In this document: positions 1-64,000 of the stretch, in pieces | Position numbering within the stretch: the first letter of the stretch is position 1 | Layout: every line of letters starts with the position of its first letter | NCBI GenBank assembly: GCA_002189035.1 | Contig: NEEC01000019.1 | Span: forward strand, 1,240,001 to 1,304,000 | From: Utricularia gibba | Lineage: Eukaryota > Streptophyta > Magnoliopsida > Lamiales > Lentibulariaceae | Length of the DNA: 64,000 bases | Direction of reading: 5' to 3' | Position numbers and translations under genes: made by a program | Notes under the pieces: model-generated | The model's database searches: none | Seen by the model: the letters and a program-made list of their open reading frames with translations, nothing else | Told to the model about the DNA's origin: nothing

Positions 1-589
1 ATTATTTTTAAAATTTTTATTTATATTTAAATAGTTATTGTATTTCTTTGATATTTATTTATGGAGATTATATAGAAAAAGTAAAAAAAAAATGAATACT
101 TTTGGAATAACTTTATGAAAGAGGTATCTGTTGCAGTGGGTCCCTGGTGCGGACCACGCGCCCTGCCGAATTTGACGCGCCGTGAAAGTAAAATATGGGC
201 CGTCAGATGTGTCTCCTAGTTCCCGCCACGTGGCGAAATCTAAAGAAAAAATCGGAGAGAGAACCAATGCGTGTCGTGAAGCAATACTTGTGGCCCGCCA
301 CATCGTGTTACCGTCTCATTGGTCCACGTATTCTACAGGTGTCCTCAATCGACGGCCACGATTTCGCCTCTCGTGTTCCGGCGTCATTACCAGGACTCCC
401 GGATGCATTTCCTTTTCCATTATAGCAGCGTAGCTCCTCTCCGATATAATGGCGGCCTTCTCTGTTTTCTCTTCCTCTCATACTTTTACGAATCTCTTCT
501 GGAATTCCGAGGTTTCTCATCCGCTTGTTGTTCCTTGGATTTGGATCTGAGGGTTTGTTTTAGCGTTTTGTTGGTGTTGGAATACGATC
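1..589 (+). promoter_or_regulatory. Upstream region and 5' UTR of the PP2C gene
   Basis: No coding exon is supported here. The first 120 bases are A+T-rich. From about 130 the composition rises and several ACGT-core elements appear, including the G-box listed separately. Short open frames on both strands have no recognisable protein content. I read this as promoter plus 5' UTR of the phosphatase that starts at 590. Confidence 0.6.
225..234. promoter_or_regulatory. G-box / ABRE palindrome GCCACGTGGC
   Basis: A perfect 10-bp palindrome with a CACGTG core lies about 360 bp upstream of the PP2C start codon. CACGTG with flanking G/C is the binding site of ABF/AREB-type bZIP factors. Clade A PP2C genes are known to be induced by ABA through such sites, so feedback control of the ABA pathway is a reasonable inference. 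Another ACGTG core is at about 2140, past the stop codon. Confidence 0.6.
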
Positions 590-2010
590 ATGGCAGGGGT
601 TTGCTGCGGGGTGAGTATGGGAGAACCGGAGGAGGGATCGGCGGTGGAGGTCATACCCAGTTCTAAAACCTCTCTGAGGAAACGCGTAGAGATGCATCAT
701 TTTAAATTTCTGCCAATGGATTCCGCAGTGGCGCCGGTGTTGGAAGGCGGTGGGAAAAGGATGAAGCGTGACACTAACGCTGCGGGCGTTTCCGTTGTTT
801 CTCCTAGAGAGTGTTTGGTCGATTCACCGGACTCCGCGACGGAGAAACCGTCGTTATTGGTTTCTGGGTCAGGGAGTGAAGGTGATTTGTGGCCGGCGAT
901 TCCGAAGTTTGGAATGATGTCTGTTTGTGGGCGGCGGCGAGATATGGAAGACATGGTTTCTATTCATCCTTCTTTGTTTGGGCAGCGTCAGGGTTGCCCG
1001 TCTGGGTTGCATTTCTTCGGCGTGTACGATGGCCATGGCTGCTCTCACGTTGGTTTTTCATTTTCATTCCTGTTTAAGCTCTAGTTTAATCACCGGGCCT
1101 GGATTTCCTTCCTTGTTTCGGTTTCAGGTTGCGGTGAGATGCCGGGACCGGATGCACGAAATAGTGAAGGCGGAGCACGACAGCAGCCGGACGACGTCAT
1201 GGGAGGAAACGATGGTGAATATTTTCTCAAAGATGGACAAGGAAGTCGATGAGTGGTGCAGTAGCAGCTCAGCCACTTCCAGCTGCCGCTGCGAACTCAA
1301 GACTCCTCAGCGCGACGCCGTCGGATCCACGGCGGTGGTCGCCGTCGTCACTCCCGAAAAAATCATCGTCTCCAACTGCGGCGATTCTCGCGCAGTCCTA
1401 TGTCGTAATGGCGTCGCGATTCCGCTTTCCCTTGATCACAAGGTGGGTTGAACTTTCAGTTTCTACCGTTCACCAGAATCAGATCCCAACATTCCCTCAT
1501 CATCTTCTCATTCCCTGTTTTCTCTCAGCCTGACCGCCCCGACGAACTTAATCGGATAGAAGATGCCGGCGGCCACGTAATTTTCTGGGACGGCCCTCGT
1601 GTCCTGGGCCTCCTCGCCATGTCTCGAGCCATCGGTAACGATAACAACACAGTCCCTTTCCTCATATTCATTTCCCCCATGAAATCACGAAATCATTCCT
1701 AAACCAAACATCTCCAGGCGACAATTACTTGAAGCCGTACGTGATTTCAGAGCCAGAGGTGACGATCCACGATCGTACGGCGGAGGACGAATGCTTGATA
1801 CTCGCGAGCGACGGTCTCTGGGACGTGGTATCCAACGAGACGGCGTGCAGGGTGGCGCGAATGTGCCTCCAGTCCCGGAGTTTGAGCTCCGACAAAAGCT
1901 GCTCCGACGCATCGATTCTTCTGACGAAGCTCGCTCTGGCGCGCCTCACCGCCGATAATGTCAGCGTCGTAGTGGTTGATTTGAGATCGTCGTCGACGCG
2001 GCGAGATTAA
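590..2010 (+). CDS. Clade A protein phosphatase 2C (ABA co-receptor type)
   Basis: Four exons (590-1048, 1128-1442, 1529-1634, 1718-2010) join in phase to 390 residues. It is a Mg/Mn-dependent serine/threonine phosphatase. The metal-binding motifs are present: RRRDMED near residue 115, VYDGHG at 145-150, SDGLWDV at 324-330 and TADN at about 371-374. The segment [19 protein letters not shown] carries the tryptophan (about W278) that ABI1/HAB1-type enzymes insert into the PYR/PYL receptor latch, so ABA-dependent inhibition is expected. The wording around DGPRVLG and [10 protein letters not shown] resembles the PP2CA/AHG3 and HAI branch more than ABI1/HAB1; AHG1 lacks the tryptophan. In those relatives the targets are SnRK2 kinases, in nucleus and cytosol. 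The N-terminal 110 residues are low-complexity and poorly conserved. No frameshift is needed. Confidence 0.95.
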
Positions 2011-3913
2011 CCACCGCCCACCGTCATTATACTAAAGAACTGCGTGATTAAAGTGTCGTCGTTTAATCTCGCAAAAAGTAGTGGCACAGACTCGAGGGAT
2101 GTGGGGCCCAGAAGAGGTGCCACGCAGGCGCTTCCGCGCCACGTGTAAATAGTATTCCACACGCTCTGTTTCTAGAATATACCACGTTTCCCATGAAATC
2201 TTACGTTTGTCATGGTGTTTACTATTTGAATAAAAAAAAGTAAAAACAACATCCCGAAATTTAAATTGGTAATTTCGAGCCAATCATCATTTCTGTGTTC
2301 ACCTCGTTTTCTTTAAAAGTATTTTGGATGCTTGGTTTTGTTGGAGATTTGGTTGAAATGTTGAAGTTTGTGGATATTGACTATTGTTTTTGGATCGAAA
2401 AGAACTTACATTTTTTCATAGAGCAGACAGGGATTTATATAGATGAGGAGAGTTGCCCATTGGATCATGTCAAGGTTAAAATATGATTGTTGCATTTAGT
2501 CCGTAAATTAGTCCTCTTGTTCATCTACTATCTACTGTGTAGCAGCCAGAATTTACTAGGACTTCTTTCATGGGCTGGGCTTCAGATGCTTCTTCTTGGG
2601 CCAGTAGTCTGGAATGTTGAGGCCCAAGTATGATAAGGCTTTTTTCCCAATCTAATTGAGGGTTGCTTCTCACGGGAGGAACAGAGGTCGCGCGCCATTC
2701 TTCTTCGCGGGTTGAGACTTCCCGGATCTTCGTTGCTCCACCACTCGCTGACATTCTTGTGACTCAATGATGGAGATCTTCACTGTTCCTGTATCAACTG
2801 GAATGCGGGTCTTCTTCAGCACCCTTCCCAGCAGTACTCGGAGCTCTCTGCATACGGCCAGGAGGGAGAATCCTGAGGAAAGATTTAAACAATCAGTGCA
2901 CAAGTGTTATGCTTGGAGTTGAACTAGACATTGCAAGCAAAAACACCCTTCCGTTTATTTCCCAGAGCTTATGATCAGCAAAGCAGGTCACTCATTCAGC
3001 ATACAAACAATCTGGTCTCCCAAGGGGGTTTCAATTTTAACTAGAACAATAAAGAATCTCACTTTCTCATCATGTGAAAATCTGCAGTTGATCACACTGG
3101 TCCTCTTGGAAATGCATGGCAGACAGACATGGTTTCTTTGTCCTTTTCTTCAAATTTCTTGTAATTGGTGGCATGGTCTACCCGAATTATACAGCCCAGA
3201 TTGAGCCCCATTTAGATTACCTGCGCAAATACATCTAAGGAACATTGAGAACGATCATCCTTGTTGGTTGCAAGACAGACACAATGACAGTGCTCAAGAA
3301 GTGAAGCATCTGTGACAAAATCAACTTGCAGAGTTACCAAACTACATAAAGGTTCGTACTTCATTGAAGCACGGTACCCTTGTCCTTAATCAAGTCGAAG
3401 CCAACAATTTCCCGTATCCGAAAGCAGCAAATAAGAGCAAGAAAACATACTGAGCAATAATGGGGAGGGTTAAAGGTATCCATCACCTACATCCACATAC
3501 GCAGAATCCGCATACTTGCAGTGCGATGCAGCCTCTTCTGAAACATGTAAATTCGCTACTTTCCCGTTTATTCTGAATGCCTTTCACCAGATTCAACGGA
3601 TTCATGAATCCCAATTCGTTCCTCCAATTCGTGTGATTAGGGTTACATGGTCTGAATGCCCTATGATTATGGTAAATTACGTAGTGCACCCTTATCTTTG
3701 TTATATTTGCAAAACAGGAACGGAATTATTTTTTGATTTCGTTACTGTCAACGAATAAAATATTTCGGAAACTGGTGAAAGCGATGCTAGTTTTTCTGTG
3801 CTGCCTTCGCGTGTAAGGGATTCCTTGGAGAGCTTCACATTTGTCGTCGACGAGGAATATGATGGTTGTCTGGTGATTAGTGTGATTTTTTTCTTCCTGA
3901 TCGGCCGTGGAAG
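2011..3913. other. Intergenic region between PP2C and the Yip1 gene
   Basis: The first 500 bases are PP2C 3' flank with an ACGTG element near 2140. The stretch 2660-3480 contains coding-like minus-strand segments, listed separately. From about 3480 to 3913 I see only probable promoter and 5' UTR of the downstream plus-strand gene. Confidence 0.5.
2670..3430 (-). other. Unidentified minus-strand coding-like segments, possible gene remnant
   Basis: Read on the minus strand there are open blocks bounded by plausible splice signals. One is 3221-3364 (48 codons, followed by a GTAATC donor). Another is 2670-2872 (preceded by TTTCCTCAG, about 67 codons, ending in TGA). A third short frame near 3370-3430 contains REIVGFDLIKDKG. 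The final block is basic and reads FSLLAVCRELRVLLGRVLKK near its start. The blocks do not join in phase without assuming an indel or another exon, and I do not recognise the family. It may be a broken gene, an unrecognised real gene with a sequence error, or chance. Confidence 0.25.
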
Positions 3914-6064
3914 ATGGAGGAATCGTACGGAAGTCTCTCCGGCAGTCACTTTGTTGGCTCTGTTCCGGTAAAGCAACGCGGATTTCGCGATGATCTGTGT
4001 GTAGTGTTTTCATTGTGTGGCTAATTGCGTAATTTGAGCTTGATGGAGTTCTCCTCTTTTTCAATTTCTGTTTGATTTTGATATTGAATGTTGTGCTGTT
4101 TTGCCCGAGATTGTGTGTAATACAGCTAGTTTTATTCCGAGAACGGTTGTGATGAAATGGAGATAATTTTTTTCCAAATTGAAGTCTGCGTTTGGCGGTA
4201 TTTGCAATTCTTTTGGTTCTTGATCATGGTGTTATTAAATCGTTGCTATGGATCGATTTATGTGGCCAACTACTTGTGACCAGATTATTTACTTATCGAA
4301 CGACTATTTGCTGTTCAATGATTCCGTTGAAATCTTGGGTATCCTTTTGAACTTCCCTTCCGGCTCTAGTCATGCGGTTTGTTTTCATTCTTACCTGTCT
4401 ATTTTTTGCTCCAGGCTGCTATTAGTGGGGAAAAGAGAACTGATACACCTGAAGGTAAATGTTTTTTGGTCATATATGAAAAATTTTATATTGGTTTTCT
4501 TTTATCATGAGTTACTTAATGTGGATTGCACGATCATGCAGTCACAGATGCAAATTTGCAAACGTTCCCTCCGACTATTGCCAGAAGCGGGGACAAGGAT
4601 ATCAAACCATAGGCGAAAGCAGCGGTAATGTGGCACATTATGTATTATATAAAGATGCTCTGTGATTGCATATGATCCCTGACAATATGTCCTAACTGTA
4701 CCTTATGTTCTGTGCTAAGGGAATTTCATTAGGAAACCAGGAAATGCTTCATTTCATATATCCAGGGTTGTTGGAATCTTCTGTTGTGTCTTTGGACTAA
4801 ATTGTATTGCATTTCTTTCGAGTAAATGTACTATATTGATGTTGCATATCTACAGGAAAATGATTGATCACTATCTCTTTAGCATTTACTGAGTGTTGTT
4901 TGGCCTGAGGATTCTGTATGTTCATCAAGGTGATTTTTGCTTGCTCTGTTGCACTGAATCTTCTCGGAAATTTTGGTCATTTTGACAGATGCAGATCAAC
5001 AGCAATCAGCAAGCAACTGGAAAGGAGTGCTGAACGTTTCTTCATATACACAATATTTTAATGTAGACACAGATATCGTGTTGAACAGATTGCTTAGCTC
5101 CTTAAATCCTGTGAGTGGAGATTTTTCTCGAAAGATTGATGCAAACCCAGACCTGTAAGTTTTTGATTAGTCAACTTCCTTGAGGTTATATTTTAGTATA
5201 AATTTAACAACCTTCTTTCACACAAGTGATTTGTATGTCTAAGATGGTGAGTCAAAGAACTGATCTTCAATTTTAGAGGAAGAAACTGTTAGAATCCAAC
5301 GATCTTTCACATAAGTTATTGGTAGGATATAACGACACATGTAAGATGCTAAGGTATGCAGAACTGATTTCACTTTTAGAGGAAGAAACTATTAGAATCC
5401 AACGATGTTTATACGTTCTGTTGCTGGTGGTGCCACTTCTGCTCTTCATTACCGTTTTTTATTTGATTATTTTTCAGCTATGGACTTGTCTGGATCTCCA
5501 CAACATTGGTGTTTGCGGTTGCCGCCCTAGGAAACTGTGCTACCTACTTAATGAACAAAAGAAGTGACAGCACTACCGTTTGGGCTTTTGATGTAAACTA
5601 TGTAAATGTGGCAGCTACTGCAATCTATGGTTATGCGCTGGTAGTTCCTCTGGGATACTATTTTCTGCTCCAGTACCTGGGCTCTGGCGTCAGCCTCATT
5701 CGTATATGGTGCATGTGGGGATACTCCCTTTTCATCTTGATCCTGGTTTCTGTGAGTACCGGCTCTCATTTATACTATTTCCATTCCAAAGTTTTCACTG
5801 AAACCTTGTTAGATTCAGATTCCTATTATATTGCCAGTCACAGTAATTCTTGTTTCTTGGCTGTCCGTGCAGTTCCTTTTGATTATTCCATTTGAGTTTC
5901 TACGATGGACCCTGATTTTAATAGCTGGAGCTACATCTGCCAGCTTCGTTGGCTTGAACCTAAGATCATACATCCAAAGCAATGACCTTGTAATCGTGGC
6001 TGCCTCAGCATTTGTCCTGCAAATGGCTTTGTCCATCTTCATCAAGATGTGGTTCTTCCCCTAA
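3914..6064 (+). CDS. Yip1-domain integral membrane protein, YIP5/YIPF1-2 group (apparent 1-bp frameshift)
   Basis: Six exons are supported: 3914-3967, 4415-4454, 4542-4624, 4989-5154, 5478-5751 and 5873-6064. Yip1 proteins sit in Golgi/TGN membranes, bind Rab GTPases and assist vesicle trafficking. The cytosolic N-terminus (MEESYGSLSGSHFVGSVP) and the block WKGVLNVSSYTQYFNVDTD followed by IDANPDLYGLVWISTT match plant YIP5-type proteins. About five hydrophobic spans follow, and the protein ends in the motif KMWFFP. Exon 3 runs into a TAG unless one base is added in the GGGG at 4589-4592. With that base the exons sum to 810 nt (269 residues), the family length, and GQGYQTIGESS comes into frame. 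The stop codon is 161 bp from the convergent neighbour. Confidence 0.88.
5256..5412 (+). repeat. Tandem duplication inside intron 4 of the Yip1 gene
   Basis: Two copies of a roughly 50-bp unit lie about 104 bp apart, at 5256-5309 and 5360-5412. Both contain TTTTAGAGGAAGAAACT followed by an almost identical stretch ending in AGAATCCAACGAT. They differ at a few positions. They lie between exons 4 and 5 and do not touch the coding frame. Confidence 0.75.
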
Positions 6065-6225
6065 ATTCCTTGCTGCCTTTTCTCAGAATAGAGACATGGA
6101 ATGCTGATGATTTTGGATGTAGAATGTGATAGTCTCCCTACTCTCTATATCTGAACTAGAAGCTGCAAAAAAATTCAATTTACGACGAGGAGGAGAACAG
6201 AGAAAAATTGGCTGCAACCAACTTA

Positions 6226-7548
6226 TCACATGACTATCTCCGGGCTGAGTATGTCCCTTCTGATCTCCTTATTTGGCAGGATCACCCCTCCGTTGGTATA
6301 CACTTCATCAGCTACATGAACATCTTTCCCGAGCACGGTCATGTTGTCCACTCGCGCCCACCGGCCGACCGTCGAATGCCACCCGACGATACTTTTAGAA
6401 ACACAGGCATGTTTCTTGATCCAAGCCCCCCTCATCACAGTGCAGCTCGAGAGGCGAACACCGCCCTCGATCACACAGTCCTGTCCGATCACAACGTCCG
6501 GGCCGATCAAGCATCCTTCACCAATCTTGGCAGTCTCATCAATGAGCACATTGCCTAGTATGTGAGTGCCTGAGCTCAACTCAGGTGATGCTTTTTGCCG
6601 CAGGAAGTCCAAGTACAGCCTTAAACCAGCAATGTAGTCTCTTGGTTGTCCGATATCCATCCAGAAACCAGGTAACACCATTGCATACAGTTTCTTCTCC
6701 TGTGCAAGTTCAGGGAATACTTCCTTCTCAATGGATGTCGGGCGTAGCTCGATGCGATCGATAACGGATGGATCCAGCAGATACATGCCGGTGTTGATCT
6801 TGTTGCTGACGAACACCGTCGGCTTCTCCACGAATCTGTCGACGACGCCGGTCGCCTCATCCATTACAACAACCCCATACTTTGAAGGTTCATCCACCTG
6901 AACTCACCATACCAAATTGAAGAAGAAGTGAATACTACTGCAAAAATCAAGTAGGGTAAGCACCTAGACTAGAAGCTTTCCACGCATCCGTACCTTGGTC
7001 ACCATGATGGAAGCCTCACCACTGTGTGACTTATGGAACTCAATCAGCTGCTTCAGAGGGTATTCACTGATAACATCACTGTTAAGCACGAAGAATGGTT
7101 CATTAGAGTTGTTGATCAGTCTTTCTCTTGCTAGAGCAATTGGCCCTGCAGTTCCAAGAGGCTCTGATTCTTGAAAGCAAGTGATCTTTATTCCAAGCTT
7201 CTCCTTAAGTTCTTCCAGGAAGTTCAGCATTTCCTGAGGAGCATAGCAATGTGAACCAGAGCAGCTCAGAGGAAGCACATTCCAATAGGCGAATGAATGA
7301 TTCACCTGAGGTTGATAGCTGATCACAAGGACTACTTCTGTCACTCCAGCATCTTTCAGAGCTTCAATCTGATCACATCGAACCAGATGGATAAACTTGG
7401 CTAGCCAATGAATGAATGTAGTTTTAACAAAAGGTACCTGGTGCAGCAGCATGGGCTTGTTGCCCAAATCAATCAGTGGCTTTGGCACACTCAGTGTCAA
7501 AGGCCTCAGCCTGGTTCCAAAACCTCCGACAAGAATCAAAGCCTTCAT
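6226..7548 (-). CDS. CYT1: Mannose-1-phosphate guanylyltransferase (GDP-mannose pyrophosphorylase)
   Basis: Four exons on the minus strand (7438-7548, 7306-7368, 6994-7233, 6226-6897) join in phase to 361 residues, the same length as Arabidopsis CYT1/VTC1. It makes GDP-mannose from mannose-1-phosphate and GTP in the cytosol, feeding ascorbate synthesis, cell-wall mannans and N-glycosylation. The nucleotidyltransferase signature [11 protein letters not shown] is at residues 8-18, FVEKP at about 160-164 and [13 protein letters not shown] in the middle. The last 110 residues form the hexapeptide left-handed beta-helix ([14 protein letters not shown] and following). The initiator is the first ATG directly before KALILVGG. 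The gene is intact and convergent with the Yip1 gene. Confidence 0.97.
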
Positions 7549-9423
7549 TCTGGATCATATTAAACAGCATAAATAATGCAGCCATCGGAGAACCAACATT
7601 GCTTCATTGAATCATCACAAGAAACAACGAAAACTAGCTTTATAATGCCCTATCCCACAGGGGGTATTGACGACAGTGTACAGCCGCAAGAGCATTCAAA
7701 CAAACAGAAAATAGGCACTGAAAATCCTGCACCCAGAACACGTACAAACAAACCCATGCCATAATCATCGATTTTGCATGAAATTTTTGGACCTGATGCA
7801 ACAGAGTGGGATGGCGAGTCGACCCGAAAGGCCGGACTTGAGAAATTTCCCCTCAGTTCACGGCAATAAGCAGAGAAGAACCATCGGCAGCGGTAGCGTT
7901 TTATAGCATAGTATGTGCCAGTGGCGTTTTCGTGGAAAAGGGAGAGAGTATAGAGATTCGGAATCTGATTCTTTCCCAATGGAGGGTTCTTTACAATTTT
8001 AAATTATTATTTTGAAAATAAATATTTTAAAAATAAATTAGTATTTTTTTTATTTGTTAAAAATAGTCATCTGGCCACCGGAGAGGAAAGAGCGGAGGCC
8101 GTGGCTATGAACGGCTATGTTGTACGGGAAGTACCGTTATGGCATCCACCTGCAACTAAACTATTCTGAAGCGCTTGCCGACGATGGCGCATTTTAAAAA
8201 ACTCCATGTTCTTGCCTAAACTAAGAGTACACTTGCTGTCCCCAGTGCTGCTGTGACATGTATCTTGAGCAAGGTTTGTGCATATCCTTCAACAATGGCG
8301 AGGCTGGTGGGGATTTCATGGTGGTGGATATGACATCATGGAATGATATTGTTGAAGTCGCGACCGTGTTGTCGGTGAGGGAGGAATACGTAGAGGCGGG
8401 TAGAGCAAAAGGGGTCGTTTCTTTCCAAAGAGTTACGGCTGGCAGATCTGTTTATTTGAAAGGGAAACTATGATGGAGTTTGCTCTCCGGATTGTTGTCC
8501 TTCAGTGTCACAGAGTAAGTCCTTGAGGAATCCCAATCCCATTCTTGCCGCCCATCTTCCTTATAACCGCTGTTGGACCGCGGAGAAGGAGCATTCCAGC
8601 CACCGTACGTGGCTGATGATCGATGAATGAGAGTGGCTCCTGGGAGGAGAATATATAGAAATTCCATATAAATTGCCGCGCGGTGCTGTGATTTCGTTGA
8701 AACGCGAAAGAAGCGGCGTTTTTTATCCAAAACTCGGGAGTTTGTATCGCTTTCCGGGTAACTGATTGCTTTTTCACATACCCCTCAAGCGGTGCGACAA
8801 GTTATTACAGTCTGCAACTCATGAATCTGGTGCTTGAACTAGTGGGTTTGAATTCATATATATCTTATGCCTAGCGGAATGCGTGTTTGATGAGTTGAGG
8901 GCATTGGCAACGACTCTTCACTGCAACAGAGGCAGGTTCTGGGTAAAGAATTGATCTTTATTTTACCCAAATTAGTTTCTAATTACAATTGTAGGGGATG
9001 GACATTGAAACAATCTTTGACGAGTTTGTAAGAGGCTTGCCACTTGTGCGGTTACTCTTTCGTGACTGCAAAGCATCTCGCTGGTATTTTACATGGGGAA
9101 TGAAAATTTTACCTTGAAGGAAATACGCTATTTCGTATGGAAAACTGTGATATGCCTGGTAACAGATTTGATTGGCATTTATGTGCTTCATAGGGTTGAC
9201 TTCCATTTGCTTTGGAATCCATATTTGTCGGAGGCAGGGTTGGGCAATCTTGTCCCCACCACGGCACCACCCATCGAACCTAGGGGTCTTTAGTTCCTCA
9301 TCTTTTCATCTGCGTTGGCTCTCTGTACACAAAAACTGAAATCTCGTTGTTGCTCGTCGGAGAGTGCTGTGCTATATGAGCGTGTAAGCGTCTTCTGGGT
9401 TTATCCAAGTTTCACTGATAAAG
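7549..9423. other. Divergent intergenic region between CYT1 and FPGS
   Basis: This region separates two head-to-head genes and probably holds both promoters and 5' UTRs. The minus-strand frame at 7650-7979 lies where the CYT1 leader should be and shows no family features. A 71-codon plus frame at 8258-8473 is Met-initiated but unrecognised. A 60-bp A+T block is at 7990-8060. I see no convincing coding exon. Confidence 0.45.
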
Positions 9424-9606
9424 ATGGAGAAATTGCCACACGGTGAGGATTTCATTCAAGTTCTGGTTTTTCATTGGTTTTCGTTTAAAAAAAATTCACT
9501 TTGTGGGTAGTGTTTCGCTGAGGAAAATAAATGATTATCGAAGGCTGCTGCACTTACAGAATGAACCTATCTCCTTGTGCTGACACATGTTTTATTGTGA
9601 TTTCCT

Positions 9607-12418
9607 ATGAATGGGGATGATGATGGTAAAGATGAATTGGTTGATTCTGGCATTTCCCCATATGTGGAAGCAATGGAAGCTTTGTCTTCGTTGATAACAG
9701 AACGCAGTCGGGCTCATAAGAGCAAAAAAGTTGTCGACTTCAACATCATGTTTGATTATGTTAAGGTATCTCTGCCTCTGGTTCGCATTAGTTATTTCAT
9801 TTGTACTGATGTTCTCAAGAGGATCATTTGTCTTCTTATCTGGCACAGCTTTTGGAACTAGATGAAGCAATAAAAGAAATGAAGATTATTCATGTGGCAG
9901 GAACAAAAGGAAAGGTGAATTAAATCTCATCTTTGGATCTCATGATGAACTTTGTCACTGTGCGGTACTTTTCCAGGAAGGGAAAAAATTTAACCCGGCT
10001 ATTGTTTGTATGCTAAAAAAATGAAGGGATCGACATGTACATTCTCAGAATCTATACTTCGTCATTGTGGCTTCCGCACTGGGCTTTTCACATCTCCCCA
10101 TCTGATCGATGTTCGGGAAAGATTTAAGTTGGATGGGTAAGAGCACGACAGAAGACTAACTTGTGGAATTTTTAGGCATTTCCTTGGTCAATTTGGCTTT
10201 CTTTCTCACTCTCTGTGCTACTATTAACTTTATCGAACATCTCAGTTCAGATATCAGCGAGGAGAAGTTCTTGGAGTACTTTTGGTGGTGTTTCAATATC
10301 TTGAAGGCATGTATATATTTTCATGAATGCTGCCCTCTTATCAATAACTCTCTCTTAAATTCTAAAGTTACTCTGAGGTCATGATCCTCAAACATTGTGG
10401 ATTATGACTGCTATGATTTTGCTTGATTGTAATGTTTTTAATCCAATCTCGTTGCAGGAAAATGCCTCTGAAGACTTGCCAATGCCCACATACTTTCGCT
10501 TCCTAACATTACTTGCTTTCAAAATATTTGCTTCTGAGAAGGTAACCTTGGCAAGAACATTGATATATATTATGCACTGTGCATTTCTCATATATCGTAT
10601 CCAGGTGGACGTTGTCATTTTGGAAGTTGGATTAGGTGGGAATTTCGATCCGACAAATATAGTATGTAAAAAATGTTTCATGCATTTGTGAAACTTCATT
10701 TCATTTCGTTATCCACAAATATGCTTCTTATCTCAACTCACATTGTAGTAAATGTTTATCTGTAGGTAGAGAACCCCGTTGTCTGTGGGGTAGCTTCACT
10801 GGGGTATGATCACATGGAGATCCTTGGTGAGTGCCCTGTATATTTCATTCTGTTTCGCATGTCGAACTCCAACCTACCACTGATTTTCGTGTAGTTGTTT
10901 AAACTTAAGGGCTACATTCATGTTTTGTGTAGTCACTTAAATTCACAGTTGTGTCTGGTATTTTCACACACCTGCAGGGGACACTCTTGGAGAAATTGCG
11001 TGGGAGAAGGCTGGCATTTTCAAGGCATGGAATGAATCACCCTCCCTATCTTGTTATATTTCCCCTATATTTTTCACTCATCTGGTTCTTTCCTAAATCA
11101 GAGGGGTAGTCCTGCTTTTACCGTGCCACAACCAGAAGAAGCGATGAAAGCTCTTGAGCAGAAGGCTGCAGAGCTTCATGTGAGCTACATTTGTTTAGAA
11201 CCATGATTCTTGGAGAATGGTGCTTATATGACCTTACATGTTTTTATTATCTGAAACTACCTTTTCAGGTAAATCTCCATGTTGCTCCTCCCTTGGATCC
11301 AAGCCTTATCAGTAGCACACGCCTCGGTCTGCAAGGTGAACACCAATACCTGAATGCTGGTCTTGCTATTGCACTATGCTCAACATGGCTGCAGAGGACA
11401 GTCCATGTCGAAATCGATTGCTATAACACAACTGTATGTAACTTTGTGTAAGTTTTCCGTCATTTTTTGTTTAGCTATTCCCTTATGCATGTCTGTCTGG
11501 TGTTGAAGTAGGCTTCTCTGCCTGAGGAGTTCATTAAAGGACTTGCAAGTGCTTGTCTGGAAGGACGTGCTCAGATTGTTGCTGATCAGTTCATTGAAGG
11601 GGAGAACCTGGGAGGCCTTGTCTTCTACCTGGATGGCGCTCATAGCCCAGAAAGCATGGACGTATGCGCCAAATGGTTCTGCAACGCAACTAAAGAAGAT
11701 GATAAACTGGCATCTGCGGAATGGAAACAGAGTGGAACATCCAAAAAGGTTTCAACACAATGGGAAAAAGCACTTCTTTTTGCTTTCTGACTTGATCATC
11801 ATATGTGTGTTTGCGAATGTCAGATTCTGCTGTTCAATTGTATGCCTGTAAGAGACCCTCAGCTGCTTCTTCCCCGGCTGATGAAAGCCTGTGCTTGTCA
11901 TGGTAAACAACTACGAGTGATCTTCTTCTTCTTCTTATTCTTCTTCTCTGTATTGTAATAATACGCCTGGATTTGCTTCAGATGTAGAGTTCAACAAGGC
12001 GATCTTCGTCCCCAACACATCTGTATATCACAAGGTGGGCAACATGACTAGCAGCACAGCAGCTGATGCTCAAGAAGTGGATGTGTCATGGCAGCAGACC
12101 CTTCAAAGAGTATGGGAAGGCCTGATTCGCGGGGATGAAGGTATTTCCATGGATGACACTTCCAGACCTAAACCAGCAGCAGCTGGTGACAATGGCTCTG
12201 GGAGCACCGCAGTTTTCCCTTCACTCCCTCAAGCCATCAACTGGCTCAGGGATCACATCAGAAAAAACCAGTCTGCTCGTTTACAGGTGACAAACGTTCT
12301 ATTGCAGTAAGTGATATCTGGTCTGCTTCCTTTCTTGATTCCCCTTGGCCTGGAGCAGGTTCTGGTCACTGGTTCACTACATCTAGTGGGCGACGTGTTA
12401 AGGCTGGTCAAAAAGTAG
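9607..12418 (+). CDS. FPGS: Folylpolyglutamate synthetase
   Basis: Fourteen exons join in phase to 522 residues: 9607-9765, 9849-9914, 10027-10136, 10246-10306, 10458-10541, 10605-10661, 10766-10826, 10978-11024, 11102-11179, 11269-11433, 11512-11748, 11824-11902, 11982-12286 and 12359-12418. The enzyme adds glutamates to tetrahydrofolates with ATP. Evidence includes the Mur-ligase P-loop [12 protein letters not shown] (residues 68-79), [40 protein letters not shown] and the C-terminal [14 protein letters not shown]. Introns 4 and 8 use GC donors (10307 and 11025). An alternative start at 9424 (MEKLPH) with a GTGAGG donor could splice in phase to 9632, so the N-terminus is uncertain. No transit peptide is obvious, which suggests the cytosolic isoform. 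Confidence 0.95.
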
Positions 12419-12777
12419 CAACACACGCAGCATATGAAATGGTGGCAGTTTGAAGATCAATTCCCATTTTCTTTTCTGTGTACTATGTGCCTTCTGATCC
12501 ACCTGCTTCCTCAAGAAACGAAGTGACAGCACATTTGGGAACAACTAAACACACACATGCACCAGAAGTCGTATTCTAATATACTTTCATCCTTTTAGAA
12601 ATGCAGCAACAATGACAGAGAGAGCTTAAGGTGGTTTAGCTACATCTGTTCAAACGGTTCCATATGGTTAATCATCTTTTCCATCTTCAAACAGGGCTAA
12701 GCTAATAATGGAGCAGCAGCAGCAGCAATGAGTTAGATGACTGAACCGGGCCTCGTGGTATGTTATGAATTGGTGCA
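12419..12777. other. Convergent 3' UTR spacer between FPGS and PP1
   Basis: The 359 bp between two stop codons contain no open frame of note. A short GCA/GCT-rich run is near 12710-12730. I expect both polyadenylation regions here. Confidence 0.5.
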
Positions 12778-14445
12778 TCAAAATCTGGTTGACAGCAACA
12801 GCTTGTTCTTCTGTTCTGCTGGCTTCAGAATTTGAAAAGAACAAATCAAATTTTCATCCACGCTCATCATTGCACCTGCGTTATCGAATTCTCCACAGTA
12901 GTTTGGCGCTGAAAAAACTGTAACAAGCTGTCTGTCCGCGAAAAACTCATAGCCATCTTCTACTACCTGGGAAGAAGCAATTTCAGGAGCCAGCAAAAAT
13001 GAGGAAACTGTATAAAAAAGCTCACCTGATGAGCACGACAAATGAGATCCAAATCATGTTTATCTAAGAACTCAGATACTTTGTCAGCTCCAAAGGTAAA
13101 TGAAACACCCCTATCATTCATCCCCCATCCCTTGAGAGTCCTACTGCCAGGATCAGACCACAGCAAATCACAGAGGAGACCATTGTCGGGATAGCAGATG
13201 GACGGGGTAGATTTTTTATCTGATCCAGGTTTTTGAGTTCGGGAGAAAGGCCGCCATGCATGCAGAGTATCTTTTCATCAACAAGTGCAGCAACGGGAAG
13301 GCAGTTAAAGCAATCAGTAAAGACTTTCCATAATTTCACATTGAAGCGACGCTTGCATTCATCATAGAAACCATATATCTTGTTTATGGAAGCACATTCA
13401 TGGTTTCCCCTAAGAAGGAAAAAGTTCTCTGGGTACTTGATTTTGTATGCAAGTAGCAGGCATATCGTCTCCAAGCTCTGCTTACCACGATCCACATAAT
13501 CACCCAAAAACAGGTAGTTGGATTTCGGGGGGAAACCACCACACTCAAAAAGCCTTAAGAGATCACTGTACTGCCCATGAATGTCACCTGCGAATGGATT
13601 TGGTTGCATCTTCTTAGCAACTCGGCACTCAGTTTCCATTGGAAAAAGTAATTCCATGCAGAGATGAGAGGGATCCACGTTCATGTGGGAACAAATAACA
13701 CAGCAATCGAATATTTCAAACTCCTGATGCTCAATGAGAATACCAGAATGGATGTACTTCATAAACCATGTAAAAAACAGCATATTCAAGAGCTCTCTGA
13801 ACCAACACTTTTCACCAAAAAGCATGACATTGCCTTACCAACCAAATAAAACTTGTAAAATTAGATAGAAGTGATTTAGCACAGCCAAGAAACACCCAAT
13901 GACGTGTGTCAAGGACACGAAGGTAAAAATCCCAGAGCCAAGTTCCCAAACAAAGGCCAAGCATATGATGAGCAATAAGTCAAAAGACACAGAAATCATG
14001 TTCATTTACATCAAAAGGAAAGCGAAAGGTTGTGATCAACACAAAAAAAAAAAGGAAAGCGAAAGGCCCCCCTGATAGCATGGAAAGCTGCATCCCTGAG
14101 CAAGTGATGTAGAAACGCAAGGAAGAAGCTGTAAGAAAATTCAATAAGTCTTGACACAATCATGCAACCTAGGAAGCAGAAAGCGTATTCCATCATCCAA
14201 GCCACGAACTTTCACTCATAACACCACCACAAAGCGCTTCAACCCAACCCGAAAAGCGAAAGCTCACCGCAGATCTTGATGGGTGCTTCGAGTTCAAGGA
14301 GATTAGGCTGACTTAGAAAAATCTCACGCGATGCCTTACACAGCAGCTTCATCTCAGACTCAACGAGCTGCACCGATTTCCCGGGCTTCCACGACCGAAC
14401 TTCAATCAGTTTCCCAATGATCCGATCCACCGCCTCAGGGTCCAT
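12778..14445 (-). CDS. TOPP: Serine/threonine protein phosphatase PP1 catalytic subunit, TOPP type (apparent 1-bp frameshift)
   Basis: Three minus-strand exons are 14268-14445, 13026-13587 and 12778-12966. PP1 is a Mn/Fe-Zn-dependent phosphatase whose specificity depends on regulatory subunits. All phosphoesterase motifs are present: GDIHGQ at residues 60-65, GDYVDRG near 88, RGNHE near 119, MHGGLSPEL, and DLICRAHQ before the last intron. In exon 2 the frame breaks at the GGG at 13188-13190 (CCC on the coding strand). Adding one C joins NLPRPSAIP to [10 protein letters not shown] and gives 309 residues, close to the usual 310-325. The start at 14445 (MDPEAVDRI) matches family N-termini; an in-frame upstream ATG at 14583 is probably untranslated leader. 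The protein diverges after FQILKPAEQ. Confidence 0.93.
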
Positions 14446-15598
14446 GTATGCCCTGCAACCCCACCCCACTTCTCTCCTCACACCTGCAACTAAGATCACC
14501 ACGGAGGAAGATAAATCACGCGGCTGAGTTAGGGAAGCCCAGGAGTCAACGACCGAATTTTCTTTATTCAATCCATCAACCACTTACTTCAGAGTCAGTG
14601 CAATTGGATATTTTGCTCCTCAGCAACTGCAATCTTCAACTTGGTTTCGCCTGCTCCATCCCCTTCATCCCCACCTCATCAAACCAAAAAGCAACTTTAA
14701 CCACGTTTTAAATTACCAAAAAGAAAAGATAAATCATTTAAAATAATTATTATATCAAATTTAAATAAATCATTATTACAAACAAAATAATTTAACTACA
14801 ATTCAATTATCATGGTTGATTTTAAAGACATTGTCTAAAGTAATTAAATATAGATTTGAATTCAATATTTTAAATAATTATATAAAATCGATATTATTTA
14901 AATATTATATTGAAATCTAGATACGTGTAATTTTTTGTTATAAAAAATCAGGTATTTTGAAAGGTTGTACGGATGGGCACATTCAATCCGTCATCTTATC
15001 TTGCATAAGTTTATTTCTCCCATATAAATAGTGACTGAAAATGAATGGAATACATCTATCATATAAAATTTGACAATAAAAAAATAAATATAGAATTGAT
15101 TTTGTGTATGAAAAAATTCATGCATCCCATCAATCACTTAATTTTTATAAGGTATCCAGAAAATTTGTAAACAAAAATGATTAGTTTTAATTTAATATAT
15201 AAAAATATATTTTAAAAGTTCATTTTTAGGCTTTTGATCCGTCGTGTATAACTAAAAATAGGATTACTGGGTAAATTTTAATTAAAATAAAATATTATGA
15301 TTAAATAAAATTAAATGAGAGATATTTTTCTAAAAGAAAAATTTTATTAGGAGCATTTCCGAAGGTTTGGACCACTCTTTTTTGGATGCTAATGGTTTGG
15401 GTAGTAAGTGCACGAGGCATTAGTTGCATTGTTGTCGAAATCCAATCAGATTGGTCCCCAGGGTGCCACGTCATCTACTCATATTAATTATTATATATAT
15501 TGAATTATTGATTTCGATGTATAATTGATTTTTAAAAAGATTATTTTATTAGATTCATTCACGAGGGCGGTTTGATACACCAGGTCGATGACAGGAGC
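14446..15598. other. A+T-rich intergenic region
   Basis: The first 150 bases are the PP1 leader region. From about 14700 to 15570 the DNA is extremely A+T-rich, has no usable ORF and holds only simple AT tracts. A short less A+T-rich segment at 15350-15480 shows no gene. Confidence 0.5.
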
Positions 15599-16054
15599 TC
15601 AAGCGTCGGAAATCTCAATGGCCTTCACCTCCGGCTTCTTGATCTCTGCCTTAGGGACGGTGACAGTGAGCACTCCGTTATCCATGGATGCCGTGATCTC
15701 CTCCATCTTCGCGTTCTCCGGCAGTCGGAATCGGCGGAGGAACTTACCGGCGCTCCTCTCGACGCGGTGCCACGTATCGCTCTTCTCCTCCTCCTCGCGC
15801 CTGCGTTCGCCGCTGATTTGCAGGACGTTACCTTCCTCGACCTCCACCTTCACCTCCTCCTTCTTCAGCCCCGGCACGTCCACCTTGAAGACGTGCCCCT
15901 CCGCCGCCTCCTTCCAATCCACCCGCGTCGCTGCGAACTGGGAGGTCTCGGTGCTGGAGCTGAGGGGCCAGTCGCGGAACGGCTCCCAGATGCCGTGGGA
16001 GAAGGGGTCGAAGACGTTGCTCTGGCGACCGAAAATGCTCGGAATCAACGACAT
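15599..16054 (-). CDS. Class I cytosolic small heat-shock protein (about 17 kDa)
   Basis: An intronless 151-residue ORF begins [19 protein letters not shown], the hallmark N-terminus of cytosolic class I sHSPs. The alpha-crystallin domain covers roughly residues 45-135, with [19 protein letters not shown], the GERRREEE region and the consensus core [10 protein letters not shown]. The protein ends KAIEISDA, and the I-x-I type tail motif (IEI) is present. It should form oligomers that hold unfolding proteins during heat stress. Upstream on the same strand are a TATA box and a heat-shock element, listed separately. The long antisense frames across this gene are shadows of its GC-rich coding sequence. 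Confidence 0.97.
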
Positions 16055-16118
16055 TTATTGATCGTATCAGATGCCTGAAACTTTCTTGTGAATGCTAAGC
16101 GGTAGCGGAGAGGAGACG

Positions 16119-16125
16119 ATTTATA
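16119..16125 (-). promoter_or_regulatory. TATA box of the sHSP gene
   Basis: On the minus strand the sequence reads TATAAAT, 65-70 bp upstream of the sHSP start codon. This is the expected distance for a gene with a short leader. Confidence 0.65.
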
Positions 16126-16178
16126 GGGATGGCTTAGAAGGGAAGAGAGAGCTCTGCTTCTCGGGGCTTCTCCGTCCG

Positions 16179-16196
16179 GAGAATTCTAGAAAAGCT
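16179..16196 (-). promoter_or_regulatory. Heat-shock element upstream of the sHSP gene
   Basis: The core TTCTAGAA at 16184-16191 has the nTTCnnGAAn spacing recognised by heat-shock factors, and near-consensus units flank it at 5-bp intervals (GAG and GCT). It lies about 60 bp upstream of the TATA box. A second TTCTAGAG-like unit is at 16236-16243. Heat induction through HSF is the likely regulation. Confidence 0.65.
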
Positions 16197-16251
16197 TCGC
16201 CGGAATTCCAGACACGTCTTCTTCTTTCAGGTGTGTTCTAGAGTTTCGAAA

Positions 16252-18385
16252 ACATTCATCAATAAATAAATTATATTAAAATTATTTATCAATAACCTTA
16301 TTTAAATATTTTTTTTTATGAGAAACATGATGTTTTTGGATGGATATACCGCCGATTTTGGTAGGATGCATCAAAATCCCCAAATATCAAAATTAGGTTT
16401 GGCTGAATGGGATGACAATCCGATTGCTGAAAAACGAGGCACGATCACCTACGTGGAGATCCGATTGTATGTCTCGTAGATGGAGATTTGTGCAGCTGCG
16501 CGGGATTCCCAGCTGACTGTTTGAATTGAGGATCACACACTCGCTCCTACGTTTTTGTGGGCAACTTTGATTTGATTCTGTTTGAATCAACACTTTTGTG
16601 GGAAGTGACTGTGGTTCTTCTTACTCTCGGGCGAAATTAAAGAAGTTTCTTTTTGCAGTCGTCGAACCCATAAAAATGCCGGAGATTTTGAAGATAGTTG
16701 ATGTTGCGTCGCTTGAGCGGCGGCAGCATGTAGCGTTTGAAGATGCGTATGATTGTAGTTGAAGATGCCGGAGACAGAATGAGGTTTGTGGAGAGGCGAA
16801 TGTCTTCAAAATGGTAGTCGCATGCTCTGGAATCATGTCCGCACTTTTGACTTAAGGAATTTTGCAGGTGGCCTTCGTTTGATTGTTCTGTTCTCAAAAC
16901 GTGAATCAGTGTCCGAGGATAAAAATTTCACATATTCTTGGATGTTAAATTAACTGTTTTGCTGGTTAAAGTTGCGACCTTTTTTTATTTTTATTTTTTT
17001 AGTTCAAGGGTGGTAACACTTGGCCTTGGGTCGTAAGATTGGTATATCAAGTAACAACCATGACGAAGGATTTTGGGATTAGTCACCTAATAATGGAACT
17101 CATTTTCCCGCTGAACTTGAATTATTTTTTTTCGCTGCGTTGGGGAAACCGAGATTGAGTTTCATTTGTATCTTGTCTGCAGCCTGGTTTTTAAGTCCCA
17201 CAAGCTTCGCGTTTGTTCAGGCAACTCTACAACAGTCTTTGACCACTGTCTACAGGCGCTTGCTGAAAAGATGGCAATAGTGACCCGTGCGTACCGTGTT
17301 TTGTTATTTTTTTGGAACAGTCAAATAGTCTGCAGGCTAGAAAGTTTGTAGAACTGTGAAAAGTTTTCTAGAAAGTGGTTTTACATAGTCTTGGCTTTGG
17401 GAGAAATCGTAAGGAGTATGGCATATAGAGTTTTGTGGTGCCTATGCTTGTAATGGCCAGAACCCCGATCTGCTAAATTCAATTAAAAATTGGAGCCGCA
17501 ATTAGCTCCTGGTAGCAAGTGACTGGGGATGATTCCCTAAGATTTCTAGGCTTGTGGTATCTAGTTTCTAATGGCTAGTTGTGGGTTTTAAGTGGGATGG
17601 ATGCCTTTATTATGAACAATGACGTAGCAGAAGTTTTTCTGATCCTATTGCAGCCATCTTTGTGATGAAGGCAGCATATCACTGACAAATTTTTGATGAC
17701 TAAATATTGCTTGACTAGACTAGAGATCAGATGAACAAAGAAAGACCTGGAATGGGCATTCATCTAGTGCGCTTAGAAACCATCCAAATAATTATGAGAA
17801 GAACCTGGTTTGTGTTTTGAAACTTTACTGAAGCCATATATCTCCATTCATTCTCTTGTTTGCTATTCAGTGTGAGACCTGGGATCACTAACCTGGCGAT
17901 TGATCGGCTTGACGGTAATTGTAAATCATTTGTGGTGTGGTACATGTTTAAAAAGGCACCATTAGCGACCTTCAGGTTCCACACAGGAGAAGAGTGAATA
18001 AAAGCCACCAGTTTTGTCAACTTGTCTTCTAGTTCACTATTACTCATGATGCTCCTCCTCTTCTCCACTTTTTTCCAGGAAAGGCACCATCAGCAGCAGT
18101 AACATCATGTCCACATTTCTTTAGCTGGATGCATTCAGACATCATGAACAGTTGGAGCCTAAACTGCAATAATCATTTAGGTTGCACTGCACCCAACCGT
18201 GCCTTGAGAGCACTAATGAGTTATGACAGCTTCCTAGATGTGAGGTTAGTGTGTGCGCATGACTTTTTTAAAATGGCTTTGATTTAATGCTTGTGAAAAA
18301 TCAAACTGTCATGCCATAGATAAAACTCCCCTCTTGGTAAACTCAACCAAGATCGCTGGGAAGAGAAAGAGTGCCAAGGCACACA
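16252..18385. other. Intergenic region, no supported gene
   Basis: About 2.1 kb with only short frames. None shows domain features, splice-consistent exons or a compositional coding signal, including the 102-codon minus frame at 17760-18068. The segment 16390-16900 is less A+T-rich and could be leader or degenerate sequence. Confidence 0.4.
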
Positions 18386-18802
18386 TCAAGTGGCAACATC
18401 AATCTTGGTGGTACACGACAGGATCCTGTAAAAAACTGAGCGCAAGGCGGAGCACGGTGTGCGCCTCCGCCTAGGCCGGCGATCGCCGCCGGGCGCATCT
18501 GCCGTCTTGCTCACTCTTCCCAACCACTTGACGCCCTTCCCCTTCTCCAGATGCTCTTCATCATCTCGGGAGAAAGTGTAGCTCCTCAAGTAAAGCTGCC
18601 GACACGAGTAGCTGTCCACCACCCTCGGATGCCCGTACACCGAACTCCGGCCAACCTTCCGGGCTCCCAACTTCATCGAAGACCTGATGAACTCGGAGTC
18701 GGATTCCGGCCACCTGTAGAGGCTCGTGTAGCTCGCCCGAGCCGGATCTCCCAGAGCACCGTCCACGCCCCGGACACCAGGCATGCAAGCCGCTGCCGCC
18801 AT
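18386..18802 (-). CDS. Conserved small plant protein of unknown function
   Basis: A single-exon 138-residue ORF. I recognise a plant-specific family pattern but no named function: an N-terminal MPGVRGVDG motif, then DPARASYTSLYRWPESDSEF, and a second conserved block VDSYSCRQLYLRSYTFSR. The C-terminal 50 residues are basic and less conserved (PGGDRRPRRRR), which might act as a nuclear signal; that is a guess. There is no signal peptide or membrane span. A minus-strand TATATAA at 18867-18873 lies 65 bp upstream of the ATG and supports the start. Confidence 0.7.
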   Translation of the reverse strand: MAAAACMPGVRGVDGALGDPARASYTSLYRWPESDSEFIRSSMKLGARKVGRSSVYGHPRVVDSYSCRQLYLRSYTFSRDDEEHLEKGKGVKWLGRVSKTADAPGGDRRPRRRRTPCSALRSVFYRILSCTTKIDVAT

Positions 18803-19055
18803 TTGTGTGCTGTGTGTGTGTTTCTGCTGCTTACATGAATGAGGTTGTGGCAGGGGTCCGCCTGTGTTATATAAAAGAAGACAACTTGTCGAGTACAGTG
18901 CACTCCCATGTCCTCACAGGAAGAGACGAAGGCTCAAAAATGTCAAAGACATGTGTCCTGTGTTGTTGCACTTGCACTCCATCCCTCATACGACAAGCAA
19001 TGTCATACAGTAAAAATCAAGCTCAATACTTTTATAGTATATTTTATATTATAAG
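18803..19055. promoter_or_regulatory. Promoter region of the 18.4-18.8 kb gene
   Basis: It contains the minus-strand TATA-like TATATAA at 18867-18873. Plus-strand frames here are not gene-like. Confidence 0.4.
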
Positions 19056-19288
19056 CAGTGTTCTGAAAATTTTTTAAAATATATTTTTATTTTTTAAAAG
19101 TAAAAAATAGTTTTGTTCTACAATAATATTAATTGTAAAAGTAATTTTATCAAAAAAACTTTTAAAATTATAACTACAAAAGTAATTTTTGAAAAAGTAA
19201 AAAATTGATTATTTTTACTTTTTATTTCTATTTTTTAAAAATAATTTGAAAAAATAAAAATAGATTTCAAAAATTTTTCAGAACACTG
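19056..19288. mobile_element. MITE-like element with terminal inverted repeats
   Basis: The element starts CAGTGTTCTGAAAATTTTT and ends with its near-perfect inverted complement, finishing CAGAACACTG. The 233-bp interior is almost pure A/T, is itself partly self-complementary (runs of TTTTTAAAA, AAAAGTAA and TTACTTTTT) and has no coding capacity. A TATAGTATAT string occurs just outside both ends, but not flush with them, so I cannot define the target-site duplication. The structure fits a non-autonomous DNA transposon. Confidence 0.7.
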
Positions 19289-19512
19289 GTATAGTATATA
19301 TATTGTACTATCACTCATATATTTATTTTTTGAGTATGTAATTGATATACAAAAATAAAGTGAGAGGGGGAAGAAGGTTAATTATATCTATATCAATCAT
19401 ATATTGATATTTTTATTTTCGAATATGAAACGTAATATATAATTAAAATATATAAATTTCTAATTACATTATAATTATATATATTAATACTACACTATCA
19501 AACGAATTCTTA
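19289..19512. repeat. Dispersed A+T-rich repeat B, copy 1
   Basis: This stretch aligns by eye with 48396-48620. Shared landmarks in order are CATATATTTATTTTTTGA-like, AAGTGAGAGGGGGAAG/AAGTAGAGGGAGC, TTAATTATATCTATA, CATATAT, ATATATAATT and AATTACATTATAATTA. Its right end reads ACTATCAAAC, the inverse of GTTTGATAGT near the left side of the other copy. It abuts the MITE-like element. It has no coding capacity. Confidence 0.55.
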
Positions 19513-20973
19513 AAATCATATCACCATATAAAATGAGTGTATTCAAGTTACCTTTTTACTTTCACCGGGTTGTTTTCTGGGTTAAAGTTGTGTGGTTATG
19601 TTTCATACCGACACAGTAACTTTTGCTTCATAACTGAGACGAAAATAACGTTGCCGAGGAAGAGGATAAGGATCCCATGTGAAGGAAAAAACTTGGTATT
19701 AATGTGGGTTGCATTATCCATGTGCGCTGCCTAAATACGTCACTCTCAAAAAAATTCATAATAATAATAATAATTAATAAAATTAGAATATATTTGAAAT
19801 ATGGGGTTTGAGGAGCAGCAGGGCCCCCAGTAGAATTTGTTCAAATATTAAGTGTGTGTTTGATGGGAAATGAAAAATTAACTTGTGTTTAATGATATTT
19901 AATATTCCATGTTAAATTATATATAAAAAATCGTAACTAAATCATGATTGAATCGTTTTAATCCTTAATGATGGTGATGAATTGAATATAACCCTTCAAA
20001 AAGTCTAATTTTTAAACTAATTATTTTTTTAAGATTTAATATTATGAAGGTTTTTCTAAATATCATAAACACGGTTGGATAAAACCTTATAATGATGGTT
20101 TAGTTGACAGTAATATGATGAGGTGGTTTTATATTAATGAGTATTAGATAAAGTAGAATGGGGTGGGATATCATTTTTTATTGTGTTTAGTTAGTTAATA
20201 TGGTATTATGATACAGTTGATGACATTAAAATCTACGAGATTAAAAAGAGATAATTTACTAAAATACCCTTTTGGAATTGAAGTATTTTTTTCTTAAAAA
20301 ATATGGGTGTAAGATAAGGTTAATTTAGTAAAATCATATCATGGGATTAAATAAAGTAAGGGGGTGTGATTACTTTATATAATCCCATCAACAAGGGTTT
20401 ATCAAATATATGTATAATCTCGGGATATATAAACCCGCAAATCAAACACATTAATGTCTAATACCCATTTATTTATCCCCCTTACACCTCCAACTAAACA
20501 TTACCTTAAAAGATAGACTTATATTAGATTTACAAGGATGGGTTGTGATATCTTATAAACTGTGATTTTTTTCATTATATACAACGCATCATTTTGAAGT
20601 TCGTTTCATATTGAACCATGAACGCATGGCGGTCCTTTTAAATTTATTTAGACAAACGGTTTTTTAACCATTTAAAAAAAGTGGATTAGATATGCTAAAC
20701 ATTTTATGATTTAAATTTATAGTAAAATATCTCATAGATATTTCATTGTCAAAAAATCAATAATATCTATCATTCCCAAATAAAGTGTTTTTTTTTTTCC
20801 TGATGTCTATAACAACTCAAAGGGAGCCTTAATCTACAAAACCATATCAATTGGACAAGTTAACCAATATACAAGCTTGTCTGAGTGCAAGAAGGAAGAG
20901 TGCCCGATTGAGTACAACACAAAGCATGTTCCCAAAATCTCCATCTCCCTTGGACGACAACTTTATAGAATTT
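19513..20973. other. Intergenic, probably degenerate transposon-derived DNA
   Basis: No gene is supported. A GTGTTTGATGGGAAATGA stretch near 19855 faces an inverse-oriented AATCAAACACATTAATG stretch at 20441-20457. This could be the ends of an old non-autonomous element about 600 bp long. The interior is A+T-rich without long frames. Confidence 0.35.
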
Positions 20974-21204
20974 TCATGAAACGGAATGGACGTCTCTGTG
21001 CCTGAGCCCACCACCATTTCCATTCCAGGGTGAAGCTTTAAGTACCTGAGGCGATTCCTCGGCGGCGTGGTGCCGGGACCCCTCTCCGGGGAGGAGGTGG
21101 TAGCCGAAGGCGGAGGAGTTTGAGTTCTTGGGGAGGCGGTGATACGCCATCCCTGTCCGACTGTTCATCAGGGTTCGCACTAGAAGCGGGATCAGTCCCT
21201 CCAT
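20974..21204 (-). CDS. Small protein of the MEGLIP family, copy 1
   Basis: A 76-residue single-exon ORF starting MEGLIPLLVRTLMNSRTGMAY. It is clearly paralogous to the plus-strand ORF at 23022-23297: both begin MEGLIP, share an R-x-x-MAY-x-x-L spacing, an NSNS motif and a following YHLL. This shared pattern at identical positions supports translation. I know of plant small stress-related proteins starting this way but cannot assign a name or function. A minus-strand TATAAG-like element is near 21296-21302. There is no signal peptide or membrane span. Confidence 0.6.
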   Translation of the reverse strand: MEGLIPLLVRTLMNSRTGMAYHRLPKNSNSSAFGYHLLPGEGSRHHAAEESPQVLKASPWNGNGGGLRHRDVHSVS

Positions 21205-21779
21205 TCGTGGGGCAAGAGAGCTGGAGCTGGCGTTGGATACTGGAAACTAGAAACTGGAAACTGGATGCTTCTTCTCTGAAGCAGAGATTATTCTTTCTTA
21301 TAGGCTGAGCTCAGAATCCATTTTGGATAACGATGTGGTGCGGGTGATAACTGGGATTTGAGTTATGTGTGCGTGGTTTTCAATCCTATGAGCTCATCAG
21401 ACAAACCCCTACTTTGACTTATTCTTTATACAACATGAAATACCATTTGACAACCTAACTGACATTCAATCTACTGATCAATAGAACCCCAAATTTCACC
21501 ATGCTGGTTGATAAGTGCATGCCCAACAATAAAAGTGTGCATTGAAAACCCTAAACTTTTGACAGTCTCATTCTATACAAATCATCCTCACAACACATAA
21601 GAAACGCATCCTAAATCTATAGAATGTGTTTAGTAAGATAGTTTAATTAATAATATATTCGAATTATTGCATTACATGATTAAACAAGAGATTCTTAATA
21701 CACGTGCGTTTGGAGAGGTGGATAAGACAAGAAAACACGGCCATACGATGTTAATAAGTTGCATACACAAGTAGATAAT

Positions 21780-21960
21780 TGTTGAAATTCAGGATCCGAT
21801 GAATTGGACAAGCATATACGTGAATTCTAATAACATAAGAAATGCGAATCATATTAGAAAATATTATATCCAACCGATTGTTAATCATCTACAATTTTTT
21901 ATATATTTAATTATTCTATTTTCATTTTTCGATATGTAATTATATATTATAACATTGATT
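21780..21960. repeat. Dispersed A+T-rich repeat A, copy 1
   Basis: It begins GTTGAAATTCAGGATCCGAT, passes through ACGTGAATTCTAATAA and CATATTAGAAAAT, and ends in TTTTTTATATATTTAATTATT followed by TTTCGATATGTAAT. The same order of landmarks recurs near 43113, 46783, 47140 and 59070. There is no coding potential. Confidence 0.65.
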
Positions 21961-22189
21961 TCATACAAAAAGACGAGGTTTAGATAGGTTCGGGTCAGCG
22001 AGGGTGGCGTAGTTGAATTGAACACCATGACGGCTGCCTAATCATCCCATCTAGGGGCGTGTGTTCACTAGTGACGTGTGCAATACCAAACAATTGAAAG
22101 TAAAAAACCATTTCACTACCTGGTATCGTTTCTCTTTTTTTTTTCAAGAAAAAAATGATGATAAATTAAATGAATTTAAAATAAATAAT

Positions 22190-22520
22190 ATTGTATAAAA
22201 CGAGGGATGTGTCAACTAAAATATTCAAAATATACTTGTTTTGGATAAGTTTAGACTAGTATAAGATGTTTTATTTTCGAAAAAATGATAAATTAATGAA
22301 ATCTAAGATAGATAATATCATATAAAATAACAAGCGCTGTTATGAAAAATGCTTAAAATATCCTTGATTTGGATAATGTTATACGATCACAGTGGTCTAA
22401 GATTTTTTTTTTAAGAAAAGTGATGGATATAGGTAACCAAAATAGATAATATTGTATAAAATATCAAGCGCCGCAATTAAATTGCCCAAAATATCCTTGA
22501 TTTGGATAAGTTTACACGAT
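22190..22520. repeat. Imperfect tandem repeats, about 120-bp unit
   Basis: Three diverged units are visible, each with a GATAATATTGTATAAAA or GATAATATCATATAAAA phrase. Each continues to a segment like TTCAAAATATACTTGTTTTGG, TTAAAATATCCTTGATTTGG or CCAAAATATCCTTGATTTGG, then ATAAGTTTA/ATAATGTTA. The units are non-coding. Confidence 0.6.
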
Positions 22521-22893
22521 CACACTTGACTTTTTGTCTCTAAACAAGACAACTTGGTATTAATTCCTCGTTATTTTTGTCTTAAATCATGGTGATGGCT
22601 CATTTAGGTATTTTTAATACGATTTTGGTTTTATTAATTTTTTTCAATAACCACATTTATAGAATAAAAAAATTGGATTTCGATGAAGGTAAAAAAAAAT
22701 AATAATATGATTTTAACTTAATATTACTTTGATAATTTCTAGGATTTATTTTTTTATATAAATTTACTAATTCTCATTAAAATAAATAAAAAAGTAAATG
22801 ATCGTGGGACAACACATCAAATATTCCATCCCTAGGGTTCTAGAAGGCCCACAATTTTGTGTTGACTTTGGCAATGTGAAGCTTTTTTGGGCA

Positions 22894-22943
22894 ACGTGGG
22901 AGATTGTTAACGCGGTTGTCAACGAGCCGGAGTCCTCTATAAA
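22894..22943 (+). promoter_or_regulatory. ACGTGG element and TATA box of MEGLIP copy 2
   Basis: ACGTGG at 22894-22899 is an ABRE-like core. TATAAA at 22938-22943 lies about 80 bp upstream of the ATG at 23022. The arrangement is a plausible core promoter and hints at stress or ABA control, by inference only. Confidence 0.5.
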
Positions 22944-23021
22944 TGCGCCGGCGTTGTCTGCATGTTCTACATCCATTATTCTTTCATTCGTCTTTGTTGC
23001 AGGAGCACACGCAGTCATCAA

Positions 23022-23297
23022 ATGGAGGGTTTGATTCCGATGGTCTTTCGAGCCATGAAGCATAAGCGCACGGAGATGGCCTACCGCTGCCTCTCCGGCA
23101 ACTCCAACTCCGGCCGCAGCTACCACCTCCTCGGCAGCGACTCCGTCGAGGGATCCTCCCACCGCCGGCACGTCTCCGGATACACGGAGACGTCTGCATC
23201 CACCATTCCGTCGGAGGTTCTTAGAGGAGCCGGTTTCACGGCGTGGGGTGGAGGCGAAGGGATGAGGCGGAGAGACTTGGCTCAACCTTCGCACTGA
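23022..23297 (+). CDS. Small protein of the MEGLIP family, copy 2
   Basis: A 91-residue single-exon ORF starting MEGLIPMVFRAMKHKRTEMAY. It shares the N-terminal MEGLIP block, the MAYRCL/MAYHRL block, NSNS and YHLL with the minus-strand gene at 20974-21204. The rest is rich in Ser and Gly and ends GMRRRDLAQPSH; copy 1 has a comparable basic LRHRD near its end. I chose the ATG at 23022 rather than the upstream in-frame one at 22962 because homology begins there and the TATA box spacing fits. Function unknown. Confidence 0.65.
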   Translation: MEGLIPMVFRAMKHKRTEMAYRCLSGNSNSGRSYHLLGSDSVEGSSHRRHVSGYTETSASTIPSEVLRGAGFTAWGGGEGMRRRDLAQPSH

Positions 23298-23860
23298 CCG
23301 ACCATGTCATCGGACCTTTTCCGGTCCATCATCGGGGGTTGGAGAATGTCCTCCCCACTGTTCCTCCAATATTATTTTCATTCATGTCAAATGTAAAATT
23401 TTCTTAACCAACAATAAATAAATACAAATTACAGTATTTATTTTAAATTTATTAATTTCATGACCCAAATAATATCTAAAATTTAAATTTAGATCTTATA
23501 ATACAGAAAAAATAAATCATGATTCAATCCAATTTGATATTTTTTTATAAAGAAAACGTAAAAAAATTAAAAAGAAAAATCATTTAATCATGAATCAATT
23601 ACGCATGTGATATATGAATTTTTTGACCATAAAATAGTGGTCTTAAACTTCAATTGTTAGCAACCACGTCCAAACTAGTCGGCAGTCCCACAGGGGAGAG
23701 GCCTAGTCTACACTGAGTAATGAAGCTTGGTAGATTATAAGGAAGTCTTAGATTTCACTGTGTTATTGATACAAGCTAGTTTTGAGTTGGGAAACAAGCA
23801 AGCATCACAGAACAATGACACAAGAACATGACACGGTCATGAGTTCGGGGTAGGCATGTC
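23298..23860. other. Convergent spacer before TMA7
   Basis: A+T-rich 3' flanks of the small gene and of TMA7. No open frame of interest is present. Confidence 0.5.
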
Positions 23861-24627
23861 TTACTTTTTGCCGCTTTTCTTCAGGCCTGAACCCCCAAAT
23901 GCCCCCTTCTGCTGAGCTTTAGCTTTGAGATCCTTTAGGGCCTGCCAAAGAATACCAGTTATATGTTGGACAAGTTTTTGGTTTTGATCAACTGAATTCT
24001 CACCTTTTCTTCATCCTTCTTCTTCTGAATATTAGCTTTGTCAATCTGCAAGGAAGAAAAACTTCATCCAGGATATACACAGATAAATAAATCAACACAA
24101 GATACTGTCACACACGCACACAACTACAGGAGATATAGTCATCATCTTGATTTCATTTTACTTTTGCATTGGAGGTGAACAATCATGATACAATTGGTGG
24201 ATCCCTCATCACCAAATCATTAGATTTCCATGAGTTCTCTTTACTTATCAGAGGTGACCCTCTTGACTTTTCAGACCAAACACCAAAGACACAATAAACT
24301 ACCAGGATACAGATAAAGAAAATCACACATTTAGACTTGCAATCAGACCGCGTGACACAGAACGTAAAGATTTTCCAAGCCTCCGGCGAACCACAGACAC
24401 CAGGAGCAGAGACAACTACAAAATCATCTAACTCTACCTCATCGTACTCCTTCTTTTCGACCTTCGGCTGCTTCAAAGGCTTTGCTTTACCCCCTGATTC
24501 AATTTCAAGAAAACAAAAGACGATTTAAGCAACACGGGTCGCGATTGGGTCTCAAAATTAATTCACACATCTTCAAAAAAGACGCAATCCCAACATAACA
24601 TAGGCAGAAACCTTGTTTCGAAGACAT
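23861..24627 (-). CDS. TMA7: Translation machinery-associated protein TMA7 (apparent 1-bp insertion)
   Basis: Four minus-strand exons are 24612-24627, 24438-24494, 24004-24045 and 23861-23941. The product is the small, highly charged ribosome-associated protein TMA7 (CCDC72), 64 residues in plants and animals. Visible pieces are MSSKQ, GKAKPLKQPKVEKKEYDE, IDKANIQKKKDEEK and KGAFGGSGLKKSGKK at the C-terminus. Exon 2 begins with five G after the CAG acceptor. Joined to exon 1 this gives GGG GGG TAA, a stop; with four G the frame runs on to exactly 64 residues. I therefore suspect one surplus base at 24490-24494. The gene is divergent from the RPC31-like gene. Confidence 0.88.
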
Positions 24628-25476
24628 GGTTGGATCTAGAGCTGGGAACTCGCTTCCAACGCAATGCTGCAATCAGGGAACCCTAGGCCCAAACTCGCGT
24701 GTGCTCTGTCTGTCAACGTGGATTCCTTGAATTTCGGTGTTTTGAACTCTTTGCAAAATATTGGGCTTTTGGCCCATTTCATTGGTTATGGGCTTACAAC
24801 CAAATACAATGTGCCCTGACTGCGCAGCCCATTTCTTGTTGTTTTCTCGCTCTCTGTTCTAGTCGGCGGCTTATTCATGGATTCGATTGCGTTAGAATTC
24901 TTTCCAGAACCCGCACGCGTTCCCGGGGCAGGGGACCCGATTCGGATCTCAGGCTCCGCCATCTTCCGTGCCTGCTCGAATTCTTTAACCCCTAAAGTTT
25001 CCGGTTGGTTGGGAACGCCGGCATCGGTGATTGCTCATGCCCTTTTTATGGAATTTTCACGGGCGTATATTTTGATTTGGGAATTGTCAAATGCCATTGA
25101 TAGTTTGCATATTGGATTTTAGCTTCGGAGAGAGATACATTTATTGTTCTCCTTGGTTTCTTGTACTTGCGAGAGCGACCATGGCTATGAAATTCATACT
25201 GATTATGGCTTTCTTCACTGTCGTTGTTGATGATATCGCAATATGATTGATAGTACATTTTTTTATAGACCATAAAAAATTCAGCAAGATTGTTTTTTTC
25301 AGCTTTATGTAAGTGTTCGGTACATACTATTGGAAAAGAAGGTTTAGTTGTTTCTTTTTGATTTACATGCATTGGATTTGATCGGTTTTGTTCTCCTTTA
25401 TGGGCTTGTTTTTTTTTTTTTTTTTGTAATCCTCATATGTGTACATTGTTGCAGAAGAGGGTATAGGGAAGACAAC
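24628..25476. promoter_or_regulatory. Shared divergent promoter of TMA7 and the RPC31-like gene
   Basis: Two housekeeping genes start head-to-head. The plus-strand gene appears to have a 5' UTR intron ending at the TTGTTGCAG acceptor at 25446-25454, so its transcription start may lie near 24850-24950 and the common promoter may be only 200-300 bp. The 81-codon plus frame at 24877-25122 is in this leader and shows no family features. Confidence 0.5.
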
Positions 25477-26076
25477 ATGTCCTTTGGAAGGGGCCGTGGC
25501 TTTGGCCGCGGATTTGGTCGTGGTGGCTTTCGTCCTGTAAGCAAATTACCATATGAGCTATTCCCAGAAATCGAGGATCTGGGGACGGCACGATATACAA
25601 CGGAGAATAGGGATCAGATATCATGGTCCGCAATGCTGCATAGGTCTTGGAAGAATTCCCCTTATTATTACGAAGATACAAACCAACCCCAAAAATCTGT
25701 GCAAAATTCTGAAATAGAGAAGTACTCAGATCGTCAAAACCTGGCCGAAAAAGCCAAGGCTCCAATGTGGCACTTCATGATGCTGGAACCTGATTATTTT
25801 CCAGCAGAGCTGGTTATGGGAACGAAGGGCAAGGCTCCTGCACAGAGGAAAGTAAAGTGGAACCTTGAGTCTGACATGAAAAAGTTTGACCAGTTCGAGA
25901 AGCTTGAACAGAAGCATCAAGAGAATGAAAGCGAGGAAGAGGAGGAAGCAGTGGAGGAAGAGGATGGTGGAGAATACAGTGATGAGGGTGACTATGAGCA
26001 GAATGTAGATTTTGATGATGACGATGATGGTGGTATGGATGATATGGGTGATGGTGACAATGAAGGTTATTACTGA
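25477..26076 (+). CDS. RNA polymerase III subunit RPC31/RPC7-like
   Basis: A single coding exon of 199 residues. The N-terminus is an RGG/GFG-type stretch (MSFGRGRGFGRGFGRGGF), followed by a conserved LPYELFPEIEDLG block. A middle domain contains YSDRQNLAEKAKAPMWHFM and DYFPAELVMG. The C-terminal 60 residues are almost entirely acidic and end DNEGYY. This order matches plant homologues of RPC31 (POLR3G/RPC7), part of the heterotrimer needed for Pol III initiation on tRNA and 5S genes. I chose the ATG at 25477 because it follows a UTR intron acceptor and starts the conserved Gly-rich head. The acidic tail alone would be unspecific, so the call rests on the overall pattern. Confidence 0.8.
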   Translation: MSFGRGRGFGRGFGRGGFRPVSKLPYELFPEIEDLGTARYTTENRDQISWSAMLHRSWKNSPYYYEDTNQPQKSVQNSEIEKYSDRQNLAEKAKAPMWHFMMLEPDYFPAELVMGTKGKAPAQRKVKWNLESDMKKFDQFEKLEQKHQENESEEEEEAVEEEDGGEYSDEGDYEQNVDFDDDDDGGMDDMGDGDNEGYY

Positions 26077-26646
26077 TCCATACCTCTTGTATTCCCTCAT
26101 TCCATTTTGTTAGGTTTCATAAGTTTAGTTTTTGTAATTTGTTGGGGATGTGTTTGGAGATTTACAGTTGCACACCATTAATTGATTTCTATTCTCCACC
26201 CAAATAAACTTCACCCATTATCTTAAAGTTCACTTTTTTTCATTCTCTATCTATTTTTTTTATCTAATCCATCTCATATATTTCAGATGGAACCCATCTA
26301 ATTCATCAAGTACACTCATACTCATATATTATGAATTCGTTTTGTAACGATTTTTTATGATTACGGATAATGGGTTCAATCCATAACGAGTTAATTTGAT
26401 GGATATCCGAATTAACATGTATTCATGTCCATCTTAATGTACACACTATGACGGGACGACATGCATGGGCTGGGCTGGTGTTGGGCCAGATATATGTGGG
26501 TCTTATAAGACTATAAATTTTCGTTGGAGATGCCGCGAAAGAGCAGTTGCTCATGTTCCAAATTTTCTTCTCCGGAATTTTGTCTCTCCGTCCAGAATCA
26601 CCCTTCAGTTCTCGCCGAATTTCAGTGATCTCTGCGGAGTTGGAGG
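26077..26646. other. Spacer between RPC31-like and EF-hand genes
   Basis: Same-strand spacer with the 3' UTR of the upstream gene and the leader of the EF-hand gene. I see no gene. Confidence 0.45.
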
Positions 26647-27856
26647 ATGGAGCACCTGAATGAGGAGGAAATAGGAAAAATCAAGCAGATTTTTGATGAA
26701 CTGGATATGGATAGAAATGGTATGCGGACTTTCTTCTCTCGCTCGTACTGATGTTGAAACCTTCTCTAGCTGCTTTTCTTGATCGCGATGACTGAATTTT
26801 TTACATTTTTATGTTCTGTTTAGATCTATTTCACATAATTTGGAGTTTCAGTTTCTACTTTTCTTGTTTTCCGTAATTGCTTCCTTCTTATATTGGATCA
26901 GCATTCTCATCCACTTTGTCAAATTATTTTTCGTTTTCACAAGCATTCGCTGTTTTTCACATATAGCATCATTAGAATAGCTGGATCTTCATGTTCTTCA
27001 ATCGATAAAAACTCAAGTACCTTGTATGTCAAGGTTTTCTGGTTTCCAGTAGAATCCAGGAAGTCTTTTGATACAACTATTACTGGTTGTTGTGAAACTA
27101 CTCGGTGATTTCATAGTTTTCCAAAAAACCATATCCCGGTTCTGATGTAGGTTTCATCAAAGCTGATGAGCTGGAGTCTGTCATGAAGGCTCTTGGACGG
27201 AATTATACTGAAGATGAGCTTAATGAAACGTTGATTGAGTTTCACACTGATCCAGATGGTGACATTGACTTAACTCAGTGTACTAACATGGTGGCTTACA
27301 CATTCAGTGTAACTTGGATTCTGAACTTTCATCTTCACACTGATTCATATTTCTCCTTTAGTTTACCATGTCTTCCTTTTCTTCAAGTTCTTTCCCTGCA
27401 TATGTAGCTCAGGTTCACAATCTGTATTTCTTTACTTCTTTCCGTATGCATTTATCTCGTCACATGTATCTGCAGAGGTTCCTTTCTCCAGCAAGTACTA
27501 CAGCTGCCATCTCCGAGATGAACTCACCATCTCTGGAATCGTTCTTAATGATTGCTTCAGACGAGATGGACTCCTTTGAGGCAGAGATTGTCATAAAATA
27601 CCTAAAGGAAGGCATACAAAATGCCTTGCATTCCAAGGATCTTGGAAAGACAAAGAAACTTGTAGAATCCTTGATTGATATGCATATCCAAGAGCTCACT
27701 CGTGGCCTGTCTGAGAAAAAACAGCTGAACAAGTTTCCACTCTCCAGAATCCTAGGCTTCCTGAATTTCATAACTGTGGTATGCCTCTTCATCGTTTTGT
27801 TCTTCTCCTCAGGAGCCAAGGAAACAACATATTACTCAGGGCCAAGACCAACATGA
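26647..27856 (+). CDS. EF-hand protein with C-terminal membrane anchor (non-canonical or damaged splice site)
   Basis: Proposed exons are 26647-26719, 27151-27278, 27362-27412 and 27476-27856 (210 residues). EF-hand 1 is canonical (DMDRNGFIKADE). The second loop (HTDPDGDIDLTQ) has degenerate first and last positions. A Ser-rich linker follows, then a charged helical region (DEMDSFEAEIVIKYLKEG). A hydrophobic segment (GFLNFITVVCLFIVLFF) lies near the C-terminus and looks like a tail anchor. The exon 2/3 junction is in frame only if exon 2 ends CAG before TGTACT. The missing G of a GT donor may be another lost base. A different architecture, or two separate genes, cannot be excluded. I do not recognise the full-length family. 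Confidence 0.6.
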
Positions 27857-28818
27857 CGTGCATCCCCACTGTGAGCAGTTACTTATATCCTAAAAACTCC
27901 TCCCCTTTCAATTTGAATCAACTCTCTGTGCTTTCTTTTTTCTTTTTCAGTGCAGAGGTGACTGAAGATTGATCATCTGATTCCTGATCTCTGGTAAGTT
28001 ACACGTATAGAATGCACTGGAACTCCACTAGCTAATCACAGTAAAATCTTGGAAACAAGGTAGCTTTCCCCTGATAAAATACCAGGAACACTTGCAGAAT
28101 AGTTTTCTTGGGAAGTCCAAGGAAACTCCACAGGTAATCCAATCAATACGTCCCGGCGCATTTTAGTAGTATGTGATATTAATAACTGTCCCATGCATTA
28201 TTTGGGGGGATCATTTTCATACATAAAAAAAGAAATAAATCTTGGGACAGTTACTATTCATCAAATATTAAATTAACTCATCCCCTCAAATAAAGTATGA
28301 TGTGCTAGATGTTTAGTGGTGTTGCGTATTCACGCACCTTAGATAAGGTTTCCAACAATTTGCTAAATTAAAAGCTGGTGTTGGATGGCGTGGACCCGCC
28401 ACGTGACTTGCTCCGAATATTCATTCACCCATCCACCTGGGTGCCGATTCGGATCTCCTGCAGCATATTCTTATTACCCAGTAATTCAATTCGGATTTTA
28501 ATACTTTAAGATGCGTTATCCTGTTTGTTGTAATGCTTATGGGGATTGGTCCACCTTGAGTTGCAGCATAGTCAAAATAAATTTTCAAACTCAAAATGGA
28601 GTATTTCTGTTTGTCGGTTTGCAGTTAGAAGTTTGAGACGTGGACGAAAGGTTGGAGTGATGATCCAACAAAAAATGTATATTTCCTGAGATTTTCCCAA
28701 TCCAATGGAAGTGACGTAGGATTTTCAGAACCTGGTCCTTGAATAAAAGGGTGGAAGCAAGCAACGGTATTCTTCCAGTGATCGAAAACCGGCGATCGTC
28801 GGAAGTTGAACCAGAGCC
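27857..28818. other. Spacer with inverted-repeat block upstream of the acid phosphatase
   Basis: No gene is seen. The interval 28180-28312 has nested inverse-complementary segments, listed separately. GCCACGTGAC at 28398-28407 is an ACGTG element about 400 bp upstream of the phosphatase start. Confidence 0.45.
28180..28312. repeat. Nested inverted repeats, possible small MITE or hairpin
   Basis: TTAATAACTGTCCCA (from about 28180) faces TGGGACAGTTACTA (about 28243-28256). Next to it TTATTTGGGGGGAT (28199-28212) faces ATCCCCTCAAATAAA-like sequence (about 28280-28295). The two pairs are interleaved rather than simply nested, so this may be two overlapping hairpins or a rearranged element. It is non-coding. 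Confidence 0.4.
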
Positions 28819-28842
28819 ATGATGATGATGATGATGATGATG
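28819..28842 (+). repeat. (ATG)8 microsatellite that forms the start codons
   Basis: Eight consecutive ATG triplets open the phosphatase ORF. The first is used here by convention; any could initiate and leave the signal peptide intact. Repeat-length variation would change only the number of leading Met residues. Confidence 0.85.
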
Positions 28843-30439
28843 TTGAAGCTCATCATCGTGGCCACGGTACTTCTCCTGAGCTCACCGTCCACCGGTGAGC
28901 TGCTGAGAATCCGGCATCCAATCAACGGCGACGACACTCTCCAGTTCCTGGTCGTCGGAGACTGGGGACGGAAGGGGGGTACAACCAAACTGAAGTTGCT
29001 TCTCAGGTACGTACCACCGCCTCTGTATATGTATTATGGATTCTTTTGTACTAGTAGAATTCTTGGAGACGTCAAAGGGGTTGATCCCAAGTCAGTTATA
29101 TAGATAGACTACCGTGTTTCAAGGTCGGAGAGTGGAGCCAAACTGTGGAGACTCGGGGCTGCGAATTGCCAGATGACTGTGTGTCATTTTAACGAACATG
29201 GTGGTTATATTTAGTTACTGTGGTTGATCAGATGGGTAGAGTTGGGGAGGAGTTGGCAATCGATTTCGTCGTTTCGACGGGGGATAACTTCTACGAAGAT
29301 GGGCTCACCGGGGTGAACGATCTGAACTTTTTGGAGTCATTCGCCGACATCTACACAGCCCCCAGCTTGCAGAAGCCATGGTTCTCCGGTAACTACATCA
29401 CCTTTTTAATCATCACTGCAGGTATTTGTGTTCATTTTTTAATTTAATTTCGTATGATCAGTCCTGGGAAACCATGACTACAGAGGCGATGTGTTGGCGC
29501 AGCTTTCACCTTCCCTTAGAGCAATCGACCACCGATGGGTGTGCTTCAGATCCTTCATACTTCATTCAGGTATCAATCACATTCCTGGATTTTGGATTCA
29601 GCTCTGCTCATTTTGTATAACGAAGTTCATCAAATTCACTCGGGGATGCTCGACAGGTGCTGTTGAGTTATTCTTCGTGGACACAAGTCCATTCGTGAAG
29701 TCATACGTTTCAAGTACCAAGGAGGATTACGATTGGCGGAGGATTACTCCACTAGATGAATACACTGCCAACCTATTGAAGGTACAAAGATGTTGCTGCA
29801 AACATCCACACTTTTTCTTCTTCCCATTTTCAGTCCCTCCTCTTTTCTGCTAAGTTCATGTTGACCGTAGGATTTGGATTCAGCATTGAGGAAGTCAAAA
29901 GCGGCTTGGAGACTTGTTATAGGCCATCACACGTTGAGAAGCGCCGGCCATCATGGTGATACCAAGGAGCTCGTTGATCTCTTCCTCCCCATTCTTCGAG
30001 TACGTTTTTTCTTCTTTCTTTCCTTTCCTTTCATGTGTTGGGTCCATCGACGTCCTCATTGGTAATGTTGATGATGATGCACGTATGCAGAACAATCACG
30101 TAGACTTCTATATAAATGGACACGATCACAATCTTCAGCGTATCAAGGATCGAAAAAGGTACCAATGAAGTGGATACTTTGATAGACTTCAGACACGTTA
30201 CATACAAGTGATTCATGTTGCAGCGAGACGGAGTTTCTGACAAGCGGAGGGGGCTCTAAGGCATGGAGAGGCGACATAAAAGAGATTGATGAGGGGAGGA
30301 AGAGTTGAAGTTTCTATACGATGGACAAGGATTCATGAGCGTCCAAATTACACCTCTTGAGGCACATTTTGTGTTCTATGATGTTGGTGGGGCGATTCTG
30401 CACCAATGGACTAATCACAAGGCTGATGCTGCTCTCTAA
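28819..30439 (+). CDS. Purple acid phosphatase, PAP17/PAP3/PAP8 (type 5) group (two apparent 1-bp deletions)
   Basis: Seven exons are 28819-29006, 29232-29388, 29462-29569, 29657-29781, 29871-29999, 30091-30158 and 30224-30439. The product is a low-molecular-weight secreted metallophosphatase. After eight Met codons comes a signal peptide (LKLIIVATVLLLSS). All metal-ligand motifs are visible: VVGDWG, STGDNFYEDG, LGNHDYRG, VIGHHTLRSAGHHG and NGHDHNLQ, plus TSGGGSKAW and FLYDGQGFMSV near the end. Two breaks need one extra base each: the G6 run at 28974-28979, where restoring frame gives GYNQTEVASQ before MGRVGEEL, and the G4 run at 30293-30296 before LKFLYDGQ. Corrected length is 330 residues, typical for the group. 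It may be a recent pseudogene, but both breaks are in G runs and everything else is conserved. Confidence 0.9.
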
Positions 30440-31187
30440 GTTCGCCTGTGATCATGTGCATGTGTGCATAAGTCTCCCCACAACAGTGTAATGTAAAATA
30501 AGATGGTTTGTGTATGATACTGATATCAAAGAAAATGAGCCCATGCTTTATTTACAATAGAACCAGTGAAGCTGACTTTGCTGAGTTCGCAGCCTACAAA
30601 ATTCAGGGTAAGTTGGATCCCTGACTTCTCATCTTCAATTTCTTTGCTACAGAGAGCAAATGATTCAACACTGCAGAGGTCCGCACATGCTTGTAGCTTC
30701 ACTGAAGAGTAAATCACCATTTGCAATGTGTATACAAATGGCGCTGTGAATTCTAGAAACCAGCTGCAGTTTCATGGACTGATGGTGAACCAAGGGGACC
30801 AGGCGATCGATGAAGAAGATCCAGAAATGATGACTTGCAGATTATGATGGCCATCTGAAAGCGAGGTTTGAGGAACTCCAGGTATTTCTCCAGGAGTAGC
30901 AGGTAGGAGATGATGGGCTTTTAACTCTTGATATCAGTTGATTTCCCCTGCTGTTGATTATGGCAGCCTCTCGGAATACTGTACTACATATGATCTTCTG
31001 TTTCTTCTATCGTTGTCATCTTAGAGTACCATAATATGATCACATGGTTGAAAATCACTAAAACAAGCCTCTGGGATACAGCCTCTGGGATACAGCCTCT
31101 CATTCCCTTGCATTCCACAGTAGTAGCATAGAAGCCATCATGGAGTTTTGCAGTATTTCCAACAAGGGAAACAGGATTGGAGACTAA
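30440..31187. other. Convergent spacer between acid phosphatase and PPR gene
   Basis: 3' flanks of two convergent genes. A short direct repeat (CCTCTGGGATACAG twice, plus a partial third unit) lies at 31068-31100. There is no supported gene. Confidence 0.5.
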
Positions 31188-32749
31188 TCAAACACCTGCC
31201 ATTTTCATATCATTTGCTACTGCCTCCAGCTTCTCACTTAGGCCTGCCTTTTGATATCCAGCACACAGCAAGTCATAAGTGGATCTCCTCATTACAAAAG
31301 CATCTCTTGCACTCTCCAAAAAAGCCTCTAATCTATCATAAGCTTCATTTCTGAAGTAGCAGTCGATGATCTTCTCAACCACCTCCACACTACTAAATGA
31401 AATACCATTATTAAGCATCCTTTTCACGCTCGATTCGACATCATCAACGTGATCTTTGTCCGAATACAATGATATTACCGAGCTATGAAACAAGGATAGC
31501 GTATTGGCATTTTGGGTAGTTCCTGTCAACAGCTTCAGTATTTCTTCTATCCCTTCCACCCGTCCTTGCTGCTGATACAACCTCACGATTTTGGTGGTCA
31601 TGTTTTCGTCAAGAGCAATACCTGAATCAACTGAAGCTTTTAAAATCTCTTCCAACTTGGCAAAGTCTTTCTTCTTATAGAACGCCTTTACCAAGTTGTT
31701 TAAAATGTTTTCAGTGGGCACTAAACCTGCTGCCACCATTTCCTCATAGTAAGTTCCAGCTTCAATGAACTTGTTCAATTTTACACAGCACTGAATGAGG
31801 GAGTCATACATTTGAACATCATCAGTAAACCCACAGTCTCTCCTGGCTGATATCCAAGATTTAACAGCCTCAAAGTCTTTCACTTTTGCATAGTGACTAA
31901 TAAAGGAATCAAATGTGGAAGAATCTGGTCCGTAGTCATCTGAACGCTCCATGATTTCAAACAAGCTTAATGCAGTTAAAAGATTACCTGAAGACAAGCT
32001 CGTTGAGACGAGATAATTGAATAGCATAGTTGTTGGTTTGGTGCCCAGAGCCTCAACTGAAGTGAAAACAAGCAATGCTAGAGGGAGATTCCCAACCCTT
32101 TCACAAAGGGATAGCAGCTCAATGTAAGAATCACTTTTCATGTTACCTTTTCTCAGTTTCTCTAACTTCCACTCCAGAACCTGCTCAGAATAAACCAACA
32201 GAATGTCTGCCAATGTCATAATTAAAATACAGAAAAAAAAACAGAATCATAAGAATTCCCAGAAACACAAAATCTTTCCAGGAAAAAAACACGAATTAAA
32301 GTGAACAATCCTGAAAGAACCAGCCTCAAAATTCAATTTTGTGATTATACTAAAGTTCCTCAGTGTGCCTAGACAGATAAGGATTAGCGCGATCCCATTG
32401 CATCATTTAGATATTTTGTTTCCACCAATTGAAGTTAAATAGGGAATTCAATTACCAGCGTAGCTTTCTGGGGGGCAGAATCATGGAGTGAAACGACAAG
32501 GGAAGGCCATGGGAACTCATTCGAATCGGATGGGAACTCGGAATCGAGGGTAGCCTTGATTCTCGAATCCGGAGCATCGATAAGCTTCTGAAGCAGACCG
32601 GATTCCGAAGACGCAGCGACGGAATGGTTTCTGCGGGTATCAATAACTAGCGGGACACGACAGCATTCTTCAACAATCGGAAACGCTCTCTGCGCTCGGA
32701 GAATGGCCAACGCTGCCCTGACGCGAGCAGCCGCCATGGACCTCGTCAC
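31188..32749 (-). CDS. P-class pentatricopeptide repeat protein, probably mitochondrial
   Basis: Two minus-strand exons (32456-32749 and 31188-32180) join in phase 0 to 428 residues. PPR proteins bind organellar RNA and act in its processing, stability or translation. The N-terminus is Arg/Ala-rich without acidic residues (MTRSMAAARVRAALAILRAQ), typical of a mitochondrial presequence. The block SAPQKATL joins VLEWKLEKLRKGN across the intron, as in related mitochondrial PPRs. About seven degenerate 35-residue repeats follow (for example YIELLSLCERVGNLPLALLV and YDSLIQCCVKLNKFIEAGTY). No E, DYW or SMR domain is present, so it is a P-class member. It is intact. Its start lies 224 bp from the stop of the next minus-strand gene. 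Confidence 0.88.
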
Positions 32750-32973
32750 GCAGCTCTAACCATAATTATATGAACCCCCGCCAGGGTTAGATAATTTCAT
32801 CAGTAAAAATATACAATTTTATTAAAATATAATTTAAAAAACGAATATCATAACCATTTCGTAAAATAAATATTTTTAAAATGTTTATTAATTCTGAAAA
32901 AAAAAAAACCTGTTGAGAACTGGTAGCAGGTCTTCTACTGGTGTAATACAACAAAATGGAATGAAAGGAGATG

Positions 32974-35719
32974 TTAAACACTCAATCCAGAGTTCAACAC
33001 CGCGGTAACTTCTCCGATGATATGTACAGGGCGACCGTCGAACAGGGAAGAAAGGGTGGCCTCACAGAGCTTCTTCAGCTCCCTGGTTTTCGTGATGGCT
33101 GCTTCCTGCAACATCATCCACTTCAACATATAAGAGAGTACACCAACAAGGAGCAATGCCGGTCGCCTAGTGGAGTGTGTATTATGAATGCAATGTGTTG
33201 TCTTCTGCAACCAGAAAGAGAGCTAGCAGTTGCAAGAGAACTTACTTGTTTTGGCCATGAAGAGGTCAAGGAATTTTGCAACTCCAAGCGTTTAGCATAT
33301 ATTTCATTCAGTCCATCCTTCAACTTAACCTCATGTTGTTTCTTTTCCTCCAGTGTATTTACGAGACGGTCGAAAAATCTGGAACTCCGGTGAACAATTA
33401 ATCCAGATGGCATAATGCCAAGCAAATGGATTGAGGGAAAGCGATCCATTGTATTAAGGTAACTTTTAGCACATTTTGAGAAGCAAACAAAAGGGTGCAG
33501 CACAATGCAAGAGCATGAATAATACCTTCGGGAGTTGAGTATCATGATGAGGTCAAGGGTTTTCCGGTTTGTCAACAGTGATACAGCTGAAGAGATCACA
33601 GACAGCATGCCATGAATTGAATCGGGACTGTATTGCTGGAGCACCAATGGAGCTACTGAATGGACCCGATGTTGTAGGGACAATGTTTCTCCATTTGTCA
33701 TTTCAAGCAATCTTTGGTTTAAAAAGGCTTCAACCTGGTAACAGTATTTCAAGTTAAGTAATGCTGAAAATTGACAAAACAGATAAAAACAAGATTTCTG
33801 TGTCTTAATTCGTAAATTGATTCGAACCTCAAATAAATCATCAAGAATGTTATTCCTGTACTCAGTTTCCATTAGTTGACTACGGTCAGAAATAATCCCA
33901 GGTGCATCAGTTCCCGGATGATTTTCGAACCCAGTATTTGTCAAAGTGCTTAACAAAAGAGCATCTTCATGTTCAGTTGCTGAAGGATTGAGATCATTCA
34001 CATCCCACGAAATTCCAGATGATGAGAGATCTGGATCCTTGTGCAGAGGGGAATTTGGCTGTGCATCACTAACATTAACCATTTCAAATGGACCTAATCC
34101 ATGGTCATTATCGTCAACTTCTACAGTGCCAATATCCCAATCAATCTGCGAGCTGTCAACCGTAATATCCCAATCGATGGTATCATTCACCATATCTGCT
34201 GCCCCTGCAGGGTTTGCGGTTTCGTCATTACAAACTTGAGAAGTGATAGCACCTAGGACCTCTGGACTTGGAGAAGCACTGAGAGAAGGGGGAGTCTCAC
34301 GGACAGAAAACAAATTTGGCAGCACTGGAACGGGCGTTTGCTGCAAAAAACATAGGAAACGAAGTTGTGTCGTACAAGTAAACATGCCTGTCGTTTTAAC
34401 CAATTCAAAAAAAAAACGAATGAATAAAAGAACAGCCTTACACCCTTCTCCGTGTGAGCATCTCTTACAAATGCTGAATAGTACTCAATTGCTCTTGAAA
34501 TTGAGTCACTTCTTAACAACTCCAAAATCTGGTTAAATATTGATGGGAGAGATTTTTTAGCTGATTCTAACAACTCTAACCTCAGATCAATTCCCTGTGG
34601 AGCGACAAATCATGAATGAGTAATTTAAGAATAATGCGATCACAGAAGGTGAAATGGTAGAATAATACAAGAACCTGCAGTCCAAGCTCTTGACAAGCTT
34701 CTGAATATTTCGCTGCTGAAACAGCAGCATTTCTCTTTATTTCAGCTTCCTTTCTCTCTAATTCTGCTAGCTGTTGCTGGAATTTTTGTACTTGCTTCTT
34801 CTGGTATGGACTTCAGATGACAAAGAAATTCTCATTTGAAAACACGATGCAACAGGATAAAAAGCCTATTGATTTCATACGAGGTGATTGCAAATTCTCA
34901 CATATCATAGTTCACATTTTGGACCATTATCTGAGCAGCTTCCCCAAGAAATATATTGTCTTTCTCATATGCATGCACAATCCCCTCCCATTCACCCTGT
35001 ACACATTAAAGAAGAAAATTCTCTGAGAAAGAAGGCAACAGGTTCCCCCACACAAAAGAGACTTCAAGAAAACTTACGGAAACACCTGAAAGCCGACCAA
35101 AAATATTACGGCTTTCTGGAGTGGACTTTAGCAGAATCTCATATATTTGTTTTGCTTCCAAGTAGCTGATACCTGAAAATAAAAAGCCGAAACAAGCATG
35201 CAAATGTTCTACATCATCCCATTATTGCATTAATCTTAGCAACGCGAGTGTTTCTATGCACATTGCATATGATGATCAATGTTCACTGACTGACGCTTTG
35301 GATGTTCGTAACATAAAAAAGCATCAGCGTCGCCATTTTCCAAATTTATGCGACAACCTCGACGAAGCGCTTGTGCTGATGATGGAATTGAAAAGATGAG
35401 AAAGCGAAAATTTTCTAAACAATGAAAACCTTCTGGATCAAGGGTTTGGAAAAAGGGATCGATTTCTTTAGGAAGTAAGGCAAACGACTTCGAAATCCTC
35501 GCCTTCACAGCCGCCATTTTCTTCCTCCAATCCATCGGAATCCTCTTCCGGTCGACCAGCCATTCTTCAATTCAATCACAGCCATCAATCAAATTGAAGA
35601 TCAAAAACCCACAAAAAATGATTTAAAATACCAAAATCTAATCCAAAGGCATAAAAAGCACCTCCAAGTCGCGCAAAGGCGATGTCTATTGGTAGATTAC
35701 GAATCTCATCCTGATTCAT
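32974..35719 (-). CDS. CDK5RAP3: CDK5RAP3/C53 homologue (UFMylation and ER-phagy factor)
   Basis: Ten minus-strand exons join in phase to 552 residues: 35662-35719, 35430-35564, 35078-35172, 34902-34996, 34675-34810, 34442-34594, 33828-34340, 33526-33734, 33246-33378 and 32974-33105. C53 works with UFL1 and DDRGK1 in ribosome UFMylation and binds ATG8 during ER stress. Diagnostic pieces are [19 protein letters not shown] at the N-terminus, [58 protein letters not shown] and [16 protein letters not shown] near the end. The disordered middle holds IDWDI at about 279-283 and 290-294 and ISWDV at about 334-338, the shuffled ATG8-interacting motifs. Coiled-coil stretches flank it. No frameshift is needed. 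Confidence 0.96.
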
Positions 35720-37020
35720 CGTCTTCCGATGGAAATGGCGGCAGCAAAACTGCCCAAAAAGCGCAGACTGCAGAGGGGTACCAAGTTGCTTGGTGTGGCT
35801 CCGACGTGTAAACTCCACGGGCGAGAGAGAAAGCTGCCGAATTGGGCCTGGAGAAATAGATTTTGGGCTTTGGATTAGGCATTGGACTAAATACAGGCCA
35901 TAATGAAGTGAGCTGGGTATAACCAGCCCAATATGAGAATTATTGGGCTGCGCTCCCTCATTTTTTTGGGCCAATCGTACAATGTTTTTAAAATAAAATA
36001 ATATTTTTCCAAAAAAAGAAAGAATATATTTATTTATTTTACTATAAAAACCTTTTTACTGATCGCAAACGTCTCCGATCAGTAAAACTGATTCCCCTTC
36101 TGAGTTCTTACACCTTTTTTTTCGTTTTCTCGCCAATTGTGGTTGCTCTTGCCGAGCTATTTTGGTGTTCTTCTGAGCTGTCATTCTCTTTGATGCTAGA
36201 TTCCGAGCTGGCTGTCTCTGGGATTGGGGGCTCCCGCAGTCGAATAGATCTGGTACTCTCTCAATTCGTTGAATTCGCGCTTTTTCAGGTGATTTAAGGA
36301 GATGCTCTGAAGTGCCCAAGAGTGATGAAGATGTTGCTTTTGTGAGTGTGGGTTTTTCGGGGGAGGAATCTGAAGAGGAGCTATAATTGGTGTTCTTGGT
36401 AGATCAGATTGTGTAACTAGGGGAGCCGTTTGATTCTAATCGGATTTAGTCTAAGGAGCATGATGGAAGTGGAATTGGACTTAATTATCAACGACTGCCG
36501 CAGGTAAAGACGGGTCTGTGAATTCGAAACCCTTATTGCTGAAGAATCAGCATATGAGCAAGAAAGAGAGGCAGATAAACTTCTCGAGCAGGTGTGTGTT
36601 TAGGTGATCTCGTTGTTGAATTTGAAGCTCTATATATTTATGAGATATGTGTCGGTGATCTTTTTTGTGGTTCGTAGTAGTACGTGCTTGACGTACAAAG
36701 CCAAAAGGTTGAAGCAAAATTAGTTCGTAATGCTGATGCTCGCTTAGACTTTGAGATTTTGTGTGTGACTGGTCTCATTTATGGAGGATTCCTATGTTTT
36801 TTTTTTTTTATATGTAAACACTGATTTATGAGTTTGGCCCTGGGTATAAATAGTGAAGACGGAAAAGGAACAAGTTTGTCACAATCATCGTCTGTAAAGT
36901 CTTATTTCCTAGCTCATTTGTCTCTCTCCTCAGGTGAAGCTGAATTGAACTGAGCCTTTTACTGACGAGGGATTGCATTCAAAAGACTGGATAGAGTGGG
37001 AACTTGTGTTGGCTGAAGGA
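35720..37020. promoter_or_regulatory. Divergent region between C53 and the ABHD17-like gene
   Basis: It contains the C53 promoter and the promoter and long 5' UTR of the hydrolase. Donor- and acceptor-like signals (for example CAGGTAAAGA near 36500 and CTCCTCAGGTGAAG near 36930) suggest leader introns. The minus-strand frames at 35720-35974 and 36056-36319 have no family features. I see no additional gene. Confidence 0.45.
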
Positions 37021-38813
37021 ATGGGAGGCGTCACTTCATCCATGGCAGCAAAGTTGGCTTTTTTCCCGCCAATGCCACCAAGCTACAAGCTTGTGACTGA
37101 TGAATTGACGGGCTTATTGCTCTTACACCCTTATCCCCATAGGGAAAATGTTCAGATTCTCAAGCTTGCAACACGCAGGGCCACGGAAATTGTTGCCATG
37201 TACGTGACCTACCCCATGGCTACTTCCACGCTTCTCTATTCTCATGGTAATGCTGCAGATATTGGTCAGATGTACGAGCTCTTTATCGAGCTTAGCATTC
37301 ATCTCAAAGTTAATATCATGGGGTAATTTCCTCTATTCTTCTTATCAATTTAATTGCTGTCAACTATGGGGGTCTAAGATACATTTCTCTTGGGTAGCAT
37401 TCATGTTGGAATACATGGATAAGATTAGTGATCATCTTTATTTTGATGCTGTTAGACATAAATGTCTTCATACACAAAACATAACTAGAAGGTGTGTTGT
37501 TTGTACTTATTCTCCTCAGGTATGATTACTCTGGCTATGGACAGTCATCTGGGAAGGTACTGGAAAACAAATAAAAATGATGAGATTTTACTTTTTTTGT
37601 TCCTTTCCAAGATGCAAGGTGTAAAAGTTCATGAAATCTATTATCGCAGCCAAGTGAGCATAACACCTATGCAGACATAGAAGCTGCATATAAGTGTCTT
37701 GAAGAGTTTTATGGAACCAAGCAAGAAGATGTTATCCTCTATGGTCAGTCTGTTGGTAGCGGCCCTACAGTGGATCTGGCTTCTCGTTTGCCTCGACTTA
37801 AGGCAGTTGTTTTGCATAGTCCTATTTCATCAGGCTTAAGAGTTATGTATCCTGTGAAGCGAACATATTGGTTTGACATCTATAAGGTGAGTATGTTGAT
37901 GGTGAACGCATAGCATATCTATGCATCAATGTTTCCCTGTCAAGTTCTTAGGAAAAAAAAATCGGTCCTCTCTAAAATTCAAGTGATTTTTTTTTTTTTT
38001 TTTTTGCAGAATATCGACAAAATCCCTTGGTGAAGTGTCCTGTTCTAATTATTCATGTAAGTTCTGTCATGAGGCTATATGGGATCAACTTCATTTTCTG
38101 GATTGTCCAGTTTTACGTGAGTATGTTATATGATATTCGGTGTTTAAGAGAGTCTAAACTTGGCAGGTTTCCGCTCTAAACTGTGGGTTTATTCTTTCAG
38201 TTCACTATGCATATTGTGATGTGTAGTATCTTAAACCTTTCATAACCTGCTAGAAGTGAATATCTTTCTTAACTTTTTGCACATTTTGATGGTCGACAAC
38301 ACCGGGTTGTTTCAGGGTACCGCTGACGATGTGGTTGATTTTTCCCATGGAAAACAACTTTACGAACTCTGCCAGGAGAAGTACGAGCCCCTTTGGATAA
38401 AGGGAGGCAACCACTGCAACTTAGAGCTGTACCCGGAGTACATCAAGCACCTGAAAAAGTTCATAACATACGTTGAGAAGCCTTTGTCGGTGAGGAAGTA
38501 TTCAAGACACAGTGTAGACCGTTCCGACCAGTTCCGAAGCACTTTTACCAGCATGGGGACTCCCAGAAACAGCACAGATCAGCGAGAGAAGCCTAGACGC
38601 AGCATTGACAAACCCAAAGTGTTGGAATTCAAGTTCCATAGCAGCAACAACAGATTCTCCAAACAGAAGCTGTCACTGGATCAACTGGATCGATCGAGAA
38701 GAAGTGTAGAATACCACCTCGAGAAGCCGAGGAGAAGCACCAGCATTGAGTTCGAGTTTGAGAAAGCCCGGAAAAGCATGGACTGGATGGATAGGCTCCG
38801 GCCAACTAATTGA
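37021..38813 (+). CDS. ABHD17-like alpha/beta hydrolase (apparent 1-bp frameshift)
   Basis: Five exons are 37021-37322, 37520-37556, 37650-37886, 38010-38056 and 38316-38813. Relatives in animals are acyl-protein thioesterases that remove palmitate from membrane proteins. The fold is clear: [32 protein letters not shown], the nucleophile elbow [11 protein letters not shown] (Ser about 147), [13 protein letters not shown] (acid near 212) and GGNHCNLE (His about 241). Exon 4 reads NIDKIP and then TGG TGA. Adding one C to the CCC at 38024-38026 gives the family sequence [13 protein letters not shown] and a total of 373 residues. The C-terminal 100 residues form a basic tail with repeated RRS and KPRRS motifs. 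MGG at the start may allow N-myristoylation. The ATG at 37021 is the first with conserved sequence. Confidence 0.9.
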
Positions 38814-39354
38814 GGCATCCTGTGATGGCTGAAGAAGCAAGTTGCAAGACATTGAGGTTTGGGGTTGACTGGTATACATCTTGGGTTGGTTCCATTCACT
38901 AGCCAAATTCAACACCACCACTCCCTTACATTAGAGTCTTGTTCCATATGTATGTTGCTTCCAAGTTCCACCATTACATGGATCATTTTAGCGTATCTTG
39001 TATTAACTTTGCTCCATATGCAATAAACAATCATTTTAGCATACCTACCTCTATGATTTCAGGCTGTCCTACAATCACATAATGGGACTGAAAATTTTGC
39101 TAGTTGAGTGAGCTCTTTATCTTCTCTTGTTTGTGGGTTTTTCAGGATATGTTGTTGAATCAACATCCAGTTTCACAGCACTGATGCGGCTGTTGATGGG
39201 TACAGCATATAAATTTTGTCGTGTTTCTGTGTTTGCCAGCTCATGGGAAGTCGAGTTCAACTTAAATTGTATAAACCGTCTGCGTCAAGATTCCTTCTTT
39301 ATATGATTTCATACAACAAAGAAGCTGCATACGAGGAAAAAACCATCTACTCTC
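38814..39354. other. Spacer between ABHD17-like and PYD1 genes
   Basis: 3' UTR of the hydrolase followed by the promoter and leader of PYD1. There is no open frame of note. Confidence 0.5.
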
Positions 39355-41471
39355 ATGGCGTCGCTTAGATTCCCCGGCCTGATGACCACCCCAGTTGCTA
39401 ATTCTCCACGGCGGCGAAGTCGGGTTGGATTCAGAATATTCGCCCAGAGTGGTGATTCGGAGCCTGATCTTAGCGTCACAGTCAACGGCTTGAAGATGCC
39501 TAATCCCTTTGTGATCGGGTCAGGTCCACCGGGAACGAATTACACCGTCATGAAGCGGGCTTTCGATGAAGGATGGGGTGCCGTTATAGCTAAAACGGTG
39601 ACATTTTCCTCTTCCTACTCCCTAAGACTTCAGTTGACTGTTTGAAGGAATCACTCATAATTTTTGCCATGGTTTAATGACTTTTTGAAGTTGGGAAATA
39701 GAAGTTGCTTATATGAATCTGAAATCCAAATGCTGTTTTTTCGATGAGATCATTGAGTAGAATGTTGTAGTGGCAGAACATGCTGCAGGGAACTGTGGAA
39801 CTGCAGAAGCTATTAGTTTTTGTTCCTTGATTCTTCTACTAGCCATGAAAGGAAAGGCTTTTGATCATGAAAAAAAAATGTGATACAGGTTTCTCTGGAT
39901 GCTGCTAAGGTCATCAATGTAACTCCTCGATATGCAAGGTTGCGGGCAGGAGCGAACGGCTCAGCCAAGGGGCAAATTATAGGTTGGCAGAACATTGAGC
40001 TGATAAGTGATCGGCCTCTGGAAACAATGTTGATGGAGTTTAAAAAGCTGAAAGAAGAGTATCCAGACAGGATACTAATCGCTTCCATCATGGAAGAATA
40101 CAACAAAGATGCATGGCATGAGCTTATAGATAGAGTCGAGCAGACTGGAGTTGTAAGTTCATAGTTACTCTCTAGACCTGTGCTGTTCATTTCTCTATGG
40201 GATTTTTGAAATCTTGGGGTGCTATCAGGATGCTATAGAGATCAACTTTTCATGTCCCCATGGCATGCCAGAGCGTAAGATGGGTGCAGCCGTTGGCCAA
40301 GATTGTGACTTGTTAGAGGAAGTTTGTGGATGGATTAACGAGAAGGCATCCATCCCTGTATGGGCTAAAATGACTCCAAACATCACTGACATTGCATTGG
40401 TATGCTTTTCCTTTTCATTTTCTCGGTACAAAATAATGGTGTTCTGCATGGCATGTGCTTATAGCTTGCATATTTGGGTTCCTCGTGATTTCCCAAGACA
40501 TGTTTAATCTTTACTTGAGCTAGAAGCTGCAGCTACCCACTTAACCTTTCTCACATCACTTTTCTTCTCTGCATCATTATTTTAGTTTGCTTCATTTTCA
40601 GGCCGCTAAAGTCTCCTTGAAGAATGGATGTGAGGGGGTTTCTGCAATCAACACCATCATGAGTGTGATGGGAATTAATCTAGACACACTGCGGCCTGAA
40701 CCATGTGTGGAGGGGTAAGCATTTGTTTCTTCTATCAGAAAACTCATGGTTTCAATGGCGTTTGTTCTTCTGTAGCCACAAACTGATGTAACTTGATAAG
40801 CAACCAGCATGCCACTTACCCGTTTTCTTCGATTTCAACTTAGATACTCAACACCTGGAGGCTACTCCGCAAAGGCAGTCCATCCTATCGCACTGGCAAA
40901 GGTGATGAGCATCGCCCGGATGATCAAGAATGATTTCCCAGATGGAGATCGTTCCCTCTCCGCTATCGGAGGTGTAGAAACGGGTGCTGATGCTGCAGAG
41001 TTCATTCTTCTTGGAGCTAATACAGTTCAGGTTCGACACCAGTAAGCTGTTTTCTGAAGCTCACCATGGAAGAAAACCTTCATGTCCCAGCTCAACTGTT
41101 GTTGTCTACCTTTCTCCAGGTCTGCACAGGTGTGATGATGCACGGATACGGCCTCGTCAAGAAGCTCTCCTCTGAACTCCAAGAATTCATGAAAAAACAC
41201 AACTTCTCATCCATAGAGGATTTCAGAGGGTACACAACACACTCACACACACACAGAAATTTAACCCTGCAAATTTTGGCTTCCTGAGATTCAGACCTTG
41301 ACATTTCCGAGCAGGGCTTCCTTGGACTACTTCACAACGCACACCGATCTCGTGAGACGACAGCAAGAAGCCGTCCGCGAAAGGAAGGCTACCAAGAAAG
41401 GGCTGCAATCAGACAAAGACTGGACCGGAGATGGCTTTGTTAAAGAGACAGAGAGCATGGTCTCCAACTGA
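39355..41471 (+). CDS. PYD1: Dihydropyrimidine dehydrogenase (NADP+), plastidial
   Basis: Seven exons (39355-39597, 39889-40152, 40229-40399, 40602-40714, 40844-41030, 41120-41229, 41315-41471) join in phase to 414 residues. It catalyses the first step of uracil and thymine breakdown, reducing them to dihydropyrimidines with NADPH. The Arg/Ser/Pro-rich first 32 residues look like a plastid transit peptide. The FMN-binding barrel includes NPFVIGSGPPGTNYTVMKRA, AIEINFSCPHGMPERKMGA, PVWAKMTPNITDI, INTIMSVMGIN, LSAIGGVETGADAAEFILLG and VQVCTGVMMHGYGLV. The C-terminal KDWTGDGFVKETESMVSN is the plant PYD1 ending. It lacks the N-terminal Fe-S and NADPH domains of the mammalian fused enzyme, as is normal for plant PYD1. 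The gene is intact. Confidence 0.97.
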
Positions 41472-43112
41472 TTGGTGAGTGGCATGCTTGTCTTCTTACC
41501 AGAGAAGGCATGTTTTTACAGAACAGTAGCATGAATAATGAATGTGGTCCCTGTGACTTTGTAAGATGAGTGTACTGATGTTGCATGCAAAACCATCTTC
41601 GTTGCATCTTCACCTTTGGTTTGATCCCCAACCAGTGGACTGTTTCAAAGTGCTGGAGCAGAAGCATTCAGCTGCCATTCTGATCAGTACTCAAATACAC
41701 ACAGAAAACTCCTCAGGTCATCCCAATGTTCAAGTCTGGACTCCGGAGGAGCCAAATTATTTGGGCCTTATTATGTTAGTTCTACTAGGCCGAGCCCAGC
41801 CCAATATCCTTGCAACTGACGGTTGCAGCGTTGACGTGGAGAAATAAGTTTTTATGATTAATTTGATAAGATGTTTTAATTTACTCAATATTAAATACGA
41901 ATAAAATTAATTTACGTAAAAAATGAATAATTTGAAAAATATGTATATGTTTGATAAAAAAAATTATAAATAATATTATCAAAATATTTAATAAAAATAA
42001 CTATAAAATAATATTATATTTTACCATTATAAGATTAATTCATGTTTCATCCTTAATAAAATTTTAAATAATAAAATTATTAGAATATATTTTCAATGAT
42101 ATTAAATATCATTATTTATCACATATGTAATTAAAAATATTATTTAATATAAAATAATTTTTATATCTTAATGTTGTATAAAATAAAATAAAATATAAAA
42201 TCGTAAAGATTAAATATCTAAAATGAATAAGAAACAATAAAGACCATGTATTCAACAAAAGTTTTAGGAAGGGCGGTTGAAAGTAACTAAGGCAACCATA
42301 AGTTAGTTGACAAGTAGTAGGTTTGTAGGAGTTAAAGTAACCGTATAAACTGTCCAACAGGACCACAAGGGCACAATGTTTGATTATTTTATTAATTTAT
42401 TTGGTCTGAACGTATTTGGATTGTATAACTTATCAAAATGTGTCCAAAATCTCATACTCACAAGTCATGATTGGAAAACGACAAAATGGAGGCATCTTTT
42501 TCCATTCCACAGTATGTGTATGTGTATGTATATCCCTGCAGCTGCTGCAATTATTATGAAGAAGAAGGGAAACCATAACTTAAATGGAATTATTCAATAA
42601 AACAACAAAATTCAAGAACCCTGAATTCAGACAAGGAAAACAAATTCTTTTTTTTTTGGTCTACTTATATATCTATACTATTTACATATTAATACTTATA
42701 TTCATTAAATATCAAACGTTATATATGATTGAGTATATACTTACACCATTCTTAGGATTAATATTACATTATCAACTGTTCATCAAATTAATGTTTATAG
42801 ACATTAAGTTGAATAAGATGGGGATATTAGGTTTGGTTTTCCCTAACTGCCGGCAAGGCTAGCCACACCGAAAACCAGCATCTCGCTCTCAGTCTCAGCA
42901 CAGAGCCGTGAGCCCGGCCGCATACTGCCAACTTCCTTATCCGGGGACATGGCATCAATGCCTTTGCCTACGCTCTCTCGTATTATTCTATTCTATTCGT
43001 TCATGAGCGCGATGTGAGATTTTTTGTGCATTTTGCTGGGGCAACAGCCTCCTCCCCTCGCCCCAAACCCTCGAACCGGCAGCAGTCACTCATACATAGG
43101 ATCGAATCATAT

Positions 43113-43285
43113 TGTTGAAATTAAGGATTTGATAATGGAACGAGTATATGTAAAGTTCAAATAAACAAAAAACATATATTATATTAAAAAAATTAAATTA
43201 AATCAATTACTATTAATTCAAAATTTTTTATATAATTAATTATTTCACTTTTATTTTCCAATACGAAATCAATTGTTATAATACG
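43113..43285. repeat. Dispersed A+T-rich repeat A, copy 2
   Basis: It reads ATTGTTGAAATTAAGGATTT, then GATAATGGAACGAGTATATG, an ATATTATATTAAAAAAATTAA segment, TTACTATTAATTC and TTTTTTATATAATTAATTATTT, ending near CAATACGAAATCAATTG. The order matches the other copies listed as repeat A. Confidence 0.65.
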
Positions 43286-44026
43286 TATCATCATCTCCTC
43301 ATCGTTTGAGGATGCAAGAAAAGCACAGGGTTGGATTAGAAGCAGCGAGCAGGGGACAAGATGCGAAGAGGGACACGGGATCTGTGGTTGAAAACCCGCG
43401 ATTGACTTGTCCATTTATCTTGTGAAATAAATTAGCAACTGACCACCCTTCTTCATTACCTTCAACCACCTCTCCTTTCTGCCTTCCCCCCACATGTCCC
43501 CCGCGTCTTGTGTTGTCTTCATGAATGGACCTGTCATGGTTCCCTAGAAATGGAATTTTCTAAATAAATGAAAGTGAACTTATTATTATTATTATGATTT
43601 ATAAAATAATTATGGTTATTTTGAATTATTTTATGCATTTAGTAGGATAGTTTAATTAATAATTTATTTATAATTGGATAAATATATATTTAAAATAAAT
43701 AAAAATTAGAACTTGTTTGTTTAAGAAAAATGGTATGAGAGAATAATTTTGATCAATATTATTGAAATGATTATATAAATATTTTATAATTATGTATTTA
43801 TTTTTAAAAAATATTTCTCAACAAATGTGTATTTTCAATTATTTGATAATTGAAAATTATATATACACAAGCCTACCAGGTACCAAATTACTGAAAAAAT
43901 ATTATGATGAAAACGAAATAATACAAACTGAATGGACCAATCAGATACAGTTGCCAATAATGATGTCTTTAATTTTGTTTTTTTTTTTCTGTGTTTTTAT
44001 GTCTACTGTACTCACGCCTACCTCCT

Positions 44027-44034
44027 TATATAAA
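44027..44034 (+). promoter_or_regulatory. TATA box of the bHLH gene
   Basis: TATATAAA lies 77-84 bp upstream of the bHLH start codon, preceded by a C/T-rich stretch. This is the expected core promoter position. Confidence 0.65.
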
Positions 44035-44110
44035 CCTCTGAATCCTCTCCGGTCTTTCCCATTCCTCCACCCATCCCCTTGACTCAGAAGCTCTCCAGCA
44101 GAACAAGCAG

Positions 44111-45228
44111 ATGGATTCTTCTTCTAACCTGACTGATTCTTCTCCCAGGACTCCTACAAGGAAGAGGAAGAAGGCCTCCATGGTTCGTTCGTTCATTCAA
44201 ACTCTTTTACTGCATGGTTTGTGATGGACTGAGCTCATGCTGCTATGTTTCCTGCTTGAAGGAAGCTGAAGAAGATGATACGAAGAAAGTGAAAGAAGAG
44301 AAGGATGCCCCAACAGGTTATATTCATGTGAGGGCCAGGAGGGGTCAAGCTACAGACAGCCACAGCCTCGCTGAAAGAGTATGTTCCTTTTGTTGTTGCT
44401 TTGCTTCCATTTTTCTTCTGAGGGGAAATAAATACCTTGGTTACCAGGTAAGAAGGGAGAAGATCAGTGAGCGGATGAGGCTTCTTCAGTCCCTTGTCCC
44501 TGGTTGCCACAAGGTTTTGTATCTTTCTTCTTCATTCTGTAACGTATTTTACCCTACAGTAAAAACTAAACACACGACGGTGGATGAATCCCTGGTGTAG
44601 GTCACGGGGAAAGCCTCGATGCTGGATGAAATTATAAACTACGTCCATTCCCTGCAGAATCAAGTGGAGGTGATTTTCTTCTTCCTATTGTTTGAAAAAT
44701 GATGATCAAACACAGTTTACGTAGTGTTTTTTTGTTGTCTTTTGGGTTTACACAGTTGCTGTCAATGAAGTTAGCTTCTGCCAGCCCCATGCTTTACGAC
44801 TTTGGAATGGAGATAGAATCATTCATGGTGCGCCCTGATCATCAGGTTAGCAGAAACTCTTGCTTCAGTCATTAACAGTTTGAATGATTCATAGCATAGA
44901 AATTACTTTGTCTGATAAACTAAGGAACTTACGCCCATTCTGACTTCACCTTCTACTCACAGGGCTTGAGCAGCTTCCCGTGCTTGGAACACTCCTTCCC
45001 TGCATTGGAGAACGACTTCACAGCTTTCGGTCCCCTTCAACACACCCTGGCTAGTCATCATAACTTCCTTCCCCAGGTGCGTCTACAGTAACAACCCAAA
45101 ACCCCCCTTTTTACTGTCTTCTCAACACCCTTACGCCAAATGCCATTCCAACGCTAGAGGGGGATGTGGAAGAGCAGAGACAGAGAACTGCGATGAACAA
45201 CACAGGCGGCGACTGCGTTTTCTTCTGA
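44111..45228 (+). CDS. bHLH transcription factor, BEE/HBI1-CIB subfamily
   Basis: Seven exons (44111-44182, 44262-44378, 44448-44513, 44601-44669, 44756-44845, 44963-45076, 45160-45228) join in phase to 198 residues. The family marker [20 protein letters not shown] precedes the basic region. His58, Glu62 and Arg66 give the 5-9-13 pattern of E-box/G-box binders. The helix-loop-helix continues RRLLQ-like as [20 protein letters not shown] and [17 protein letters not shown]. The downstream [14 protein letters not shown] is also typical. BEE and HBI proteins promote growth downstream of brassinosteroid and light signals. The protein is short, with only 50 residues before the bHLH, which fits BEE1/BEE3 better than CIB1. 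The last exon acceptor is uncertain (I chose GCTAGAG to keep frame). Confidence 0.93.
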
Positions 45229-46782
45229 GATCAGCAACAGCAGAAGTCAGTTGTGGGAGTGCGGCTGGTGGTCATTATTAACTTTTACCCTCAATTACCG
45301 TGTACAAAATGTTAACTTTTGCCCCTGGATGGAGTCAGGGAGTCTTCTGCACATGGACCACGTAGATGAAGATGAACCCACCAAGAATTTTTGTTTTTGT
45401 GTTTTAATATTCACAAGTTCCGATGTTAAGAAGCTTAACCCCACCACATGAAATTCTGTCAAGGGGATGACGAGATCTGGTTAAGATTCGGGTGTCTCTT
45501 ACTTTTGGTTTCATCGTCGAAAAATTAATTGATTGTGGGCGACGGGGAAATGCCCATCCCAACCAACGTGCCCTTGAATCTCACTTGAAATGGAAAGAAA
45601 CACAGGACAGTTATTCGCGCAAAATTTACCCGCCCCACCATCCAGTGAAAAAAAAGCATTCTCGCCTGCGCTTTGCCCCATTCAAAGTGGTAAAAAAGAA
45701 AAAAAAAAGAAGACACCCACTAATCTTGAAGTTAAAGATCCGACATATCAAATAAATAATGGTGTAAGTAATTTAATTGAATTATACATAGATTACAAAT
45801 GAGATAAATAGAAAATTTATATAGAATAACATTTTCTAATCTTATATAAAGTATTTTCTTCGAAATGAAGAAATTGAGTGTATAAATCAGATAATATTAT
45901 ATAAGAACATACTATATGAAATTTAAATACATAATAAATTAAAATCATATTTGAAAAATGTTGTGTTCAATTAGTTATCAATAATTCATAATTAAGCAGA
46001 GTATATATTTTATTTTTTAAATTAAAAGTTAAATTAACATGAAATTCACGTTAACTATCCAAATATAAGTCAAACGTTCTGATATCATGACGATTTATTT
46101 ATTTTTTCTAATGTGAACGAGAAAAACTAAGATGCAAAGGTTGGAATTTTATTAAAACACTAGTTGCAGTACGTGGCGAAGTGTGATTTGGCAAGGTTGG
46201 AATTTAAAAATGGGCAAATTATAATCATTTGTGCCGGATTGCCTGTACATGGGAGGGCGGTGTCCTCGTTCTATTCTACCTATGCATTTAGGACACGGGA
46301 TGTCCTAAACCAACAGAGACCCGTGTCTTCTTCCCTTTCATCCTTTTCCTGCGTCTCGAAGCTGTCGGGGGAATGCCCTGGCCCCCACACCGCCCATCAC
46401 TGGGAGCTGTTGGCTACGGGGGAATGATCGCCGTTAACTCCCATTTGTATTCACTCCGGGAGCGGCGGGCGGTTAAGAAGATGAGAAGAGAAAGTGAGGG
46501 GGTGAGATGGATGGGCATCTTTTGAGAAAGCACTGCAAACGTGGGTGACTGGGAATGGCGGAGGCAAGAAGACAGGAGCAGTAAATGGAACAAGTGGCAT
46601 CTTAAAGAGGAGAGAAGGCGCAGACACATGGAGGTGGAAGTTGGAATGGAAAAGAAGCCGTGAACCAATGGTTTGAGCCAATGCTTGTCCAGAAGCCTCC
46701 AGCTCTGTTATCTACATGGATTTGACAGTGGAAGTGGAGTAGAACAGAGCGGTTGACAGTCGAACCTCTCATTTTGTATTTG

Positions 46783-46955
46783 TGGAAATTAAGGATAAAA
46801 TAGGTTCAACTATTACACGTGAATTTTAATTATACAAAAAACATGAATTACATTAAAAAAAGATTAGATTCAATTTATTATTAATAATTTGTAATTTTTT
46901 ATATAATTGATTATTATAATTTCAAATCAATGTAAAATTGTTTATTCTAATATTC
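46783..46955. repeat. Dispersed A+T-rich repeat A, copy 3
   Basis: It begins GTGGAAATTAAGGATAAAAT, passes ACACGTGAATTTTAATTATA, ATGAATTACATTAAAAAAAG and TTATTATTAATAATTTGTAA, then TTTTTTATATAATTGATTAT, and ends TGTTTATTCTAATATTC. Order and spacing match the other copies. Confidence 0.65.
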
Positions 46956-47139
46956 ATATTCAAGTTGAACTGATCTTTTTTATTCATTAAAACTTGTTTT
47001 TTTATAATTGTAGATATTAATTAAATTATAGGTTGATCTAATTTTTTTTTGTTTAAATTTAATGCATTTTTTGTTTTTTTTAATCCAATATAAAACTTAT
47101 ATTGGCCACCAAACTATGTTTCAAGTCAAAATCTTTGAT

Positions 47140-47312
47140 ATCATATTGAAATTAAGAATTTAATAATATAGGGGAAGCACGTATGAAATTTGAATATATA
47201 TATATAATATTAGAAAAAATTAAACATAAACAATTACTAATATTATGTAATTTATTATATATTTAATTATTTTACTTTCAAATCACAGTAATATTGTTTG
47301 TTCTAATATTAT
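47140..47312. repeat. Dispersed A+T-rich repeat A, copy 4
   Basis: It begins TCATATTGAAATTAAGAATT, includes GCACGTATGAAATTTGAATA, TAATATTAGAAAAAATTAAA and CAATTACTAATATTATGTAA, then TTATATATTTAATTATTTTA, and ends TGTTTGTTCTAATATT. It lies only about 185 bp after copy 3, in the same orientation. Confidence 0.65.
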
Positions 47313-48395
47313 TTGTGTGTGAAGAGTGCACTAAAACGTTGCGTTTCATTGTGATTCTCTCAAACCTGTTTAGGTGAAGAGTCTGTGTTCAGGGCCCGTT
47401 GCTCTAAAAACCTAGCTACTGCATCACATGTCTAGTCCACATGGACTTGCCTGTGTGCAGCTGATAAGTTTGAGGCCTACATCCATGGAAACTTGCAAGA
47501 TTCCTTCTTCCCAAGTCAAATCAAGGGAAAGATGAACAGAACAAGCCATAGACATGGCTGCAACAAGCCTCACAGCTCCGCAGAAGATAAGGCTATCCAA
47601 ACAAGGAGTTAAGACAATCATGTCGAACAACCGCTGGCAGACCTCCTGGTTCGTAGTGAAAAAAAGAACCTTCATTTTCAATGGTCTCGGACAGAAATTC
47701 TCCCTACCCAGACACGCCCACTCTTCAATCAATCTTCAGCATCAACACGTTCAAATGTTTCTGCAGTACTTTCTGATGGCTTTTCCCTCACTGCGGTAAA
47801 AAAGAGAAATGCTTTCTCTTTATCACAAATGCATCCTTAGACGCAACAACAGAAGCAGAAGCAGAGTTTAATGATGACGTCCCTCCCCCCAACGTGCAGC
47901 AAGGGGATTCCCAGTGTTACTCAGACAGACAAAACACCAGCTTTATTATTATTTTAACTTGTGGGAGAAATATTATTACCAAGGGTCAGTGAAGTCGGTA
48001 AGAATAAGCACGTTGCAGGTGCCAGAAGGGCGCAAACTCCGTCACCTCGGGAAAGAACTAGCTTCTGAAGCTGTCGGATGATAATGGCGCTGCTCTTACT
48101 GCAAAATCTTGACCACAATACCCCGTTTGATTTTTCCCAATTTTCATTTAATTTATTCGGTTTTTTTTAGCTCATCCAAGTACGGAACCTTCGAGCTCTG
48201 TTCAATTTGAATCATTAGAAAAAAAAAAAAATTCCAAAATACTATTCCAAGTATCGGAATTGGATAAAAATATACCTCAAATTTCAAAAAATACCTCTAA
48301 TTTATTAAATGGATCGTATTACTAAGATGGTGTTTGATAGTTGCGTATAGAATATTTATTATCAAGTTTACACATATTTTTTTATTTGATTAACT

Positions 48396-48620
48396 AATAT
48401 ATGTATATTAATATATTATTATATTATTCACATACTCATTTTTTATTTTTTGAATAAATGTATAATATACACAAATGAAGTAGAGGGAGCTAATTATATC
48501 TATACTTCTCATATATTCTTATTTCTATTATTAGATATAAAAACATTATATATAATTGAGTATAGATGCTCAATTACATTATAATTAAATATATTAATAT
48601 TTTACTATTAAAAGACATAT
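48396..48620. repeat. Dispersed A+T-rich repeat B, copy 2
   Basis: It matches 19289-19512 in the order CTCATTTTTTATTTTTTGAA, AATATACACAAATGAAGTAG, AGCTAATTATATCTATAC, TCTCATATATTCTTATTT, ATTATATATAATTGAGTATA, CAATTACATTATAATTAAAT and ATATTAATATTTTACTAT. A GTTTGATAGT motif at about 48337-48346, left of this copy, could be its terminal sequence. Confidence 0.5.
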
Positions 48621-49148
48621 AACTCTGTTAAATATCTATATCTATACCATTATATTCGACCTGAATATCTTAATTTTTAAAAAGGATCGTATTTTGGAAA
48701 TTCTAAAATAGAAACTGAATTCGAAAAGTATGCTCAAGACTACATCCAAACATAATCGATCCGATTTATATTAACTATAAAATTAAAAATAAATAAAATT
48801 TTGCATATAATTATAAATACCATTGAAGTAATCTTTATCCATACAATGCAACTCACTGGAATGAAAGTGGGCCACTTTGGGCCTAACTACATGTCATGAA
48901 CTATTGATGACGGTTGGCCCAACGTTGTGGACCTGTGCGAGGCCAATGATGGAAACATGTAAAGTTGAGGGGTGAAAAGGAAAATACCGAAAATATGATT
49001 GGAGAGCTTCGCTGAAGGAATTGAGTGCAGTAACTTCGTGCATCGCTTTCGGATCCCAGGCAGAGACGGGAATGCTGAAAATCTGGTTTCGTTGGTAGCC
49101 AGATTCTTCCCAGATTTGTTACTGTTGGGAGGAGGAGTTTAAAGTTGG

Positions 49149-52100
49149 ATGAAGCTGTTGCATCAGTTTTTTTGGGCGGCTTTGGCCTTTGGAGTCGCGA
49201 TTATTACCATTTACGTAGTTGGTTTATCTAGTTCGCGTAGGTTTACGCTGGAGAATGCAATTTGAAATCTCGTTCCTTACATTGTTTTTGCGAGTTAGCG
49301 TTGTTTTGGGTTGTATGAGAGCGTTACTGGTGTGTTCTTAATTTGCAGATGGGGATATCGATATTTCAAGTGATGATCATGAAGCATTGAGGTCTCTGCG
49401 GAGCCATTTTCAGAAGTGCGTGGTAAGTTTTGCATCTGTTACAGTGCTCTTCTTTGTTAAACATGGACTGGATCGGATGTAGGAGGATCTGGCCAAAATC
49501 AAATTTTCTTGGTAGGCATAGTCAGTTTTTCAACTGCTTTTTACCGAGTAAACAAAATGTTTGGCTAAAAATAGATGCAATTTGACGTGCATTCGAAAGG
49601 ACAAAATTTCGTCTGCAGGTTCAGCTCCTCCGACTAGTTATCACCAACCATTTAGTTAACTATGCAATGTTTTAAAGAGCTGGGTATCAGGAGCGTGGGT
49701 TCCCCTGTATGATCCTGAAGGATATTAAACTAAAGAAAACCATTAAAAAATACATCTATTAATTTTCCATCTTTATGGTTTGGATACAGCATATGGATGT
49801 AAAGTCTGCTTTTTCTCTTATGATGTGTGATATATTTTGCTTTCTTCGTCTTGCATGTCTTATGAATATCCCCACACAATACAGAGTGCTAATGGATTAG
49901 GCTTGCAAGTGGTTAGTCATCAGGATGACTGTGAGATTGTGATGGAGTTCCCAAGCGATACAATTCCAAAATGGGTATGTATTTATGATTTACTGAGCTA
50001 TACGTGATATATTCTCTGTTTCTAAATGACTATAGCTCTCTGTGAAAAATCCGTTTAGAAAGATCCGAAAACTGGGGAACTTGAAGGCGTGTCTTATAGT
50101 TTCAATCTCTGTGAAGCTGTAGCTACATGGGAACAGGTCAGTGCAGAAGGAATTTTTTTTAGAATATGTAGCTACGTACAACTACCATTCTTTTCTTTTT
50201 CTTTTTTCTTGTAACCACCAAGAGAATTATTGTCTTTATGAAGCATATGCCATTTATGGTTTTTTTTCTGCAAACATTAACTGATCTTGCTTGACAAGAT
50301 ACATCCAATTTATTATTTAGTGGGATTTTCCCAGGTGCGGAATAGTACGTGCATTCTGACAAGAGAGTTCATCGACATGCTGCCAAATGGATGGGAAGAC
50401 TATGCCTGGAAGAGAATCAACAAAGGCGTTTTGCTGTGAGAACCCTGCTTTATGAATCTTCCCAATGTGTGAGTTTTAGTTTTTTTTATATTGAAAAAGG
50501 AAAAAGAGTTATCGATGAGCACGTTGAGTAAAATACTTCACACACACTCTCTAAATGACCTGATTTTCTTTCTTGGAGATAGTATACGTGAGTGTTTTTG
50601 CAGCTTTTCCTTTGGAAATCTAATGTTATGTTGGCCATTTTCAGAAGTTGGATCTTCATACATAAAAATTTCTAGGTCTTCTAATATAAAGGACTGCATT
50701 TTATTCTCAAGTTTTCAATTATGCTCTATGCACTCTCCTTTGTTAACCAGTTTCACTATATACTCTCCCTCTCTGTATGCCCTTCCATCATCATCCTTGG
50801 GTAACTTGTGATCTATGTCTTCCTAATTTTCTTTATAGTTCTGTATTATTACTGTATCCACTGATAGAATCAATCACACCGGATTGTTTTACAATGAGTA
50901 ACTTTTGCTCCAGGAACAATTGTCAGAATAGAACTCTATGCATGGAAAAACTCTCTTTAGTTCTTCCTGATAGACCACCTTATATACCAAGGCAATTTGG
51001 CCGATGTGCTGTTATTGGAAACTCTGGGGACCTCCTAAAAACCAAGTTTGGCAGGGAAATTGATAGCTATGATGTTGTAATCAGAGAGAATGGAGCACCC
51101 ATAGAGGTTGTAACAAGTCTTTTTGATTTCAATCCTCTTTTGGAAATTTATCTATTCTCTGAATGTGCAACTGCCGTACGTTTTATGCAGAACTTCACAG
51201 AATATGTGGGTACAAAAAGTACATTCCGACTGCTGAACAGAGGCTCAGCTAAAGCTCTCGACAAAGTTGCTGAACTATACGGTATGCGTTGCAATCCTCA
51301 AATGTATTGCACGCTTATTTATTGTTCCTGGACGCTGACAAATTTTGAACTCCAGACAGGGGGAAGGAGGTCTTAATCATCAAAACGACAATCCATGATA
51401 TCATGAACAAAATGATTCGGGTTTGCTTGCTACTTTTCTTATGGCGTATGCACATCGTTGTATGAACTACAGTGATATGACACGTGCCTTTTGTAATCAT
51501 TATTACCCAACCAGATAGTTTGCTTGAGCTGCTTATATTTTTGAGCTAGGATACATGCATGTTTTGTGTGAGAATAATTTTGTGCCAGTATTTTGTTTTA
51601 AGGGGGTTTGTTTTTTTTAGTTCTCGTCCAATAAATTGGCTTACAGATGGTTTTTTTAGGAAGTTCCGATATTGAACCCGGTATATCTCATGGTAGGCGC
51701 ATCCTTCGGCTCAGCTGCAAAAGGTACTGGGCTCAAGGCACTTGAATTTGCTCTCTCCATGTGCGACACTGTTGATATGTATGGTTTCACTGTGGATCCT
51801 GGTTACAAAGAATGGTTTGTATCCTGTGTGTATCTAAATGATCACAATTTCTGTTTTCCAAGGACCTTATTATGATTTCTCGACATATCTCAGGACTAGG
51901 TACTTTTCAGAGTCTCGAAAAGGTCACACTCCTTTACAGGGAAGAGCTTACTATCAAATGATGGAATGCCTTGGGGTAAGGTTTCGCCTTTCCTCCTATA
52001 GGTTGCAAATCGTGAAAATATTTTTATGGCAAATCTGTTTAACAAATCCTATAACCCAACAATACCAAGCACAAGCATGCATGTTACTCTACTTCGATTA

Positions 52101-52622
52101 ACAATGATTTTAGATCTCTGTTATATGTGCCTTCACTTTAATTATCAGGATGTTTTGTTATAGATTCAGCAACTCTGAAGGTTTCCTTTTTCTGTTCTTC
52201 CAAGCTTATTAAAATCCATTCTCCAATGCGTGCGGACCCAAACCGGGTTGTCAAATGGGTACCAAGCCGCAGCTTGATCACTGCAGCCCGAATTGCCTCC
52301 GAGAAGTTGTTAAAGTACAGTAAAATCCTCCAAAACTCACTAATTGTATTTCCCTCAATCGCTTCTTAAAAGACCGGTGCTTGTGTTGGATTTGTACTAA
52401 AACTTTGTTTTGTTTTGGGTTGACAGGAGAGTCGGAGCTGGATTTTCAGATCCTCTAGCTGCTTGCTCAATCCTGGCCAAACACGAAAAGAGCAAGGAAG
52501 AAAAGCTCACACAGTTATCATATTCTGATGCCTCTATTATTTATGCACGAGGTGCCACCATCACCATGTATCCTATGGAGCACCATCCTGGACACGGCCT
52601 TCTCTGTGTCCTACGTGTCTGA
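49149..52622 (+). CDS. SIA2: Sialyltransferase-like Golgi glycosyltransferase (GT29), SIA2 type
   Basis: Twelve exons join in phase to 440 residues: 49149-49236, 49349-49422, 49885-49974, 50059-50136, 50335-50435, 50914-51106, 51191-51281, 51356-51420, 51660-51814, 51894-51975, 52205-52314 and 52427-52622. The N-terminus ([20 protein letters not shown]) is a type II signal anchor for the Golgi. A sialyl-motif L-like block is present ([19 protein letters not shown]), followed by an S-like block ([20 protein letters not shown] with MYGF) and a region ending [17 protein letters not shown]. The stretch [18 protein letters not shown] is plant-specific. Plants lack clear sialic acid, so the acceptor is probably a pectic or arabinogalactan glycan. 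The gene is intact. Confidence 0.94.
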
Positions 52623-53615
52623 GTGAAACTTTAGATCCATGATGTGATATCAACTTGGGAAAAACATCATTGTCCATTCACTAGAATTCATAGTTATAAA
52701 ATTCATTTGATGCCACTCTCATTCTGTGTATGGCATCCTGTACCTGCTTCTTTTTCTAGATGGGGCGACTTTGCACCCTCCCACGAGTCAGGAGCTTGGT
52801 CCCATTGGTTGTAAAACTTTAGTTTTGAGTGGGAGGGAGGGATGGGTGTTGAAGGCGAAAGAACATTGAATTTCAACAGCCATATGCCTACGGAGTTGGA
52901 CCCCCAGAAAGGCTCATTTAATTTGGATTGGACCCCAAAACCTTTTTACTGCATCGGAGAATGTTGATTGGATCGGGGTCGGGGCTGGGGGGTGTGCCCC
53001 GGGGACCCTTTTTTCACCATGCTATCTCTTCCTTTATTCACAAACAACCAACAAGAAACCTTTTTTATTCCTCATACTCCAATCCCACTGACCGCATCAC
53101 TCCTGAGCCTCTGCTTCAGATCCGGCCCGTGTGGGAATGTAGACCAGAAAACCAGTAACCATGAACGGGATGAAGTTGGAAAACTTTATGCTTATTTTGT
53201 AGATCTGGAACGAGTTGAAGTTGGGTTTAGTTTATGTTCTGTGTTTTCTTTTTCTTTTTTATCTCTGGATAAGAAATGCTACAGGGATGGGGATAAAAGG
53301 TCTTCTGGTATTATTGATTGGTTGATCATCATCTATATCCTTGCAACACTACCAAACAAGAGTGGTTAGCTTAGGCGACCATTTAAGGCCAAAAGATGGC
53401 GCTGTGCGGTGCTGGTGGGAAAGTTAGTTTGCTTTGTTCTTTCTATGGTTCTGCTGTGCTTTGCTCATCTCATGTGCCTTTGGTTTAGTTTAGTTATTGC
53501 AAAAAGGTTTGCTTTTTTGGCTAAGTCCACGGCATTCCTGTGGCGCGTTGCCGGTTCCCGGTGAAAGTTTAGGATACCAGCAGCCGCGGCGCAGATCCGG
53601 CGACTGCCCGCCGTC
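52623..53615. other. Spacer between SIA2 and ARM-repeat genes
   Basis: 3' UTR of SIA2 up to about 52760, then promoter and leader of the ARM gene. Overlapping plus frames at 52928-53369 lack family features. No further gene is supported. Confidence 0.45.
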
Positions 53616-55323
53616 ATGATAGATGCTGGGACAGCCGAGAAGAAGGCGTTCGTTACGCAGCAGGCGGAGGTCCTTGAGCAGCTTCAATCCCTTCTTGAAT
53701 CGGCTTCGCAAGTCCAAATCTTGAAGGGGAAATGGCTGCAAATAGCCAACAAAGTCACCACTCTGGAGACCCGTCTCTTGGACCTCTCAGTTTCGGAAAT
53801 GGAGGTCAACCCACTTTCGTCCGAGCTCATGGCCTCGATTTCCGGCAGCTGCTCCGTCGCCTCCTCCCTCGCCGTCGTCTGTCGTTCGCTTGCTCCGCCG
53901 GGCGGGAAGCTTAATACCCAGAACAAGGTCGATTCTTTATGCGCTGAACTCGATGCTCAAATAAACGATCTGGACGTTCTTATGAAAACCGGAGTTATAT
54001 CAGAGACGGCGTCTGTTTCCACAGCGGTTGTATCATCCGGTAAAAGGGATTCCGTTCGGGTCGAGACCCGGAATTTGATGACCCGTCTTCAGATCGGATC
54101 AACTGAATCTAGAAGCTCTGCGCTTGATTCCCTCCTGGGCCTCTTACAGGAGGATGATAAGAATGTTCTGATTGCGGTGGCACAAGGAATAGTTCCCGTC
54201 TTAGTGCACCTGTTGGATTCCAGTTTCTCCCATGAAATCAAGGAGAAAACAGTGACGGCGATTGCAAAAATCTCATCTTTGGATTCAAGCAAGCACGTCC
54301 TTCTCTGTGAAGGTCTAGTTTTGCTGAATGATCTGATGCGAGTGCTCGAATCCGGAAGCATTTTCGCCAAGGAGAAGTCGTGCATCGCTCTGAGAGTCCT
54401 GAGCACATCAAAGGAAAACGCAAGGGCGATCGGTTCCAGAGGTGGGATCTCCTCTTTGCTTGAGATTTGTCAAGAAGGTACTCCCAATTCACAAGCTTTA
54501 GCAGCTGGGGTTCTCAGAAACTTAGCTGTTTTCGAGGAAATCAAAGACAACTTTCTAGAGGAAGACGCAGTGTTGATCCTGTTAGGAGTGTGCAATTCAG
54601 GGACTGCGTTAGCGCAGGAAAACTCAATCGGTGTTTAAACAATTTGATATCTGGGGACGACGATCTGAAACTGTTCCTTGCAAAAGAAGGTGGCATCGAG
54701 AGTCTGAAGCATTTCTGGGATTCCTGTCCAAACGCACAGACCCTCGAAGTCGCGGTTCAAATGGTCGCAACAATGGCGACTTGCCCCAAAGTTGCAGAGC
54801 TTCTTGTCGGAGATGGTTTTCTCGTCCGTCTGGTTACCCTGTTGAATTCCTGTTTCCTCGGCGTCAGAATCGCCGCCGCAAAAGGGCTCTGCCATTTGGC
54901 TCACAGCAGTAAAACAGTAAAAGAATTGGGTGAAATCGGCGCCATCCCTCTCCTCGTCGCCATGCTCGACAACAAAGCCGTCGAGGAGAAGAAATCTGCG
55001 GCCAAACTTCTGTCAATCGCGATGACCTGCTCAGGGAACCGAAGGATCTACCGCAAGCAAGAGAAGAACATCGTCACCACCGTCAAAATGCTGGATTCCT
55101 CACTGGAGATCATCGATAAACTGTACTTGGTCAGCACACTGGCGCCGTCGTGCATCATAACCGGAGCAGGAAGCAGATGATCTCCGCCGGCGCCGGCGGT
55201 TACCTGCAGCGGCTCGTGGACGCCGACCTCCATCCTGCCAAGAAGCTTCTGGAGGGTCTACAGAGCAGCAAGCCATGGCGAGTCTTCGCCAAGGCTTCTT
55301 CCAGACCAGTCACGCCTCCTTGA
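53616..55323 (+). CDS. Armadillo-repeat protein, intronless (two apparent 1-bp deletions)
   Basis: An intronless gene whose three in-frame segments give 569 residues if one base is restored at each of two points. These are GG at 54630-54631 (joining AQENSIG to CLNNLISGDDDLKLFL) and near 55141-55146 (joining the STLA end to VVHHNRSRKQM). The first 150 residues are helical and resemble the N-terminal domain of plant ARM proteins. ARM repeats follow from about residue 160 (SALDSLLGLLQEDDKNVLIA and AAGVLRNLAVFEEIKDN are examples). The C-terminus YLQRLVDADLHPAKKLLEGL plus PWRVFAK is a conserved ending of this plant family. ARM proteins are protein-interaction scaffolds; there is no U-box, so ubiquitin ligase activity is not expected. 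The exact partner is unknown. Confidence 0.85.
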
Positions 55324-55866
55324 CACGGTGTATGTACGAGTGTCCATCTCTCTGCATACGTACGCGTCGCCGTGTCGGGCCGTACAATGTGCATTCCATT
55401 TACCACAGTTAACGCTTGACAAATGACGTGTGATTCGTGGTCTCCGTTTGGTTAGCAATTCAGCACGTGAATTAAACCAGTGAAATGGACAACTCACCTC
55501 TTACAAAATCAAAATGAAATTTTTGAAATAAATGTAATAAATGTCCATTATTGTTTTTAAATAAATTCAAAAAATTAAATAAAAATAAAACGCAATAAGG
55601 GAATAAATAAATACCCCATGGACCTATGAATTGGACATGTGCAGGAAATTACTTCAAGTTCTCACATGTCAAATCGCGTCTATAATGAATATAAATTCTA
55701 ATAAAATAAAAATTAAAAATCTGTAATTTCTTAAAATAAAAATATTATAAAAATATTTTTTAAAAGTACCTTTTTAAACATGATCCTACAAGAATGAATT
55801 TTGTTTACTTGTCTAACCTGAGCAAAACAGAAGGCTCAAAACTGAAGCCCATGTTCTAAAAGATGA
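55324..55866. other. Convergent spacer between the ARM and PPR genes
   Basis: The first 120 bases are ARM 3' UTR; the rest is A+T-rich with no usable frame. Confidence 0.5.
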
Positions 55867-58096
55867 TCAAGTCTCCATATGTTTACACTCTTCGTCTACT
55901 TTCCCCACAGCTTCCAGTATGGATGAGTATGTAATCAGGTTGTATTCAAATCCACCCGATCGCATCTCCTTCATTAGCCTTGCAGCTTCTTCAAACATAC
56001 CAGCACGGCTGAGGCAACCCAACAGGGTGTTATACGAAACGGCATCTGGTTTCGTATTCGAATTCTTCATCTTATTGAACATCTCGATTGCTCTTTCTGG
56101 GCTGGTGGCTTTGGCCAGGCCATTCAACACAATGTTGTGAGAGTTCAGATCAGGGGTGCAGCCATTTTCTTGCATCTTTCGTAGCAATGACTGAGCCTCA
56201 TCAGCTAGGCCGGCTCTTACCATCCCAGACATTAGTGCATTGTATGCATAGACATCAGGGTGGCAGCCAAGTCTCTTCATCTCATCGAAAAGATCAATGG
56301 CCTCTGCTAATCGACCACACTTGCTGTACTGCTTTATCATCACAGCATACACACGAGCAGTTGATGAGCCACAGTTTTCTTTGAGTTCTTGGAACAGCTC
56401 ACGGGCAGCATCATAACGTTTAGCTCGACCAAGGCTGTTTATTAAGCTGCAGTATGCAGCTGGACATGGTGGATGACCCTTTTCATCCATCTCCTCAAGC
56501 ATCAACAATGCTTTCTCCAAGTTGCCTTTCTTGCAGAACCCATCTATTACAATAGAATAGGTGTAAGAGCTAGGAGTCAGACCACTCGCCTTCATTTTCT
56601 CATACCATGCAGTTATATCGCAAACTGGGGCTTTCGATTCAATGAGAGCCTTAATAATAGTGTTGTAAGTCACAGCATTTGGCTTACATCCTAAAGACTC
56701 CATTTTGTTGAAGAGCTCGATAGCATCAGCTAAACGTCCTCCCTTGCCTAAGATATTTATCACATTGTTCATGAGTACTACATCTGGCTTCAAGCCACCA
56801 TTAAGCATGCCAAAAATATCGAGTATGCTTCTTCAACCCTGCCTGCAGAACCAAGCCCTCTTATAATTTCAGTATATGTATACACTGTTGGTACACAACC
56901 TTTGGCCTTCATCTCTTGGACTAATCCTAACGCCTTTTCAACCGTACCTTGTTTGAAGTAAACCCTAATAAAGACGTATATATCTTCGCAGTTGCATTTA
57001 AACTGTTATCTTTCATTTCTTCAAACAGCCTGATTGCCAAATGATCACGCCCCAATTTAGCGTAGGCAGAAATTAGAGCACTGTACGTTACTGTATCAGG
57101 AAGGCAGCTACCTTCGTTACACATTTCATTGTACAGCTCGTGAACTTTGTCATATTGACCCTCCTGCATCAACATCAGTATCATAGCGTTATAAGTGCCA
57201 ACAGTCGGTTTGCACTTGCGATTCTTAATCTGGTAAAATGCCAGCAATGCTTTATTCACCATCTTGACCCGGCCAAGAACTCTTATTATCTTGATCATAT
57301 CAGCTTGACCAATAGGGCATGAGCTCTTGATCATTTCTTGAATCGTCTTCCATAATCCACCGACTAGACCAGCTTCCTCTAAACAACGGAGTAAAGCAAT
57401 GTACGTAGAAGAATCATGCTCAAAATTTCTTCTCTTCCCAGCCCACTTGAAGAACTGCACTTTCACACTAACGTCTACATCTACCTGCAAAACCTCAAGG
57501 ACAAGCCTATGGTCAACTCTCAATTTCAAAACTTCCAGGGCTTTTTCCGCATCTGCACCCCATTTAAATATCTTCAATATCCTTATAAACCTTTCGTCGA
57601 GCACCCTCCCTGCATTGTTTCTCCTTCTGGATGGATGCACACCAAAACCTGATCCATCCTCTTTTGGAATCCCCGCGGTGAACATTTGAACAATTTCATT
57701 TTCTGGATTGGGCAAGCAAGAATCAATGGCAACAATTGTAAGAAATTCCCGCAAATACAGCATCCAAAGTTGGCCACATAAAAAATGCAATCCTTACGAC
57801 CATACCAACCAACTGATAATACAACAAAAATGAAAATATACTGAGAAGAAAAACCATACGGCACTGAAGGGCACTCATTACCCCACTTCACCTGTTTGCT
57901 TTATTCTCTCGCATAGAATGTGGGAATGGGAGAAGAACCGCGGGAATATACACTGAATCAAGCCCGAATTCGAGCTTGAGAAGATTTGTTCCCGGCAACT
58001 ATGCATCACCCCCTTACAAAACCACCAACACAAATCCGACAAGAAATCTTCAAGCCATTGCCAAAACCGCAGACAACGGATCATTAACAACAGCAA
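55867..58096 (-). CDS. P-class PPR protein, homologue of Arabidopsis At3g16010 (two apparent 1-bp deletions)
   Basis: Two minus-strand exons (57892-58096 and 55867-57702) join in phase 1. One base must be restored at the CCC at 56963-56965 and one at the A5 run at 56812-56816. The repaired gene has 680 residues. Block after block follows the At3g16010 pattern as I know it: FFKWAGKRRNFEHDSSTYI, NRKCKPTVGTYNAMILMLM, CLPDTVTYSALISAYAKLGR, DEKGHPPCPAAYCSLIN, DVYAYNALMSGMVRAGLADE, NSHNIVLNGLAKA and GFEYNLITYSSILEAVGKVD. Roughly fourteen PPR motifs are seen, with no E or DYW domain. Mitochondrial RNA binding is the expected role. The start codon in exon 1 is uncertain: several Met residues are near 58096, and the N-terminal 70 residues are not conserved. 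Confidence 0.88.
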
Positions 58097-58818
58097 CTAC
58101 GAACACCCTTCTTTCTGGGCAGTTGGGCCCTCGGTTCAAGCATGAACATTTCGAAACAGACCAGGCCCATTGGCCCAAATCTACCTGATAAAATAAAATT
58201 TCAAATTAAATAAATTTATAAATCTTATTTCATGTAACAAATATAATGGTTTCAGTATCGAACACATAAAACTTATACTAAAGTTCATACAAATGTACGT
58301 AAAACTCAAACATGGAGATCATAAAAATTTAATGATTCACATAAAACCACGATCGTTTTATACAATATTATCTGTTTTGGACATATAATTATTATGATTT
58401 TATATTTTTATAAAATTAAGAAATTTTCTCTATTTAAGTACGTTTTCTTTATATCCATACCAATGTGGAATATTGTTATAAGGCCCCTGACTTTATATTA
58501 TGAAGATTATAAAACATTAACGGACTTGCATAAAACTCAAAACACAAATGGTGTACATGAAGATGGCTCTAATGAAAGTTTAGTAGAGGGCGGTTTTGAT
58601 ATTGTGGTGACGTGAAACTCTGAAAACATTGACTTGTTGGTACGTGGAGTGCCTTGAGGAATACTCTCTTGTTACTCAAAAACTATTATTTTTCCGTTGG
58701 AAACCTTCTTCCTGAGCTGCACGTAAGCCCCTGGTTTTGGTCGCATGAGATATTCGACAAATTTATTCAACTCACGAGAGGTGAAATTTGGGAAGCTCCA
58801 TCCATTTCTTAGCCCATT

Positions 58819-58837
58819 GTGAACTGATTCAGTTCAC
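58819..58837. repeat. Perfect 19-bp palindrome
   Basis: GTGAACTGATTCAGTTCAC has two 9-bp arms around a single central T/A base. It lies 440 bp upstream of the SWEET start. It could be a binding site for a dimeric factor; there is no direct evidence. Confidence 0.7.
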
Positions 58838-59067
58838 CTAAAGATAGCCATCATCTGCAGATTGTTAACTGAACTGTTGACAGTCGTAATCCTGTGCTTA
58901 TTGTTCCCTTAATCCCGATTCTCATTTCCTTACCTTCCTTGGAGCTCATTCAGTTCTAGAAGCGCTGTTAAAACGACCAAGGTGCTAGTTTTGATGCAAA
59001 AGAATGGGAATTGGAGAGATGGAAAGAATGTGGGTAAAACCCAAATTTGGAAGAGGGGTGAAACATT

Positions 59068-59182
59068 GTATTGTTGAAATTCATAATCTGATACATCACA
59101 CGAATACATTTAAAATTCAAGTATATATGAATCGTATATCATATTAGAAAATATGTGTTATCGTTTGTTCTAATTCATATTA
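59068..59182. repeat. Dispersed A+T-rich repeat A, copy 5 (short)
   Basis: It starts GTATTGTTGAAATTCATAAT and continues with CTGATACATCACACGAATAC, then ATCATATTAGAAAATATGTG, and ends CGTTTGTTCTAATTCATAT. It lacks the TTTTTTATATATTTAATTATT part seen in the other copies, so it is internally deleted. It ends about 25 bp from the SWEET TATA box. Confidence 0.6.
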
Positions 59183-59206
59183 GCGTCATGTTTTCTTTGT
59201 TTGGTC

Positions 59207-59214
59207 TATAAATA
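59207..59214 (+). promoter_or_regulatory. TATA box of the SWEET gene
   Basis: TATAAATA lies 64-71 bp upstream of the SWEET ATG, a standard position for a short-leader plant gene. Confidence 0.7.
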
Positions 59215-59277
59215 GTTGCATCTCTTCATGGTTGGTAGTTTCATTTTGTGTGAGCAGTTGGAAGCTCCAAGGCTGGG

Positions 59278-60491
59278 ATGGCAATTTTCAGAGAGCACCA
59301 CGACTGGGCGAATGTTTTTGGTGTTCTTGGTAATGATCAATGTGGTCGAAATTTGATCTCCCTGCTCTTGATTCATTTAACGAACTTGATGAAAAACTGC
59401 CTACTCAGGAAATGTCACCTCAGTCATGGTGTATCTTTCTCCCATGTAAGCAGCAAAACCCTCTCTACCTGAGCTTTTCTGTGTGTTTTTGAATGCTTCA
59501 CGAGCAGACGTCTGTGTTGCAGGCCGAGCTTTTATCGAATACATAAGAAGAGATCCAGTGAAGGGTTTCAGTCCCTGCCCTACGTGGTCTCCCTCTTCAG
59601 CTCCATGCTGTGGATGTACTACGCGCTTCTCAAGGACACGAGCTACATCATCACCATAAACGCGTTCGGGTGCTTCATCCAGACGATGTACATCGCTTTG
59701 TTCTTCTTCTACGCGCAGCGGGAAGCGAGGGTATGTCTCCGATCATCGAAAGCTTTCGTCTTTTTCATTTAGGGTTTACGCCGGAGCCTGTGTGGCGCCT
59801 GCAGCTACACACCTTGACGGCGGTGGTGCTGGTGCCTCTGTTGGGTTTTGGATTGATGTGTGGGTTAACTCTGTGGCTGATTCCAAACCCAGAAAGGCAG
59901 ACAGTTGTGGGATGGATCTGCCTTGTCTCCTCTGTCTTCGTGTTTGTTGCGCCGCTGTGCGTGATGGTAAGTAAGGAAGCCTCGCTTCGTTTCAACACCA
60001 CGCTGCCGGTTTCTTCACCGGCGTTTGATTGCAGGGACAGGTGATCAGGACGAGGAGTGTGGAGCACATGCCGTTTCTGCTATCCCTTTTCCTAACAGTC
60101 AGTGCAGTCATGTGGTTCCTGTACGGCCTCACCATCAGCGACATCAACATCGCTGTAAGTCTCATCGGAAGAACCAAATCTCCACCATCAATCAGATTAT
60201 CAACTGCTTCTAAAACGGGGATACGGATGGTTTCCATTGCATGTTTCTGCTGCTGAAATGACTAACCAACTGCTTGTTCCTGGATCCCAGATTCCGAATG
60301 TCGTGGGCTTCACCTTAGGAGTTCTGCAGATCGCCCTCTACATGTGCTACAAAGATGCGAACAGAGTCGATAAGGTTGCTGAGAATGAAGCACATGCCAC
60401 CGTTCTCGAGAATGAGAGGATCCCACAAACCCTGAAGCTGGCCGTGATACCCTCCGACGACATCCGCCTTGACGACGCTCATCGACCGTGA
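59278..60491 (+). CDS. SWEET: SWEET sugar transporter (MtN3/saliva family)
   Basis: Six exons (59278-59329, 59409-59445, 59523-59730, 59805-59966, 60035-60154, 60291-60491) join in phase to 259 residues. SWEETs are facilitators of sugar export made of two three-helix MtN3 repeats joined by a linker helix. Repeat 1 has [37 protein letters not shown] and [16 protein letters not shown]. Repeat 2 has [39 protein letters not shown] and [15 protein letters not shown] hydrophilic tail of about 45 residues follows. The VEHMPF and SEGFQSLPY signatures and the tail suggest clade III (sucrose type), which I hold loosely. Exon 4 was placed at the CTGCAG acceptor because the upstream TTTAG gives a stop. 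The gene is intact. Confidence 0.94.
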
Positions 60492-60985
60492 AATCCGCCG
60501 CCGCCGCCGTGCCGTTTCTGTACCATGCGTATGCTTATTAAGTATCAATTAAAAAGGGAGGCTCTAGCTGGTAAATAAAGCCCAACAAAGGATCGAGATG
60601 GGCCTTTAAGAAAGCCTAACACCTACTGGACCATTTAATAATGGCCCAGCAGAATTTTCCTTCATTTTAAATAATCAAAACAATGATTAAAATATCCATG
60701 AAATATTTTATAGTCTAATTTTAATGTTTAATATTTTATTTATAACTTTATGTTTAATTTTGGAAAATTAATGTTGCGAAGTGTACGGTAGTACATATTT
60801 TTATCTGCAATAAAAAAACAAACTACATTTAATTTGACCATTAAATTTACGAAAATTAAAAAAGGTGGAATAATATAAAAAGGCGAGCGTAATAACCCTT
60901 TTTTTTTAAAAAAATGTAATAATAATAATAATAATAATATAGACATCACTTGATTTTGATGGCCGGGTGAGTTGAGTGACGGAGA
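60492..60985. other. Convergent spacer between SWEET and TPD1-like genes
   Basis: 3' flanks of both genes. An (AAT)n-type run (about seven units) lies at 60918-60940. No gene is present. Confidence 0.5.
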
Positions 60986-62311
60986 CTAGCACTTAACGGC
61001 GGCGACGTCAAGATTGTAACGGAAGGTGTTGGCGTACTGAAACGACAGCGTCCTCCCGTTAAGTAACGGCTTCCCGGCGTTAACGAGGCAGTCGTTGAAG
61101 CGGAGGCGTTTGAAAACACGGGGTTTATGAGTCGGGCGGAGCTGAACCATCCGCAGCTCAGATGTATCCCGCCGACGTCGCACCCCGTCGCGCACACGTT
61201 CATGATCTCCACGGTGTACGTCGGAATCCCATTCGGGAGCGGGGCGCTGGAACCTTGACTGATCACGATGTCCGACTTGGAACACTTTTCGCTCCATATC
61301 CTGGCCGGCTCCATCTTCTCTGCCAACACCAATCTAATGGTGAGATGAGAGAAAGAGAAGAAGAATAATGGGGGAATAAAATAGAATACACTCGAATTCC
61401 CACTGTAAAGTCGCTGTTAAGAAGACATTAATGGCGGATGGAGGCTTTTGGTCTGCGCAGGACAGGAAATATGCATTAAAAAAACCGTTGCCATGGTCTT
61501 ATGGTTCGACACACACGTGCCAATGCGAGCTAGGAATTCAGACCACACCGAGCACTGTAGAATCATAAGGCTGTTGTCGCATCCCAAGTAAAAAAGTTGC
61601 AGAAATTCAAAGCCAGGAGAAGGGGAAGGCAAAGGCTGAGGGTGTACAGAGGGGCTCAGTAGACAGATCACAATACCCAGAAAGTGTCGTACGCAAACAA
61701 GCAAAAGACAATTCAAAAAGTAAACTAGTAGCAGAGTGTGTGTGCACTGAGTCTCCATCTCCCTGTTTTGGGTTCAGATAAAGCGGGTTTTGAGACAGAT
61801 CCGAAATGGGTATTTGCTACAGAGGTCTGTCTTCCACTTCAGATCTCAGAAACTCAATCAAGACGATGATGTAAAAGGGTAGATTGTTTGTTTACCTTGG
61901 CTCATCAGCTTCCTGTGTGCAGGCCAGAGAGTCCCGTTGTGTGTGGTGATGGGGGTGGTGGGTTCAGTTGGAACTGGGAAGTACTCCATTGCTGCAAAGT
62001 TCGGGAATAATTGAAGATTAGATTAAACAAGGGATGGAGATAAGAGGACAGTGAACAAGATGAGAATTATTGGGTGCGAGAATTAATCACTTGTAGCTGT
62101 AAAAGATCGCAATAATCGAAGGAGAATTGCATTATTCTACCAACCGATCATTTAAACAGCTACATGAAGCGCGACCCACAAACCCAGAAGACGCACTCAA
62201 TGCTTCTGGTTTTCTCCTTTTACCTGCAAATAATCCGATGGTTACCAGCAAGAGCAACGCCGCCGTGGATATCGCTCCTCGCCGCCGTGAGCAAAATGAG
62301 CGGGAACCCAT
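60986..62311 (-). CDS. TPD1: TPD1/TDL1/MAC1-like secreted cysteine-rich peptide (apparent 1-bp deletion)
   Basis: Three minus-strand exons (62224-62311, 61896-61991, 60986-61319) join in phase. Exon 1 encodes [11 protein letters not shown] and a hydrophobic signal segment ([13 protein letters not shown]). Exon 2 is a variable spacer ending HRKLMSQ. Exon 3 is the conserved ligand domain: [53 protein letters not shown], then [20 protein letters not shown] and a C-terminal KC. Six cysteines sit at the family positions. After INP one C must be added to the GGGG at 61120-61123 (CCCC on the coding strand), which gives 172 residues. In Arabidopsis and grasses TPD1/MAC1 is the ligand of the EMS1/MSP1 receptor kinase that specifies tapetum and limits sporogenous cells. 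A paralogue with another tissue role is possible. Confidence 0.9.
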
Positions 62312-64000
62312 GGTTGATTCAGTAAAAAAACAAGGCCAAGGTTACTGAAACTGAACTGGGGCTAACACATCGCCGCCATATATGGAACTGCAAGGATGGG
62401 AAAACTGATTTTTAAGCTTGACCCAGAAGATAGGATTTGCCATTGACTAAGCCATTTGACATGACAGAAATGAAGCTACAGTGAAAAGGAGAAACATAAA
62501 GGAAAACCGGATCTCGCTTTGACTTGAAGAGGGTTTTACATACAAAAAGCAATTGACGGAGGAGGAGAAGAGCAGAGGAAGAAGCACGAGGAAGGGAACG
62601 ACCCCCGACACTGCTTTTAACACAACACCGAGAACAGAGCCCAGAGCCGAAATTTCACCACATTAATGCAGAGGAGACCCCAAAACCGGGAAAAAAAATC
62701 TGGTTCGGGAAAAATGCTAAAAACATCTAAATCTATTTCCATGAATGAGATACAAGATAAGAGGGAACGCAGAGGCGCATTGAAAACTGAATGAATGTGT
62801 GAAAGCCCAGAGAATTAGACAAAATAGATGCGCGGCGCCGCAGAACTGGGCATGTGCACATTACAATACAAATCAGTTTTAGGAGGCATCTCTGAATCTG
62901 AATCTTATATCCTTTTGCCCATTTTTTCTACGTACCTTCAAAATGGGATGATCATCTCCGAGAAGCGTGCATGGCTTCCCTCCGCTTGGCTCCACTTGAA
63001 TGAAGAGAGAGACAAAAACGGCAGATTCCTTTTGGAGATGGGCGAACGAGGAAGACGAGTGATGGGAAGAAGAATAAAGGCAGCGGCGAACTAACTGCAC
63101 GTGGTGGCGATGCTGACCAATCTGGAACTCGTGCCAATTTTTCATACTTCAACCCCAACAAAACCTTTTTATTTACAATTAGAGGGGTCAAACTGCAATT
63201 ATCCAAAATATGTAACCCTATATAATATAGTTTTTATTTCACGAATTTAAATATACTTAAAATTAAGAAAGTTTGTTTCATTTCATGAAAAATGGATTTA
63301 TTCAAATCTTCATCGATTCCTTTATTTAACTCCTCATTTTTACTTATTAATTATATTTTACATAAAAAGTTAATTTATATATTAACTTGTGTTTTATCTT
63401 ATGTTGAAATTTTCTACAATTTCATATAATGAGACTGTTCTGTAATTTAAATTTGTGATTCAAATTATTTAAAATACATTCAGTTTTGAAATTATGTGAA
63501 TATAATCAATTTTGATATTGTAAAGATGTTTTGTGGTAATATATATGATAAATTATTACAAAATTTAATGTTATTATATATATTTTAGAGAAGATAAAAA
63601 AATATAATATAATTTTCCTAATTAATATCTTTATTTAGTTATTAAAATAAAGATTAAATAAATTCAATAATTTTTAAAATTAATAATAAAATCTGAGTTT
63701 TTGATTTTATTACTCAAACATTAAATATTAGAATCTTTAAAAATTAAATATAGTGAATTGAGTATATTATGTAAACAAAACATGCTCAATATAGGACGTT
63801 GAGTATAGATAATTAGGGTTGTTAAAAAACACATTAGACTGTTTTAATATATATATATATATATTAAATATTAATAAATTCAAAGGGAGATCAAAATTAT
63901 TTTGTTTTCAATAACACGGAAAACAGGTAACAAAACTCAATTTTGGAGCAGCTGCTCCGAAACGGACATTTGATTTCCGTCAATTGAGAGCGGCGGGAGG
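62312..64000. other. Promoter of the TPD1-like gene, then A+T-rich flank
   Basis: The region 62312-63180 is moderately G+C-rich, with purine-rich leader-like sequence and overlapping frames that show no family features. From 63190 to 63920 it is extremely A+T-rich with an (AT)n run at 63847-63866. G+C rises again in the last 70 bases, perhaps the leader of a gene beyond the window. Confidence 0.45.

Follow-up and report, generated by a model that had tools for sequence, protein, structure and literature searches.

The broken reading frames in this part of the Utricularia gibba assembly are almost certainly residual consensus errors in which runs of G or C have been under-counted, and these errors extend genome-wide. 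The window, a stretch of 64,000 nucleotides carrying plant genes (C142:1240001-1304000), belongs to an assembly of 100.09 Mb in 516 contigs. A first-pass annotation had listed twelve frame or splice breaks within it, eleven read as losses and one as a surplus base, which were taken to break the frame of eight genes and to remove a splice donor from one more. Ten of the twelve sites proved to be one base short. All ten are single-base losses, and they lie in seven genes, encoding a YIP4-like protein, a PPP phosphatase, a purple acid phosphatase (two losses), an alpha/beta hydrolase, an ARM protein (two losses), a PPR protein (two losses) and a TPD1-like protein; the other two sites, at 24490 and 27278, splice normally.

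Each of the ten sites was checked through an intact paralogue, an alignment to Pfam or PDB, or splice phase, and the window copies were compared with a collinear ohnologous block on C409 as well as with other paralogues. This block stems from an older genome duplication, spans about 58 kb (window 9107-63143 against C409:2259911-2317825) and is strongly fractionated. In the YIP4-like gene (Yip1 family, forward strand), the loss lies in a G run at 4589-4592: the exon at 4542-4624 measures 83 nt between two phase-1 junctions, where the flanking phases require a multiple of three, the upstream frame then meets a stop, and the downstream exon matches PF04893. A C run on the gene strand is shortened at 13188-13190 in the PPP-family Ser/Thr phosphatase (reverse strand), whose PF00149 match is divided over frames (6-134 and 134-189); two paralogues, on C451 and C2, carry one extra base at this position. 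The purple acid phosphatase (forward strand) has lost one base in each of two G runs, at 28974-28979 and 30293-30296, and its joined frame pieces align end to end with 1ute (6-295), crossing both sites. At four sites the C409 ohnologue carries exactly one more base and keeps its frame. The sites are the C run at 38024-38026 in the alpha/beta hydrolase (forward strand, assigned from its fold family), the losses at 54630-54631 and 55141-55146 in the ARM-repeat protein (forward strand, DUF7032/Arm in Pfam), both ambiguous as to the exact base, and the C run of the gene strand at 61120-61123 in the TPD1-like gene (reverse strand). At the last of these the additional base is also present in paralogues on C321 and C1, and the PF24068 (TPD1_C) match is divided over frames (1-61 and 52-97). 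The repeat array of the PPR protein (reverse strand) carries on through three frames across losses at 56812-56816 and 56963-56965; the latter is most simply placed in a G run of the gene strand, and the former, whose base is not placeable, may fall in an A/T run or an adjoining G/C pair.

The two remaining sites are ordinary splice signals. The supposed surplus base at 24490-24494 (reverse strand) belongs to the acceptor of TMA7 intron 1, and with its GT-AG introns this gene encodes a complete protein of 64 aa that covers PF09072 (1-62 of 62). The donor thought to be lost at 27278 is present: a GT at 27278-27279 is matched by an acceptor AG at 27476-27477, and splicing out this GT-AG intron (27278-27477, forward strand) leaves the EF-hand gene with an open frame of 192 aa that contains a full EF-hand pair. 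Since both sites were misreadings, every true event in the window is a loss, with ten in 18.2 kb of coding sequence and no gain.

The first-pass annotation placed most sites in G or C runs, and the losses depend steeply on the length of such runs. Within the window's 18.2 kb of coding sequence, the shortened share of G/C runs was 0.08%, 0.4%, 4.5% and 27% for true lengths of 2, 3, 4 and 5, respectively, rates that are approximate because the exon boundaries and true lengths behind them were in part assigned by eye or by hand. Of the 163 A/T runs of at least four bases, none was clearly shortened (Fisher p = 0.0004); the case at 56812 is ambiguous. The run-length spectrum of 132 kb contains one G/C run of at least seven bases, where about 4.7 would be expected under a first-order Markov model; this scarcity is suggestive only as a sign of shortening.

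Nine near-identical copies of a young LTR element, found at nine loci on eight contigs and totalling 17.4 kb, provide a test that is free of coding selection. The copies differ pairwise by 0-2 substitutions over 1.95 kb. Among them, a single private substitution compares with six private losses of one base each, every one in a G/C run: three fall in CC, two in CCC and one in GGGGG. A search for gains within the aligned stretch found none. A further G6/G5 difference is common to four copies, and one T run varies too. In natural mutation, substitutions far outnumber indels; the copies are too alike for so many natural indels. Three of the six private losses fall in one copy (L012, on the 30-kb contig C343), perhaps reflecting lower coverage of small contigs. 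The element (L010-L022) is present at no fewer than ten loci, with nine copies nearly identical to one another, and the window itself holds a remnant about 91% identical to its LTR (2312-2756). Other repeats in the window are a palindromic MITE-like sequence at 19053-19307, which matches other contigs on both strands, and a dispersed repeat at about 63423-63800, whose dozens of copies, spread over many contigs, are 71-79% identical.

The same losses were found in genes elsewhere in the assembly. GRAS genes mostly lack introns; 13 of them, on 12 contigs, are divided by 15 frame shifts, and 25 give an unbroken match to the profile, a count that leaves out a few fragments too decayed for judgement. 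When the junctions were read, each of the 15 shifts corresponded to a one-base loss, five of them within or adjoining the G/C-rich codons that specify the RPGGPP motif, and the intact control motifs fetched for comparison read through in a single frame. Two other apparent GRAS breaks (C4:1155 and C1:1229) are introns. Four reference paralogues also carry one such loss each (PP2C on C375, GMPP on C1, PPP on C2 and FPGS on C409). The four samples together yield 35 losses and no gains, most of the losses being assignable to G or C runs, and chance is excluded as the cause of this loss-only pattern. As a separate observation, five of the roughly 27 contigs seen measure exact multiples of 2,500 (C1, 8500000; C2, 6192500; C409, 2492500; C505, 3452500; C507, 642500), as if cut at fixed bins.

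These samples place the pattern, previously described as window-wide, in a broader setting: it is present in the window but extends across the genome, through GRAS genes, paralogues and LTR copies. It is accordingly improbable that the assembly is accurate elsewhere and of low quality only locally in this window, for instance through a dip in coverage. The ten losses do appear dense for 18.2 kb of coding sequence, and a search for PPR genes elsewhere recovered top-scoring domains whose open frames are mostly long, at about 330-1176 aa, which had raised the idea of a local hotspot. However, the density is comparable in the nine LTR copies at other loci (0.3-0.6 per kb, or 6-10 per 17.4 kb, against 0.55 per kb in the window coding sequence), and comparable losses occur in the GRAS genes and the four paralogues on many contigs, so the hotspot was dropped. 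The long PPR frames indicate instead that many genes escape and that exposure differs among genes.

A still smaller probability attaches to the proposal that these are very young but real pseudogenes, whose frames were lost when replication slipped naturally in G/C runs. Long runs of this kind are naturally prone to slippage, and such loss could be tolerated where duplicates are retained, the C409 ohnologues being intact for several of the genes. Natural slippage of this sort is nevertheless hard to reconcile with 35 losses and no gains, with ten window events that are all of one base, and with the lack of in-frame stops in the five ARM and TPD1 pieces. Ka/Ks is 0.06-0.26 in four of these five pieces, as a pairwise value in which changes are not assignable to one copy; in the TPD1 piece past the break, Ks is 0.06 and Ka 0.11, a small sample with few synonymous changes in which purifying selection is not evident. 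Moreover, a single type of event would have had to kill about a third of the GRAS genes at once, and young LTR copies nearly without substitutions bear the same losses. The preference of the first-pass annotation for consensus or base-calling errors over young pseudogenes is therefore supported by the genome-wide losses, the non-genic repeat copies and the dependence on G/C run length.

We give hardly any credence to the view that the losses are real and that expression corrects the frame, whether through slippage in transcription, ribosomal frameshifting or RNA editing. The protein is indeed recognizable, and mostly conserved, on both sides of each break; yet the affected runs of G or C range in length from 2 to 7 and have no slippery motif in common, homologues have no conserved slippery site between them, paralogues keep their frame at the corresponding positions and need no such device, and non-genic repeats show the same losses. 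Just as implausible is a genome in which G/C-run contractions are real, widespread and tolerated through run-length correction in transcription or translation.

According to the consensus-error explanation, the assembly consensus counts one base too few in single-base runs, nearly always of G or C, with a chance of under-counting that climbs steeply with run length. A run shortened in this way inside an exon makes the gene seem to lose its frame, and such errors are scattered genome-wide at about one per 2-3 kb. The affected genes are most likely intact in the living plant, accurate reads would be expected to show the longer runs, and the source data were presumably noisy long reads that had not received full short-read polishing. 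By extrapolation, this rate of false losses would amount to some tens of thousands of errors in the assembly, in which roughly one third of GRAS genes appear broken. Our search of the literature for frameshift problems known in this genome found none. Claims of gene loss or pseudogenization from this genome that depend on a single-base frameshift in a G/C run should first be checked against reads or transcripts.

The losses described here resemble the homopolymer errors of long-read consensus sequences in being single-base, mainly-loss indels in runs, in becoming more probable with run length (from 0.08% to 27%), and in occurring regardless of locus or coding status, as in the LTR copies and on many contigs. 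Homopolymer length errors are the commonest residual errors in long-read-only assemblies (PMC8812927), and in one long-read assembly false deletions at homopolymers made up most of the indels (PMC12007338); single-base losses, a rise with run length and genome-wide gene fragmentation are features shared with the present case (PMC8812927, PMC12007338). Against this likeness, the strong G/C preference seen here is not universal among long reads: the assembly in PMC12007338 had more errors in A/T runs and a weaker preference for G/C runs than ours, and SMRT indels were not homopolymer-specific (PMC5873921), so the platform is not fixed by the pattern. SMRT (PacBio) assemblies polished with Quiver share rare substitutions, single-base indels as the main residual error and the possibility of false frameshifts, but their rate was 5.7e-5 per bp (PMC5873921), whereas the rate here is about five to ten times higher and only here is there a tie to homopolymers. 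Young pseudogenes likewise have a broken frame in otherwise recognizable genes; unlike them, the sites reported here show no in-frame stops or multi-base lesions, consist of losses only, and have counterparts in non-genic repeats.
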